DNA from: Jaapia argillacea MUCL 33604
Lineage: Eukaryota; Basidiomycota; Agaricomycetes; Jaapiales; Jaapiaceae
DNA: 64,000 nt
Assembly (NCBI GenBank): GCA_000697665.1
Contig: KL197749.1
Location: forward strand, 60,441 to 124,440
Direction: 5' to 3'
Shown: positions 1 through 64,000 of the stretch, piece after piece
Numbering within the stretch: position 1 is the stretch's first letter
Layout: the number at the start of each line of letters is the position of its first letter
Made by a program: the position numbers and the translations under genes
Notes under the pieces: model-generated
Told to the model about the DNA's origin: nothing
The model's input: only the letters and a program-made list of their open reading frames with translations
Database searches by the model: none

Positions 1-1930
1 TATTGTTGAAGGCTTGAAGTCCGAACTACCTCTGGGCCAGATCAGGGGAGCCAGTATCGAATGCATGACATTCTGATGTCACCAAGGTGGTGCCGCGGAG
101 GCCTTCGTGATGTTGTGGAGGCAATGGCAGAGCGACATTTTCGCGGCGGCAGGTTGTCACTTCTGCAAACGATAGGTTGGGACCATTTTGAGAGTGTCAA
201 CCTGACCTCAATCCTGGGCACAAAATAATCTATCCTATGATCCCACAACAATAACAACTTCTTGGGATCCTGTTGACAATTTACAGGTTTGGTGGTGTAG
301 GGGGCGGTGGGGGGTCGAGAGGCCCTTATCTGGAATTTATTTTGCATATAGCACCGACCACCAAAGGGTAGTATGGAGCACCCCGACTCTCCCAGAGCTC
401 CTCGACATGGATGCCTATGCTTCTTTTTGCTCCTCGAGGCATTCCGACATGCTAGCGTTCGACCTGGGCGACGACCCGGGCTTTACTGCATACTTATCCC
501 ATTCCTGTAGTGTTTGGGATGTATAACCGAGTCTCCAACGACTCGTGATGAAGATGCTCTTCTATTTCTTCTTCCACTGGCAATTCCTTATCACCTCCAT
601 ATATCGCAATGCTCTGGCTTCCCAATATGCTTCGCTGGCCATTGGCTCTTCTGGCTCGATAATTCAACTCACACTTCGCAGCATTCGACTCCCACAACCT
701 TTCATAATACATACTGTACTCTGAGTTTTCGTTTGGATTCGTGTCCACCTCGCCTACACCCCCATCGAGTGCTTCAAGTACTTGACACGGGCGCTCTTCG
801 AGAAGGTCTGTGTTGTATGTCCTGCATTTCAAGGCCTAACCCGTCTGACAGGTTTGTCGTATATATACATCTCGGATACATCAAATTCAAGCTGCCAAGC
901 CACCTCAATGCCCTCGACAACACCTTGATCATCCCACGGCCCAGTAACACGAAGTTGAGACGGGCAACACCAAACGGAATAATATCACCATTGGCATAAA
1001 GCGTATCGTGAGTTTCTTCTAAGTATATACCTACAACCAAATCTCGTCTATAATGTTATTCATCCTCAGTATTCTTTGTGCAGAACGGTCTTGATTCAAA
1101 TGAGTGTCGGACTTTCCTTTGCACAGCGGCGACACCAACTTGAAGCGATCAATCGAGGGTGCCAGAGCATTCAACAGAGGCAATATTAAATGCCTGGCAA
1201 ATCTCTCAGTCCTACGAGCGCCACTACTAATCCGAAATGCTGCTTGTGTTGGGCAGCTAATTCCAATGCCACGGGGATCTGCCTCCTATACCCACGACAT
1301 CGTAGCAGCATCATCTCCCTCACCCCTGCCCACCAGGCAGGTCAGTCCCGCCGCCCATCAGTGCTCAAGCACTCCATTCCGTTGCCTTACAGAGTATTGT
1401 GCCCCGAAAGCAACCACGAGCCGAGAATGACATATTTTCGAGAATTCAGATACTGCACTCCAACTTCGTCGAGGACCTGAAGGTTGACGCTGCCCTACAG
1501 CCTTGCCTGAATCATCAACTCTTGAAACCTATCCTATTTCGAAGACCCCATGTTCGTCTCGAGCCTACACAACTGGGATCATTGTTGGTGGTCGGTTTCG
1601 TGGCTCGGGGCCTCAGATGCCGAATTTCCCTCGTTCTCCAATTACCTCATTGCCGACTTGACACTTGTGCCAGGTTCTTGGACCATGTCTTTCGTAGGTT
1701 TGATGTGTTTTATACGCATCCATGCACACCCTCCGCATCATCGAAAGGGACGTCTGTATTACCTTAAATAACCGAATATTACAAATATTACCATATACGT
1801 CCGTGAGAACGCTTACGTGGGGGGTGGGGGGGTCCCTCTAGAGGTCTTACCAGGATTCGGTAAACCCAAGTCTTTTTTTTGATTTCTGTCCACCCCTTGC
1901 TCTCCCCTCGCCACAGCAGTTTGAAGGCTG
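1..1930. other. Unassigned region with decayed coding-like remnants
   Basis: No gene is recognised here. On the minus strand, two overlapping stretches read like protein: about 774-1040 and 494-832. The upstream one contains a segment with a plausible protein composition (TGPWDDQGVVEGIEVAWQLE in one frame, with a matching continuation LYANGDIIPFGVARL in the next frame), which suggests a frame-shifted relic. The downstream one is hydrophilic and acidic, rich in Glu, Asn and Tyr. Neither could be assigned to a family. The plus-strand frames at 1104-1770 are Pro/Ser/Arg-rich and look like chance reading frames. The right part borders the outer end of the kinase palindrome near 1930. Confidence 0.35.
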
Positions 1931-4030
1931 TCGACTCCGAATTTGTTGCAAGGCATAATCCATGTCCTATCCACTACCATAACAGGCTTTTTGTCGAAGC
2001 CCAGGCACTCCTAGGGTCTGGATATGTTGCACTCGCCACGATCTCCACCAAGTCATGAGCTTCTCGAATTCTTCCTGGCGCCACAGGTTTGAACGAGCCT
2101 CCTGGAACACCAGAGCTACCATCGGTTCGGAAGGGCCCTAAATCCCTACTGCATCGACCCTTTCAATGCGGAAGGCGCCAAAGGAGATTCGAGCGCCGGT
2201 AACCGACGAAGGCTGACACACCGGGTTTCCTTCGGAGTGCTGTCAATGACCATACTGTACTTACAGCAATCTCGAAAGATCAGATGTGTTTCCCTTTGGA
2301 GTGAAGAGGTTTTACTCCACCCCATCACAACATGTAGAAGCGGTGTGAAACGCTGCTGAGCACAGGGATAATTGCGGCGAGTCTGCCTCGAAATGTCCAA
2401 TGCTTGGATAGTAAGTGATCGATATGAAATAAAGGTGCGTAAAAGCAATAGTAGAAAATATAAGGACAGGTCGCTAATGATGCTCTTCCAGGGCCGACAA
2501 GGCATCACATTGTAGAGAGGCCTGGAGCTCTATCACACTGGGCCTCTCTGCAGGATCTACAGACCAGAACGGCCGGAGGATTCTCCGAAGTTCCTTGCTC
2601 TTCCCTGCCCCATCTGGAATATCCGCGTTGAAGAAGCTGTCCTCGGTGTAGGGACAAGCGCCCCTGGCGATCATGGTGGCGACCAGGAAATCATAGTGGC
2701 AAAACTGGAAGGGAACTTTCGAGGTGATCACCTGTCGTTCCTAGTGTCAGTTGTCTGCAGATATTCTGACCGCAACAGAACAAACCTCGGCCAAGGTTCC
2801 AGCGAGGGCATAGGCGTCGGACTCCTTTGTTGGAGGCCCACGTTGGTCATCGCCAGCCAGTGGGAGAGGATTTATTCTCTCGGGGGCCATCCATCGGACG
2901 GTACTACCCCAATTGGCAACGTCTGGCTCAGTCTGGTCGAGGATGCGAGCTGAGCCGAAATCCGAGAGAACGGCGTGGCCGTCCTCTCCAACCAGGACGT
3001 TGCGTTATGAGCAGCGTACCGTGAGTTAGTTGTTGCTAAATATTTGCAGCGGTGGAAGTGATGCTCACCGCCTTCAGGTCTCCATGAACAATCGGTGGGG
3101 TTAGCGCGTGTAGGTAGGTCAGACCTTCGATGATGTCGGTGATCTGGGGAAGTTGTCATCATTGCGCCCCGCTGCGGCGATGGTGATGAGACTCACCAAG
3201 GGAAGTCGAAGAACATCAGGATTGCGGCGGATATAGTCGACGATATCTCCATTGATATACCACTTCATCACGATAGCAGGGGCACTTCCGATGGTTGCGA
3301 ATCCGAAAACCTCTGCGATATTCTTGTGATTGAGGTGAAGTTCATACATATTTCTCTCTCGTCGGGCATGCTAAGTATCAGCATCAGCGACAATTAGTCC
3401 GTGGTGGCGAGCAACGACATACCCCATTCATCTCGCCCCTGTTTTCGCCACCTTCGGATGTGCGATACATCTTGATGGCAACCTAGCACGAGTTCTATGA
3501 TCTGGTGACCCTCATCTGAAGCCTGTGCATCACTTACCTTCTTGGCGCGGTCGTCCAGAGTGACGTCGACAATATAAATGCCGGAGAAGGCACCCATGGC
3601 TTGGGGGGTTGCGCTGGTCTCATTGATGGTGAGATCTGGAAGGACATATATGGAACACCTTTTCCAGCCTTCACTTTGTCGAAATCGCCGTTGGAAGCGG
3701 CAATTGTCGTCCAGAGCGACTTGAGTACTGAGAATGTGGATAATATGGCGCCCATGGTGTGGGGTAATGTGCAGAGGGTTGTAAGAAGTCGTAAAGAAGT
3801 TGCTTGCTTTTGAGAACCTAACATGTCCCTTCAGCCGGGCTACCTGCTGTCGGGCACTCCACACCAACATGTATGGTAATGGTTCCGAGTCTCCCATTCA
3901 GAAACAGCACACGCAAACTGTCCTTCAAAGTGCTATGACGGATATGAACGCGTGCGGCGTGCCCTGCATGCGCCCAAGAGTTCGAAGGCCTAGTAACCCT
4001 CGATCCCAATGCTTGGAAATCGATCGCCGG
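1930..4030 (-). repeat. Left arm of a large imperfect inverted duplication
   Basis: The reverse complement of this segment aligns by eye with 4985-7080. The match covers the kinase gene, about 270 bp upstream of it (for example GTGGAGTGCCCGACAGCAGG in the right arm, present inverted near 3850) and about 550 bp downstream. The flanks are clearly diverged (many substitutions and short indels), while the coding exons are closer. The two arms therefore form a head-to-head pair with 5' ends facing a spacer of roughly 950 bp. The outer limits are approximate because similarity fades gradually. Confidence 0.8.
2474..3755 (-). CDS. TKL-like protein kinase, copy 1 (left arm)
   Basis: This is a multi-exon kinase read on the minus strand. 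Exons, in order, give MGAILSTFSVLKSLW, a nucleotide-binding loop region (AMGAFSGIYIVD, a weak glycine loop), VAIKMYRTSE with the beta-3 Lys, then HLNHKNIAEVFGFATIG, a hinge-like VMKWYINGDIVDYI, the catalytic loop VHGDLKARNV, DFGSARIL, WMAPERI, and a C-lobe ending in SALEEHH. The catalytic Asp of HGD and the DFG Asp are present, so an active Ser/Thr-Tyr kinase of the TKL type is possible. At least four short introns match those of copy 2. Near VKAGKG the reading frame differs by one base from the kinase frame that follows, so the first exon is either mis-modelled or frameshifted. The start is the MGAIL codon shared with copy 2. Confidence 0.72.
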
Positions 4031-4984
4031 ATCGTATCTATGCTCGGCGTACGTACTTAACCTTAAGATAACCTTGAAGTGTGCGCAGCCCCCGGAAATC
4101 TACATGGATGCCGTACCCCGGGCTGGAGAAAAGTTAGACCACCGGAGGGGCTACGCACACGCCACAGGTGAACGCCGCAGACAACGTGGTCTCCTTTCTG
4201 ACCATAGATCCACACCTTGGCGCCATTTCACCGGGTGCGGTCGTCGATGTTTGGAGAGCACCTTGGTTGCTTGGTCCGGAAGTCCCTGCACGGCCTCCCT
4301 TCCATCAAATTCACGTTGAGAGAGAATCCGGATCAGAACGGATGTGGCTGGGGTGTCCCTCTGCTCGACATCAGGGCGATGGACCTCCCGAGCCTCCATA
4401 ACAAGTTGCACTCAGAACACATTTCTCTGTTTACCTGATCGCTCAACTTGCACCTCGTCCATTGTTGTACTTTCTTACTGTAAAATTTTTACTCGCTGAT
4501 GTCCATTCTATCACTCCACAAGACAACCAAAAAAACCTCGAGGTTTACGTATTCTGTGTGCAAATTGCTCCAACACACACGAGCGAGGTACATGTACAAT
4601 GAAACCAGTAAAAGGGGACCTAAAGTCGCGGGAATTCTTTGACGCGAGATGCTCGTATGATCGGTCTGATTCGGACCTGAATTCATTCATACCGGAATAT
4701 CTAGACTCGCGACCATCCGTTCGGCATAAAGCTCGCGTCTCTAACCGAGCGGAGTGTGAAAGAGACGTGAGCTTGCGATGTACGTCATTGAAGATCGGCT
4801 GGACAGTCGCACAGCCTTGAGGTAAGCGCGCAGGATCCCAGCTAGACTCGCTACCATCCGTTCGACAAAAATAGCTCACGTCAAAGACAAAGCGTGGTCT
4901 TCGACGCTAGTTTACGACGCATGACGTAAGACCGAGCTGGTCACGAGCCTAGATCCCAGCGCTTATAATCTAGATATGGTCTGA
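4031..4984. other. Spacer of the kinase palindrome; bidirectional promoter region
   Basis: This segment lies between the two divergent kinase genes and is not matched between the arms. No convincing gene is visible. It holds two direct copies of a short sequence, near 4705 and 4848 (core GACCATCCGTTCGGCATAAA and its variant CTACCATCCGTTCGACAAAA). The upstream control regions of both kinases should lie here or in the adjoining inner ends of the arms. The spacer length would allow the palindrome to persist. Confidence 0.4.
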
Positions 4985-7080
4985 CGACCCTGGCGATCGA
5001 TTTTTAAGGATCGGGGATCGAGGGTTGCTAACTCTTGGGCGCATGCAAGGCACGCCGCACGCGTTCATATCCGTCATCGCACTTTGAAGGACAGTTTGCG
5101 TGTGCTGTTTCTGAATGGGAGACTCGGAACCATTACCATACATGTTTGGTGTGGAGTGCCCGACAGCAGGTAGCCCGGCTGAAGGGACATGTTAGGTTCT
5201 CAAAAGCAAGCAACTTCTTTACGACTTCTTACAACTCTCTGCACATCACCCACACCATGGGCGCCATATTATCCACATTCTCAGGACTCAAGTGCTCTGG
5301 ACGACAACCGATGCTGCCAACGGCGATTTCGACAAAGTCAAGACCAGAAAAGTTGTTCGACCATATTTGCTTCCAGATCTCACCATCAATGGGACCAACG
5401 CAACCCCTCAAGCCATGGGTGCCTACTCCGACATTTATATTGTCGACGCCACTCTGGACGCTCGCACCAAGAAGGTAAGTGATGCACAGGCTTCAGATGA
5501 GGGTCGCCAGATCATAGAGCTCGTGCTAGGTTGCCATCAAGATGTATCGTACATCCGAGGCTGGCGAAAACAAGGAGCGGATGAATGAGGTATGTCGTTG
5601 CTCGCCACCACGGACTAATTGTCGCTGATGCCGATACTTAGCATGCCAGACGAGAGAGACTTGTGTATGAACGTCACCTCAATCACAAGAATATCGTAGC
5701 ATTTTTGGGAGTCGCAACCATCGGAAGTGCCCCAGCTATCGTGATGGAGTGGTATATCAATGGAGATATCGTCGACTATATCCGCCGCAATCCTGATGTT
5801 CTTCGACTTCCCTTGGTGAGTCTCATCACCACCGCAGCGGGCCGCAATGATTTGACAGCTTCCCTAGATCACCGACATCATCGAAGGCCTGACCTACCTA
5901 CACGAGCTAACGCCTCCGATCGTTCATGGAGACCTGAAGGCGGTGAGCATCATTTCCACCGCTGAAAGTATTTAACAAACAACTCACGGTACGCTGCTCA
6001 TAGCGCAACGTCCTGGTTGGAGAGGACGGCCGCGCCGTTCTCTCAGATTTCGGCTTAGCTCGCATCCTCGACCAGATTGAGCCCGACGTTGTCAATTGGG
6101 GTGGTACCAACCGATGGATGGCCCCTGAGAGAATAAATCCTCTCCCACTAGCTGGCGATGACACACATGGGCCCCCGACGAAGGAATCCGATGTCTATGC
6201 CCTTGCTGGAACCTCGGCCGAGGTTCGTTCTGTTGCGGTCAGAACATCTGCAGACAATTGACACTAGGAACGACAGGTGATCACCTCAAAGGTTCCCTTC
6301 CAGTTTTGCCGCTATGATTTCCAGGTCGCCACCATGATCTCCAGGGGCGCTTGTCCCTACACCGAGGAGAGCTTCTTCAACGCGGATATTCCAGATGGGG
6401 CAGGGAAGAGCAAGGAAATTTGGGGAATCCTCCTGCCGTTCTGGTCCGTAGATCCTGCACAGAGGCCCGCTGTGACAGAGCTCCATGCATCTCTGCAAGG
6501 TGATGCCTTGTCGGCTCTGGAAGAGCATCATTAGCGACCGGTTCTTATAGTTTCTGCGATCGCGTTTACGGACCTTTATGCCACATCAATCCCTTACCAT
6601 CCAAGCATTGTAACGAAGGACAATTCGAGGCGGATTCGCCGTAATCATATCTGTGCTCCGCAGCGCTTCACACCGCTTCAACGTGTTGTCGAACGGCGGG
6701 GTGGAAGTAAATCCTCTTCTCTCCAAAGTGAAACACATCTGACCGTTCGAGATCGCTGTATGGTCGTTGACAGCATTCCTAAGAAAATTCAGGGTGACAA
6801 CCTTCGTTGGCTACCAACGCTTGAAACTCTCTTGGCGCTTTCCGCACGGAGAGGCTGCGACGCAGACGAGACTTTAAGACACTTCCAAACCGAAAGTAGC
6901 CCCAGTGTTCCAGGAGATTCATTCAAACCTGTGGCTTGAGGAAGAAAATGAGCTTGTGATACGGCCTGGCGGAACTTCCGAACATCGTGACAGGTACAAC
7001 AGGAGCCTGGGCTGGGACAGAAGGAGGCGTCCGGTATGGATGAAAAGGCTTGCACATTACAACATGATCAGTGTCAGGGC
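4985..7080 (+). repeat. Right arm of a large imperfect inverted duplication
   Basis: This is the counterpart of 1930-4030 in the opposite orientation. It holds kinase copy 2 plus matching 5' and 3' flanks. The 3' flank (6540-7080) has no recognised gene but aligns with the inverted 2460-1930 stretch, for example around the shared words AAACACATCTGA and TCATTCAAACCTGTGG. Because non-coding flanks are shared as well as exons, the duplication was of a genomic segment rather than a retrocopy, and the shared introns agree. Confidence 0.8.
5257..6534 (+). CDS. TKL-like protein kinase, copy 2 (right arm)
   Basis: Exons separated by introns of about 50-60 bp give a full kinase domain: loop AMGAYSDIYIVDATLD; then, after a GTAAGT...TAG intron, VAIKMYRTSEAGENKERMNE with the beta-3 Lys; HLNHKNIVAFLGVATIG; VMEWYINGDIVDYI; EGLTYLHELTPPIVHGDLKA; RNVLVGEDG; SDFGLARIL; RWMAPERINP; and a C-lobe ending WSVDPAQRPAVTELHASL then SALEEHH. 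Lys, HGD Asp, Asn and DFG are all present, so the enzyme is likely active. The first exon, from MGAILSTFSGLK, is out of frame with the kinase frame by one base relative to copy 1, so the true start may be the GTG/ATG region near 5292-5310 or the copy may have lost its N-terminus. Its partner is the inverted gene at 2474-3755; the two start about 1.5 kb apart, facing away from each other. Confidence 0.78.
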
Positions 7081-7239
7081 CGTGATCAAAGCCAGATGTT
7101 GTGAGTAGAGAATGCATGCTCGGGCGCTTGGGGTACGAGAAAGCCGTAAAAAGCCTGTGACAATCACATGATCACCACAACAACCAAACAGTGACTTGTC
7201 GTCACTCCATGATATCTCAAACTTATCATGATCTCGCAG

Positions 7240-8030
7240 TCCGTTCAAAGTGCTACCCTTGGTCGTTGACAGCGGAATTGGAGTCAGTTACTCAACCAAA
7301 CCTCAGAAAGCTCATATCTCATCACAATCTAGTACACCAAAGTCGGATATGTTGGCTCCTACTCGCACGCCTATTTTGCCTGTCCATCAAGACTCTCGAC
7401 TCGGAGCTCCTCCAATCCAGTTCCGCGGTTCTCAGTCACCTTCATGTTCCCCCAAAACGTGATGTCCCATCTCGTCGCACAAGGGGCAAATCAACTTTCT
7501 CCTTGAACCACCTGGCAGATCAAAACGATCCGGGCAAGTGTCCCTCTCCTTAGGGTTGATCTCCTTACACGAAACCGCATGAACGATCTTGACCAATCTA
7601 TGACTTGGATCGGCACGACATGCAGGCGACCAAACCACCGTCCTCGAACGCCCCGCATACAGCTACCCCACAACATCAGGGTGTGTAGGGGAGCCGAATC
7701 CTGGTACGTCGTGATCCTCTCTCGCACCTCCCCATCGTCTATTCTACCCATGTCGGGTCTGAGTCCAGCAATGATGCAATCCTCCAAATCGTCGGCTTTG
7801 ATCTCCCTAAATGGTACCTCTCCTACCCAGATCTCCCAAATCGTACAGGTTCTCTCATCTTGTTAGGGTTCGTATGCAGATACGTATCGAAGAGGATGGC
7901 GAGATCTATATTGGACGGTGGAGACGTTATGCGCAAACCCGTCTCCTTCGAATGAAGCTGTTGCCCAATCGCATGGTCGGACTTCGCCGTCGGAGCAGAC
8001 AAGGAAGTTGTTGGGGTGTGATGAGGCCTG
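7240..8030 (-). pseudogene. 3' half of the HGDIKPPN-type kinase gene (unit 1 remnant)
   Basis: Minus-strand reading frames match the C-terminal half of the intact kinase at 34773-36106: CSDGEVRPCDWATASFEGDG, FAHNVSTVQY, MEDCIIAGLRPDMGRIDDGE, and VKIVHAVSCKEINP near the end. The catalytic-loop HGD and everything before it are missing, and the matching segments lie in different frames, so this copy is dead. The 3' flank also matches the 3' flanks of the other two copies (shared around CTCGGAGCTCCTCCAATCCA), showing that it was duplicated as genomic DNA. The 5' end joins directly to an F-box gene fragment near 8030. Confidence 0.8.
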
Positions 8031-8200
8031 GAGCGGTTGCTGTGAAGTGTTATCGTTGGGAAAGGAGTGGCGAAGGTCAACGCTCAGCACTTACTGGGAC
8101 TGGTATGTCTTTCGAAGACATCTTCCTCGTCCTCAGGTGCCTTCCGGAGTGCCAGCGGCGGTAACAACTCAGGGCATACTGATGTGGAGGTAGAATGTGC
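8031..8200 (-). pseudogene. 5' fragment of an F-box gene fused to the kinase remnant
   Basis: Read on the plus strand, this stretch (GTTATCGTTGG..., CATCTTCCTCGTCCTC, GTGCCAGCGGCGGTAA) matches the inverted 5' end of the F-box gene of unit 2 (about 25850-25990) and, less closely, the start of unit 3 near 30000. It corresponds to the first exon and first intron only. The F-box domain itself and the rest of that gene, as well as the first half of the kinase gene, are absent. This is therefore a deletion junction joining the start of one gene of the unit to the end of the other. It does not encode a usable protein. Confidence 0.65.
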
Positions 8201-8474
8201 ACCCCGAACGCAAGGCCCGATGTCCATCTCTAACTACGAACTCCAGGCGTTTCGCCCTCATCGTACTAGTTAGGTCCTGAACCAGAGGGAATGCGAAGTC
8301 TGTAGTTGGCACCCTGCAAGCATTGCATATGTTCACAGTACCCAATGCCGGGATAAACGACCGTTATGTAATCGAATTAACCTCAACACTTGGCGCCCAA
8401 GCGCTCGACGTTGCAACGTCAACGTCCAACAGCACATCTTAACCACATTGTTCATTACTGCTCCCAATTCTCTC

Positions 8475-11147
8475 ATGAGCTCACTCACAAACCAACCTTC
8501 ACACCATCTAGCCGTAGTTGAACTCAATGGCAAGGAGCATGCGCTGCTTGGAGCATCCTTCCCAGATGGTCTCAGCCAATCGATCCAGAATAAAGCTGAG
8601 TTCCGCGATCGGCTGGCTGATGCTCTCAAGGCTGGCGAAGGCATTCATCCACTGGAAAGACTCCCTTGTGCTAACGTGGAGGCTGAGACCCGCACCACCT
8701 GTCCAAACGACGGGAAACTGTCCTGTGGCGTTTGTAAACTTGTCTCATATTGTTCAAAGGTAAGTCTTCGTTGGATGTCGTTGAATCTTTCTCAGGTTTA
8801 TCTCATTCTCAACTTTTTGCAAGACATGTCAACAGAAGCATTGGCCTGTTCACAAGAGAGGTTTGCAGCTGATCTTTTGACTTGACTTCGCCCTACCTCA
8901 AAACTTTTGGCCAGATTGCAAGGATAAGATCAGGTCCGATGACTGGAAACCAGCCTGGGTTATCGAAGGTCGTTCTCCTTCGTTTATGACCTCCGGAGAG
9001 GATTCCCTGTCCGCATTCAACCGGGTCAAAGAGGAAGAGTTTGCCGTGGGACTTCACTTGTACGATCTTTGGGTATAATTCGTATTGTTGCCATTGACCA
9101 ATGTCACTTTGTTCAGGTGGGGAGGCGTACCTGCAGTCGACGTGATCAATCTTTCCCGGAATGAGAACGATATCAACAAGAATTTCTCACTTGCTTTCGT
9201 TGGTACGCATGAGCGATTTCTTCTCCCCAAGTTCTGTTTTTTGTTCTAACGTCTGTTGTTGCTCCCTAGCCTCCGGAGATCTCAGAAACATTGTGCAAAC
9301 TATCACCGCCCTTCCTTCGAACTATGCTGGCCAGATCAAGATATTACTGAATGACAGAGAGCCACGTATCACTATCCGCAACATTGCCCTTCTATTGTTG
9401 CTCGGTACGGTGGATGACGAGAAAACTGCTGCCGAACTAGCGCTCCACTTTTGGTATTCAGTGTTCTTACCGGTAGAACATCACGTGCATTTGTCGACGG
9501 TAATGTCAGCCTTCCTCCAGCAAGTTGGGAAGGAGGGACATTTTTCTGTTCCTTTGGGTTCTCTTTCAACACTGTCCGGGAAACTTTCCCTAGATGCGTT
9601 TGATGCCGCAGCGGGGATGTTGACGGCTCAGCATCAGCTCGAAGAAGCCGTGAGCGAATACGAACGGGTTAGGTTTGTACCCTCCCTGTAACAGTACCTA
9701 CCTTCATCTCAACCTATTGTCTCAAGATTTGCACCATCGAGACAGGATCGCCATCACCGTCACTATTGCAGACTGGAACCTTCGCATCGACTTGCTTGCC
9801 TAGAATTTCGCCGTTTTGGTCTCCTTCTCCCGTTCGGAGCCTTGAATTCCCAGTTCAACACCCCTAATAATTTTCTGTTCTCACCTGGCGGGCGGTGGTT
9901 GCAAGATGACCTTGCTGATCCTCTCGAATCGTGGGAGTATGTCGGTCCTATTGTTTTCATGTTATTTAACTTCTCATCCGATTCCAGTATTGAAGCGGTC
10001 ATCAAAGCAGGTCTCGCCCATGGTGCCCAGCGTGCCGACATCTACGGCTGTCTATACTTTTTCTTGTCTGACACCCTGCGCAGCTTCGCTCGTCGTCTCC
10101 GCCAATTCCGCGTCTCGTTCCATGTTTTCAACCAGGACGCCGGGGAGCTGTCAAGTGACATCCGTGCTGATAAACTGTCGGCGTTCGGTGTGCCAAAAAC
10201 GATTCGTTTTGATCGTGTTGACGTATCCAACATCCTGGATGTTGAATACGCCGGCGTCCGGGGTGTTTTGACTGATTGGGGAACCCTCTTAAGGGCAAAC
10301 AAGACTGCCACGATTGTGGGCTACTTCATGAACTGGGCTGCCCGACAACCTGGATCATCACCAAACACAAGTCCTCCATATGTGACTGAACAGTTGATGA
10401 AACGTTTGATGCAGGACGACAGAGTAATCCGCCTTCATCTCTGTTGTTCCATTGTACTGATCGGAGCATTAGATCCCTGGACTCGGCCGCGGAAATTCCA
10501 TGAAGGCACAGAAGAGTATGTTGCGGATACTTCTTGCCTCTCAACGTCTCCACTAAACTCGCCGGACTAGTGGCTACAGACCTAATACTGGGCCAACTCT
10601 CATCTCTGACAGCCATCTACGAAAACAGCAAGGCGTTCTCGGAGTTCCTTGAGAAGCAGGGTACCGCTCAGGCCTTACAGGAGACGAAGCTCAAGCTCAA
10701 AGGGAAGCACACAATTGCCCCTCATGTGAGTGGAACATTCCTTCTGATGAGCTGTCACTCAGTCCCTTGTCAGCGGCTCTGTGCACCTCTTGATGGACAA
10801 CCAGATACTTTGCCTCATTTTCCGGATAGCGAAAGCTGGTACCTCCACGTGAGTTGGTCCGTCCCAAATACCCACGCCCTAGTTCTGACCTGCCATCCGC
10901 CCGCACCTTAGGTTCAGCTCGGAAGGGCTTTGTGGTCTGAACGTTATGTCGAGTTCTCTCGGGCTTGACCTTTCATCAAGTATGTAGGGCCACTTTCAAG
11001 TCGTGCGTCTAATGTAAACATCTCACAAACATCAGGCCTAGAGTTGAGATCTATGCTTCTGATGATAATCCTTGTAAGCCGCTGTACGATGCCTTCTCAA
11101 AACTGCCCGTCGATTCTTCACCGTCATGTAGTCACTGGGGGGCATGA
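8475..11147 (+). CDS. MYND zinc-finger protein with DUF4470-like region, copy 1
   Basis: This is a multi-exon gene starting at ATG 8475 (MSSLTNQPSHHLAVV). The first exon ends in a MYND finger: LERLPCANVEAETRTTCPND, GKLSCGVCKLVSYCSK, then, after an intron, TCQQKHWPVHKR. Downstream comes a DUF4470-type block: WGGVPAVDVINLSRNENDIN, ASGDLRNIVQTITALPSNY, IKILLNDREPRITIRN, followed by a long region reaching TKLKLKGKHTIAPH and IEIYASDDNPCKPLYDAFSK. MYND fingers bind proline-rich peptides; DUF4470 is found with MYND in fungi and in dynein-assembly proteins, and its function here is unknown. About ten short introns are needed. The frame around 10535-10600 and the last codons are uncertain. It is divergent from the kinase/F-box remnant at 7.2-8.2 kb. 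A rearranged paralogue lies at 32146-34545. Confidence 0.72.
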
Positions 11148-11938
11148 TAAGCAGTTGTCCCACAATTTCGAAATCGAATCCTGCTTGCCAAGTTTTTGTG
11201 GTGCACATATGTGTCGAATTGGTCCAGGGTGATGTATAAGGTTGTCGTCACCGCGGTGTCAACAACGACCGAGCTCTCCCCCTCTACTAACTACTTGTCG
11301 GTGGCCATATCGGCCGTCGTCCTAGTGACCCAAATCACCAGATGGAGCTCAGACGCAGCTCAACTAAGGGCTCCAGGGACTTGCAGCTTTATCTTGATCT
11401 TATACTAGGGAGCCCGTACCGCTGTTCTCCGGATCTGAATTGCCTGAAGAACTCGAGATACACTTGTCCCAGTCCCTAACTCTCCGGCATGGTCGTTTCC
11501 GCCCTCGTGTGGCCTAAAATGCTCACTTCACAGCCGGCGAATCCATATGTTGACTCTCAGCTCTCATCTCCCAACTTTCATCTCGATTCCCGATTTCACC
11601 TGACTTGGGCCGACGTCTCGAAATTCGAATTCCTATCTCACACAACTATCACTCTCGCCTCTCTACTCGCAGTAGCGTTTGTTGGATTGGAGACTCGAAT
11701 CGACTTTATCTCTTTCTAACATCAGTGGGTCGCGTTGTACGACGGGAGTGTATCATATCTTATTCTCCAAATTTACATTACATAAAGCCGACGAGACTAC
11801 TCGGCGAATTTCGCGATTGTCTCGGGGTTAGCGGCCTGAACGAGGGCAGTAAAGCTGTTGGACCACGGAAGAGGACGTCAGCAATGTGAAATGAGCTCGA
11901 CATGGCATGCATGACATACCAGCTGTGGGACGACACTA
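11148..11938. other. Intergenic region; right part is a duplicated 3' flank
   Basis: No gene is seen. The part from about 11500 matches 13500-13890 (shared words such as CTCAGCTCTCATCTCCCAAC versus CTCAACTCTCATCCCCCAAT and TTCCTATCTCACA). It is therefore the 3' flank carried along in the tandem duplication of the F-box gene. The left part (11150-11500) holds only short, Ser/Thr-rich chance frames. Confidence 0.5.
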
Positions 11939-13480
11939 CTAGTTCGACGATCCACTTGATGAATCCGAGTCTTCTGCAGATAGACTAGAGTCCACCTCCG
12001 TTGGGTCGCAGTCGTCATCCAACCGAAGGAGTAACCCTTCCTGGATGCAATCCTCCAGGCCAAGGAATGGGTCTGAAAGGACAAAACCATTGACTCGTAG
12101 AGTGACCTCTTCCAGGCGAGCCACACGACCTGAGGTGTTGGTAAGCTCCCAACGAGAGCGAATCATGGCGGAAAGGGCTTCCTCCGAACAAGAGACCGTT
12201 CCTTCGAGAGTCAATTTCTTCATATTGGGAAGGGCATACGATGCGGATAGCCCATCGTCATCCTCAGCTACTGTCAAGAAGCCCAGAAGGTGGTCCGTGA
12301 CTACCCTGTCCTGCCAGCTAAGCACCAAAATCCTAACACACTCGAGGCTGGGTATTTGTTCGATGCATTCGAGGACATCATCGTCGGATTCGAAGACGTA
12401 AAGGAATTGCAACGACTTTAGCGCGCACGAAGAACGGCCAATCAAATCGAGAAATGCAGTGTTTGTCCATGGAGTCTCGTTATTGCCAAATCCGATGCAC
12501 ATCTGGATGGAAGCCAAGTTAGGGAGAACAAGGCTGGCGAGGAACGGAGCAATGTCGAGAGATGTGGAAATGGACAGCTCCTCCAAATCGGGAAGTAGAA
12601 AGGGTTTGTGAGGTGGCTCTGTTGCATCTGTCGACGTAAATTGATGCAGGACGACCTCGCATTCGACGAGTTTGGTGCATTCAGATAGGATGTGAAGACA
12701 ATCATTGACACCTAGGCCGGTCGGCGGAATTTGGAGGGTGAGTTGCGTCAATTGGTGCCAGGGTAGTACAGCCTTAGCGACAGGAATTGGGATGCTGAAG
12801 CGAAGGGCTCGAAGGCGTGGAGCGAATGTGATGAAAGGGGGAAGATCCGACCATTCATTAGGATGGTAAAGCTCATCATATGCTCGCCCGGGCAACCCGA
12901 TATCATCTATTATCAAACTCTCCAGCAAAGGCGCAGGGTCTATGTGCTGAAGCCTACCGAAGGCTTGTGTGGGGAGATTGAGGTCGACATATTTCCATCT
13001 TGGAGTATGAGGGGCGATAATGTCGATGCAGTTGATGGAATTGTTGGTGACAACGAGGGCGTCAGACTCGCTCCACGACAGGACGTCATCCACTCGTTCA
13101 TGCCAAACGAGTCCAATGGATAGCGGTCGGTTGCCAGAGCGCTGAAGCCATGTATGCACGACCGAGACTTCGGTTTCCCATGACTTGTCGGATCCACTAG
13201 GGTACACCGTCCATCGAAACGAGCACCAGAGCTCGGGGCACGAGAGAGCGACGTGTCTCCAAGACCTGCAAAATTACAGCGGGCGGCGGCAAGTGGGCGG
13301 AGAAAGCGCGCCGGTGAGCCCGACGATCCTCCGAGTCCACTCAATAGGTTGTCAAAAAATCCAAGGGGAATCAATGGAATCCTTCGAATCTTCGAGATCA
13401 GAAGTGCAAGACTAATATCGAACCACGTATAGCGCACTTCGTGCTCGACACCCATGATAACGCCTATGTCCGTCGTTCAA
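11500..13480 (-). repeat. Tandem duplication unit, copy a
   Basis: This is the first unit of a direct tandem duplication. The 3' flank plus the F-box-family coding exon align with 13500-15500 in the same orientation. The 5' end of this unit is changed by a deletion that removes the F-box exon (see the gene at 11939). The unit length is about 2 kb. Confidence 0.75.
11939..13265 (-). pseudogene. F-box-family protein that has lost its F-box (tandem copy a)
   Basis: A single long exon reads from CRSWRHVALSCPELW through VYPSGSDKSWETEVSVVHTW to an acidic Ser/Asp-rich tail (LSAEDSDSSSGSS). It is about 65-70 percent similar by eye to the C-terminal part of the gene at 13890-15359, including the leucine-rich substrate-recognition part (LLESLIIDDIGLPG, LPDLEELSIS, LECVRILVLSW). 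Immediately upstream of the shared CAG/GTCTTGG exon start, the F-box exon (MRLPPELLSEIF...) is missing. Sequence resembling the far-upstream region of copy b is joined there instead, with an in-frame TAA just before the splice acceptor. Either the gene is dead at the 5' end or it uses a new first exon near 13300-13455 (frame beginning MGVEHEVRYTWFD). The long frame itself is open and intact. Confidence 0.7.
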
Positions 13481-13499
13481 TTTGTTTGTGAATACATCA

Positions 13500-15660
13500 C
13501 GTCGGCGCTCAACTCTCATCCCCCAATGATCATCTTGGTTCCTAGTTTCGCCTGACTAGCCTGGCTGACCGCTCGAACATCGACATTCCTACCTCACAAA
13601 CCCGTTGCTCTCGCCTGCTCACTGGCAGTAAATTTGCTTGGATTGGAGATCCAAAGTGACTTCATCTCTGTCTGTAGCATCGATTTCAATGGGTTACATA
13701 TTGCGTTGTACGGAAAGTGGATCGTCACTTATTGTCTAAGTTTAGATGGAAATGGAAAGAAGACTACTCGGGGGATTTCACAATTGTCTCGGGATTAGCG
13801 GGCAGCAGGAACTGTGGGACACAGGACGACGTCAGGAAATGTGAATGAGCTCGACATGATATGGATGACATACCAGATGTGAAACGACACTAGCTGGACG
13901 ATCGACTTGGCGAATCCGAGGCTTCTACAGATAGACTAGAGTCCACCTCAATTGGATCATAGTTGTCACCCAACCGAAGCAGTAACCCTTCCTGGATGCA
14001 ATCCTTCAAGCCAAGGAATGGGTCTGAAGGAACAAAATCTTCGATTCGGAGAGTGACTTCTTCTAGGCAGGTCACACGACCGCAGGTGCCAGTAGGGTCC
14101 CAACGAGAGCGAATCATCGCGGAAAGTGCCTCCTCCATACAATAGACCGTTCCTCGAATGGTCAAAGCCTCCATATTAGGAGCAACTTCCTCCGATACAG
14201 GTGATCCATCGTCACCCTCAACCCACTCGTCTACTGTCAGACAACCCAAAAGATAGTCCGTGATTACACGGTCCTCCCACCCAGCCTCTATATCAACACG
14301 TTCCAGGCTGGGTATTTGCTGAAAGCATTCGAGGGCGTCGCTGTCGGATTGGAAGGCGCGAGCGAATTTCAACGATTCCAGCACGCATGAAGAACGGGCA
14401 ATCAAATCAAGAAATGCACGGTTAGTCCATGGTGTGTCGATATCGCCGTTGTTCAGGTGGATGGAAGCCAACTTGGGGAGGACGAGCTTGGCGAAGAACG
14501 GAGAAATATCGACAGTTGTGTAAATGGTCAGCTCCTCCAGATCGGGAAGTATAAAAGAGTTGGGAGGTAACTCTATTGAGTCCGCCAGCGAAGGTTGATG
14601 TAGGACGACCTCGCATTCGACGAGTTTGGTGCATTGCGATAGGATGGCGAGACAAGTATTGACTCCTAGCCCAATCCGCGGATTCTCGAGAATGAGTTGT
14701 GTCAATTGGTGCCAGGGTAGTACAGCCTGAGTGACCGGAATTGGGATGATGAAGCGGAGGGCTCGAAGGCATGGAGCGATTGTGATGAAAGGAGGAAAAT
14801 CCGTCCAATCATTAGGGTAGAAAGACTCATATCCTCGCCCGGGCAACCCGATATCGTATAGTGTCAACTTCTCTAGCAAAGGTACAGGGCCTATGTGCCG
14901 GAGCCTGGCAAAGGCTTGTGTGGGGAGATTGAGGTCGATACGTTTCCATCTTGGAGCATGGGGAGCGATAATGTCGATGCAGTTGATGGAACTGTTGGTG
15001 AGGGTAAATTCATCAGACTCGCTCCACGACAGGATGTCATTCTTTCGTTCGTCCCAATCGAGTCCGATGGACAGCGGTCGACCACCAGAGCGCCGAAGCC
15101 ACTCTTGTACGACCGACACTCCGTTTTCCCATGACTTGTCGGAGCCACTAGGGTACACCGTCCATCGAAACGATGACCAGAGCGCGGGGCACGAAAGAGC
15201 GACGTGTCTCCAAGACCTGCAAATCTGTGAAACCAGAAGAGGAGCTTCCCCCCTCCTTGTGTAAAGAGGGTTCAAATCGTATGTTGGGACAGGGAGACAG
15301 CAAATAAAGATCTCCGAGAGGAGTTCCGGTGGCAGCCTCATCGCGGGGTGCAAAGCCATCGGCCGGATTTCTGCCAGAAAATTGTAGCTTCTGCCCAGAT
15401 TCAGAGGCCGTCTGTATGAGATCGACGCATTAGGTGAAACAACGAAAAACACCAACCTCGTTAAAGTACACTGGACAGTGCGGGAGAAGGCTAGAAAGTG
15501 GTAGCTTGCGAGCGGAGAAAATTGCAAGTGGTAACCGCAAAACAAAGGGGACGGAGAACACGCGCCGGTGGGCCGTGAGGTCGCCTCGACCCTGTTCCCC
15601 TTCCAGCACTCGAGGAGCGCCTGCGGGGGCAGGCACACACCTTGCGATAGTGGGAGCAAG
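13500..15660 (-). repeat. Tandem duplication unit, copy b
   Basis: This is the second unit of the tandem duplication, with a complete F-box gene plus the same type of 3' flank as unit a. Both units lie in the same direction and adjoin near 13490. Divergence is moderate, so the event is not recent. Confidence 0.75.
13890..15359 (-). CDS. F-box protein with leucine-rich substrate region (tandem copy b)
   Basis: The start is set at ATG 15359 (MALHPAMRLPPELLSEIF), where a typical agaricomycete F-box follows: LPPELLSEIFICCLPVPTYD, then LLVSQICRSWRHVALSCPAL and WSSFRW. The upstream continuation of the open frame (to 15659) lacks F-box features and is taken as 5' leader or another exon. About 430 residues after the box contain irregular leucine-rich repeats (LLEKLTLYDIGLPG, LPDLEELTIYTTVD, LPKLASIHL). 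The tail is acidic and Ser-rich (VDSSLSVEASDSPSRSSS). Proteins of this class act as SCF ubiquitin-ligase adaptors, with the F-box binding Skp1 and the LRR part binding substrate. The substrate is unknown. The truncated tandem copy lies just downstream at 11939. Confidence 0.85.
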   Translation of the reverse strand: MALHPAMRLPPELLSEIFICCLPVPTYDLNPLYTRRGEAPLLVSQICRSWRHVALSCPALWSSFRWTVYPSGSDKSWENGVSVVQEWLRRSGGRPLSIGLDWDERKNDILSWSESDEFTLTNSSINCIDIIAPHAPRWKRIDLNLPTQAFARLRHIGPVPLLEKLTLYDIGLPGRGYESFYPNDWTDFPPFITIAPCLRALRFIIPIPVTQAVLPWHQLTQLILENPRIGLGVNTCLAILSQCTKLVECEVVLHQPSLADSIELPPNSFILPDLEELTIYTTVDISPFFAKLVLPKLASIHLNNGDIDTPWTNRAFLDLIARSSCVLESLKFARAFQSDSDALECFQQIPSLERVDIEAGWEDRVITDYLLGCLTVDEWVEGDDGSPVSEEVAPNMEALTIRGTVYCMEEALSAMIRSRWDPTGTCGRVTCLEEVTLRIEDFVPSDPFLGLKDCIQEGLLLRLGDNYDPIEVDSSLSVEASDSPSRSSS

Positions 15661-16546
15661 ATCGAATTCCGAAGTCGTAGACAGACAACACCTACAAAGT
15701 TTTACACAACATGAGACTAGTCTACTTGTACAAATATTTGCTATCCTCGGAGTCCTCTGTCAGCGATCAAATCAGTGGACATTGAGCTGGGTATGAGGAG
15801 GATGGGACGGGAATGTAGGAGGTCCAACTGGGTGGCCGTGGGTGTACGGTGTGTTGTTTAAATGAAAGTTGATCGGGCAGTTCATTTTTTGAATGGAAGA
15901 AGTGCGATGGCGAAACCAAAGGAAATGGTAAAGGACAGCAAGTTCTGCAGTCAATGTGAGTATGAATGGATCCGGAACCGGGTGGATTTGCACCAGTCAT
16001 TATCAAGTTAATGTTGCGATACCATATTGAATTGTCCTGAATCGAGTGGTCGGCTGTAAGAGCCAGAGGACAAGCGAAACGGGGAGAGAAAGGAAAGTTC
16101 AGTGCCAGTCCACGTGGTGCTGTCTGCCATGTGGAAGTGACGAAAAGCCTTGGACTCCGGGCGAGAATTCGGTCTCGATTATATCCGTGGAGACCATGTG
16201 GTGGTGTGTTGAAGACGGTGGATTGGTCCCGTGTCAGTTTTTGCGGACCGTCGGACGGAGCTCGCTACCATGAGGGCATCTAGAATCGTTCGAGGTTGCG
16301 GTCGTTGTGGGAGATTTTACGGACCGCTGGAGGGGCACTTTACCGACCCCACCCCGCAGAGACCTAGCTATCGCAAGGTATCGACCCTGTTCCCCTTCCA
16401 GCATATAGATTATCGAACAAACCAAGGGCAAGAAGCAAATTGGTATCAAACATTGAAAAAAATGGCAATCCTTCGGGCCAGAAGTGTCAGCCTACTCAAC
16501 CTTCAGACCGTCCTGACACGCGAACCAACAGTTCCATCAGCCCAAT
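15660..16546. other. Intergenic region without a recognised gene
   Basis: No convincing coding exon is found between the F-box gene and TRM2. A 22-bp word around CGACCCTGTTCCCCTTCCAG occurs both here (near 16382) and in the 5' part of the F-box region (near 15588), so a small local duplication or shared leader is possible. The TRM2 stop is at 16547, and the Pro/Ser/His-rich plus-strand frames over 16480-16700 are shadows of its antisense. Confidence 0.4.
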
Positions 16547-18967
16547 CTACACAAGCCTCAAAACCGCCACACTCTCCACATGCGCAGTCTGAGGGAACAA
16601 ATCAAACCCTCTCAAACTCTCCACCACATACCTCCTCTCTCCCTCCTCCCCAAACCTCTTCACCCCTTTCCCAAGTATCATCCCAACATCCCTAGCCTGC
16701 GTATGAACATTACAACTAACATAAACCACCACACCCGCTCCGAACCTAATCAACTGTTCCACAAATTTCTCATCGCACCCCTTCCTCGGTGGGTCGATCA
16801 ATAATACCGTTTTGGCAGGTGGGAAGTCGCCTACGACGGAGAATATGTCGACTGCGTCTCCGGCTCGAAAAGTTATTTTGGAGGGTGGGATAGAGTTTAG
16901 GTTAGCGTTTGTCGTAGCGTACTTGATCGATTCTTGTGATATTTCTATTCCTGCTATCTTGGAGAAATGAGGGGAGAGGGTGATGGCGAAGAGACCGGAG
17001 CCGCAGTATGCGTCTACCAGGTGTGTGGGTTGATCTTCTGGTTTCGGTGGTGGGGTGGATGGGGTGGAGGGGGGGAAGATGGCGTCTCGGACGTAAGTTG
17101 TTAGAGGTACCAAGACGGAATTGTTGTTTTGGAAGAAAGAGGAGGCGGGGAACTCGAAGAGGAAGTCTCCGACACGTTCACGGACGATTGCTTTGTGGTT
17201 CGTTATGCAGACGTGTTTCTCGAGATTCGCTGATAGTGCGTCCATCTCTACGTCTTTGTCGGTTGTTCCGTCCAGGGATGGCGACGCAACTGCGGGGGCT
17301 GGAGTAGATGGACCGGCGACTGGTGAAGAGGAAGGCACCTCAAGTGAATCGCGGAATAGCAGGGACACTCCCTTCTTGTAGCTCGTGATATTGCTACCCA
17401 TTTAATGTTCCATTAGACACGACAACTACACGAAATATAAATGACTCACTTGACGACATTTTCCCTCGTTATCGACAGACTTTCATTGATGACGGGTGTT
17501 GCGAGTGGACATTCCTACATATCACAGAACAATATCAGATGACTAGCATCACAGAAATCACGAAAGGGTAAGGAACACGAAACACGAACCTCGATATCCA
17601 TAACCAACCTAGTACCCGTCCTATTAAACCCAATATTCAACCAATCAGGTTTCTCATCAAACGGCCCAAACTGCTTCACTTCCTTCCCCCCCTCCGCGTC
17701 CTCAACCTTTGGCCTCCCTGACCGACTTCTACGCTCGGCAGCAACGACTTCGTCCACCGTCTTTCCCTTATACCTTGATGGCACAGCCTCGAAATGTGGA
17801 GATATTTTGGTACGGTAGGCGTATTGGAGTGGAGAGGGGATAGTTGGGAGGATTGGAGGCAGGGAGGTTGAGGGGAGACCTGAGTGAGGCGAGGGTTAAT
17901 TTTGGTAGGGTAATAAGGTAAGGGGATTGTACAAGAAAAGTTTTGGTATGCTTTGACTACCACATTTCGTTTGAGTTCCAATTGGGTTTCGTATGACAGC
18001 ATCTAAACACCCCACGAGAAACATAAGTAACCTCAACCACGATATTTGACAATGCCATACCTGGTACTGACACCCAGCGCATTTCCCAAAATATCTACAT
18101 TTCACCCACTCCTGTTCCCTCTTCACGATCACACCGTTGATCTCGACACCGTCATCGAGGCTTTCGACTACTTTGATTAGGTCGGCTACGGAGTGGAGAC
18201 GGGAGTGTCTGTAGACGCGAACGAGGATCCTCTCGCCGGGGAGGGCGTACGGTGTCACGATAACCCAAGGTACTTGGGGTGAGGAGAAAAGCGGGGGGAG
18301 GATGGAGAGGGATTCGCCTGGGACGCAGAGGTTAGTGTGGTTGTAAGGACAGGAGAGGAAGCGGGGTAGGACATTCGAAGTTCTCTGAACACCTTTCCTT
18401 TTCCGTCCAGAATAAGAGAAAAGCTGCTCAGAGGGCGGCGAATGAAGCTAGGTGGAGGATTATTGGGTGGGGAGAGGACGGGCCCCAGCCAAGCTGAACA
18501 TTCCTATCTGGCGTACATGTGAAACTCGAAGAAACGTACTCACCCCCAGAAGATATTGCCGAAACGACAACTTCCAACTCCCTCTTTTCCGGACCCTCAA
18601 AAGGAGCGTCCCATTCTCTTCCTTCCTCTACAACTTTATCCACCACATCCTTCCCAAGCAACGAGATAATGTCCCTCCAGAGCACATCGTCAGACGAGTA
18701 GGGCTCGATGGCAGGACGCTTGCGTTTCTTTTGTTTTTTTCCCAGTCCAGATCCTTTCCCTTTCCCTCGGCCGCTTGGCAGCGACGGATGGGATTCCTGT
18801 ACCTCGGGAAAAGGTTCGGCGTCGACCTCGTGTTGATGTTCTGTTTCGTTAGCGAGGGAGGTTGAAGGGTCAGATGATATCGGTTCGAGGCGTGGTTTCT
18901 TTTCCGAGGGAGGACCATGAGAAGGAGAAAAGTCAGAGTCGGGTTTTCTTCTCGTTTGGGCGGACAT
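16547..18967 (-). CDS. TRM2: tRNA (uracil-5-)-methyltransferase (TRM2 type)
   Basis: Makes m5U54 in tRNA from S-adenosylmethionine. It is a split gene. The N-terminal exon (MSAQTRRKPDSDFSPS) is Lys-rich with a nuclear-signal-like run (KKQKKRKRP). A middle exon has a TRAM-like part (VIVTPYALPGERILVRVYRH) and Cys-containing CRYFGKCAGCQYQ. The last exon has the Rossmann motif LVDAYCGSGLFAITLSPHF, IDPPRKGCDEKF, the catalytic Cys in YVSCNVHTQARD and the base Glu in HVESVAVLRLV. The last intron joins ENVV to NNITSYKKG. All key residues are present. An upstream in-frame ATG at 19099 (MLHLARRLPSSQILRRTLYT) would add a basic, Ser/Leu-rich leader typical of mitochondrial import, so two products may be made. 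It is divergent from the Mam3 gene, whose start lies about 300-430 bp away. Confidence 0.92.
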
Positions 18968-19393
18968 TTTGGGGTAAGATCTTTGGGGTTTCGGGTTTGA
19001 TTTCAGACCGAACTGAGAAGGTTTGAGGGAACCTGGAGGGGTGTAGAGAGTTCGTCGGAGGATTTGGGATGAGGGGAGCCGGCGAGCGAGATGCAGCATG
19101 GACTTTGACAAAAATAACTTATGGCGCTGATAGACAGGATCGATCAGTAAAAAGTGAATCAAACCTGCAAACGTGGTTATCTAGGAACATTCCCACACTT
19201 AGCGTTTAGTAAGTAGTTAAGTAACAGCCACCGGTTTCCTTTTAACGGTATTTACGTCACGACTCCCCGACCTTGCAACTTCCTCCTTTCTCTTCTTCCC
19301 AGTTTCTCCAACTACTTGGCATACTCACGAATCTTACGGCTTGTATTCTCACTACCTTCTACCTTCACTCCTATTCCTCTGCCCGACATCTAT
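18968..19393. promoter_or_regulatory. Shared upstream region of TRM2 and Mam3
   Basis: The region lies between the divergent TRM2 (-) and Mam3 (+) genes. It includes the possible mitochondrial leader of TRM2 (18968-19099). The remaining 290 bp up to 19393 holds pyrimidine-rich stretches (TTCCTCCTTTCTCTTCTTCC near 19280) typical of fungal start regions just ahead of the Mam3 ATG. No defined operator can be named. Confidence 0.4.
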
Positions 19394-22049
19394 ATGCCCT
19401 TCATCCCCCGCACCGGTATCCTAGTTTCATGGTTTGCAGCAGACATTCCGGGGGGACCAGGTGCAGAACCTGAAGAACCCATTGGATCTCCAGCCTTTTA
19501 TACAAAATTGGCTGTTAGTGTAGGATTAGTCTTGTTGGGAGGTGTATTTGCTGGGTACGTGCACCTCAACACCCAATTTCTGTGGTTTGGGTTGGTTGGA
19601 GTAGGGGGACGCCCAGGCTTGGGGAGAGAGTTGGGTCGACTTGTACTGACATCCTCCCTTATTTCGAACGTAGATTGACTCTCGGCCTCATGGGCTTGGA
19701 CGAGCTCCACTTACGAGTATTGGCAATGTCGTCTGATGACATCGTCGAGAGGAAGAACGCGCAGAAAGGTGTGTCCAGACTCTTTGTGTTATCTCCAGTT
19801 GCTTTTGAAGTTGACTCTCCATATTTCGCGACGTTAGTATTATCACTCCTGAACAAACGACGACATTGGGTTCTAGTGGTGAGACCCTCTCTCTCCCCCC
19901 TCCCCCAATCTCCCCATCTCTCACCCGTATCGCTGACCGACTCTGCCCCATCTCCCCAGGTGCTCCTTCTCGGCAATGTGGTACGTCTCCCAAACCCCTC
20001 CCGATAGCAATAAACCCTCACAGCCAAAACACCTCACTCCCCCCTTCTCTCCGGACCAACGTACACCCATAATCAGATCGTTAACGAGAGTTTACCAATC
20101 TTCTTGGATAGCGCCGTATGTCGTGCTATCAACTGTTAACCGGACTTTCTGAGGTGTTAATGCCGTCTGGCCGGTTTGTAGATTGGAGGGGGCGTAGCAG
20201 CCGTTATCATTTCTACTACTATGATCGGTACGTGTTCCGTTTCTACCCAGATACCTTCGTTTGATTGGCTTGGTGGCTGATACGCTGTTTTTTGGACAAA
20301 AGTCATTTTCGGGTAAGCAAGTCTCGGAGCTCCTTCCCCGAGTGTTGAAGAACCAACGACCCCGAATCTCGTATCTTGGGCATGTTCTTAGAGAGTCAGT
20401 GCCATCCTTCATCCAGCTTGATTGATAACACTGACCGTATTGCCGTTCCCCGGGTTCCTTTTCGACGATATCCCATCCCTGAACAGAATCATCCCCCAAG
20501 CAGTCAGCGTCCGGTACGGCCTCTCAATAGGAGCTGCCTGCGCCCCCGTCGTACTTGGTTTCATGTACATATTCGGTAAGCTCGCCTTACTTTTCCACTC
20601 AATGATTCTCAACGTTTGCTCTCGCATCGTTATTCCTTCTCGCTGACTTCGCTTTATACCTCCGCTTTAATGATCATCACAACAGCTCCCATAGCCTACC
20701 CAACTGCCAAACTCCTTGACTACGTCCTAGGCGCAAACGAAGCCCACACATACAAAAAAGCAGAGCTTAAAAGCTTTTTACAGTTTCATCGGTATGTTAC
20801 AACCAAGACCGACAGCCCCAAACTTACCTTTCCCGCTTTCGTGTGAATAGGACTGGAGAAGAACCCTTAAGAGACGACGAGATTAGTATTTTGAATGGAG
20901 TGTTAGAATTGAATACGAAGAATGTGGAGAGCATCATGACGCCTATGAAGGTTTGCACTCTCGATTTCATTTCCGCTTGGAGGAGCTTGTCTAACGGATA
21001 GTGGATTTGAAGGATGTGGTGACACTCAGCGCCGACGCTATACTAGATCATAAAGCGATAGAAATGCTGTAAGTTCTCCACCCCATCCCTTCACACCCCA
21101 CTAACACTCCTACCGCCCTCCATCCCCCAGATTATCAAGCGGCTACTCCCGTTTCCCAGTCCACGAACCAGGAAGACCCCTAGCTTTCAGAGGACTCTTG
21201 CTCGTGAAAAAGGTGGTGCGCGATTGGGTTCTTTACTCTTTAACGGTTCGAACTAATATCCCGAGTTCCCACTCCCCCGCCCCTCTCCGTCTTCAATGCG
21301 TTATAGTTGTTGAATTATGACCCTGCGCAAGCACTCCCTGTATCAAAATTTAGGTTGTCGATTTTACCGGAGGCGTACCCTTCTATAAATTGTTTCCAGG
21401 CGCTTGATTATTTGTGAGTCGTTTTGTGCTTTCATTTATGTTTGTGTCTACGTGTGTTGATGGGAGGAATTGTGTTGTAGCCAGACTGGAAGAGCGCATT
21501 TGTTGCTTATTAGTCGGACGCCTGGGGTTGCTGGAGGGGCGATTGGCGTTATCACGTTGGAAGGTGCGCATCTCACCTTCTCTTTCACTTACGTCCTGTC
21601 AACTGACTTTGGGTTGCGATGGGAAGATATCATTGAGGTGAGTTTCGTAGATCTTTGTGTAAGGCGCTTTGTTTGACAAGATATGGTGACGCAGGAAATC
21701 ATCACGGAAGAGATCGTCGATGAGACTGATTTGTACGAAGATAACCAGAGTAAGAAACGGGCCAAGAGGTTGACAACTTCTGCTATGATGACAGGGTGAG
21801 CGCTCCTTCCTTCCTTCCTTTCTCCCTTGTTCCGAGCCCACCTCATTCTCACGCCTACTCAGAATTGTGGAATGGGAACGCCAAAACCCTGCAACTCGAG
21901 ATCACTCCGTGGCAACAAGCGACCGTACACCGTTAATCGAAAGTCCAAGACCGGATAGTGTGTTGAATGGAGGCACGTTCACTTCGCATGGGAGCGTCAA
22001 GTATGGGAGCGTGAAAACTGGGGAACCGACAATTTTGGAACATGAGTGA
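19394..22049 (+). CDS. CNNM/Mam3-type transporter-like protein (DUF21 + CBS pair)
   Basis: This family (yeast Mam3, bacterial CorC/CorB, animal CNNM) acts in Mg2+ or Mn2+ homeostasis at the vacuolar or plasma membrane. The start is ATG 19394 (MPFIPRTGILVSWFAADIPG), followed by a first membrane segment LAVSVGLVLLGGVFAG. Exons then give GLMGLDELHLRVLAMS, LLLGNVIVNESLPIFLD, the DUF21 signature IVIFGEIIPQAVSVRYGLSI, and a membrane stretch ACAPVVLGFMYIF. Next come ILNGVLELNTKNVESIMTPM and the CBS pair (YSRFPVHEPGRPLAFRGLLL, and GGAIGVITLEDIIEEIITEE). A Ser/Thr-rich tail ends PTILEHE. Some ten short introns are needed. The family's hallmark Asn-Glu and GEIxPQ motifs are intact. It is convergent with the F-box/kinase unit downstream. 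Confidence 0.92.
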
Positions 22050-22227
22050 AGGAGTGGTGGTGAAGAGGGATTAGGTGGTGGTGAAGCGGATTTGGCATGG
22101 GGACGGTGGTGGTTTTGGGTTATGTGTTGTGGGAGGACGAGTGAATGAAGACATCATGCATATGGGTTTTTAGTAGCCTGTTTCACAGTTGTACACATAG
22201 CTCTTCGTTTATATATTCATTACCATA

Positions 22228-22345
22228 CCTACACGATGACTGTCCTTACTATCCATCCTTGTCAACGATTTGGTAGACGAGTAAAATGTAGACATATTAT
22301 GGAGTTTTTCCGGTATTCTGTTCGCAGTTGTGCACGTGCATATGG
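22228..22345 (+). repeat. Direct repeat flanking F-box/kinase unit 2, left copy
   Basis: The sequence from ACCTACACGATGACTGTCCT onward, including TACTATCCATC and AAAATGTAGACAT, is repeated in the same orientation at 26082-26190. The left copy lies just after the Mam3 3' end. Because the two copies bracket a unit that is also found elsewhere in the window, they may be duplicated target DNA. Confidence 0.7.
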
Positions 22346-22519
22346 CGCTTTTCGTACCTCCGTCTGCGCCCATCACCACCCGGTCATGACGGCTCGGTCT
22401 CCAAGCTGCTTCTGCCCTACTCACAACTCACAACTCACAAAACCCGACCTCGGAAGACGTTGCTGGGGTTCGATTATCTGTACTAGTGGTGCTCTGCACT
22501 TCGAATATACACACCTATT

Positions 22520-23990
22520 CTACCCGTCAAGACTTGCTTTCTCCAGCTCCTCCAATCCAATCCCACAGGCTCTCACTCGCCTTTGTGTTCCACTCATCAC
22601 GCGATGTCCCACCTCGTCACAATAAGGGCATAACCCAACTTTCTCCTTGAACCAAAACGGCAAATCAAAGAGTTCCAGACTAGCTTCCCTCCTCGGGGGG
22701 TTGATCTCGTTACACGAAACTGCATGAACGATCTTGACCACTCTATGTCTTGGGATCGGCACGACATGCAACTGGCAGGCGACCAAAACATCCTCCTCGA
22801 ACACCCAGCATAAAGCTGTTTCACGTCATTAGGGTGTGTACGAGAAGCTGAATCGAGGTACTCCCTAATCCTCTCTCGCATCTCGCCATCGTCTATCCTA
22901 TCCATGTCAGGTCTGATTCCAGCAATTATATAATCCTCCAAACTCTCGGCTTTGATATCACGAAATGGTGACTCCCCAACCCAGATCTCCCAAGCGGTTA
23001 CAATTCGTACAGGTCCTCTGACCTCGTTAAGGGTTCGTACGCAGATACGTATCGTAGCCGACGATGAGATGAATACCGGACACTGGAGATATTATGCGCA
23101 AACCCATCTCCTTCGAACGCAGCTGTCGCCCAATCGCATAATCAGACTTGGCCATCGGAGCAAAGAAGGATGTTGGGTGGTTTGTGATCATCGTGTATGA
23201 TCCTTTTGGTATGTAAACTCCCCACTCATTTTATGAGCATCTCGATAACCCCTCGTCTCTCTTCCCTAGTCAACTCTAACCCCTTCCCGGGATTATCAAA
23301 ACTCCATCCTGATACCAATACTTTCTCGAGTGGCATGACGAACCCAATCATTTTCTCCTTGGGGATATAACCGTTAATCCTTTCTGGTGCTTTGAACACC
23401 CGTCCCAAGGGTTGAATGGCACATTCCGGTCCAGCGAATAACATCATCCGAAGTTCGTGTTCTAAATCTCCCTCCCAGATATATTTCACATCTTTGTCGT
23501 CGATGATATCGACGAGTGCGGTGGTGGAGCTGTGGATGGGTTTCGTTGGTGGGGACTTTGGGGCGTAATGATCCATGGGCCACGCCCCGAAAGGCGCGTC
23601 GATCGTTTTGATAGCTGTGTGCAGTTAACCTTGAATTTTGTATTGGAGATAGGTGGGTTGTTGGCGACGTCCATGGTTTAAGGATGGTCATCGGGGTGTT
23701 GTGGATGTAGAGGCCTGTGGAGGAGTTGAGGGACGATTCATTTATGGTTAACCTTTTACTCGGATGTCTTGTTGTCCAGCCCGTATTTGCTTCATTTTAT
23801 CACACCACACCATCCTATATATCGAACCACCGGTTTCTTCCTACCCTAGGTTACATCCCGGATATTGCGAGCATGTGTACATACGAACTCGAGGGTGCTT
23901 CGGTTGGGTGGGTTGAGATTGTTCGTTTGAGTCGAGATGGTTCATGAATGCTAGGGATGGCATTGCGGCGTCCCGTCGTGCCAGGATGGA
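22520..23990 (-). pseudogene. HGDIKPPN-type kinase gene, frame-broken copy (unit 2)
   Basis: Segments in at least two frames match the intact gene at 34773-36106. They are MPSLAFMNHLDSNEQ at the 5' end, then TAIKTIDAPFGAWPMDHYAP, DIIDDKDVKYIWEGDLEHEL, RMMLFAGPECAIQPLGRVF, KMIGFVMPLEKVLVSGWSFD, LTREERRGVIEMLIK, MEDYIIAGIRPDMDRIDDGE and, near the end, CPYCDEVGHRVM. The middle part carrying the catalytic loop is not in one open frame (the frame ends soon after VIEMLIK; about 23000-23225 is reduced and shifted), and the C-terminal parts lie in different frames. It is therefore a pseudogene of the kinase. It follows the F-box gene of the same unit on the same strand, about 190 bp downstream. Confidence 0.8.
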
Positions 23991-24179
23991 TGAGACAGGC
24001 TCCGAGGACAGAGAGATGTACATAATGTATGAGAATCAAGGCTCGTTTAAGTAGGCAAGCGACACCAGCATCGGAGTTAAGGTGCATATACGTAGTTTCT
24101 AACACTAGCGAAGCCAACCCAACACCCTCTCAACCCCAAAAATCCAAAATTTACGATTATACACCAACCCCAACGACCC

Positions 24180-25472
24180 CTACAAATCCCTTAAAACCAA
24201 CTTCAAACCGTCCCTTCTACAACCCTCAAGTTCCTCCCTCAAATACTGACATACCTCAGACGGGGCAACCGCCTGTACAATCTCCAATCTCGTTACCCCT
24301 TGATGATTGGCTATGGGATAGCGACGAGAGCGAACGAAGTCGATGAAAGGTTGGGGTGTGAAATGTGGTCCGAATATAATTATTTTCTTTAAATTTGGGC
24401 ACTGGGGTGGGTTCGTCGATCCAGTGGTGTGTGGTACGACCAAAGAAGCCAATACGGGATCGAAATCGAGCGTCGTGTCGTAGGCGTTAACCTGTACCGA
24501 AACGACATGGCGTAAATGTGAAAAACACTCGATGAGTTCTTGAGTCGAGATTTGTGAGAGGATCATCGTTAACGCCTCGAGTGGACAACGAGAGCGAGAG
24601 AGGAAGGAGGATAGGGAGAAGGGATCCCAGGGGGATTTGTGGTGTAGGCATTCGATGTGGAGGGTTTGGAGGTTGGGGAGGGTTAGGGAGGGGAGGAAGG
24701 GTGTTGGGTGGAAGATCCTGAGGTGGAGGTGGTGCAGGTTTATGTGTGTTAGAGTAAGGTTTGTGGTGGGGATGACGGTGGGGGTGGAGGATTGGAGATC
24801 CAAGTGACAATGGATTAGGTTTGGACATGCGCGGAGGAGGGTGACCAGGTCGAGCGAGGAGGGAGAGGGAGAGGGTTCGTCACAACAATCGATCAGAAGT
24901 TGGGTTAATTGATTCCATGGTAACTCGATTCCATCCAAAGTCTGCCGAGGTGCCCGAAGATGAACTACTCGAAGACTTGGTGCGTCCTTCAAAAATCCTA
25001 TCCCTGGCACTCCGTTCCTACCTCCCTCATGTGGGGAGGTATCCCACACCATAAATTGTCGCAGAAGTGGTACACCTCCTGTAGGGATACGGGATAGAGT
25101 TGAGCCTAAGGAGTGTAAGGGGACGTATAATTTGAGGGAACGCCAACGAGAGGCGTGCTCGACAACTTGTGAGAATATATCGGGGAGTTTGGGGGTACGT
25201 TTATCGAAATTTTGGTATAGGACTGCTGAGATCGTTAGAGGAGAATCGGCTGATTTCTCGAGGCAGTTTGTAAAGTGTGCGAAACTGCGATCGAGGTGGT
25301 CGCCGCCATCGACGACACATGGTGAAGACCATAAACGCGGGGACCCAAGAACGAGTTTCCTCCACGACGAACAAACTTGCATAAAAACGATCGGCGCATC
25401 CAAATTACTAACACATCCCGAGCCGGAATCGCAAAGCGCGAATATATCGACCAAGATTTCTGGTGGGAGCAT
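24180..25472 (-). CDS. F-box protein, unit 2 copy (5' end disrupted)
   Basis: The open frame starts at ATG 25472 (MLPPEILVDIFALCDSGSGC), giving an F-box followed by FMQVCSSWRKLVLGSPRLWS, then about 350 residues of irregular leucine-rich repeats (LRVVHLRAPRQTLDG, LPNLQTLHIECLHH). It ends in CQYLREELEGCRRDGLKLVL. It is close to the unit 3 copy at 30074-31678. In unit 3 a coiled-coil-like segment (ILRRQQKIQQLASEVNTLLS) precedes the box. Here that segment is interrupted by a 178-bp insertion at 25603-25780, so the protein may start at 25472, inside the box region, or the gene may be silent. It was probably an SCF adaptor; the target is unknown. The kinase pseudogene lies just downstream. Confidence 0.75.
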   Translation of the reverse strand: MLPPEILVDIFALCDSGSGCVSNLDAPIVFMQVCSSWRKLVLGSPRLWSSPCVVDGGDHLDRSFAHFTNCLEKSADSPLTISAVLYQNFDKRTPKLPDIFSQVVEHASRWRSLKLYVPLHSLGSTLSRIPTGGVPLLRQFMVWDTSPHEGGRNGVPGIGFLKDAPSLRVVHLRAPRQTLDGIELPWNQLTQLLIDCCDEPSPSPSSLDLVTLLRACPNLIHCHLDLQSSTPTVIPTTNLTLTHINLHHLHLRIFHPTPFLPSLTLPNLQTLHIECLHHKSPWDPFSLSSFLSRSRCPLEALTMILSQISTQELIECFSHLRHVVSVQVNAYDTTLDFDPVLASLVVPHTTGSTNPPQCPNLKKIIIFGPHFTPQPFIDFVRSRRYPIANHQGVTRLEIVQAVAPSEVCQYLREELEGCRRDGLKLVLRDL

Positions 25473-25602
25473 ACGGATTGGAGCAAGGAGAGAAGAATTC
25501 GTTTCGACGGTTTTGAGGTAGGAGGAGCGCTTGGGGAGGAGGGCGTAGTTAGTTCTGATGCTAGTTGATTGATCTTTTGTTGGCGTGATGTGACGGGTTG
25601 CT

Positions 25603-25780
25603 TGGTGAAGCAGATAGACTAAGCCTTGCTTAGTAATATACGCTCAGAAAGAAATCGGTTTCAGACCTCAGAAGAACCAGAATAAATCTCTTATTCGAGG
25701 GGAAAGGAGAGTACAAAATCGCTACGGCGAGTCTCTTATATAGGTACAGCTAGACTAGTAGAGGGACCGACAATCACCTA
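25603..25780 (-). mobile_element. 178-bp insertion resembling a solo LTR or small non-autonomous element
   Basis: Comparison with unit 3 (30180-30230) shows that this block is extra. Unit 3 reads continuously through the point where this block starts with TGGTGAAGCAG and ends with CAATCACCTA. The ends form a short imperfect inverted repeat (TGGTGA/TCACCTA). On the minus strand it has a TATATAAG box followed about 45 bp later by AATAAG and TTTATT signals, the usual layout of a small fungal LTR. A 3-bp GCT occurs at both edges. No internal coding part or second LTR is present, so it is a lone fossil. A MITE is the alternative. Confidence 0.5.
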
Positions 25781-26031
25781 CGCTCGGCTTGACGGGGTGA
25801 GGGAGGAAATTCTGAGCGGAGGAGGGTGATGAGATCTGGGGGCGGAGGGAGTGGTTGCTGTGAAGGATGTGTTATCGTTGGAAGGAGGGAACGGAGATTG
25901 TAAGAACTTACTGGGATTGAAGGTGACTGTTCGAAGTCATCTTCCTCGTCCTCGAACGTCTTGGGGCGTGCCGGTGGCGGAAACAGCAGGTATATTGGTG
26001 TACTTCGACGGCTTTGTCCGATTGAGACCAT
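25781..26031 (-). pseudogene. Detached 5' exon of the unit 2 F-box gene
   Basis: Starts at ATG 26031 (MVSIGQSRRSTPIYLLFPPP) and runs through ARPKTFEDEEDDFEQSPSIP, after which a GTAAGT donor is seen. The next exon begins at DLITLLRSEFPPSPRQAE, matching DILTLLRSGCPPSPRQAR of unit 3. The exon is then cut by the 178-bp insertion. It therefore belongs to the F-box gene at 24180-25472. If the insertion is spliced or read through, part of this could still be used. Confidence 0.6.
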
Positions 26032-26081
26032 AAATCCGAAGGAGAGAGGATGAGAATACGCAGCGTTTATACCTACTGAAT

Positions 26082-26190
26082 ACCTACACGATGACTGTCC
26101 TTACTATCCATCTTTGGCAACGAGTTGGTTGACCAATAAAATGTAGACATTACGCGGTCTTCCGTATCCTGTTTTATGGCTGTACATATT
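26082..26190 (+). repeat. Direct repeat flanking F-box/kinase unit 2, right copy
   Basis: This is the same sequence as 22228-22345 (ACCTACACGATGACTGTCCT..., AAAATGTAGACATTA) at the opposite edge of the unit, next to the ChaC 3' end. A related, more diverged motif follows at about 26190-26260 (TTTACTATCTATCTATGGCT), so the original intergenic region may already have had an internal repeat. Confidence 0.7.
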
Positions 26191-26238
26191 ATCTATTCGT
26201 CGCCATACCTGCCCTCTGGCTTTACTATCTATCTATGG

Positions 26239-27632
26239 CTACGATTTGGTTGCGTGCCCGTTGGTGCCGTTCTGTACTGGCGTGTCATTGGTTAACTCGG
26301 GGAGACGTGTCGCGTCCAGTTCTTTCAGTCGTGCCTTTAAAAGAGGTGTGTTTGGACATGAGGCGGATGAAAGAAAGGGAAGAGGGTAGACGAACCTCCA
26401 AAGCAAATAAATGCGAATCGTAAGAATCTGGAGAGAGTTCTCTGACTGCTGTAGCGAGGTGGTATACATATTCCTGCGAGGAAAGCATCAGGCTTTTGAG
26501 CTCGGAGGAACGATAAGTGGGGACGGACCTTATTTGGACCTGAAGGACCGATAGAGTGCCAGATACGTTCAGCTAGGTGGTCTATAGGTTCTGACCCAAC
26601 TTATTTCGGAGTCTGTCAGAGGACGGATGGGGGGAGGGAGGGGAGTGGGACGAACTGAAGGACGGGTTGTCGTTTCTGCCGACGTAACACTAGATTAAGA
26701 ATTCCAGCGTTGGACTTTCGGGATATGAGCAGGGCGTACTCACGTATGCCTGGCAAATGTGAGGTCGGCATGTAACTTTGTATCTTTAAACGGAACAGAC
26801 GTACTCGGTGTACGAGTACAACTTCTCGCCCGTCTACGAACCCATATACATCAAGTTCCTCAAAGGTATATCCATCCTGAAATCCATGAGTTCAAGCCCT
26901 TTGGTAGGAGAGTGTACGATACCTTTCTCCTACCTTTTCACGATAATCTGTACAGAGCGTCGAACCAACGCGGTCAAGACGTGTACTCATAGATGAAGAT
27001 GTGAAGGAGGCGCGTACCTAGGTAATCCCGAACTTCAGATTCATAAAGTGGGTCGATGGTATATGCTACACCTAAGGTCCCATCGAATAAGACGTGCCCG
27101 GGGATAGGAGATAAAGTGTGAGAACCTCACCCCAAACGACATCCTCATGCGGGAACGCGTCCTACCACCAAAACTCATCAGCCCAGGCAAAAACCACCTC
27201 CCACAAAAAAGGAAGCACACATCACCAGAAAACTGTTCCCAATCTTCACTATGTATGAGAGTCACCACTCTTCCAGGACTCTAAACGCATGGGCCCATGA
27301 TGAACGTTTGTGAGGTAGGTGGGGTATTACGGGTGTTGGTACAGTACCTGTGGTGTACCACGATGATCGTGGGATTTCTGTGCGAATCGTCTGACGTAGC
27401 CTTTTAGGAAACCTGAAACTGCGTTTCGGGGGGGGATGAGGACTTCGTCTTTGCGTCCTTTGGTGTGAGCACCTACCTTGCGAGACGACATGAGGCGGAG
27501 GCTGATGGGTGTCAAGCCATGAATATCAGAGGTATGAAAAAACCTATTTTATTAGTGATGCAACTTTCATACCTTGAATATTAGAGATCCATAGCCGAAA
27601 ACGACATACGGTCGTTCACTGGTTATAGTCAT
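26239..27632 (-). CDS. ChaC-type gamma-glutamylcyclotransferase (glutathione-specific)
   Basis: This enzyme cleaves glutathione to 5-oxoproline and Cys-Gly in the cytosol. The gene is finely split. Exon 1 is MTITSERPYVVFGYGSLIFK (ATG 27632) with the substrate-binding YGSL loop. The following exons give PPPHVVSRK, VSGFLKGYVRRFAQKSHDHR, VVTLIHSEDWEQFSGD, GVAYTIDPLYESEVRDYL, DYREK and DGYTFEELDVYG, with the catalytic Glu expected in YREK. Then come CYVGRNDNPSF, IDHLAERIWHSIGPSGPNK, EYVYHLATAVRELSPDSYDS, HLFALE and a C-terminal exon ending NGTNGHATKS. All family landmarks are present in order, across about nine exons. It was easy to miss because no exon exceeds about 130 bp. It is convergent with F-box unit 2 and Mam3 and head-to-tail with BCAT upstream. 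Confidence 0.9.
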
Positions 27633-27970
27633 CGCGATCGTGTGAAGGGGGATGTGAACCGGCGGCGGTCGACCAGTGTCCTTTTTTATCTAATCTAACA
27701 CCGGATCAAAACGCTCTAACCCGAAATCGCACACACCAATCTCGCGTCAGCTGGCGTTCGATCAAGTCAGCCTTGCTTCAACAGTACTTGTTTCGCAAGG
27801 GCTGGTTTAATGGACCTAACCAGCGCCCTGACCTAACCCGCCCTGAGCAGGATAGAGAAAAACAAGTGTTTTGGTAAGATCTATAGCACATGATTTTACA
27901 TTCTTCCCTTCCTTCCCTCCTCTCCCCCCTCACCCACAACCAACCAACCCGTCACACCCAACCCCCCACC
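27633..27970. other. Region between ChaC start and BCAT stop
   Basis: About 340 bp without a gene. It forms the upstream region of ChaC and the 3' flank of the aminotransferase, both on the minus strand. It contains the imperfect words CCGGATCAAAACGCTCTAACCC and ACCTAACCCGCCC but no defined site that I can name. Confidence 0.4.
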
Positions 27971-29659
27971 CTACTCACAAACAACACTCCACCCCTCCCA
28001 CTCAACCCTCCCCTCCTGAATCCCCACAATCCTCTCCCAAAGCGCCTCCCCAACAACCCCCAACCCCCCCTCACTCTCCCACACCGGCAACTCAATAACC
28101 GTCTCCCCCACCTTCCCTTCTTCTTGATACCCAATCTTTCCGATTGGTGCTACGATGACGGCGGTGCCTACTCCGAATGCTTCGAGGAGGGTACCGGAGG
28201 AGGAGTAGGAGAGGAGTTGGGTCATTGTTAGTGGGCGTTCGTGGATGTGGAGGTTGAGGGAGGGTGGGAGGGAGGGGAGGGAGGGGGAGGAGGAGGGAGA
28301 GGAGGTGTGGGCACGGCAGAGGGAGAGGACTGAGGCTCGGGTTAGACCTGGGAGGATGGTTCCGTCTAATGGTGGTGTGATAACATCCATACCTAACAGA
28401 TTGGGTGGTCAAGATTCGATCGACTATTACAAAACAGGGGGGAGGGGGAGGAGAAAAGACGTACCACCATCATCCCTCTTAACAACCACAAAGAAATTCA
28501 TAGCCCCCGCTTCCGTAACCTTCATCTCAACCTTCCCCCCCTCTCCCACCTCAGGCAAAAGCCAAAGAACCTGCGCATACCCCTTCTCAGCCGCAACCTT
28601 CTGCACCGCGAACCCCGGTGCATAATTCAACCCAAGCTTAAAACCACCCGTACCTCCAGGCCAAGAGCGGACGTTCTCGGATACTGCTAAGAGGGAGACT
28701 GTTTTGTTGGGTTTTTGGGTGGGGAGGGAGAGGGAGGGGGGTGGGGAACGGAAGTAGGGGCCTGTTGGGGAACAGAGGATGTAGAGGGTTGCGTGGTCTG
28801 ATGCTGCTACTCCCAATGCTGTTTTTGAAGGGGGAGTAAGTGGGGAGGGGGAGGGAGGGGAGGGGAAGCGGGACACACCTGCTCGGGTACCGATTATAGT
28901 GGGACGGATGTATAAACTGCATCCTTTTGCTGTTGGGATCCACCTACGCTCGATCGCTACTAGTTTTTTGATTAGGGTGAGGAGAGCGGATGAGTTGAAG
29001 AGCTTGAGGATACGAAAGGAAATAGGGTTGTTGGTGGCGTCTTGGGTGGAGAGCGGAGGGATCACTTACGGGTAACGCCACGCGAGCAGCTGACATTTCC
29101 ATTCGAGCCATGTTCAATTGAGGTCTGAAAAGCCTCGCTTTCCCATCCGGTCCCATATAAGCCTGATTATACATCGTTCAGTTCCTGATGGGAAGGTGAA
29201 GGTAATGACGGGTAACATACCTTCATACCCTCAAAGACATTGGGACAATATTGGAAACATGAGCTAGCGGGGTCCAAAGTTAAAGGACCGTATGGTTTGA
29301 TCTCAGGTGCGGACCACCCATTGATTGGATCGTAGGTGGCTACCATCATATGGTCCGTCATCGTCTATGTAATCGATGGTGGGTACGTTTACGACGTGAG
29401 TTGGGGAAGGAGACTTACTTGACCGAATTGGAGGTCTTCAACGGGGACTAAGGGTTTGAGGGTTTCTGCCAATGTGATCTTGAGCTTGGATGCCTGTATG
29501 ATTGAATGTGAGCGAAATACAATCGATATTTCGTGCGAAGAAACTTGGCGAGGAAAGGTTGGGACGTACATCGAGGTCAGCGTGAACTGGAGTAGGCGCC
29601 TTTGGCTCTGCGACGGTTGTACCGTTCGTATGAACACCGTTGGTCGTTGGAATGGCCAT
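27971..29659 (-). CDS. Branched-chain amino-acid aminotransferase (class IV, PLP)
   Basis: Transfers the amino group between Leu/Ile/Val and 2-oxoglutarate. Fungi usually have mitochondrial and cytosolic forms (BAT1/BAT2). The start is MAIPTTNGVHTNGTTVAEPK (ATG 29659). Exons then give KITLAETLKPLVPVEDLQFG, MVATYDPINGWSAPEIKPYG, FQYCPNVFEGMK, AYMGPDGKARLFRPQLNMAR, LVAIERRWIPTAKGCSLYIR, and the PLP-lysine region GGTGGFKLGLNYAPGFAVQK. Later come ILPGLTRASVLSLCRAH, EAFGVGTAVIVAPIGKIGYQ and the C-terminal VEWEGWSVVCE. No clear mitochondrial presequence is seen, so a cytosolic form is likely. The plus strand across this gene is strikingly pyrimidine- or purine-biased, which gives many spurious Pro- or Gly-rich antisense frames. 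It is divergent from F-box unit 3. Confidence 0.92.
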
Positions 29660-29939
29660 GGTTTTGGGTATGTATTGAGTGAGGGAGAAAAGGACAAGTG
29701 GAGTGGGGGCAAAGAGAATGAGGTTATGATCCGAAGAAAAGTTGGGAGGAGTAGGCCTTGTGACTCGGTGGAGAAAATCTTGTCTTTTTTGGGGAGTCGC
29801 GTAGATAACACTTTTGGATTGATCGAGATAAGATAAGATCGGCGTCTGGTTTCGGCCGACTAAGTATTTGCTGCGACTTGGCTCGAGCGAATAGAGTCAG
29901 TCAGTATCCTCCACGCTGTGCAGAGTATTCTCATCCTCT

Positions 29940-31678
29940 TCGTCTTCGGATTTGTGTACCGCACTCCGACAAAGCCGTCTATCTAACCAGTATACCTGTT
30001 GCTGCCGCCGGCACTCTGGAAGGCATTCGAAGACGAGTAAGATGCCTTCGAACGGACACGCCAGTCCCAGTGAGTGCTTACGATCTTCTTCGCCTCCTTT
30101 CCAAATGAAAACACATCCCTCACAGCTACCAGACCCTCAGCCACAGGAGCAGCCCCAGATATCCTCACTCTCCTCCGCTCAGGATGTCCTCCCTCACCCC
30201 GCCAAGCCCGCCGAGCAACCCGTCATATAACAGAAGCAGCAGCCCACATCACCCACCTCGACGACCGCATCCTCCGCCGTCAACAAAAGATCCAACAACT
30301 AGCATCAGAAGTAAACACCCTCCTCTCCAAACGTTCCTCCTACCTCCAAACTGTCGAAACTAATTCCTCTCTCCTCGCTCCAATCCGTTTGCTGCCACCA
30401 GAAATCTTGGTTGATATATTCGCCCTTTGTGATTCGGGCTCCGGGTGTGTGAGTGGTTTGGACGCGCCGATCGTTTTTATGCAGGTTTGTTCGGCGTGGA
30501 GGAATCTCGTTCTTGGGTCACCGCGTTTATGGTCTTCACCATGTGTCGTCGACGGCGGCGACCACCTCGATCGCAGTTTCGCACACTTTACAGACTGTCT
30601 AGAAAAGTCCGCCGATTGCCCTCTAAACATCTCAGCAGTCCTATACCAAAATTTCGATAAACGAAACCCCAAACTCCCCGACATATTCGCACAAATGGTT
30701 AAACACGCCTCTCGTTGGCGTTCCCTCCAATTATACGTCCCCTTACACTCCTTAAACTCTTCACTATCCCGTATACCTCAAGGAGGGGTACCACTTCTGC
30801 AGCAATTTACGGTGTGGGACACTTCCCCAGACGAGGGAGGTAGAGATGGAGGAGTACCAGGGATAGGATTCTTGAAAGACGCACCTAATCTTCGAGAAGT
30901 TCATCTCCGAACGCCTAGGCAGACACTGGATGGAATCGAGTTACCATGGAACCAACTAACCCAACTCCGGATCGATTGTTGTGATGAACCCTCCCCATCT
31001 CCCTCCTCCCTCACTCTGATCACCCTCCTCCGCGCATGTCCAAACTTAATACAGTGTCACTTGGACCTCCAATCGCCCACCCCACCCACCACCACAAACC
31101 AAACACTAACCCACATAAACCTACACCACCTCCACCTAAGGATCTTCCACCCAACCATCTTCCTCCCCTCCCTAACCCTCCCCAACCTCCAAACCCTCCA
31201 CATCGAATGCCTACACCACCAACCCCCCTGGGATCCCCTCTCCCTCTCCTCCTTCCTATCCCGTTCTCGTTGTCCGTTGGAGACGTTATCGATAATGCTC
31301 TCACAAATCTCAACACACGAACTCCTCGAGTGTTTCACACATTTGGGCGATGTCGTTTCGGTACAGGTGAACACCTACGACACCACCACGTCTTTCGATC
31401 CTATTTTGGCTTCTTTGGTCGTACCACCCATCCATACCAACAACCCTATGAAACCACCCCTGTGCCCAAAGTTAAAGAAAATAAGTATATTCGGACCACA
31501 TTTCACACCCCATCCTTTCATCGACTTTGTGCACTCTCGCCGCTATCCCAATCATCAGGGTGTAGCGAGATTGGAGAGTGTGCAGGCGGTTGCTCCGTCT
31601 GAGGTATGTCAGTATTTGAGGGAGGAACTTGAAGGTTGTAAAAGGGATGGTTTGAAGTTGGTTTTAAGAGATTTGTAG
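29940..31678 (+). CDS. F-box protein, unit 3 copy
   Basis: The main exon runs to 31678. It contains TEAAAHITHLDDRILRRQQK and IQQLASEVNTLLSKRSSYLQ (a coiled-coil-like helix), then the F-box LLPPEILVDIFALCDSGSGC, FMQVCSAWRNLVLGSPRLWS, and a leucine-rich part (LREVHLRTPRQTLDG, LPNLQTLHIECLHHQ) ending CQYLREELEGCKRDGLKLVL. The exon begins after a CAG acceptor near 30150 (DILTLLRSG...). The first exon, by analogy with ATG 26031 of unit 2, would lie around 29943, but the homologous ATG reads TTGTGT here, so the start is unresolved. The length (about 500 residues) is normal for agaricomycete F-box/LRR proteins. It shares flanks with unit 2 in inverted orientation. Confidence 0.82.
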
Positions 31679-31854
31679 GGGAGGCTTAGGATAGGATGGT
31701 TTGTATGAGATGCCGTCCGGATTTTATGGCTCGATGGCGTTGGGGTTGGCTGACTCTAGAGTTAAGTACTTTTGTACTAGTAGTATTAGAAACCGCATAT
31801 ACGCACGTTCTGCCGGTGTCACTCGTCTATGCGAACTTTGATTCTTGTACACCT

Positions 31855-34650
31855 TTGCCAGTGCTCGACGCTGATCCAGAAACGTCATCGTCCTTTGCCT
31901 AAGAAAGCGATGTGCCAAAAGAAAGGAAAAACAGATAAACGCAAACAAGGAAAGACCTTCCCGTGGCGGCCAGTGTCCCTGGAGCGCGCGTCTCGTACCC
32001 ATCGTCTCAAAATATTCGTAGCACCTGTTGATGCATTGTAAAAATATCGAACTGGCGCTGCTCCATGGGTACAAAGGTGGTCTACAGACTACAAAATACA
32101 GCTAGGGATTTACAAGAGGATTGAGTGAGATATTGCTAGAATAGGTCAGAGTGGCCGAGATGTAGGCATTTGACGGTACATAACAGTGAAGAATCGACGG
32201 GCAATTGTTGAGAAGGTATCGTACAGATGCTTACAAGGATTATCAATAGAAGCATAGATCTCAATTCTTGATGTTCGTGAGACGTTTGCATTAGACGCAC
32301 AAAGTGCCTCTCCATACTTGACGGAAGGTCAAGCCCGAGAGAACTCGACGTAACGTTCAGACCACAAATACCGTCCAAGCTGAGCCTAAGGTACATACAA
32401 ATGGCAGATCAGAACTGGGGCTTGGAGATTTGGAACGGACCGACTCACGTGGAGGTACCAGCTTTCCCTATCGGGGAAACGAGGTAAAGCATCTGGCCGG
32501 CCATCAAGAGGTGCACAGAGCCGCTGAAAAGGGACTCAGTGACAGTTTATCAGAAGGGATGGTTCACTCACATGCGGGGCAATTGTGTGCTTCCCTTTGA
32601 GCTTGAGCTTCGTCTCCTGTAAAGCCTGGGTAATTCCTTGCTTCTCAAGGAACTCCATGAACGCCTGGCTGTTGTCGTAGATGGCTGTCGAACATGAAAT
32701 ATGACCCAGCACTCTAGCCACTAGTCCGGCGAGTTCAGTGGAACCGTTGGGAGCCAAGAATTACCCAGAACGCAGCATGTCAGATAGAAAAAAGTATAGA
32801 CAGCCATAGATGTCGGCACGCTGGGCACCGTGGGCAAGACCCGCTTTGATGACCGCTTCAATACTGAAATGGGATGAAAGGTGAAATAACATGAAAATAG
32901 TAGGACCGACATACTCCCATGAGTCGAGGGGATCAGCAAGGTCGTCTTGCAACCACCGCCCGTCAGGTGAGAACAGAGAATTATTAGGGGTGTTAAACTG
33001 GGAATTCAGGGCTCCGAACGGCAGAAGGAGGCCAAAACGGCGAAATTCCAGGTAAGCAAGTCGGTGTGAAGGCTCCAGTCTGCAATAGTGGCGGTGATGG
33101 CGATCCTGTCTCGACGGTGCAAATCTTGAAAGAATAGGCTCAGACGAAGGTAGATACCGAGATATGGAGGGTACAAACCTAACCCGTTCGTATTCGCTCA
33201 CGGCTTCTTGGAGCTGATGGTGAGCTGTCAACATCCCCGCTGCGACATCAAGCGCATCCGGGGGAAGTTTCCCGGACAGCGTTGAACGCGAACCCAAAGG
33301 AACAGAAAAATCACCCTCCTTCCCAATTCGCTGGAGGAAGGCCAACATTACCGTCGACAAACGCGCATGATGTTCTATCGGTATGAACACCGAATACCAA
33401 AAGTGGAGTGCCAGTTCCGCAGCAATGTTCTTGCGATCCACCGTACCGAGTAACAATAGAAGGGCGATATTGCGGATAGCAATATGCGGTTCTCTGTCAT
33501 TCAGTAATATCTTGATCTGACCATTATAGCTCGAAGGGAGGGCAGTGATAGTTTGTACAATGTTTCTGATATCTCCGGAGGCTAGGGAGCGACAAGAGAC
33601 GTTAGAGAAAAAAAAACAGGACTTTGGGAGAAGAAATCACTGATGCGTACCAACGAAAGCAAGTGAGAAATTCTTGTTGATATCGTTCTCATTCCGGGAA
33701 AGATTGATCACGTCGACTGCAGGTACCCCTCCCCACCTGAACAAAGTGGCATGGGTCAACGGTAACAAACGAACTATACCCAAAGATAATACAGGTGAAG
33801 TCCCACGGCTAATTCTACCTCTTTGGCCCGCTTGAATGCGGACAGGGGATTCAAGCCTCCGGAGGCCACGAACGAAGGAGAACGACATTCGATAACCCAG
33901 GCTGGTTTCCAGTCATCGGACCTGATCTTATCCTCGCAATCTGGCGAAAAAAGTTTGAGGTGGGGTGAAGCCTGAAGGCAAGTAACAAGATCAACTGCAA
34001 ACCTCTCGTGTGGACAGGCCAATGCTTTTGTTGACACGTCTTGCAAAAAGGCAAGAGTGAGGTAAACCTGAGCTTCAACGACATCCGATGAAACCTTACC
34101 TTTGAACAATATGAAACGAGTTTGCAAACACCGCAAGCCAGTTTTCCATCGTTTGGACAAGTGTTGTGGGTCGCAGCCTCCACGTTAGCACAAGGGAGTC
34201 TTTCCAGCGGATGAATGCCTTCGCCAGCCTTGAGAGCATCATCCAGCCGATCGAGGAACTTCGATTGGCTGAGAGTGCTCCCACTCGCCGTCCCACCACC
34301 TTCCACTCCACTACCACCTGACCTCGACGTTGTTCTCAGGAACGGGACAAGAACTTCCAGCATTTTCCATATTCGTCCTTTCCAACTACCCTCCCATTCT
34401 TCTCTCAGTTTCTCCTCTCGTTTCTTCTCAAACGACACTCTATACCACTCGTACCCTTCCCTAAATGACCGGTCGACGTGGGAAGAGAAGATCGGTTCAC
34501 CTCGGGGATTCGATGTTGAGGTACATGTTGAAAGATCGCAGTGCTTTATTCACGTGTGGTACATATCGATACAGCACAATAAAACGCAAACCTTGAATGA
34601 AATCCGATCTGCGTTGGGACTCTGGGAGTGCCACTCGGGGAATCCTGCTA
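31855..34650 (-). other. MYND-bearing segment present in unit 3 but absent from unit 2
   Basis: Unit 2 and unit 3 align after the F-box stop up to about 31850 (TAGTATTAGAAACCGCATAT versus GTGTTAGAAACTACGTATAT). They align again from about 34650-34745 (TGTGTCATCCATCCTGGC), which leads into the kinase start. The roughly 2.8 kb in between, holding the second MYND-DUF4470 gene, has no counterpart in unit 2. It was either inserted into unit 3 or deleted from unit 2. Near the left edge the sequence holds only chance frames. Confidence 0.65.
32146..34545 (-). CDS. MYND/DUF4470-like protein, copy 2 (new N-terminus, internal deletion)
   Basis: Exons match copy 1 at 8475-11147: LDDALKAGEGIHPLERLPC, NTCPNDGKLACGVCK and LVSYCSK, TCQQKHWPVHTR, DCEDKIRSDDWKPAWVIE, MLLGTVDRKNIAAELALHFW, and C-terminal KLKLKGKHTIAPH and IEIYASIDNPCKHLYDTFS, ending MPTSRPL. 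Two differences stand out. First, before LSQSKFLDRL the N-terminus is unrelated to copy 1: SFREGYEWYRVSFEKKREEK, a Trp- and charge-rich stretch open to about 34545. Second, about 450 bp of copy 1 (10083-10535) is missing, so the protein jumps from YFFLSDMLRS to the late part, with a stop right at the junction unless a GTAATT...TAG intron is used. The start is unknown. It is divergent from the adjoining kinase gene, their 5' ends about 230 bp apart. Confidence 0.65.
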
Positions 34651-34772
34651 CTTCAGAGGAGTTTCTCATCCTGTGTTTGTACATGTGGTACTTCCTCGAC
34701 TCCTGTCTCGCGAACGAGATCCTCCTGATACTTACCTCTTTACTGTGTCATCCATCCTGGCGCGGGACACCG

Positions 34773-36106
34773 CAATGCCATCCCTAGGATTCATCTCGAC
34801 CCAAACGAACAACCTCGACCACAAATTGGGTACACATGCTCGTAGCCTCGTATTCCGTAAACTAGGGTAGGAAGAAACCGGCGATTCGATACATGGCGTG
34901 GTGTGATAAAAGAACAAGATATCCAAGTAGAAGAGTTAACCATACATGAAATGATCCCCTCTAACTCTTCCAAATCCCACAACACTCCAATGACAATCCT
35001 AAAATCATGTACGTCGCCACAGCCCTCCTCTATCCAATCCAAAATTCAAGGGCCCCATACACACAGCTATCGAAACGATCGACGCGCCTTTCGGAGCGTG
35101 GCCCATGGATCGTTACGCCCCAAAGTCCCCACCCACAAAACCCACCCACAGCTCCACCACCGCACTCGTCGACATCATCGACGACAAAGCTGTGAAATAT
35201 ATCTGGGAGGGAGATTTAGAACACGAACTTCGGATGATGTTATTCGCCGGACCAGAATGCGCCGTTCAACCCTTGGGACGGGTGTTCAAAGCGCCAGAGC
35301 GGATTCAAAACGGTTATATCCCCAAGGAGAAGATGATTGGGTTCGTCATGCCACTCGAGAAAGTATTAGTATCAGGATGGAGTTCCGACAATCCCGGGAC
35401 GAGGTTAGAGTTGACTAGAGAAGAGAGACGAGAGGTTATCGAGAAGCTTATAAAGTGCGTGGAGCGATTACATGCCAAAGGGATCATACACGGTGATATC
35501 AAACCACCCAACATCCTTCTCTGCTCCGATGGCGAAATACGACTGTGCGATTGGGCGACAGCTTCGTTCGAGGGAGATGGGTTTGCGCATAACATCTCCA
35601 CCGTCCAGTATTCATCTCGTCATCGGCTTCGATACGTATCCGCGTACGAACCCTTAACGAGATCGGAGGACCTATACGAATTGGGGATAACGATTTGGGA
35701 GATCTGGGTTGGGGAGGTACCATTTCGGGAGATCAAAGCTGACGCTTTGGAGGATTACATCATTGCTGGGCTCAGACCTGACATGGATAGGATAGATGAT
35801 GGGGAGATGAGAGAGCGGATTAGGGAGTACCTGGATTCTGCTCCTCCTACACATCCTAATGATGTGGGACAGCTTTATGCTGGGTGTTCGAGGAGGGCGG
35901 TTTGGTCGCCTGGGTGTCGTGCCGATCCAAGACATAGAGTGGTCAAGGTCGTTCATGCGGTTTCGTGTAACGAGATCAACCCTGAGAGGAGGGAAGCCTG
36001 TTTGGATCCATTTAATTTGCCGGCGTGGTTCAAGGGGAAGGTTGGGATGTGTCCGTTGTGCGATGAGGTTGGACATCACGTTTTGGTGGAATATAAAGGC
36101 GAGTGA
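34773..36106 (+). CDS. Protein kinase of the HGDIKPPN type, intact copy (unit 3)
   Basis: The first exon likely begins at ATG 34773 (MPSLGFISTQTNNLDH, shared with unit 2). The main exon runs from TAIETIDAPFGAWPMDRYAP through DIIDDKAVKYIWEGDLEHEL (candidate beta-3 Lys in VKYI and alpha-C Glu), RMMLFAGPECAVQPLGRVF, MIGFVMPLEKVLVSGW, the catalytic loop IIHGDIKPPNILLCSDGEIR, LCDWATASFEGDG in place of DFG, SAYEP, and ELGITIWEIWVGEVPFREIK. A Cys-containing tail CPLCDEVGHHVLVEYKGE ends the protein. The HGD Asp and the metal-binding Asp are kept although DFG is DWA, so activity is possible but not assured. A start at 35105 (MDRYAPKSPP) is the alternative. Two broken relatives lie at 7.2-8.0 and 22.5-24.0 kb. 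Confidence 0.8.
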
Positions 36107-37660
36107 GAGCCTGTGGAATTGGATTGGAGGAGCTGGAGAAAGCAAGTCTTGATAGATATGTAGAATAGGCGTGTATTTTCGAAGTGTAGACCATCGATAT
36201 TCGAACTTGAACAACGTCCTCAGTCCGAGGTTGGACCCTGAGTTGTGAGTGGAACGAAAACAGCTGGAAGAGGTCGAGTGTGAGGAGGCCGTCGTGAACC
36301 ATGACCAAATGTTGTAGTCCTTTGGCGTGTTGACGATCTTTAATACGGTGAGCAAAACGAAGCCATGGAGGTTGACAAGAAAGCAGGTCAATGTCGGAAT
36401 CAAAGCCACGTTTTCTGTTTCCGGCATGAACTTGTCACGTTCTTCCGGCATTGATCTTCCCTCAGCCTCTTGATCTGCAAACCAGATATCTGGACCGCAA
36501 TGTCATCGTTCTAGTGCCCCCCTCGAGCAGCCAAGACGATGTCTGTTTCGTAACACCGTCTTTTGTCCTTCCCTGGTCAGAGGGCAGACCTCACATGGAT
36601 CGGTTGTTACCCACACTAGCGAAGCACATATTTCTCTTGACTACGAAAACCTGGAAGGTGATCCTCCGATAAAGGTCACTTTTTCTCTGGTCGGCTATTT
36701 GACAGGAACGACCGGCAATTGTCCATCGCCAGAACGATCAATGATAGACTTCACTTTGCCCTGTCGAAATCGCTCGCATGAACCAAGTCGAGATATCTTA
36801 TTGTTATGACGGACGAACATCCTAACGGTGAGCCGAATAACTTCGTTAGCCGATGCCTCCCTCGTGTTTGCTTATTGTGTTGGGCTGATTGGACTACTTT
36901 AAACTTTGGACAAAGTCGTCCCGACACAAGATGTCGTGGGTCAAAGTGTTTCAACGAGGACAGGCACGACAGTTCAGGAACACTGCGCTATTGTATCTTT
37001 TCTCTTGTCTGCCGTCTTTCTTGTTCCTCTGATATGTTCTGGGCGACTCCTTCGACAACTGGTTTACTATAAGGATGTAGACAGTCACTGGTTTCTCCCT
37101 CACCAAACGGCTCCCATCCACACTCTTCCGCACTCATCCTCAGGATCCCATCCTCTCCGCACATCACTAGAAATCAAATGGATTCCTTCGCTACCATCTT
37201 CACTACCTCCGCCGTCGAGGACGTCATGACCTCTACCCCCGTTGACCTTGAAAGCGGAGGAGGAGGAGGAAACTCCTACTGCATCATCGCCTGAGCAGGC
37301 CAAACCGCTCTTATTTAATCAGTGCAGTCTAATGAGCAATTATGTGAGTATCTTCAGTCCACTGCTCAACCCTTCGATTGAGGTCTAATGAAGCCTCTTC
37401 AATGATTAGATTTGAGCATCAGCATTACGACTCACCAGCACAAGCATTTGTTACCCCGCATTATTCATCGTCAAACCGGGCTGTTTGACTAGATTCTCGA
37501 CCTCTTCGTTCATTCGCATTGCATTACCATTTTATACCTTTGTTCTTCATCGACGAGACATAGTTTTGGTTACTGGCAGGGAGAAGGCAGCCGACAGAGA
37601 TTGAGACGAATAGCATTGTACTGCATATTATCGAGTACCACGTTGTAGCACCCTGGGGAA
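36107..37660. other. Unassigned region between unit 3 and the protease relic
   Basis: The first 250 bp is the 3' flank shared with the other kinase copies (for example AGCTCCTCCAATCC inverted near 36130). Beyond that, a plus-strand frame near 36450-36670 (LDRNVIVLVPPSSSQDDVCF) and a hydrophobic one near 36985-37075 (AIVSFLLSAVFLVPLICSGR) look protein-like, but no family was recognised and no splice model links them. They are left unassigned. Confidence 0.35.
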
Positions 37661-38549
37661 ATGAAGGGAAATGATTGTTTCGTCAGCGATTGTTCGGGAC
37701 AACGCGAGGATGTGCCAAAACTCCCACAGTATATGGTCGCCAGCGACCCCGTCGATGGTATCATTTGGATGGCCACTTACCCCGCCATTTTCAATCTTGG
37801 AGAGCCCCCTCATTTCAACACCGCCTACTCCGAGAACAAAGTGACCAGCGACCTTTTCGCTTTCAGGCTCGCTTCCAGCGGCTCTGACCTCTACCTCGGC
37901 GAAACCGCCTCTGCCCTCTATAACGGATCCGTCGAGTACCACTCGATTAATAGTAATACGCAAATATATGGTGACAACAAGACATGATCTCATCATGTCG
38001 CTCACCACGTGACTCGAACTAGCCAATCAAAGTGCTCAGGTCAGCCAATCAGCGACCAAGTTTGTCTTGCCACTGGGGACTGTCTTTTTTCAAATTGAAA
38101 GATCGGACACAAGGACGTTACTTACTAGAGGCATGGCAGTCTAAGGTTCCTGGTAGTGCCCTCCACGAGTCTTCCGACGGTTATTACTCTCACCCATGCA
38201 ACTCACCCCCACCGTTGCTTTCAGCTGGGGTGGCAAGAGCTGGACCGTCAGCTCCGCCAAGTAAGTGGTTTTCAGTAACTGATTGAAGTAATCTCTGACA
38301 TTCGTCCAATACTCAGCTTCAACCTCGGTGAGACTTGCTCTGGGTCCGGTCAATGTGTTGGTGCTCTTGCTGGCCAGGATCTTGGCCTCGGTAACAACGT
38401 CTAGCTGCTCGGTGATAGGTCAGTCCTCCAGCCATTAATCTCGATGTCTCCGTTTTCTGATGGATATCAACGTTTCTAGCTTCATGAAGAACCTTTACAC
38501 TGTCTTCTCCTTCTCCCAGAACGCTGTCGGCTTTGCTACCCTCGTCTAA
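37661..38549 (+). pseudogene. A1-family aspartic protease (pepsin-like), dead fragment
   Basis: The left part gives the mid-domain of a secreted fungal aspartic protease: MVASDPVDGIIWMATYPAIF, NLGEPPHFNTAYSENKVTSD, LFAFRLASSGSDLYLGETAS, ALYNGSVEYHSI. The right part gives the C-terminal domain: DGYYSHPCN, LTPTVAFSWGGKSWTVSSAN, FNLGETCSGSGQCVGALAGQ, DLGLGNNV, then SFMKNLYTVFSFSQNAVGFA and TLV at the end. The first catalytic motif (DTGSS) is absent because the 5' end is missing. The second (DSGTT) is absent because about 150 bp of unrelated DNA (37985-38140) replaces that region. There is also a TAG just after GNNV. It is a clear relic of a secreted protease gene. Confidence 0.85.
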
Positions 38550-38756
38550 AGGACAGTAGTGTCCATCCCGGTCGTCGAAGAAAGCGTTGTCGAGTTATCT
38601 ATTTATCCTTATGTGTTATTTCTAAGAACGGAGAAGGGATGTTTTTCATGAGTACGGTTGAATGGTATATTGCTTTGTGTTTACAAAGCTGCTAGCGGTA
38701 AAAATTCAACGGGACGAACCATGCCACTCCAACACAGCAAGGATGACGACTCAGCT

Positions 38757-39446
38757 CTACTTGCTACACTTCCGGATTCCAGTGACAATCGCCACAATGG
38801 AAGCCACACCCCCTAGGATTGATCCCGCAATCGTCGCCTTGTCACTAGCACTCAACCCACCCCCTCCACCCCCTCCCGATGAAGACGATGAAGTGGTCGT
38901 TTGCGCGGCTGCTGGAGGAGCGGTGGAGGACCCTCCATTTATGGCGACAGGATTTGTGAAGTTCCCAGAACAGATGGTATTCGCTCTAGGATCGATGCAC
39001 TCCACACTATATCCATCACTGACACACATCTGCAAGCTTCGCGACGAAGTGCAGGCGTAGTCGTTGCCGGGAATGCACCCAGTCGAATCGCAACAGGCAT
39101 CAGCCGCTCCGGGTGGCTGGACGTTCATAAAGTCCACGATAGACTGCGCACAACCAGGGGACGTGGCACCCGACCAATCAATCTTCTGACAATTCGTAGC
39201 CGCACAAGCGTGCTGCTGGTTGAGCCCTCCGATGCAAAACGTCGGGTATGGGAAGTTTCCCGCAGAATAAGTGACGTCGCTGCAAGATTGGAATACGGGT
39301 CCCGTCTGATCTTTGCATCCAAGACCACCGCAACATCGGAATGTGAACGTTGTATTGCCGAGATTGGAGAATGTGTCCGTCATGAGCTGGGTGTCGGTCC
39401 AGGATCCACAGCTTTGACGGAAACCATATGGGTCTGGAGTAGTCAT
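38757..39446 (-). CDS. Cysteine-rich surface protein with one C-terminal membrane segment
   Basis: The open frame MTTPDPYGFRQSCGSWTDTQ continues through a Cys-rich outer part (FRCCGGLGCKDQTGPVFQSC, CIGGLNQQHACAATNCQKID, ADACCDSTGCIPGNDYACTS) with about 16 Cys in paired spacing. A Ser/Thr/Gly linker follows (TTTSSSSSGGGGGGG). One membrane helix comes last (ATIAGSILGGVASIVAIVTG) with a short basic tail (IRKCSK). The layout resembles fungal wall-stress or adhesion-type surface proteins, but no named domain is recognised. A signal peptide must lie in an upstream exon. A hydrophobic stretch SLSFLTDILLASILC near 39510-39550 followed by GTGAGT is a candidate, though the phase does not fit cleanly. 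The function is unknown. Confidence 0.68.
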   Translation of the reverse strand: MTTPDPYGFRQSCGSWTDTQLMTDTFSNLGNTTFTFRCCGGLGCKDQTGPVFQSCSDVTYSAGNFPYPTFCIGGLNQQHACAATNCQKIDWSGATSPGCAQSIVDFMNVQPPGAADACCDSTGCIPGNDYACTSSRSLQMCVSDGYSVECIDPRANTICSGNFTNPVAINGGSSTAPPAAAQTTTSSSSSGGGGGGGLSASDKATIAGSILGGVASIVAIVTGIRKCSK

Positions 39447-39982
39447 CGCGGCCTGCTGTTGAACGGTGAGTGACCGGTGAGGCTAAAGGTTATTCGGACA
39501 ACTACTCACAGAGAATGGATGCCAAGAGTATATCGGTTAGGAAACTTAAACTTCAAAAGGTGTGTCCTGGGGCGAATCGCGGGCTAATCCCTTAATACAC
39601 CGTTGAGGTCGATCTCCTGTAGGCAAATGTTTGAGATTTGTAGACAGTTGGATAGATAGCTATTGGACGCACCCTCTATCGATGGGAGTGAAAGAAAAAG
39701 ACGGTCGCACAGCCTACGAAAAGCATCAGTGCATCGAGTGAGTCTGTCCAGGCAGCTCGGAGTCATTTCTAGCGGAGGTTGTTCGTCGTTGGCCCCCGAA
39801 AGAAGACTCGTCACACAGCAACGCATGCCATCAGATCAGAACCCAAATGGATTTCATATCTAAGTCTATCAGTAGTCTCATGATCAGGCGACCCCACAAC
39901 AAAACAGCACTGGAAGAAGTGAGCGTAACAAGATACATACGACCAATAGGGCCTACCAGATGGCGCCCTACAACTTTGATTG

Positions 39983-41459
39983 CTACCATTGTGTAATATC
40001 AACCTCTGCCTCCCCAAAGACACTCGTCTTCTTGATATTGAATCCCTCCTCTGGCGTATCCACGCTCTCTTCGCCACCCAAGGTCCGATAGTAGTCGGGA
40101 AACTGCTTCCTCAAAAACTTCAGAATATGCTCATTAATCTGCTCAAACTCCAACAAGAATCCATCGTGCCCGTCGGGCGAGTTAATCGTGACGAGTTCCG
40201 CTTGTGGGATGTGTTCCGCAAGTTCACGTTGTTCGGAGGGAGTGAACAGACCGTCGGTTTGGATGGAAATGACAAGGGCACCGGAGGGTAGTGTGGAGAG
40301 CACTCGCCAGAGCGCGTGAGGTTCCTCGTGATCGATAGAACGATCTCGAGCCAAATCATGGGTATCCATCTTGCGAGTGATATGGATGTAACAATTCGCG
40401 TCGAATCGAGCGCAGAATTTGTCTCCTTGGTATCGTAAGTACGACTGTGCAGAGAACACCGGACGGCGAGGCTGAGGAGCAATGGGTGCCGTCGGGTTCG
40501 AGATCGAGGACAATCGGGGGGACGGAGGTGATGAAGAGGTTGGTGAGGGTGGCAAGCTGATGTTATTCGCCTGAGAAGTCCGAGATTTGGCATATCGATG
40601 GCCGTCATTGTGATCATCTGCGTGGGATATAGGCGAGCGTGGAGGAGTGATCAGGCCAACGGGCTTTTGTGGTTTGCGTCCGAAACGGGTTTCGAAAGAG
40701 TCTCGAGAACGATAAGTCAATAGAGCTGCCATGCGTGCCGCGGAAAGGCCAGAGGTGGGCTGAGTTTGATAATATCCGTCCTCATAAGTGGGGTCGCTGT
40801 AGATACTCTGTCGTTGAGCTTCGCCCCAGCTGATGCACCATGCCGAATGACGCGCTGAGGTGGCAATCGGGATGATATGCCGAACGTAACCCTTGGGCGT
40901 GCACAAGGGCCATTCTAGGACTGCCATGCCGCCCATGGAACCACCGATGGCGACGGCGACTGAATTGACCCCTAAATTGTCAAGAACGAGTTTATGCAAA
41001 CTGATGCATACGTAAGGGACTATTCAACGAGAAGTTAAGGCGGATCGCATACCGAACATCGTCTCTGATACTCGTCAGAGGGAACTCGGGTCCATAAGGT
41101 CGTCCAGTCGCGGGATTAATGGTGACGGGCGAAGCTGACCCGTAGGGCGATCCCATCACATTTGCGCAAAATATGAAGAAACGACTCGAGTCGAATGCCT
41201 TGCCTCTTCCCATCAAAGGACCCCACCTCGATCGTATTCAGCACCCGATCAACCAGAGTTGAAGGGGTACTCACCAGTCATCCACGTCGGCACTGCCTGT
41301 AAACGCGTGGCAAATGATCATGACATTGTCCCTGCTTTGATTCAATTTCCCCCATGTCTTGTAGGCAATAGGTACTTCGCGCAGAATGGCGCCAGATTCG
41401 AGCTCGAATGAGGGTACCGTGTATATGCTCTGGTCAAGCAGCTGAGAGAATGCGCTCAT
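39983..41459 (-). CDS. MET2: Homoserine O-acetyltransferase
   Basis: This enzyme transfers acetyl from acetyl-CoA to L-homoserine, the entry step to methionine in fungi. The start is ATG 41459 (MSAFSQLLDQSIYTVPSFEL). Then come AILREVPIAYKTWGKLNQSR, VMIICHAFTGSADVDDW, an exon with FDSSRFFIFCANVMGSPYGS, and the last exon with the nucleophile elbow VAIGGSMGGMAVLEWPLCTP (Ser), the acid in IQTDGLFTPSEQRELAEHIP (Asp) and the base in INSPDGHDGFLLEFEQINEH (His). The alpha/beta-hydrolase triad is complete. A Pro/Ser-rich insert (SLPPSPTSSSPPSPRLSS) sits in the lid region, as is common in basidiomycete MET2. At least two introns are present (41217-41271 and 41000-41030). It is a host housekeeping gene with no sign of transfer. 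Confidence 0.95.
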
Positions 41460-42000
41460 TCCAAATGGATTATAGAGTGAGAACTTCGGATAAGTTTGAT
41501 AGACCGAAGATACTGTATAGGTCTTTTGGCAAGCGCGCAAGGAAGTTTATAAGGAACAGTGGAGGGGACAACAGATAAACACAGAACGGTGAGGGCAGGA
41601 GGTTCAGTCATTGCGTGAGTGACCTTTATGATTGCGCAATATGGCGTGAGAAATCAAATTACGCAAAGAACAACCATACATAAGTTAGTAAACGAAATCA
41701 CTTCCTTCTCCCCTAGAAGACAGTATGGATCTATCTTTTGAACCCTCCAGCCGCTATGGAGGCGCTTGAAGGACACGATATTCTGTAGACTAGTCAACTT
41801 TTTCTTCCTCTTCTTTCGCAACCACGAGATTCTCCCCGTTGATCCCACCAGCAGGACTGGACTCTGGCAAATCTCTACCGGAATCCCGACGTTCTGTGTA
41901 TCATAATTTCAAGTAGCAGCGTGCAGCGAGCTTTCAATCACAGGTAATCATGTGCTAGGAGTCCATACGTCCCCTCCGTAATCACCCTGATCTCGAAAGT
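41460..42000. other. Upstream region of MET2
   Basis: About 540 bp without a recognised gene. An open frame on the minus strand reaches back to 41540 but lacks an ATG and is taken as leader. The short words CATTGCGTGAGTGACC and TGATTGCGCAATATGGCG are near 41610-41645. No binding site can be named with confidence. Confidence 0.4.
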
Positions 42001-43330
42001 AGGGTATCCCGGTCCGAACACTAAAGAACACGGCAGCGAAGAGCGCTTTATCGTAGCTCAGCTAGATGTACCGTGAGGTGTCGTGTACTTCCACTTTATC
42101 TACTCAGGTTCGGCCGACTTCGAATCCATCGATGATGCGGAAGTACACATCACCTCATGTGAATACCTCTCGAATGGAGGAGAATGATATCCTCTTTCTC
42201 CGGCCCTTCCAATTCATACAGACACTCATCCTCTCTCGAACATCAAGGCCGAGCCTCCCTCCGTAAGAGCACTAATAGTCCAGTTCGATCTTGTTCAAAG
42301 ACCGATCAACTGCTTAATCCCGCTGTCCTGGGCTGCTGTTATCCTCTATATTTCCATCTGGAACCTCACGATAACCCTTGCTTCTCCCTCTGTCGTGTGC
42401 GAAAGTACGCTACTTGGCCTCGAAACCGACATCTGGACCTGCCGTCACTGCTGGACACGCACCAAATTTTCGAACCCGGGTCTTTTTTCAAATGTACCAA
42501 AAAACATCGACATCGATGAATCGATACGCGGGAAGCGTTCCCAACAACCTGAGCACGGACCTCACCGCTATCGTCTTCACAACTGCCGCCTCTCGTACAT
42601 CGCCCATCTGTTTACCCTTGGTTCCAGTGACTTGGGAGACATCGGTTCACCCGCCACGTACTCGAGGACCACCCTAGACTCTGTCTTCCTGAGTGGCCTC
42701 GTATTCTTCTCAAGAACCATTTTGTGCTCCTGGAGGTAATATTGCTGAAGGACGTCTATACACCTTTCGATCCGAAGAGATCTTCTACCCAGTATGTCTG
42801 GTACTTGAACTGTACTTACCTACACCCCCAGGACTGGAACTATTGCGCGAATCAATCGCCCAGTCTTCGACACCATCACCGGTCTACCTACGGAACTTGC
42901 TATCCACTTGCTTCGGGGCCAAGAACGAGATCGCTTTGAACAGCAGATCCTCATGCGAAGGGCCCCAAACGCGTTCGCCAATCCATAGTTTTCCCATCCA
43001 CGTTTTATTCCACATATTTGCATTACTGGTCTCCGTCGTTTCCCTAACAAGTACATCTAGTTAGTCTGGGCGCATGTGTGTCATCATTGGAGGGAACTGT
43101 GCGTCCCTACGCCTATGGGACGACATCCTTGTCCACCCATTACGTATATACATTTTTCGTGAAGTCGACGGTCCCCCAAAGATCTTAGCAGGCTCGCCGA
43201 TCTACCCATACTCACTGATCGCGAAGGAATCAGACTGTCTAATGAACGAACAATGATCATGACATTTGTCCAAATACCCCATCCCTTCATCGACGCAAGA
43301 GCGATCGGACGAAACGCCAACTTGTCCACA
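42001..43330 (+). pseudogene. Unassigned decayed coding remnants
   Basis: Several plus-strand pieces in different frames look protein-like: CESTLLGLETDIWTCRHCWT near 42400; ITGLPTELAIHLLRGQERDR and FEQQILMRRAPNAFANP near 42880-42990; and FVQIPHPFIDARAIGRNANL near 43270. The first vaguely resembles the GxxTDIWSxGC element of SRPK-type kinases, with NIKAEPPSVRALIVQFD a little upstream. The run of stops between pieces and the lack of a catalytic loop argue against a working gene. No assignment is made. Confidence 0.3.
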
Positions 43331-43565
43331 ATCTAATTAGAAACCTCTAAACTAACACAAACCAACACCGAGCCTGGTATACTAGCAAGTATCCATAAAA
43401 GCGACCGTCAATGAGAAAAGAATGAAATATGTATCACAGTAGTTAGGGTGGGGGTCCGGGAAGTAGTAGAGACAGTGATTTACAATCCAAGAAAGGATCC
43501 AGTAGCGGAAGGCCACAAAATCCTCGACGAAAGCGACTGCAGTTTAACCTCTCGACGAGAGCAAA

Positions 43566-44921
43566 CTAAAGCCCTCGCTTGGCAGGAGTCGACCTCTTAG
43601 CAGGTTTCTTCCCCTTCTTCTTGTTCGAAGTTTTCTTCGCCTTGACGCACTTGTCTCCTTTCTTTGATTTGACGAAGCCTGGTCGGCATTGGACTGTTGT
43701 GTCGGTTTGTTAGATAGGGCGTAAAGAGGAGGAAAGGAGAAACAAATCGAGATGGGAATGAACGACTTACGGATCTCGCATTTCCCCTCAACACAAGCGA
43801 CATCATCCACATTCCTGATAGCCGTACAATCCCTTCCACCATCTTCGCTCGTAGCGCCATTTCGTGGGTCATCAACACATCCACCGCAGGACCTAAGTAA
43901 ACATTCCCAATAATCAGCTCACCGACATACGGCGTGAACGAAAAGAAGTAAACAATGTACTCACTCGAGGTCGTTCAAGATATCAACACATTCATAACGA
44001 GTGAGGAGAGCTTGACCATCTCTAGCCATAGCACCTCTCCAAACCGGACATTGTTTATGTCCAACTTTGGCGCATACATCTCGTTTAACGGGGACGTCAC
44101 GTTTACGTGTCGAGGGCGACGAGCCACCAGTATTGGCTAAATCCGACAGGTCAATAAAAGTTCATCCAAGATAGGAGCAAAGAAGCGTACGGCAGGTGGT
44201 TCCACTCTCAGAACAAGTACCCAAAGCACCTGAGGCAGCGATACATTGGTTTGAAGAAGTAGATTGGACGGGAGAGTATCCTTGCGGAAAAGCCCCCTTA
44301 CTGGGACATTTCTGACACTGAGTCTGTCCTACTTGTCCCTACAAACCTCAAACCATCAGCGTCCCCCCCCACCAAAAACAAAAACATGCGACTCACATTA
44401 TACCACCCAGCACAACAATTACAACAAGCCGTAGCCCCACTGGCACTGCTAAACGTCCCAGCCGGACATTGCGGACAATCCTGTGTAGCACCTGGGGTAT
44501 TACTATACCTACCGGGCTCACAAGGTGTAGGAGCCCCATTGGTGTTGCTGCTGCAGTAAGTGCCGACGGGACAGATCGTGCATGAGGACGATTTGGCGGG
44601 GGAGTAGTAGCCTTGACCACATTGGGTTTCGGAGGTCGCGCCGGGGCCGGTGGCGTACCAACCTGCTTGAGCGTTGGTGCAGGAGTGGGCGCCGGATACT
44701 GGGTTGAGGGGGAGGTTAGTGGTGAGGGGAGGGAGAGGGGGAGAGGGGGACATACGGCTTGAGTATGTTCCCGGAGCACAGGGGGTACAAGGTGTGTTCC
44801 CGTTATTGGAATATTGACCAGGAGGGCACGCAGTAGGGGGCGCAGCTGCTACTTGGGCCGTTAGGGAGAGCAAGACCAAGGCAGCAAGGCCTGTTAACGA
44901 CGAAGAGCGGAAGGAAATCAT
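43566..44921 (-). CDS. Secreted PriA/CPL1-like cysteine-rich protein, copy 1
   Basis: Start MISFRSSSLTGLAALVLLSL (ATG 44921) is a clear signal peptide ending TAQVAAAPP. Ephrin-receptor/GCC2-GCC3-like Cys repeats follow (PPGQYSNNGNTPCTPCAPGT, ETQCGQGYYSPAKSSSCTIC, PVGTYCSSNTNGAPTPC, CPQCPAGTFSSASGATACC). The C-terminal exons hold a CPL1-like domain: KRDVCAKVGHKQCPVWRG, YECVDILNDLESCGGCVDDP, GGRDCTAIRNVDDVACVEGK and CEI. The tail is strongly basic (KGDKCVKAKKTSNKKKGKK...). The second domain type is found in Lentinula PriA and Cryptococcus Cpl1. The protein is exported, and roles in development or the cell surface are inferred from the family only. A close paralogue is at 54430-55807. Introns of about 55-60 bp split it. 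Confidence 0.85.
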
Positions 44922-46133
44922 CGCAGTGGTTCGGTCGTTGAAGAAAGGGGGGTGAAAGACAGGACGCCAAAGGCAAGAAAACACGAACGGCAGTTCGCTT
45001 TTCGATTTTATTGAAAACCCTTGTCCTTAGTCGGACATCGCTAAATAGGTCGTACCTGAAACCCAGATTTTGGACCGCGCTATTTCTCCGGTCGGACTGG
45101 TGGGCGGTCAGGGGAACCAATCACAGGCACCCCCAGGGGACGGCGGTATGATCCTCGTTCAAGTTGAAAAAGGCTGGCCAACGGCACCCAAGTCGGGGAT
45201 TAATCGATTACGGCCTCAGGCTAACAGTACGTGCAGCGTGGACCTACGAGCGCCAATCTCTGATCATATCAACGCTTCCTATTCCATAGACGAAAAAAAC
45301 TCACATTTGATATCCTCGTCTGGACTATCCTCTCCTCTTCAAGTTCACCGCAAGCTTCAAGAGTAGCCAAAACACCCAAGTACTTACAGTACGTATTCGT
45401 TCCATTATACTTGGGCTCAGGGACACCCTGCATTTTGACAGGTGTCAACGGCGAGTATTGTGGCACACAAGTGTTCATTTTGAGTTTGACATTTCTGACA
45501 AGGCACGGGAATCGTTGTCGTCAAGGAGACGTGGTATGCTGTGGCTGTGTAGATAAATGGAGCGTATCCCGCGGGATGCCGCGACGCCGAGCCCCGCTCC
45601 TCGGCGAAGGTGGTTCACTCGCAGATATAGTCATCATCCTTTGGCAGACCTGAGTTCTGTCCTGTATCGGGAAAAATATCCAGTGGCTTGGGATGGTATG
45701 GACGGTCTACACCATCGCATACTACATCATACCACCTCGCGATTTCTCTGATCTGAGTGATCCCCAACGAACAGGGATAAGTTTGCGTGAAGACAATCGA
45801 GGGCACCTACCGATCACCACACCAACCCCAAATTCACTCTTACACTGATCATATCCAAGAATCCACATCGATATCGCCCGTACAATCCCATATCATTACA
45901 TTACTCTATCCCAAACCAGATTACCGTAAAACCAATAAAAGAGCAATAATACCAAACTTCCCAAGAACCAAGCAGCGTGTACAAGAAACGACAGAACGAT
46001 GCCAGCAACGAAAGGATCGGTAAACGACAACGAAAGGAAGGATCGGTATAACGAACAACGAAACCGAGTTGGGGGGGGGGGGGTTTGAACGAATGTGATG
46101 GTACAACTACAATGTTTTCGATGTAAAGGAGGA
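44922..46133. other. Intergenic region with an unresolved minus-strand frame
   Basis: A minus-strand frame near 45269-45480 (MNTCVPQYSPLTPVKMQGVP) and another near 45615-45806 are short. An alternative frame there carries spaced Cys (PCQKCQTQNEHLCATILAVD, TCQNAGCP), which might be an exon of a small secreted protein, but no complete model could be built. A 13-base G run near 46070-46083 is a simple repeat. The GT90 stop lies at 46134. Confidence 0.35.
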
Positions 46134-48851
46134 TCATAAACCCTCAGGATACCAAGTCATCTCCTCCCTATCCAAACTCATAACCCTCGCATACTCCAAC
46201 ACCAACCTGCTCAACCCCACCCAAGCGTCAGCCCGAGTCCACCCACACATTCAAAAGAAAAACGCACCGATACATATAAGCAGTCAAATCCTCCCTCCTC
46301 CAAAAACTCCTACTCCACTCCCTCCCCGCCCCCGCAATCTTCTTCGCAAGTTCATCATGAGCCCCCACACCATTCAGATCTCCCCTGAAAAAGATGAGTG
46401 AATCGTATAGGTCTGAGAAATCGATTTGGATGGGGACGTAGTGGACCCATGGTTGGACTCTGTCTTGGAACCTATTTTGCGGGTGAGAACGGAGAGGAGG
46501 GAGAGGGAGAAGGAAGGGGGGGACGAACCATTCGCGATAGATTGTTGATTTAAAGATTAGAGAATTGGAAGTGATGAGTCTCTTATACCGACTCGACCAT
46601 CCATTCCCATCAACCTAAAAACCCAATCAATCAACCAATCAACCAATCAACCTCCCCTCCCTTCTCCACCCCCAAAAGCAAAGACGACTCACATCCATAA
46701 CATACTTATACCTCCCAGCAGCTTTAACACTCATCTTCCCCTTCCACTCAAAAAGCTCTTTCAAAACCTCACAAATAGCAGGTTCACAACTAATAGGTTC
46801 CCCCGCAAACCCCACATCCATCAACCCCGGATTCACCCACTTCTTCTTCAACTCAACTTCCTCTCCAACCCTCGTCCAATTCCCTTCTTCCTCTCCCGGC
46901 GACCTCAACACCTTCACAGACCCCAGTTTATCATTAGTCGCCTCAACCAACCTCTCCCTATGAGAAGCCCACCAATCATGATCGCCTCCATGCCAAATAC
47001 CAGTATTACTCCCCCTCCAAAGCAGTCTCTCCTCATCCTTCTCTTCCCACTCCACATACTCCTCCCCGTCAACCCAATTACCAGGCGTAGGAACACTCAT
47101 ATCATAATGCAACTCAGTCCTACAATACGAGAATTGGGGGAAGAGAGTGCCTTCGGGGTACGGACCGAGTTTATGCGAGATGAATTGACCGTGGAGGTGG
47201 AAATGGGTTGGGTGGAGACATGGGTCCATTGTTAGTGCGTGGTTGTGGATGAAGGTTTTGTGGGGGGAGGTGGGACGGTGGACGTATAGTTTGGAAGGAG
47301 AACGACGGGCGGGGGAGTTGGGTGGGCAAGCTGATAACCAACCTACTGAACTTGCAGGTGCCGGCTCTGAAATATCGATATCTACACCCAAAAAAACAAT
47401 GAGGGGGTTAACTCCAGTTCGAGGTGAGGCGAAGGAAGTGGAAGAAAACTCACAAGTTCCAGCCGAAGCAGCTTCAACAGCCTTCCTCATCAACTCCCAA
47501 TTCTTCACCAAATTCGGATTATCATGAGGCGAACCCACAATTCTAAACTCGGGTAACCTCTCCTGCACCTCTTCCAACACCCTAATCAAATCATTCGCCC
47601 CACCTAACAAAAACTCGCTTTGCCCGTCGTCATTGAACGATGTCTTTAGTACGGCTACGGGTGAGGAGGGGGACGATTTGCCTAGGACGTAGGTGTCTTT
47701 ATGGTTCTCCCAGGCTGTTGCTAGGGTGTTTAGGTCTGAAGGGTTTATACCCCAGAACGGCTCGAGGTCGGTATAGATCTGGTCGTATTCGTCGGGGAGT
47801 TGGACGTTATTCCTTTCCACATATTCCCACCTTGTCAACAACAAAAACCGAAATCAATGATACGTTCACCACCAAACGCCTGCCACGCAAAAAGACATAC
47901 CAAGCATCAAACCCTTTAGGCGGGTACCTCCCATACCTCCTCCTATACTCCTTAACAGCCCCTTCGAGAGTCGTACTAGCTCTCCTCAACTTGGCTTCCC
48001 AAGCTTCTTGGCCTTTTTGGATCAGCTCGAAGATGGGGTGGGGACCGGAGGGGTTGACGGATAAGAGACCATTTGGTTTGTATTCGTGTTTTTGGAGGGG
48101 GAGGGGGTGGTGTTGAGGAGGAGGAGGAGGGGCGTGTTGGAAGGGAGGAGGGGGTTGGAGGGGAGGAGAAGCGTAGAAAGCTTGTTGTTGGCGGGCGAAA
48201 AGCGGGGGGGATGGGTCTTGGATTTCTTCAACTTCGATTAGTTGAGGATCTTGTGGCGGCGGCGGCGCTGCCGCCGCGCGTACGGGGTGAATTGGAGGGT
48301 CGTCGATGGGTGGTACGGCTTTTGGTTCCTCTACTTCTGTCTCCTCGTCTTCTTCATCGTCGTCGTCGGAATCATCGTAGGTGTTCCGATGATAGGGAGG
48401 TGTGAGCTCTTCTGGTCTAGCAACGATCCTGTCTCGTAGTTTCTTCAACTTTAATCGATCGAAATGCGTCAGACCTCTCTGTCTCGCCACCGGTCCTTTC
48501 ACCGCTACAAAAACAAAAACTGATCAGCCGCCATACCATCCACCCATTAAAAAAAGAACACATACGAGGCGTCTTCCGAACAGCCCAACTCTCATTCTTC
48601 TCCGTAACGGCAGGATCAATTTTCCGAACAGCCGGCACCAAATGTTGATAAGCCATCCACGAACAAACAAAGAACAGGGCGAGAGGCCATAACGCGTATA
48701 GCCTTCGGTATTTGCGGGTGTAGTATGCTTGGGAGGAACGTGGGGGGTGTATCATGGTAGCTCCCCGATGGTGGGATTGGAATTTTGAGCGGAGTCGGTG
48801 AATTTGGAAGGCTGGGGAGGATGGCGTTAGTTGGGAGGGGGGGAGAGACAT
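46134..48851 (-). CDS. Glycosyltransferase family 90 (CAP10-type), type II membrane protein
   Basis: The N-terminal exon (MSLPPSQLTPSSPAFQIHRL) contains one membrane anchor, LYALWPLALFFVCSWMAYQH, preceded by a basic cytosolic part. The next exon is acidic, then Pro/Gln-rich (about 60 residues with PPPPFQHAPPPPPQHHPLPL), a stalk of unusual composition. The luminal catalytic part follows: RRYGRYPPKGFDAWYVF, WEYVERNNVQLPDEYDQIYT, LEPFWGINPSDL, IWHGGDHDWWASHRERL, DVGFAGEPISC, KAAGRYKYVMDV, then WSSRYKRLITSNSLIFKSTI and YREWFQDRVQPWVHYVPIQI, ending EEMTWYPEGL. GT90 enzymes include Cryptococcus Cxt1 and Cap10, which add xylose or similar sugars to capsule or glycolipid. The donor here is not known. 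Introns lie between each of these blocks. Confidence 0.87.
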
Positions 48852-49368
48852 TGTGGAGGGGAGAGGGACTAACGGGGAGGTGGAGGCAATAAGTATTGAA
48901 TACGGACGGCACTGTCAAACCTGTTGACGGGCACGGAAAGGACCTGGAAGAAGGGAGTTAGATGAATGGACCGGGATTGTCGTCGAGGCCGACTTGTACC
49001 GCACCTACTGTCCTCAATCACACGTCAACTTCAACACTTCACAATTAATCAAGTCACCCGCTTTTCCTGTCTACTTTCCTCAAGGAATGTGACGCGTATA
49101 TGCAAAGAATGTGTGCGATACAGAAAAGACAGACGAAGAGAACACAATCACACAATCACAGAACAAGGCACACCGCACTAACAGTTTTCAAAACTAACAA
49201 TGTCGGGTGCCTGATTGGAAGCCTTCTATAATAATAACTCACTTCAATCAAATCGCCTAAATTGGTTCTTACATTCTTGCCAGAGAGGTCTCCGCAGGAC
49301 CTTCTCGTGGACCATGCGCCGATCCTATGATGGACCCAAGATAACAACGCCTCAACGACCCACCGAAA
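48852..49368. promoter_or_regulatory. Shared upstream region of GT90 and the PNPOx-like gene
   Basis: About 515 bp between two divergent genes. No further coding exon was found. It includes AATTAATCAAG and a repeated CACAATCACACAATCACAGA word near 49143 but no site that can be named. Confidence 0.4.
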
Positions 49369-50353
49369 ATGGGCAAATTCTTCACCTCAATCCCCCCCGA
49401 CGTCCTACCCTGGATCGCCCAGCAACAATGTTTCTGGGTCTCCACAGCCCCCCTCTCCCCATCCGGCCACGTCAACCTCTCCCCGAAAGGCATCCGTGAC
49501 TGTTTTCATGTCATCGATGAGAACACAGTCTGGTATGAGGATCTAACCGGTAGCGGTTCGTACTTTCCTTCAATTGGAAACGTTTGAGTTTGTGTGGATG
49601 ACGATGGGTGGACTTGTGTAGGGAACGAGACTATCTCGCATTTGAAAGAGAATGGGAGGATTACGATCATGTTTAGCGCTTTCGAAGGTCCACCCCGGAT
49701 CCTCCGCTTATTCGGCCGAGGTAAGGCCTCCTCACCCTCACCCCCCACTCTACCGCCCTCTCAACTGTGTGGTATAATGTAGGAACGGTACACGAATTCG
49801 GCACAGAAGAGTACAACACCCTCATCCCTCCTCAAAAGCGTAAACCAGGTTCTCGAGCAGCGATTGTCATCAACGTCTACAAAGTTGGCACCGTACGTCC
49901 CCTCCTTCCCCTTCCTCCCCCCCATCTACTAACCCGTCGTGTCAGAGTTGCGGCTACGCAGTCCCATACTACCAATTCCTCTCCCACCGGTCCACCCTCC
50001 ACACCTTTTTCGCCCACAAAGAATCCCTTGACCGCGCCTCTTCCCTCCTCGACGCCTCCCAAAATGAACCAGACTCATCCGCACTTAAATCCACCAACGG
50101 CTTAAAAGCTTACTGGCAAGAAAAGAATTCAACCAGTTTAGATGGCTTACCTGGGATAGAACTAGGTCCTCTATCGGAGGAGGTGCCTGTTAGTGATGAG
50201 AGTTGGAGGGTCGATCCCGGGATGAGTGAGAGGGGGAAGAAGGTTAGGGAGACCGGGGTGAAGGAGGGAGATAGGAAGAGGTTGGTAGGAGCCTTTTTGG
50301 GTGGGGTGTTTTGTACCCTTGTTTGTATCAAAGTTTGGAATTCGAGGATGTGA
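49369..50353 (+). CDS. Pyridoxamine 5'-phosphate oxidase-like flavoprotein
   Basis: Start MGKFFTSIPPDVLPWIAQQQ, then CFWVSTAPLSPSGHVNLSPK (the FMN-binding split-barrel strand), an exon end at SGSYFPSIGN, and, after an intron, NETISHLKENGRITIMFSAF with EGPPRILRLFGRG. Next come TVHEFGTEEYNTLIPPQKRK, PGSRAAIVINVYKV and CGYAVPYYQFLSHRSTLHTF. The C-terminal exon has acidic stretches and ends in a hydrophobic segment LVGAFLGGVFCTLVCIKVW, so it is tail-anchored. The split-barrel family reduces or oxidises small substrates with FMN or heme. The true reaction is unknown and it is not a PdxH orthologue. The tail anchor is uncommon in this family but occurs in fungi. Confidence 0.82.
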
Positions 50354-51080
50354 GGGTTTCGGTTTGTGATTTGGGACTGGGTGTAGGCTTGGGAGTGGTT
50401 GTGGACTTGGGAGTGGTTGTATGCGGTTTGGGAGTGTATGTATGCGATTGGAAATTGGGAGAAGGAGGTGTTACGATTAAAAACTGTACAATAAAACATG
50501 TATCAAGCTACTTCTCAACTTTATACTCTCCCGTATCCTGAACATCGTGGAGAACATGAACGCGTGTAGGTATGGGAACGGAAGTCGAGAGTTTCGGAAC
50601 GATGAAGCCAGCCTAGTCTACTCGAATTTGAGTCCGTGCTTTGGTGAGGAGTGGGGTTGGGTTGGGTTTGGGTTTGGGTTTGGGTGGGAATGAATGTCTG
50701 GGGTAGGAGAGCTGGAGATGAGCAAATTGGTATGATTTAGGTGGCGGGTCGATGTGAAGGACAGATCAAAGACTGACCAAAGTTTCGAGCCCCGAATCGG
50801 TGCTTAAAACCATCGCAAACCGCGCCCCGACTTAAATATGTCCCCCCAGCGGATCAAGCTTTCCGAAACCCATATGTTGAGTAGGAATGAGACGAGAACT
50901 AGCAACTTGAATCTAAACCACGCACGAGATAGATCCGTCCAGCAGATGGTGTATCGGAAAAGCCAAACTGAGACGACTTTAGAACTCGAAGAGCAGATCA
51001 AAGAAATGTGCTCACCAAGGGGTTAGTATATCCAAAGGTAACTTATAATAGGCGAAGAGATACATCGTGCAAGGTGATGC
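50354..51080. other. Intergenic region between the flavoprotein and an F-box gene
   Basis: A run GGGTTGGGTTTGGGTTTGGG lies near 50655-50690 and is a simple GGGTTT repeat. It is not a telomere: the unit is irregular and the run is only about 35 bp. Around 50860-51030 there is a gene-free, moderately AT-rich stretch. Genes on both sides converge here. Confidence 0.5.
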
Positions 51081-52730
51081 TCACTCCTCAACAACCGGCA
51101 ACTCATTCGCCGCAAAAGAAACCGCCGAAACGAACTCTGCACAAAACTCGTAACAACGCGACACCAACTCTGGCCTCACTTTCCCCAGCACCCTAAGATT
51201 GGTCAACGCACTCCCTTCCGAAGCTCGATACGTGAAGCACGATTTCCACGATTCCAATAAAGGCAGGATGATATTGGCTGGTGCGTTCGGATGCACCGTC
51301 CCCGCGAACGTATGCAACCGTGGGCATACGACCTCTCCCGACTCGAGTGACCCACCACGAGAACGAAGGCGAAGAGCCGAAAGTGGATTTTTCTCGAAAC
51401 AATTCCGGATTTCCAAACTCGTAAGCCCCGGTAGACCAGAAAACACATCATGCCAATCTTCAATTGAAGAGGTCCGATTGTTAACGACGCTCAACATCTC
51501 CAGGTTATGAAACGATACGTTGGTTTTACCGATGTTGGAGAAAATGTGGGTTGTGCTTGGACGTTCTGGTGAGGTGAATGAAAGGGAGAGGGATTCGTGA
51601 GATGGCGAACGGGTTGAAGGGTCTCGCCCACCTCGGAGGAGGATCGTATCCTCGGATGATGTGTACTTGTATTGAAGCCAGCGAATGGTAGATAACGTAG
51701 GACCGAGGGTATGACAATCTGGAGGGATGGCGACTTCGAACCCCACCCCCGTTTTCTCCGCTAAGAAGCGGATATTACATGTTCCCGGGATGGATAAATG
51801 GGGTAAGAATTGACCAATGTTGGTATCCTCGTCCGAAAGGAAGAAGGAACGTAAACGCGGTAAATCGATTCTTCGAGTGGGTTCGGTGTGTTGTGGGAGT
51901 GGGGGGATGGCATACGTGAGGCGGAGTCCTTCGAGGAGAGGTGAGTTTCTGAGACATTCGAGGAATTGGGTAGATGTTTCGGGGGATCCTCTGGACTCTT
52001 GTGCGATGGAGAGGTACGTGAGGTTCTTGAATAACGGAGAATCCCATGATACCGTCACAGTATCGAGGATGAGGGACCGCAAGTGAGGTACTTGGTTCCC
52101 AAACAATGTCGAAACGAGGTCTCCCCGCCAACTTGTGGAACAGAGTATCTCTAAAGATTCCAGCTGTGGAGCGGAAAGATTCTCTAAAGAGAGAAGGAGC
52201 TTCCTAAGATCGTTGGAATTGAGGAAAACCTTAAATTTGCCAAGGCGATGGGTAGTGCCGGAGACGATAGAAGCGAGGAGGTCCTGATGCGACTTATCGG
52301 AAACTCCTTCGTGGGAGACTATGCGCAAGTCCAGAGAGGTATTCTGTGAACGTTCAAGAAACGCCCGAGTCCACCTCAAATCTCGTAAATCGACATCGAT
52401 CGTCGTCCAAAGGGTAGGGGTATTAAGGGCAAGTTCGCGCCAATAGTGACAGACATGTGTCAATGCCAACCAGCAAACGCTAGGGCGGACGTCCTCAACT
52501 GTCCTTGGATACCATGTCTCTGCTACAATGCTGAATATCTCGAGGACGACCTCGATGGGAAGTCGGTGGATGGGGTTGAATGAGTTCCGCGCTGATCTCA
52601 GGATCGCTACTTGTTTGAGATGCTCTTGCTCCTGAGCTATGAGATATTCGAGAGCTGCTTGTTGAGATAGGCCGACGATGGCATGGTATACTCGTTCTTG
52701 CTCTGATGGATCACGCCTTCCTGGAAAAGT
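51081..52730 (-). CDS. F-box protein with leucine-rich repeats
   Basis: Start and first exon are uncertain. The open frame carries GRRDPSEQERVYHAIVGLSQ (a CTTTTCCAG acceptor precedes it), a helix QAALEYLIAQEQEHLKQVAI, then the F-box NPIHRLPIEVVLEIFSIVAE followed by WLALTHVCHYWRELALNTPT and LWTTIDVDL. LRR-like segments follow (LSAPQLESLEILC, VPHLRSLILDTVTVSWDSP, FHNLEMLSVVNNRTSS, LPGLTSLEIRNC). It ends CAEFVSAVSFAANELPVVEE. It is probably an SCF adaptor with an unknown target. Sequence similarity to the other F-box genes in the window is low outside the box, so it is not part of the duplicated family. It is divergent from the SDR gene, whose ATG lies about 290 bp upstream. Confidence 0.83.
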   Translation of the reverse strand, partial: TFPGRRDPSEQERVYHAIVGLSQQAALEYLIAQEQEHLKQVAILRSARNSFNPIHRLPIEVVLEIFSIVAETWYPRTVEDVRPSVCWLALTHVCHYWRELALNTPTLWTTIDVDLRDLRWTRAFLERSQNTSLDLRIVSHEGVSDKSHQDLLASIVSGTTHRLGKFKVFLNSNDLRKLLLSLENLSAPQLESLEILCSTSWRGDLVSTLFGNQVPHLRSLILDTVTVSWDSPLFKNLTYLSIAQESRGSPETSTQFLECLRNSPLLEGLRLTYAIPPLPQHTEPTRRIDLPRLRSFFLSDEDTNIGQFLPHLSIPGTCNIRFLAEKTGVGFEVAIPPDCHTLGPTLSTIRWLQYKYTSSEDTILLRGGRDPSTRSPSHESLSLSFTSPERPSTTHIFSNIGKTNVSFHNLEMLSVVNNRTSSIEDWHDVFSGLPGLTSLEIRNCFEKNPLSALRLRSRGGSLESGEVVCPRLHTFAGTVHPNAPANIILPLLESWKSCFTYRASEGSALTNLRVLGKVRPELVSRCYEFCAEFVSAVSFAANELPVVEE

Positions 52731-53020
52731 AGGTTGGGATCTAGATCAGCGTTTCTAGGTCAGTGAAGAACCGGGTGGTGGGAAGGAAGATAAATAACAC
52801 AGACGGGTGGGGTGTTCCAGTCATTCCCAGTGGTGTTTATACCGGGTTAAGTACGTTGAAGGCTTGAAGCAAGCCAAAAGGGTGAAGTTCAAGTTCAACA
52901 GACGCGACGGGCCGGATTCCCACCAACAAGTTTCGAGGTCGCGACTTTTCGTGTTGACTTTCTACTATCACCTTCATCTTCAGTTTGTTCCGCCCATCCT
53001 TTGGAACCTTCACGACAACC

Positions 53021-54167
53021 ATGATGTCCACGTTAACGTTAGCTTCGGCAATCGAGTTTGCATCCTCTGAATGGGGTATCCTTCTAGCATTGGGCTTATC
53101 ATTCCCAATTATCGTATCTATCCGCCGGTCGTTGAGACGGTTGCACCGTTCCTCGAGGCTTCCTTCGAACTACGAGCGAGTTCTCATCCTCGGGGCTTCC
53201 AGCGGCATTGGCAGAGCCATTGCTCACCTTTACGCGTCGAGAGGAGCACGAGTGTGTATTGTGTCACGTCGGGAAGATGAATTGAACGCGGTGGTGGAAG
53301 AGTGTAGGAATCTGTCGATGAAGGCTGGGCATGGGGAGTATCAGGCGGGGGGTAGAAGGGTCATCAGCGTCGTCGCAGACTTTTCGGAAACAGACGATAT
53401 GGTTCGCGTCAGGGACTTCCTGGAGACTGGTAAGTTTTTGCTACTCCCCTTATTATGAACTCAGCCTAACTTTCGACAAGAATGGAGAGGTTTAGACACC
53501 TGTCTCGTCGTCGCAGGCGTGTCCGCCTTGAAGCCTTTGATGGCTGTTGCCGGCGTTGAGAATGTGGGACGTTCCTTCAAACCCCCACAAGCCGATGCAG
53601 AGGGCATTCAGAAGACTCTCGATGCCGGTACGTTGGCGGCCAAATGCAACTATCTAGGCCCTCTTGTCTCTGCTGTGACTCTCGTGAGTATCAACTGTTT
53701 TGCGTTATCCTTCGCATTGTTCACTGAACGCCTCGCAGATCCCTCTTCTCTCGACCACGTCGCCCGCCCCGTCTATTCTCCTATTATCCTCCCTTGCAGC
53801 CACCGTCCCAGCACCTACGCGATCGATTTATGCTTCTTCTAAAGCCGCGTCGCTTATGCTCTACGAGTCCCTTGCAATCGAGCACCCTGCCATCCACTGG
53901 TCCTACGTCCTACCTGCAACTGTCGAAGGGGCGTTCCGCTCGTCTGCGGTTGATGGAGGTGAGGTGCGCGAAGCAGATCCCAACATCCGCGGGATCAAGA
54001 GGGAAGCTGTCGCGAAGAGATGTGTTTCGGCCATTGATAATGGCGACAGGATGGTGTACATGCCGTGGTACACTGAGTGGGCGCCTTTCATCTATTGGGT
54101 TTGGCCGGGGTATATCGAGTGGCGGGCCAGCAAGAAGTATCGCTTCGCACCTACTAAAAGTTCTTAG
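53021..54167 (+). CDS. Short-chain dehydrogenase/reductase, membrane-anchored
   Basis: Start MMSTLTLASAIEFASSEWGI at ATG 53021, with a hydrophobic leader GILLALGLSFPIIVSI acting as a signal anchor. Then comes the NAD(P) motif VLILGASSGIGRAIAHLYAS (GxxxGxG), ARVCIVSRREDEL (an Arg after the second strand suggests NADP), and, after an intron, LDTCLVVAGVS. The catalytic region has LLSSLAATVPAPTRS and YASSKAASLMLYESLAIEHP, with Tyr and Lys of YxxxK present and Ser two residues into LSSLA. The C-terminal half carries membrane-type Trp-rich residues (WYTEWAPFIYWVWPGY). It is similar in kind to 11-beta-hydroxysteroid dehydrogenase-like SDRs. The substrate is unknown. Confidence 0.88.
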
Positions 54168-54429
54168 ATGAGATTTAGACTTTCGTTACATCTGTTGTAT
54201 CCTTTTGATCATTCCAATGGCCATGCTCTCACTATCTCATAGTTTGCTTCAGAGAATCAAAGATACGAATGAATGATGATATAGAGAGAATGTGGATATG
54301 GCTACAGGATCTATACGAAAAGCCTGAACAAAAGAGTGTAACGGAATTAGAGCAGGAGCAAAATTACAGTCGGTAAGTTGATTAGAGTATTAATAGTGAT
54401 TTAGTGTAAAGGAGAAGCAATGTAAATGG

Positions 54430-55807
54430 CTATAAGCCAGAAAATGTGTGTCCAACTCGGCGGATGTGATTGCCAAACTCCGAAGAGGAGTGGTGCAAAT
54501 GGTGCTGCACATTCGATTGGTGTGACTGGACACATTTATTGCCATCCAAAGCGCGAACATATCCCTTGGAGCATTTGACTGTGCAATCCCAAAATCAGAT
54601 AAGTGAGCTAGTGAGACCAAATCAGGGTACGCACTGATTTCGCAACGTCCTACATTGCAGATGACGTCGTCAACGTGTGGGATAGCGGTACAATCCCTGC
54701 CACCATCAGCACTGGGTTCACCGTTACTGGGATCGTCAACGCATCCACCGCACGACTCAAGATCGCCGAGGACATCAAGGCACTCATACTTGACAGTCTG
54801 CGTGAAAGCTCCTCTCCAAATGGGGCAACGTTGTTGACCAGGTTCGTCACATTTGAAGCGCTGGGTAATAACTTGACGTTTTCGCGAAGAAGGTGACGAA
54901 CCCCCAACAGGTGCTGTAGGGATACGACGTTAATGGCATGTTCAAATGGTGGGCTGGTAACACTTACGGCAGGATCCGTCACCGCCTTGACTGCAAGAGC
55001 CAAGAGCGCCAGCGGAGGCGACACACTGACCTTTATCCGTCGCACCTGCTGGTGAGGATCCTTGTTGAAAGCTGCCTACGTTCGGACAATTGAAGCAGTG
55101 TCCTTGACCGGTTTGATCCTGCGCCATACGAGATGAGTGATGCGAGACAAGATAGACAGATGAAGACAGACGTTATACCACCCAGAACAACAAGAGCAAC
55201 AGCCAGTTGAACCGGCGACGTTGTTGAAGGTACCGGCAGGACAGTTTATGCACATTTGTCCAGTACCAGTACTGCTCGAGTAAGTCCCAACAGGACATAA
55301 CGTAGGAGCACCATTTGTGTTGGAATTACAGTAAGACCCAGCCGGACAAGTAGTGCAGGACGATGAACCGGCTGAACTGTAACTTCCTTGACCACATTGA
55401 GTCTCGCTGGTAGAGCCTGTCCCTGAAGCATACCAGCCAGACTGAGCGGTGGTGCAAGATGAAGCTCCAGACTCTGATTAATGATGGCATACGTCAGTTC
55501 AGTTAAAGGCAGAACCAAATCATCTTTGACGACAAACGTGATTGATACGTCCCAGGACTGCAAGGGGTGCAGGACGTGCTACCCGATGCTGTGGAGATTC
55601 AGATTCTATGGTTAGTTGGTAGAACATCAGGACCCTGGCTTACGCACATGCGCTGTACGTTCCAGCATTACAGTTCGAACAGGGGGTATTTCCCGATGAG
55701 CTCCATTGTCCTGCTGAACACTGCTGAGCTGCATCTGCGGTGGTCGATGTCAGAAGGAGAGTTGCCAGAAGAAGAACCCAGACTGTCGACGTTCGTAGAG
55801 AAAACAT
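54430..55807 (-). CDS. Secreted PriA/CPL1-like cysteine-rich protein, copy 2
   Basis: Start MFSLRTSTVWVLLLATLLLT at ATG 55807 gives a signal peptide ending STTADA; a longer frame from 55861 adds 18 residues. Exons follow with Cys repeats (QCSAGQWSSSGNTPCSNC, SGWYASGTGSTSETQCGQGS, CPAGSYCNSNTNGAPTLCPV, TCCSCCSGWYN-like) and a middle part with NCPNVGSFQQGSSPAGATDK. The CPL1-like domain comes last: QQRCPIWRGAFTQTVKYECL, DVLGDLESCGGCVDDPSNGE, GGRDCTAIPHVDDVICNVGR. The final exon ends CSKGYVRALDGNKCVQSHQS and NVQHHLHHSSSEFGNH. It is paralogous to 43566-44921, and the order of motifs is the same. It lacks copy 1's very basic tail and has a His-rich one instead. Confidence 0.84.
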
Positions 55808-56847
55808 GACAAAAGGAGATAGAAAGGCGGAGAAATAGCGACCAATTGTTTTGTCTCCCATCTTATATACAAGGAACGCCTCCTGAATAATGGGATCGAC
55901 ATAGTGGGCTTGGCCAACTGAATCCCATCACCAAAGTAGATATCCGCAACGATGATCGACTTTGGAAAGAGAAGAACCCCGGGGCGGGGATCAGCATCGC
56001 TCTCCGAGGAGCGGTTGTTGATGGGGGAGGCCCATTCCTCGACGCACCGGAACCAGAGCTAGCAGAAGCAAAATCAGGGGTCTTTCGAGTTATACTTCGA
56101 GGACCCGTTGGCGGATGGCGTAAAGGTGCTCGCTCAGCCTGACTGAATCATCCGCAAAGACACGTATAGTCACCGAATGCACAGCCCAAGCTTGGCTCAA
56201 GCGTTCGGAATGAAGTCAACAGGACTCGGCGTGAGTTTAAGGAGCGGTGCGCGACGGATCTTCGGATGTCGCAGACACATCAAGCTGGCAAGCGACGTAG
56301 CCGGGACCTCCTCCTGCAATCTCATTCGGTTCCTAAACTGAGTTTGATCGTTTGGAAACCCGATAGCGCAAGACAGAAAGCGGCAGTTGGTTTCTGCTAT
56401 AATTCAAAGGGCATGGCAGTTGTGAAGGTGAGGTTGAGTTTGGACAGATTGTGACAGGAAATGCAGGTGGAAGTGGCGCTTGAGTGGTGCATCTGCCACC
56501 AAACCTCCATGTGCCAGGGGTGACTGCTGCGACATGTCACGCGTCACATCTTTGGTTTCACCCGCCCTCATCATGATCGAGGGACGAGCGTCAGTGTGGA
56601 CGATCTCGTATTCGAAATTCTTTTGTGGACATCGCGAGCTCCGGCGGTTTTCAAGCGTGCCAGGATCTACCATCACCCACACTGACTACCGTCGTGATAA
56701 GTCCTATCTAGCCGCGTCCAATGGAGATTGACCCTCCTATCATCGCAAGCAAATCTCGAGCACTCTGGCGTCTAACTTTTTACCCAGCTCCAGGATGAAG
56801 GTTGATTTATCATCGTCATCTGGAGTCTCTCTCTCTCCACCTCTACC
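55808..56847. other. Intergenic region between the PriA-like gene and the 7-TM gene
   Basis: No gene was recognised. The open frames present are short and non-overlapping in composition. The region should hold promoters for the PriA-like gene (to the left) and the 7-TM gene (to the right). Short chance palindromes occur, but none looks like a named operator. Confidence 0.45.
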
Positions 56848-58487
56848 ATGACTATCTCAACCGCTCGGGACGCGTTCGTATGGACTCCCCATGACCAAAC
56901 CATTGTCGTGTGGACGGCAGTCGCTCCAGCGATTGCAGCCGTCGCCGCTGCTATCGTGGTCCTTACTCTTGCTTTTCTAATATGGCTCAACCCTGGAACG
57001 AGGAGATCTTTGCAACGCCAGAGCCTCCAGATGCTCCTCTGGGTACAGGGCATGAGTCTAATATACAGCGGCACGTACCTGTGAGCATGTCCCTACCATC
57101 TGTTTAAGCAGTTGTTAATTCAATCCGGCTATCTAGCGGCGAGATGCTCATCACGGGCCCCACGAAGTGGTGTAATTTTGTAATCATAATGACCCTCTTT
57201 GCTAGTGAGTGGTCGAGGACCGTTTTACGACACTTCTGATTGTCATTCCCCGCCAGACAACTTCATTAATTTTGTCATCATGATGATACCGGTGAATCTC
57301 CAACTTGCGCTTGTGCATGGAGTGCGAACCGAAGGCTGGGTTCGGTGGTATTTGATTGGCTCCTTTCTGGCGGCTCTCGCGACTGCCCTTCCTGGTGGTA
57401 AATTGTTCCTGCTGTTTAGCATGGTTGGAGAAAAAGCTAACCCTTTATCCTCCAGCCATTCAAAACGTTTGGGGATGGGATCCTCTGGCATTGATTTGCT
57501 GGATCTCCCTCACCAATACCGCACAACGGAATGCATGGGAAATTGGTGCCTTCTATGCTTGGATTATTTTCAGTATGATCGTGGCTACAGTATCAACACT
57601 CGTCGTCATCATCCACCTCATGCGGTACACGAGGGCCAGAGATCGCAAGTTTGGCAGCGTCAGTAACTCGACAGTTTCTTCTAGCGGTGCAATTGTTCGC
57701 AGCGTCGCATGGAGAATTACTTTGTACCCAATGGTCCTGAGTACGTGTCCTTCTTTGTAGCATTCAACAACAATCCTGACTATCATCGCCTCAGTTGTCA
57801 ATAACTGTATTTCCGCTGCTGCAAACTTCAGTATCACGATAGATAATGGGATTAACGATTACCCGACCTTTGTGATTTGGGCCATGTCAGGGTTCTTGTA
57901 CGGCGCTGTACCAATGTTTTACGCCTTGGTTGCCATCTTCGTCGAGTGCGTGCCCAGCAGCTTTGTCCTGACCATCTCACTGAGCATCCATTCTTCTTGT
58001 ATCCAGCCCTTCGTTCAGTCGAGCTGTTCGCGACCTCATTGCAGGTCGTGTATCCAATGGTAGTTGGAGTCAGAGCGTCGAAATGAGCACCCGCAAACCC
58101 GCAACAACTCTCCAAATCGAACTCACACAACATGTCGTCACCGATCTCGGTGATGGCAACTTGTACACGTATCCGACGGACTCGGCTCCGAATACAGGGG
58201 CTTCTGGCAAAGATTTCTTGTCTGCTGGTGATCTCGAATCTTCAGCTAGCATAGGTCAGCCATTCCGCCACCCAGACGCCGTACACTTGTCCGACAAGGA
58301 CGTGTTTGACGGCGATCACGATGGCGATCACCTCAGAAAGGCGATGGGAGTTATGATCGAGGAACCTGAGGATCAGAGACTTGGGCAGACGATTGGGATA
58401 GGGGGACGGATGCCTCTGAGTGAGGTTATGCAACGACGGGCACAGGAGGGCCGGTCGAGGTTACGAGCGGAATTAAACCAATTGTAG
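56848..58487 (+). CDS. Seven-transmembrane receptor-like protein (GPCR-type)
   Basis: Start MTISTARDAFVWTPHDQTIV at ATG 56848. Hydrophobic segments follow: VAPAIAAVAAAIVVLTLAFL, LQMLLWVQGMSLIYSGTY, FINFVIMMIPVNLQLAL, WYLIGSFLAALATALPG, IGAFYAWIIFSMIVATVSTL (with VVIIHLMR), RSVAWRITLYPMVL, and FVIWAMSGFLYGAVPMFYAL. That makes about seven helices, interrupted by 50-70 bp introns, and a long hydrophilic C-terminal tail (SSASIGQPFRHPDAVHLSDK, MPLSEVMQRRAQEGRSRLRA) ending in ELNQL. The topology fits a fungal GPCR-like protein of the cAMP-receptor/Gpr type. No ligand or G-protein motif is clear, and it is not Ste3. Confidence 0.75.
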
Positions 58488-58767
58488 AGTGGATGAGCTC
58501 CACGATTTCTGCATTTTCGTCGCTCTTACTAGTGTCGTAGCGCCGTATTATTATTTATCTATTTCATCATGCAATGTTCTGAGATTCACGCCATGAACGA
58601 TCGGGGATCGAGTATTTCCACGCTCAACTACTCAAACATGATCGAAGTAGTACTGTTTGCATCCGCTAATCGGTAAGGTACAAGACGTAGCGAACCATGA
58701 ATAGACTGGATTACGATGGGAACGAGAGTGGAACGTGGTGAATACAGAAAACAGACATGACCTATGA

Positions 58768-60452
58768 CTACATACTCATCGGGTATTGGAGCTCAAATTC
58801 GCGCCCGTTCGATTCGGGATAAGGGTTCGGGGGTATGAGGGGAAGGTCAGTCCATGCCAACTTGGGTCCAATGTCTCCCAAGCCCTGAAAGCCCCTGATA
58901 TCGGACATCGGGTGATTCCCACCACCTTCACCAGCGAATGAGACTTCAGCCGAAGCTGCCTGTCGTTGGTGGTCCATGGTATCCATAGCATTGACGTCTG
59001 AGGGAAGTCCATGGAGATGTACCGGCGTCAGAGGGTTCGACATGGATACACCTCGGGAATGATAGGACGATGAGAACGCCTTCGAGTGGTGGCGGAAACT
59101 CGATGACATCCCTGGTACAGCGCTGAGGGCGGAATAGTTAGAAAAGAGCACAAAAATTTCCGATTAAAGAGATCCTCACTTTTGAGATGCATCCTCGTTC
59201 AAGCTGGAAGCCCTTCGACGAGAAGAAAAAGTGGGGGATGGGTGTCGAAGGAACTCGTCGCCAGGTGGGGTGCGATACACCTCAACCTCCTCCGACCGTC
59301 TGCAAACCCCGGTTGTTCCGAAGGATATTGATGCCATCGTGACGTCTGTGCTCGGCTGAATCGTAGGCAAAACATCTTCTTGGTGATCGCGAGACGTATC
59401 CGGGTCGGTAACGAATTTGTCGCTGATAAAACCATCCCGACGAAGGATATGGGAGCGCATGCCGAGATTGAGAGGAGGCGGACGAGGCCTCTTCTGAGGG
59501 CGAGGGTTGTTATCACCCTCGCGAGCTTCCGTCACAGCGCGATTAAGGAGGGTCGTAGTCCCGGAAGGTAAGCGTGCACGATGTTGGAGCTCAGGGGAAG
59601 AGTCACAGGAGTGCGGCTGCAATCCACGACAGGCAGCTTCGGTGGTTGCCCCACCGGCAACGGATGAACGCCTCGAAGAGACAGACGAGGGCGGGCTGTT
59701 GCTGGATATGCTTCCATCTCGGTTCTTTGGCTTGTTAGGGCCACGCATTCTCCTCTCAGGGGCGTACTCGCAAATCAGCCCTCGATTGATGCACCGCTGA
59801 CAGGAAGGGTGATCACCACTGCACTGGGTTCGATTGTGGGATGTCAACTAGGGATTCAAAATACGGAAGGAATTGGGAGACATACCTTCGCTTTGCGAGC
59901 CCGGCATTTTTCACAGGCTTGTGCGGTTCGCAAACGAGGATGTTCCGTCGTGCGGTAAAATACCCCGGTCGAGGGATCTAATGACCCAGCCATCGACCAC
60001 TGCTCTAGGGGAACACCTGAGTGTACATGTGGCGGTCCAGATTGACCACTGTACTGGGACTCACGCGCCGGGAGGACGGGTGCATCCGCTGCGAGAGAAG
60101 GCGCAAAATCCGGGTATGAAAGTTGGCCTAGCGTACCCCAGGAATTGTCCTGCGGCATGCCCTGTGGTACCTGCAGGTGTAATGGGTATTGGGAAGGGTT
60201 GGAAGAAGATGAAGCGGTGGGATAATATTCGGGCACAGGTTGCTGAATTGTTGCGGGGAAATAGAGGCCATCCCCACCACCCTGAGGTGGGCAGAAGATC
60301 GAGGTGTCCTGAGCGACAAGAGAGTATTGATTAAAGCCAGCGGGAGGGTTCAGAGCCGCACTATCTGGGTAGCCTTGGTACCGGTATTTGGAGTCGGTGG
60401 GGTACAGGATATTGTCGTAAGCTGATGGATGGACCGAATCGCAGTCAGCCAT
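58768..60452 (-). CDS. Zn2Cys6 fungal transcription regulator with internal finger
   Basis: Starts at MADCDSVHPSAYDNILYPTD (ATG 60452). The N-terminal 170 residues are Gln/Pro/Tyr-rich and unstructured. The finger follows, split by an intron: AQACEKCRARKAK and CSGDHPSCQRCINRGLICEY, with Cys spacing CX2CX6C and CX6CX2CX6C as in Gal4-type binuclear clusters. Then comes a basic linker (APERRMRGPNKPKNRDGS) and a long Ser/Pro-rich part (SPPSSVSSRRSSVAGG). No fungal-specific middle-homology domain is evident, so the protein is small for the class. It ends PNPYPESNGREFELQYPMSM. A central finger is common in basidiomycete members. Target genes are unknown. It converges with the 7-TM gene on the left. 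Confidence 0.85.
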
Positions 60453-61425
60453 GGCTTCTAGTCGTAGACGTTGTGGATATCGTAATGGGGAATAATCGCA
60501 GATAGCTGTGATCTAGTTCGACATGTATCGAGTTATAATGAGCATGCTGATCAATTAGCGGTTGATTTTAAGAGAACGACTTGCCACCCGAGACTTCCAC
60601 AGTCGGAATCCAGGATTAAATTAAATCTCGGGACGTCCTCATCGCCTCGGGAGCCTGATCGAAGGTCCCAATTTGGACTGAACTTGAAAGGGGGTTGTGC
60701 ACAGTTCGGCTTACTTGGGTACTGGCGCACGTAAACCCGGTGAACTGGAGAGCTGGACGCGGAAATCGACCCCACCTACCGTAAGGGAAAGGAAAAACAA
60801 CGAGGGCAGTCTTGAGGGAGTATAGATCCGCTCTATCAGATAATTTTATCATATGATTCTGAATGAATGCTCATTGCTCACTGGAGGTATGAGCTAGAGG
60901 TTTCGCATCGACTCCTGTTCGCAATTGGTTAACTATACGCCTGATGGCATATGCTATATGCATGTCCCATAATCTCCACCTCGAGCAGGATGGAAGGTTG
61001 ACTGCAGGTGAAAGTCAGCGAGAGTGAAGCGTATGCGCGGACAAGCAGAATAAATATTTACGTTTGTCAATTCGCTCGGGAAGCCCTCTCTGGCTGACAA
61101 GGAAGAGTTGGCTGAACTCATCGGTCAAGGAGAGAGACCCGGAGGTCGCGTCGACGGTGGGGGCATGAATTTTGAATTCACCCAATTTGGTCGCTCTCGT
61201 GATGGCAAAGGTTTCCCATGCAGCAACTTTGAATACAATAATCTAATAAGCTACACTACATCGGCAATTCCGCCAGGGGCTTCACGGAAGGCCTAAGATA
61301 CAACATGGAGGGCTATAGATACGTGTACAACACTAGAATAATACACCCAAAAGAATGGTCAACCAGAGCTCGTCATGACGTCGTGAAGCGTCGAAGAACT
61401 ACCATTTGCCCCCAAGATATCCCAT
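60453..61425. other. Intergenic region without a recognised gene
   Basis: About 970 bp, with short frames that do not resemble any family. The left part is the upstream region of the Zn2Cys6 gene and the right part is the 3' flank of the AA9 gene. No repeat is visible. Confidence 0.45.
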
Positions 61426-62591
61426 TTACCAGCTACGCCTACGGTCAAAATCGACTAGCATTCGCCTCATAACACGGCTGACATGGCGAGGGCGCAATGC
61501 TCCCGTTGAAGTCGCGGCGGGCGAGCTAGTCTTCAGGCTACACTTGGTGTGATGGTGGCTAGAAGCAGCACTCGTCGCAGTGCCAGTGCCGGTTGGAGTA
61601 CTGGTGGAATTCGTCGTGCCTGTCGGCGAGCCTTGAGAGCCAGAGATCGTCACAGTGGTGGAGTTGTCGGGTGATGTGATGGCAGCACCAAGGGATGCGA
61701 GGTTAGAGATGGCAGGTCCAGGGAACGTGTAAGGGGAACCGGGGTTAAAAACCTAGATAGAAGCCAAGTCAGAACAGTATCGTGACATCGAATGGGGAGA
61801 TAGCACACTTACATTGGGGTCGTAGATTCCGGGATCAGTATCGGAGTAAGCACCTGGAAGCTGAACTGTTTGACCCGGCGTTCCAGTCCCACTACCACCA
61901 ATACGAACTTGGGTGCAGGACGGATAGAACTCCGCGCCGCCCATGGAGTTCGCTAGGTGTAGGGCTATAATCTCATGTCGGATGAGATAGTCACCAGGGG
62001 CGATGTTCTGAGGAAGGGTCAAGGTGAAGGTGTCGCCGTTCACTAAGATTATAGCGGATTAGACCACGCGTCAATCGCGAGTAGAGCGACGTACTAATAT
62101 CCTGTTGCCACCATGTGGAACCATCCGACTTCTTTCCGACCTGATCAATCTTGAAGAAATCCGCGTTGGTCGCATCGAACTGGTCACAGGTAGTGGTCCC
62201 GCACTTCGCCATGTAAGTCATAAGAGGACCAGTGTTGTGAGGCCACTTTAGAGAAAGAAGAAGGTGAGTTTCGGCTCAAAAAGAAGAAAACCTGACTGAC
62301 GTTTCCTGTCTCGCTATCGGCCCAGTCGAAAGTAACTGTACTCCCGGGGTTGGCAGGAGCGACCATTGATGCCACTGTGGCATTTTGACCACAGAAGACG
62401 AAAGCATTGGTAGCACCCTTGACTGGATCGATGGTACTGATCTGACGGATTGGGCTGGGATTCGTAGCTCCGCCGGGGAGGTTTCCCTGGTAGGTCTTGC
62501 CGTCAATGATGACCGTCTTGATGAAACCATGGGCGGAGACGAGGGGAGTGGCAGCGAGGAGAGACAAGAAGAGAGTGGAGAACGACTTCAT
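61426..62591 (-). CDS. AA9 lytic polysaccharide monooxygenase (cellulose-active family)
   Basis: Copper enzyme that oxidatively cleaves cellulose or hemicellulose outside the cell. Start MKSFSTLFLSLLAATPLVSA (ATG 62591) is the signal peptide, followed directly by HGFIKTVIIDGK, so mature His1 is ready for the copper brace. Then come VFCGQNATVASMVAPANPGS, TVTFDWADSETGNV, the second brace His in WPHNTGPLMTYMAKC, KSDGSTWWQQDI, FTLTLPQNIAPGDYLIRHEI and IALHLANSMGGAEFYPSC. The axial Tyr is in AEFYPS. A long Ser/Thr-rich tail (TGTTNSTSTPTGTGTATSAA) carries no CBM1 and ends RRMLVDFDRRRSW. The conserved Gln two residues before the axial Tyr is Glu here. Introns separate the exons at about 62100, 62250 and 61760. 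Confidence 0.92.
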
Positions 62592-64000
62592 CTTGAAATC
62601 GTTATAATAGCGAGAAGAACAGGAAGGCAAAAAAGACTCGTCAAGAGTCGGAAATCGTAGGCAGAGGGATCGAAAGTAGAGAGGGTTGGGGCAGCTGAAT
62701 GGACAGTGGTCAGGAAAGTGTTCCGCCTTTTAAAGGGACTCCAAAGCGGCCGGGTGGTGGCAGACGGAGAGAACCTTTGGAGGCGAGGCACAATGGAAAA
62801 AGGCGTGCAGACCACCTGCCGATTCCATCACACACGATATAGATCCCGCCCCGCCACCCAAACAATGATCAAAAAGACTAATTTCATACTCAGCTCCGAG
62901 CTGAAATTCCAAAGTGACTAAAAAAAGACTTATCTGTTCCCACGGGGGTTATCCAGGGCAAAACTTGCCAAAGATAGATGGGGTCAATGGCGTGTTGGTC
63001 AAACAAAGTCGGTCACTCGGTGTTCGACGTGGAAAAGTAGAGCGGTTGTAGTGAGTACTGAGGATTTCAACAGCGCCGTCGATTCCAACTAGTCCGGAAG
63101 AAACGCCCGGCACGTCACAAACACAGAAATGGACCCGCAAGATGACGGGGTTTGGACCTCATAGCACGGAGGCAAATTGAAGTTTGTGATGTGGCCAGAT
63201 GTGACAGGAAATCTTCGACACAAGGTATCTGACTCGTGGAGGCGAGGGGATCTTCCTCAGTCTCAGTATAGGAACGACGCTCCTAGGACAAAGATGGATT
63301 GTGCACCGTGATTATTGAGGGACGGATGGAACAGGGCATGGTCGCCTGAATAGCCATCAGTTGGCTAGAGAGGCGAGATGAGATACCTGACTTGCTTGAT
63401 TTGATGCCGTCAAGCAAAGCAGTAAAACTGGGGTGTCCCTCGGATGATCACGACGGCGGAAAATGGACGGCCTCGAGTTTCCGTGAACCATCACATGAAA
63501 GGGGAATGGAGGCACTAAGAGCATTGAATATGGGCGGCTGTGGGTGTTGATGAGGCCAGATTGCACGAAGAAGACCCTAACAACATGAGGTAGGAGGCAT
63601 GTGGCCTAAAAATATCTTCAAAACTTTAAACTCGTGTTAAGGACCTCATCTGAAAAGTGATGTTTGTTGTTCTGTATCCTCGTCCCCAGTAAGGAGGCTC
63701 AGATGAGCGACGCGTATCTGCATCCTGCCGCGTAGTTTAGCCATTTGAAGGTTAGCATGGGGTAGCCAATGAGCCGCTCGACTGAAGATATCATGCAGGG
63801 AGATCTCGAGATTAGGACCCTGCCACTAGGAATGCGATCCGGAGCGGTTTGGGTGAGAGTCCTTCCAATTGAGTAACATGTTTGGTGATGAACTGGGGTT
63901 GTTTTGGGATGTACGTAGCTGCGCTTCCTGGAGAACGGGCGGTGGAGGACAGAGACACGTCGTGACGCGTGACGCGTGAATGTCACGCCTCCTCCCCAGG
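62592..64000. other. Right-end region without a recognised gene
   Basis: About 1.4 kb upstream of the AA9 gene. Short frames on both strands show no family. The first 200 bp upstream of the start codon holds no named site. Near 63965-63990 there is a short repeated word, GTGACGCGTGACGCGTGA. A gene may begin beyond the right edge. Confidence 0.45.

Follow-up and report, generated by a model that had tools for sequence, protein, structure and literature searches.

Three related F-box and kinase loci in Jaapia argillacea: probable local duplication of a gene pair, decay and a composite insertion

F-box genes are numerous in mushroom-forming fungi; 210 of them are reported for Flammulina filiformis (PMC7567395), and two papers connect F-box genes with fruiting-body development (PMC7567395, PMC8893723). 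The numbers of F-box and MYND genes vary among basidiomycetes according to a passage of a further paper (PMC4469406), and DUF4470 is marked "[+2]" in a table of gene content evolution that concerns Chondrostereum purpureum (PMC6396904). A unit that joins an F-box gene, a kinase gene and a MYND gene is not described in passages of PMC6396904, PMC8893723, PMC8708209, PMC7567395, PMC4469406 and PMC3192844, and a partial literature search by title or abstract start returned none. Such a unit had been suggested by a sequence-only reading of a 64,000-nucleotide stretch of the J. argillacea MUCL 33604 genome (hereafter the window; C41:60441-124440, contig KL197749.1, in an assembly of 43.7 Mb and 95 contigs), which saw F-box, MYND and kinase modules at three loci and took F-box plus kinase, with or without MYND, for a block that is copied and moved. 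It is proposed here, as the likely explanation, that one F-box-kinase pair was duplicated locally, that the copies then decayed, and that one of them received a composite insertion.

The three related loci were confirmed well beyond chance by self-blastn and a repeat search of the window. Unit C (29.9-36.25 kb) holds the genes in the order F-box (forward strand), MYND (reverse) and kinase (forward); unit B (22.4-26.06 kb) is its inverted counterpart, with F-box and kinase and without MYND; unit A (7.37-11.13 kb), inverted with respect to C, joins a 3' remnant of the kinase to DNA from upstream of the F-box gene and has a MYND gene close by. Self-blastn aligned C to B in the blocks 36250-34743 against 22426-23998 (81% identity), 31681-30278 against 24177-25585 (87%) and 30208-29925 against 25786-26059 (76%), and C to A in the blocks 36173-35509 against 7366-8010 (82%), 30117-29997 against 8044-8166 (78%), 34260-32771 against 8599-10080 (88%) and 32766-32177 against 10525-11130 (84%). 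The non-coding flanks are shared as had been claimed, at 69-78% identity: the DNA upstream of the kinase is 69% identical between C and B, that upstream of the F-box gene is 76% identical between C and B and 78% between C and A, and the kinase 3' flank is 74% and 78% identical, respectively. Within unit A the kinase 3' part (7366-8022) is followed by 137 nt of the F-box upstream region (8030-8166), by 432 nt that match nothing in the window, nor anything in the genome by DNA search, and by the MYND stretch (8599-11130). Homologous blocks, non-coding flanks included, are thus found in one region, with one decayed kinase relic on another contig, which is the pattern of a local duplication. The earlier claim that all three loci carry the same modules holds insofar as the homology is real by self-alignment, but the MYND gene takes a different position in A and C and most of the parts are broken.

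The F-box gene of unit C (29925-31851 with its flanks, forward strand; PF12937, F-box-like) has an open frame at 30074-31678 encoding 534 aa, and its likely first exon, from an exon-intron structure read by eye, starts at the ATG at 30042. Its counterpart in B (24026-26064 with the shared upstream DNA, reverse strand) keeps a 487-aa open frame at 24180-25643, its 5' coding end being replaced by unmatched sequence at 25586-25785. Both score above the curated PF12937 cut-off of 24.3 bits (25.4 for C and 31.1 for B). What is left of the gene in A is a remnant of its upstream DNA and 5' end (8030-8166, reverse strand, by self-blastn).

The kinase gene of unit C (34743-36250, forward strand; open frame 35003-36106 plus flanks) belongs to PF00069, which matches residues 117-233 at 4.6e-18, though only from profile position 94 onward; PF07714 reaches further (47-259) and matches less strongly. 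The protein has the catalytic loop HGDIKPPN and reads DW at the position where the DFG motif is expected. The fungal kinase model PF17667, of the FunK1 type, scored 12.2 bits on it, below the 24.1 cut-off. A single-sequence structure prediction reached a pLDDT of 33, and a PDB sequence search gave well-known protein kinases only among the best 60 of 1223 matches. The copy in B (22426-23998, reverse strand) is decayed, with two stops and frame-breaking lengths in four of its five indels, and has HDD in place of the HGD of kinase C; the 3' remnant in A (7366-8022, reverse strand) likewise shows two stops, and all five of its indels break the frame.

Between C and B, dS is 0.344 (0.27-0.43) for the F-box gene and 0.325 (0.24-0.43) for the kinase, as expected of a shared duplication age, and this similarity together with the shared flanks indicates that F-box and kinase were probably duplicated together. 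The corresponding dN/dS values of 0.21 (0.14-0.30) and 0.23 (0.15-0.36) imply that at least one of the lineages was long under constraint. The notion of a block copied as a unit is therefore retained for F-box and kinase, for which the C-B dS and the flanks speak, and is given up for MYND, which is most likely no part of the block and in C lies in a composite stretch.

This composite stretch (31852-34742, reverse strand; about 2.9 kb, limits approximate) is absent from B, where its counterpart is about 27 nt at 23999-24025. The spacer of B aligns to C 34778-34743 on one side and to C 31851-31658 on the other; a further match of the spacer to C 34709-34663 is weak and not significant (E 0.59). 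The stretch is made up of three parts of different kinship, namely the body of a MYND-DUF4470 gene that matches A, a fragment of a Spo7 gene and a repeat. The MYND body (32177-34260, reverse strand) has no 5' start of its own: it lacks about 440 nt present both in A and in a relative on contig C22, and the N-terminus of MYND A, partly common to the C22 relative, is absent from it. In unit A the gene (8475-11130, forward strand) has a complete-looking N-terminus from the ATG at 8475 and a stop at 9689; its homology to C begins at 8599, and the likely start codon lies in the unmatched part. The single indel in the A-C comparison of this gene falls right where the frame begins and is probably intronic. 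The protein matches DUF4470 at 66.8 bits (1.9e-18; cut-off 25), and its MYND finger, which an intron may split, scores 17.5 bits (cut-off 22.7) over the first half of the profile only. The A-C dS of the MYND gene, 0.278 (0.20-0.37), overlaps the C-B values of F-box and kinase and does not separate its age from theirs.

The Spo7-gene fragment (34278-34604, reverse strand) is 83% and 81% identical to C22:175669-176174 and carries an internal deletion of 170-odd nt at a short shared motif. Alone it scores 18.4 bits against the Spo7 model, below the 27.5 cut-off, and the longer copy at C22:175.3-176.4 kb has two frames at 48.7 and 39.2 bits. The similarity starts at base 670 of the extracted C22 piece (L068), where the first frame ends at 655 and the second Spo7 match begins at 706; it thus takes in part of the intron that these two frames define in the parent, so that the fragment must have been copied from DNA. 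The third part is a truncated dispersed repeat (31993-32181, strand not assigned) with at least eight other copies, at 85-91% identity on C74, C5, C6 and C7 and at 69-73% on C23, C51, C20 and C64.

The make-up of this stretch bears on whether the ancestral block comprised three genes, in which case the MYND stretch would have been present in B and later deleted there. Such a loss would agree with the presence of a MYND gene near A as well, and the polarity of the C-B difference is not fixed by an outgroup; yet in A the MYND gene is found past the 5' side of the F-box remnant rather than between kinase and F-box as in C, the A-C homology around MYND is limited to the gene body and stops at the borders of the Spo7 fragment and the repeat, and MYND C is without the N-terminus kept in A. 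We regard a loss from B as unlikely, and suppose that C gained the stretch; as judged from these comparisons, the MYND gene most likely came separately and was not part of the F-box-kinase block.

When the kinase protein was searched against its own genome, all 51 candidates were scored and 22 places were found, comprising six pieces of the window loci, one relic on contig C72 and 15 distant kinase matches at 24-44% identity. In this search the kinase type is confined to C41 and C72, and the idea of a unit moving through the genome finds no support, the three loci of the window and the decayed C72 relic being the only occurrences detected. The relic spans about 70.27-72.96 kb, is 37% identical and contains internal stops; it is broken up by a dispersed repeat, which occupies 2840-4468 of the extracted C72 piece (L067) and has 79-84% identical copies on C2, C4 and C7. 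An F-box frame lies about 1.2-1.4 kb downstream of the relic, in an order that differs from that of C. The chance of an F-box within 1.35 kb is about 8% at the density of listed F-box loci on C72 and about 1.3% at their genome-wide density. By its own account the sequence-only reading would be refuted, the pairing being merely local, if the two genes proved unlinked elsewhere, and this is what we see in part, except that the sole other trace of the kinase has this F-box nearby, which counts against a purely local pairing. A segment just beyond unit C (36571-37729) is 82% identical to C72:68659-69804, beside the kinase relic; it has no long frame and has 67% copies at C41:177977-178828 and 179373-180169. 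It was set aside as evidence of descent because it holds no clear gene and has these weaker copies on C41.

The F-box protein found at least 72 places (81 of 128 candidates scored), and the best two outside the window by E-value, among the matches listed, are 32% and 35% identical. The MYND exon found six, two in the window and four that are parts of a C22 tandem pair, and a genome search with PF14737 found eight. In the 6.7 kb examined around the C22 MYND-DUF4470 pair, neither the kinase (E up to 0.1) nor an F-box (E up to 1e-8) gave a match. Linkage was counted from the starts of merged loci, with gene-repeating rows and the nearby F-box row C12:1020370 left out; the lists are lower bounds, with 125 of 593 candidates scored for PF00069, 150 of 525 for PF12937, 150 of 227 for PF00646 and the above fraction for the F-box protein. 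Among at least 214 F-box and at least 109 kinase loci so listed, seven pairs are no more than 5 kb apart, where 5.3 would be expected (Poisson P 0.29); for a limit of 6 kb the numbers are nine and 6.4 (P 0.20). The kinase list holds only unit C's gene of the three units, and the C pair, spaced 5022 nt apart, is counted within 6 kb only. Neighbours among the listed loci being near chance, a general F-box-kinase linkage was rejected, and with it the pairing as a recurring system of this genome. Contig C41 is rich in F-box loci, with nine of the 214 listed in 0.66% of the genome (P 1.6e-5), a post hoc figure that includes the present units.

These counts also weigh on the reading that the F-box and kinase proteins, perhaps joined by MYND, work as a functional unit, for instance in recognition plus ubiquitin control, and that their linkage is selected. 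The past constraint on F-box and kinase, the two open frames in C and the F-box frame near the C72 relic are what such a unit would leave. However, both MYND copies and two of the three kinases of the window are broken, the listed neighbours are near chance, and the C22 MYND relatives have no such neighbours in the DNA examined around them; a selected unit appears very improbable. A recurrence of the F-box-kinase linkage in relatives would point to a functional pair.

Unit B is flanked by 71-nt direct repeats (22225-22295 and 26080-26150, both on the forward strand) that are 92% identical to each other and occur nowhere else in the genome. Such repeats could also stem from an insertion that made a long target duplication, and with the joint duplication of F-box and kinase and the relic on another contig they are what could be expected had the pair been carried by a mobile element or moved as a unit, B being the landing. 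Weaker similarity extends beyond them, over 22206-22322 on the left and 26064-26173 on the right, which suggests a tandem repeat, and this may predate B. Searched against its own genome, the DNA of unit C matched F-box, kinase and MYND copies on C41 alone: its 18 matches comprise eight on C41 (one being itself), eight of the dispersed repeat and two of the Spo7 gene. The DNA of unit A found MYND relatives on C22 at 70% identity. Within 60 nt of seven end pairs, the best terminal inverted or short direct repeats measured 7-9 nt, less than the longest seen in 40 shuffles of each pair. Pfam matches of the transposase or recombinase type were absent from the 23 scanned frames or pieces in or overlapping B and C, and from the two frames scanned in A; two weak matches in the B and C frames (DUF6653 and SieB) fall below the cut-off and are unrelated. 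A mobile element was rejected on copies, end repeats, target duplications and transposase-type Pfam matches, with the long direct repeats at B as the exception, and we hold a mobile pair to be quite improbable. A more far-reaching conjecture, to which we give hardly any credence, takes the F-box and the divergent kinase for linked partners in recognition or ubiquitin control with a fast turnover, block-copied repeatedly; the insertion of B would have made a long target duplication, and an older landing would have left the C72 relic.

Self-blastn found further local duplicates in the window. Two arms of about 1.97 kb (2069-4035 and 4984-6946) form an inverted pair at 88% identity, with partial copies at 75-77% on C4 and short ones elsewhere. 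A tandem gene pair related to the F-box gene (11539-13272 and 13490-15223) has 78% DNA identity and a dN/dS of 0.51. Two cysteine-rich genes (44298-45026, which matches Ephrin_rec_like, and 54390-55477) share short similar stretches at 69-76%.

Taken as local duplication with decay and a composite insertion, the locus may have formed as follows. The starting point would have been a head-to-tail pair of F-box and kinase genes, duplicated as a single segment two or more times, in part inverted, over about 30 kb of C41. The copies would then have diverged and decayed to different degrees, with both frames open in C, a 5'-damaged F-box gene and a dead kinase in B, and the two ends of the segment in A. 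A 5'-truncated MYND-DUF4470 gene, beside Spo7 and dispersed-repeat fragments, would have been placed separately between kinase and F-box in C, a fuller MYND copy lying near A. Composite insertions arise by break repair with template switching or by transposon gene capture; the insertion into C most likely came about through repair of a DNA break that copied pieces from several places. Each encoded protein probably works on its own: that of the F-box gene would be an SCF-type adaptor among many others, and that of the kinase gene a divergent protein kinase. The whole looks like ordinary gene-family turnover rather than a mobile module, and it suggests how two ordinary processes, local duplication followed by decay and an independent composite insertion, can leave what looks like a unit of three modules.

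The locus shares with the large F-box families of mushroom-forming fungi the abundance of the genes, at least 214 merged F-box loci here, and the local duplicates, some of them decayed; it differs in that the duplicated segment comprised a kinase gene as well. Its MYND genes resemble the DUF4470-MYND proteins of basidiomycetes in their DUF4470 domain, the MYND motif scoring below its cut-off, but both window copies are broken and one of them adjoins the Spo7-gene fragment. The kinase of C is placed in the protein kinase superfamily by its PF00069 match and its catalytic loop, and departs from typical PF00069 members in the late start of its profile match, in DW at the DFG place and in a PF17667 score below the cut-off. 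The stretch in C, finally, is like composite gene-fragment insertions in that it combines a Spo7 fragment, a MYND gene and a repeat from different loci, and differs in that no element ends were recognised; within a small space it shows parts of genes from several places of a fungal genome lying side by side.
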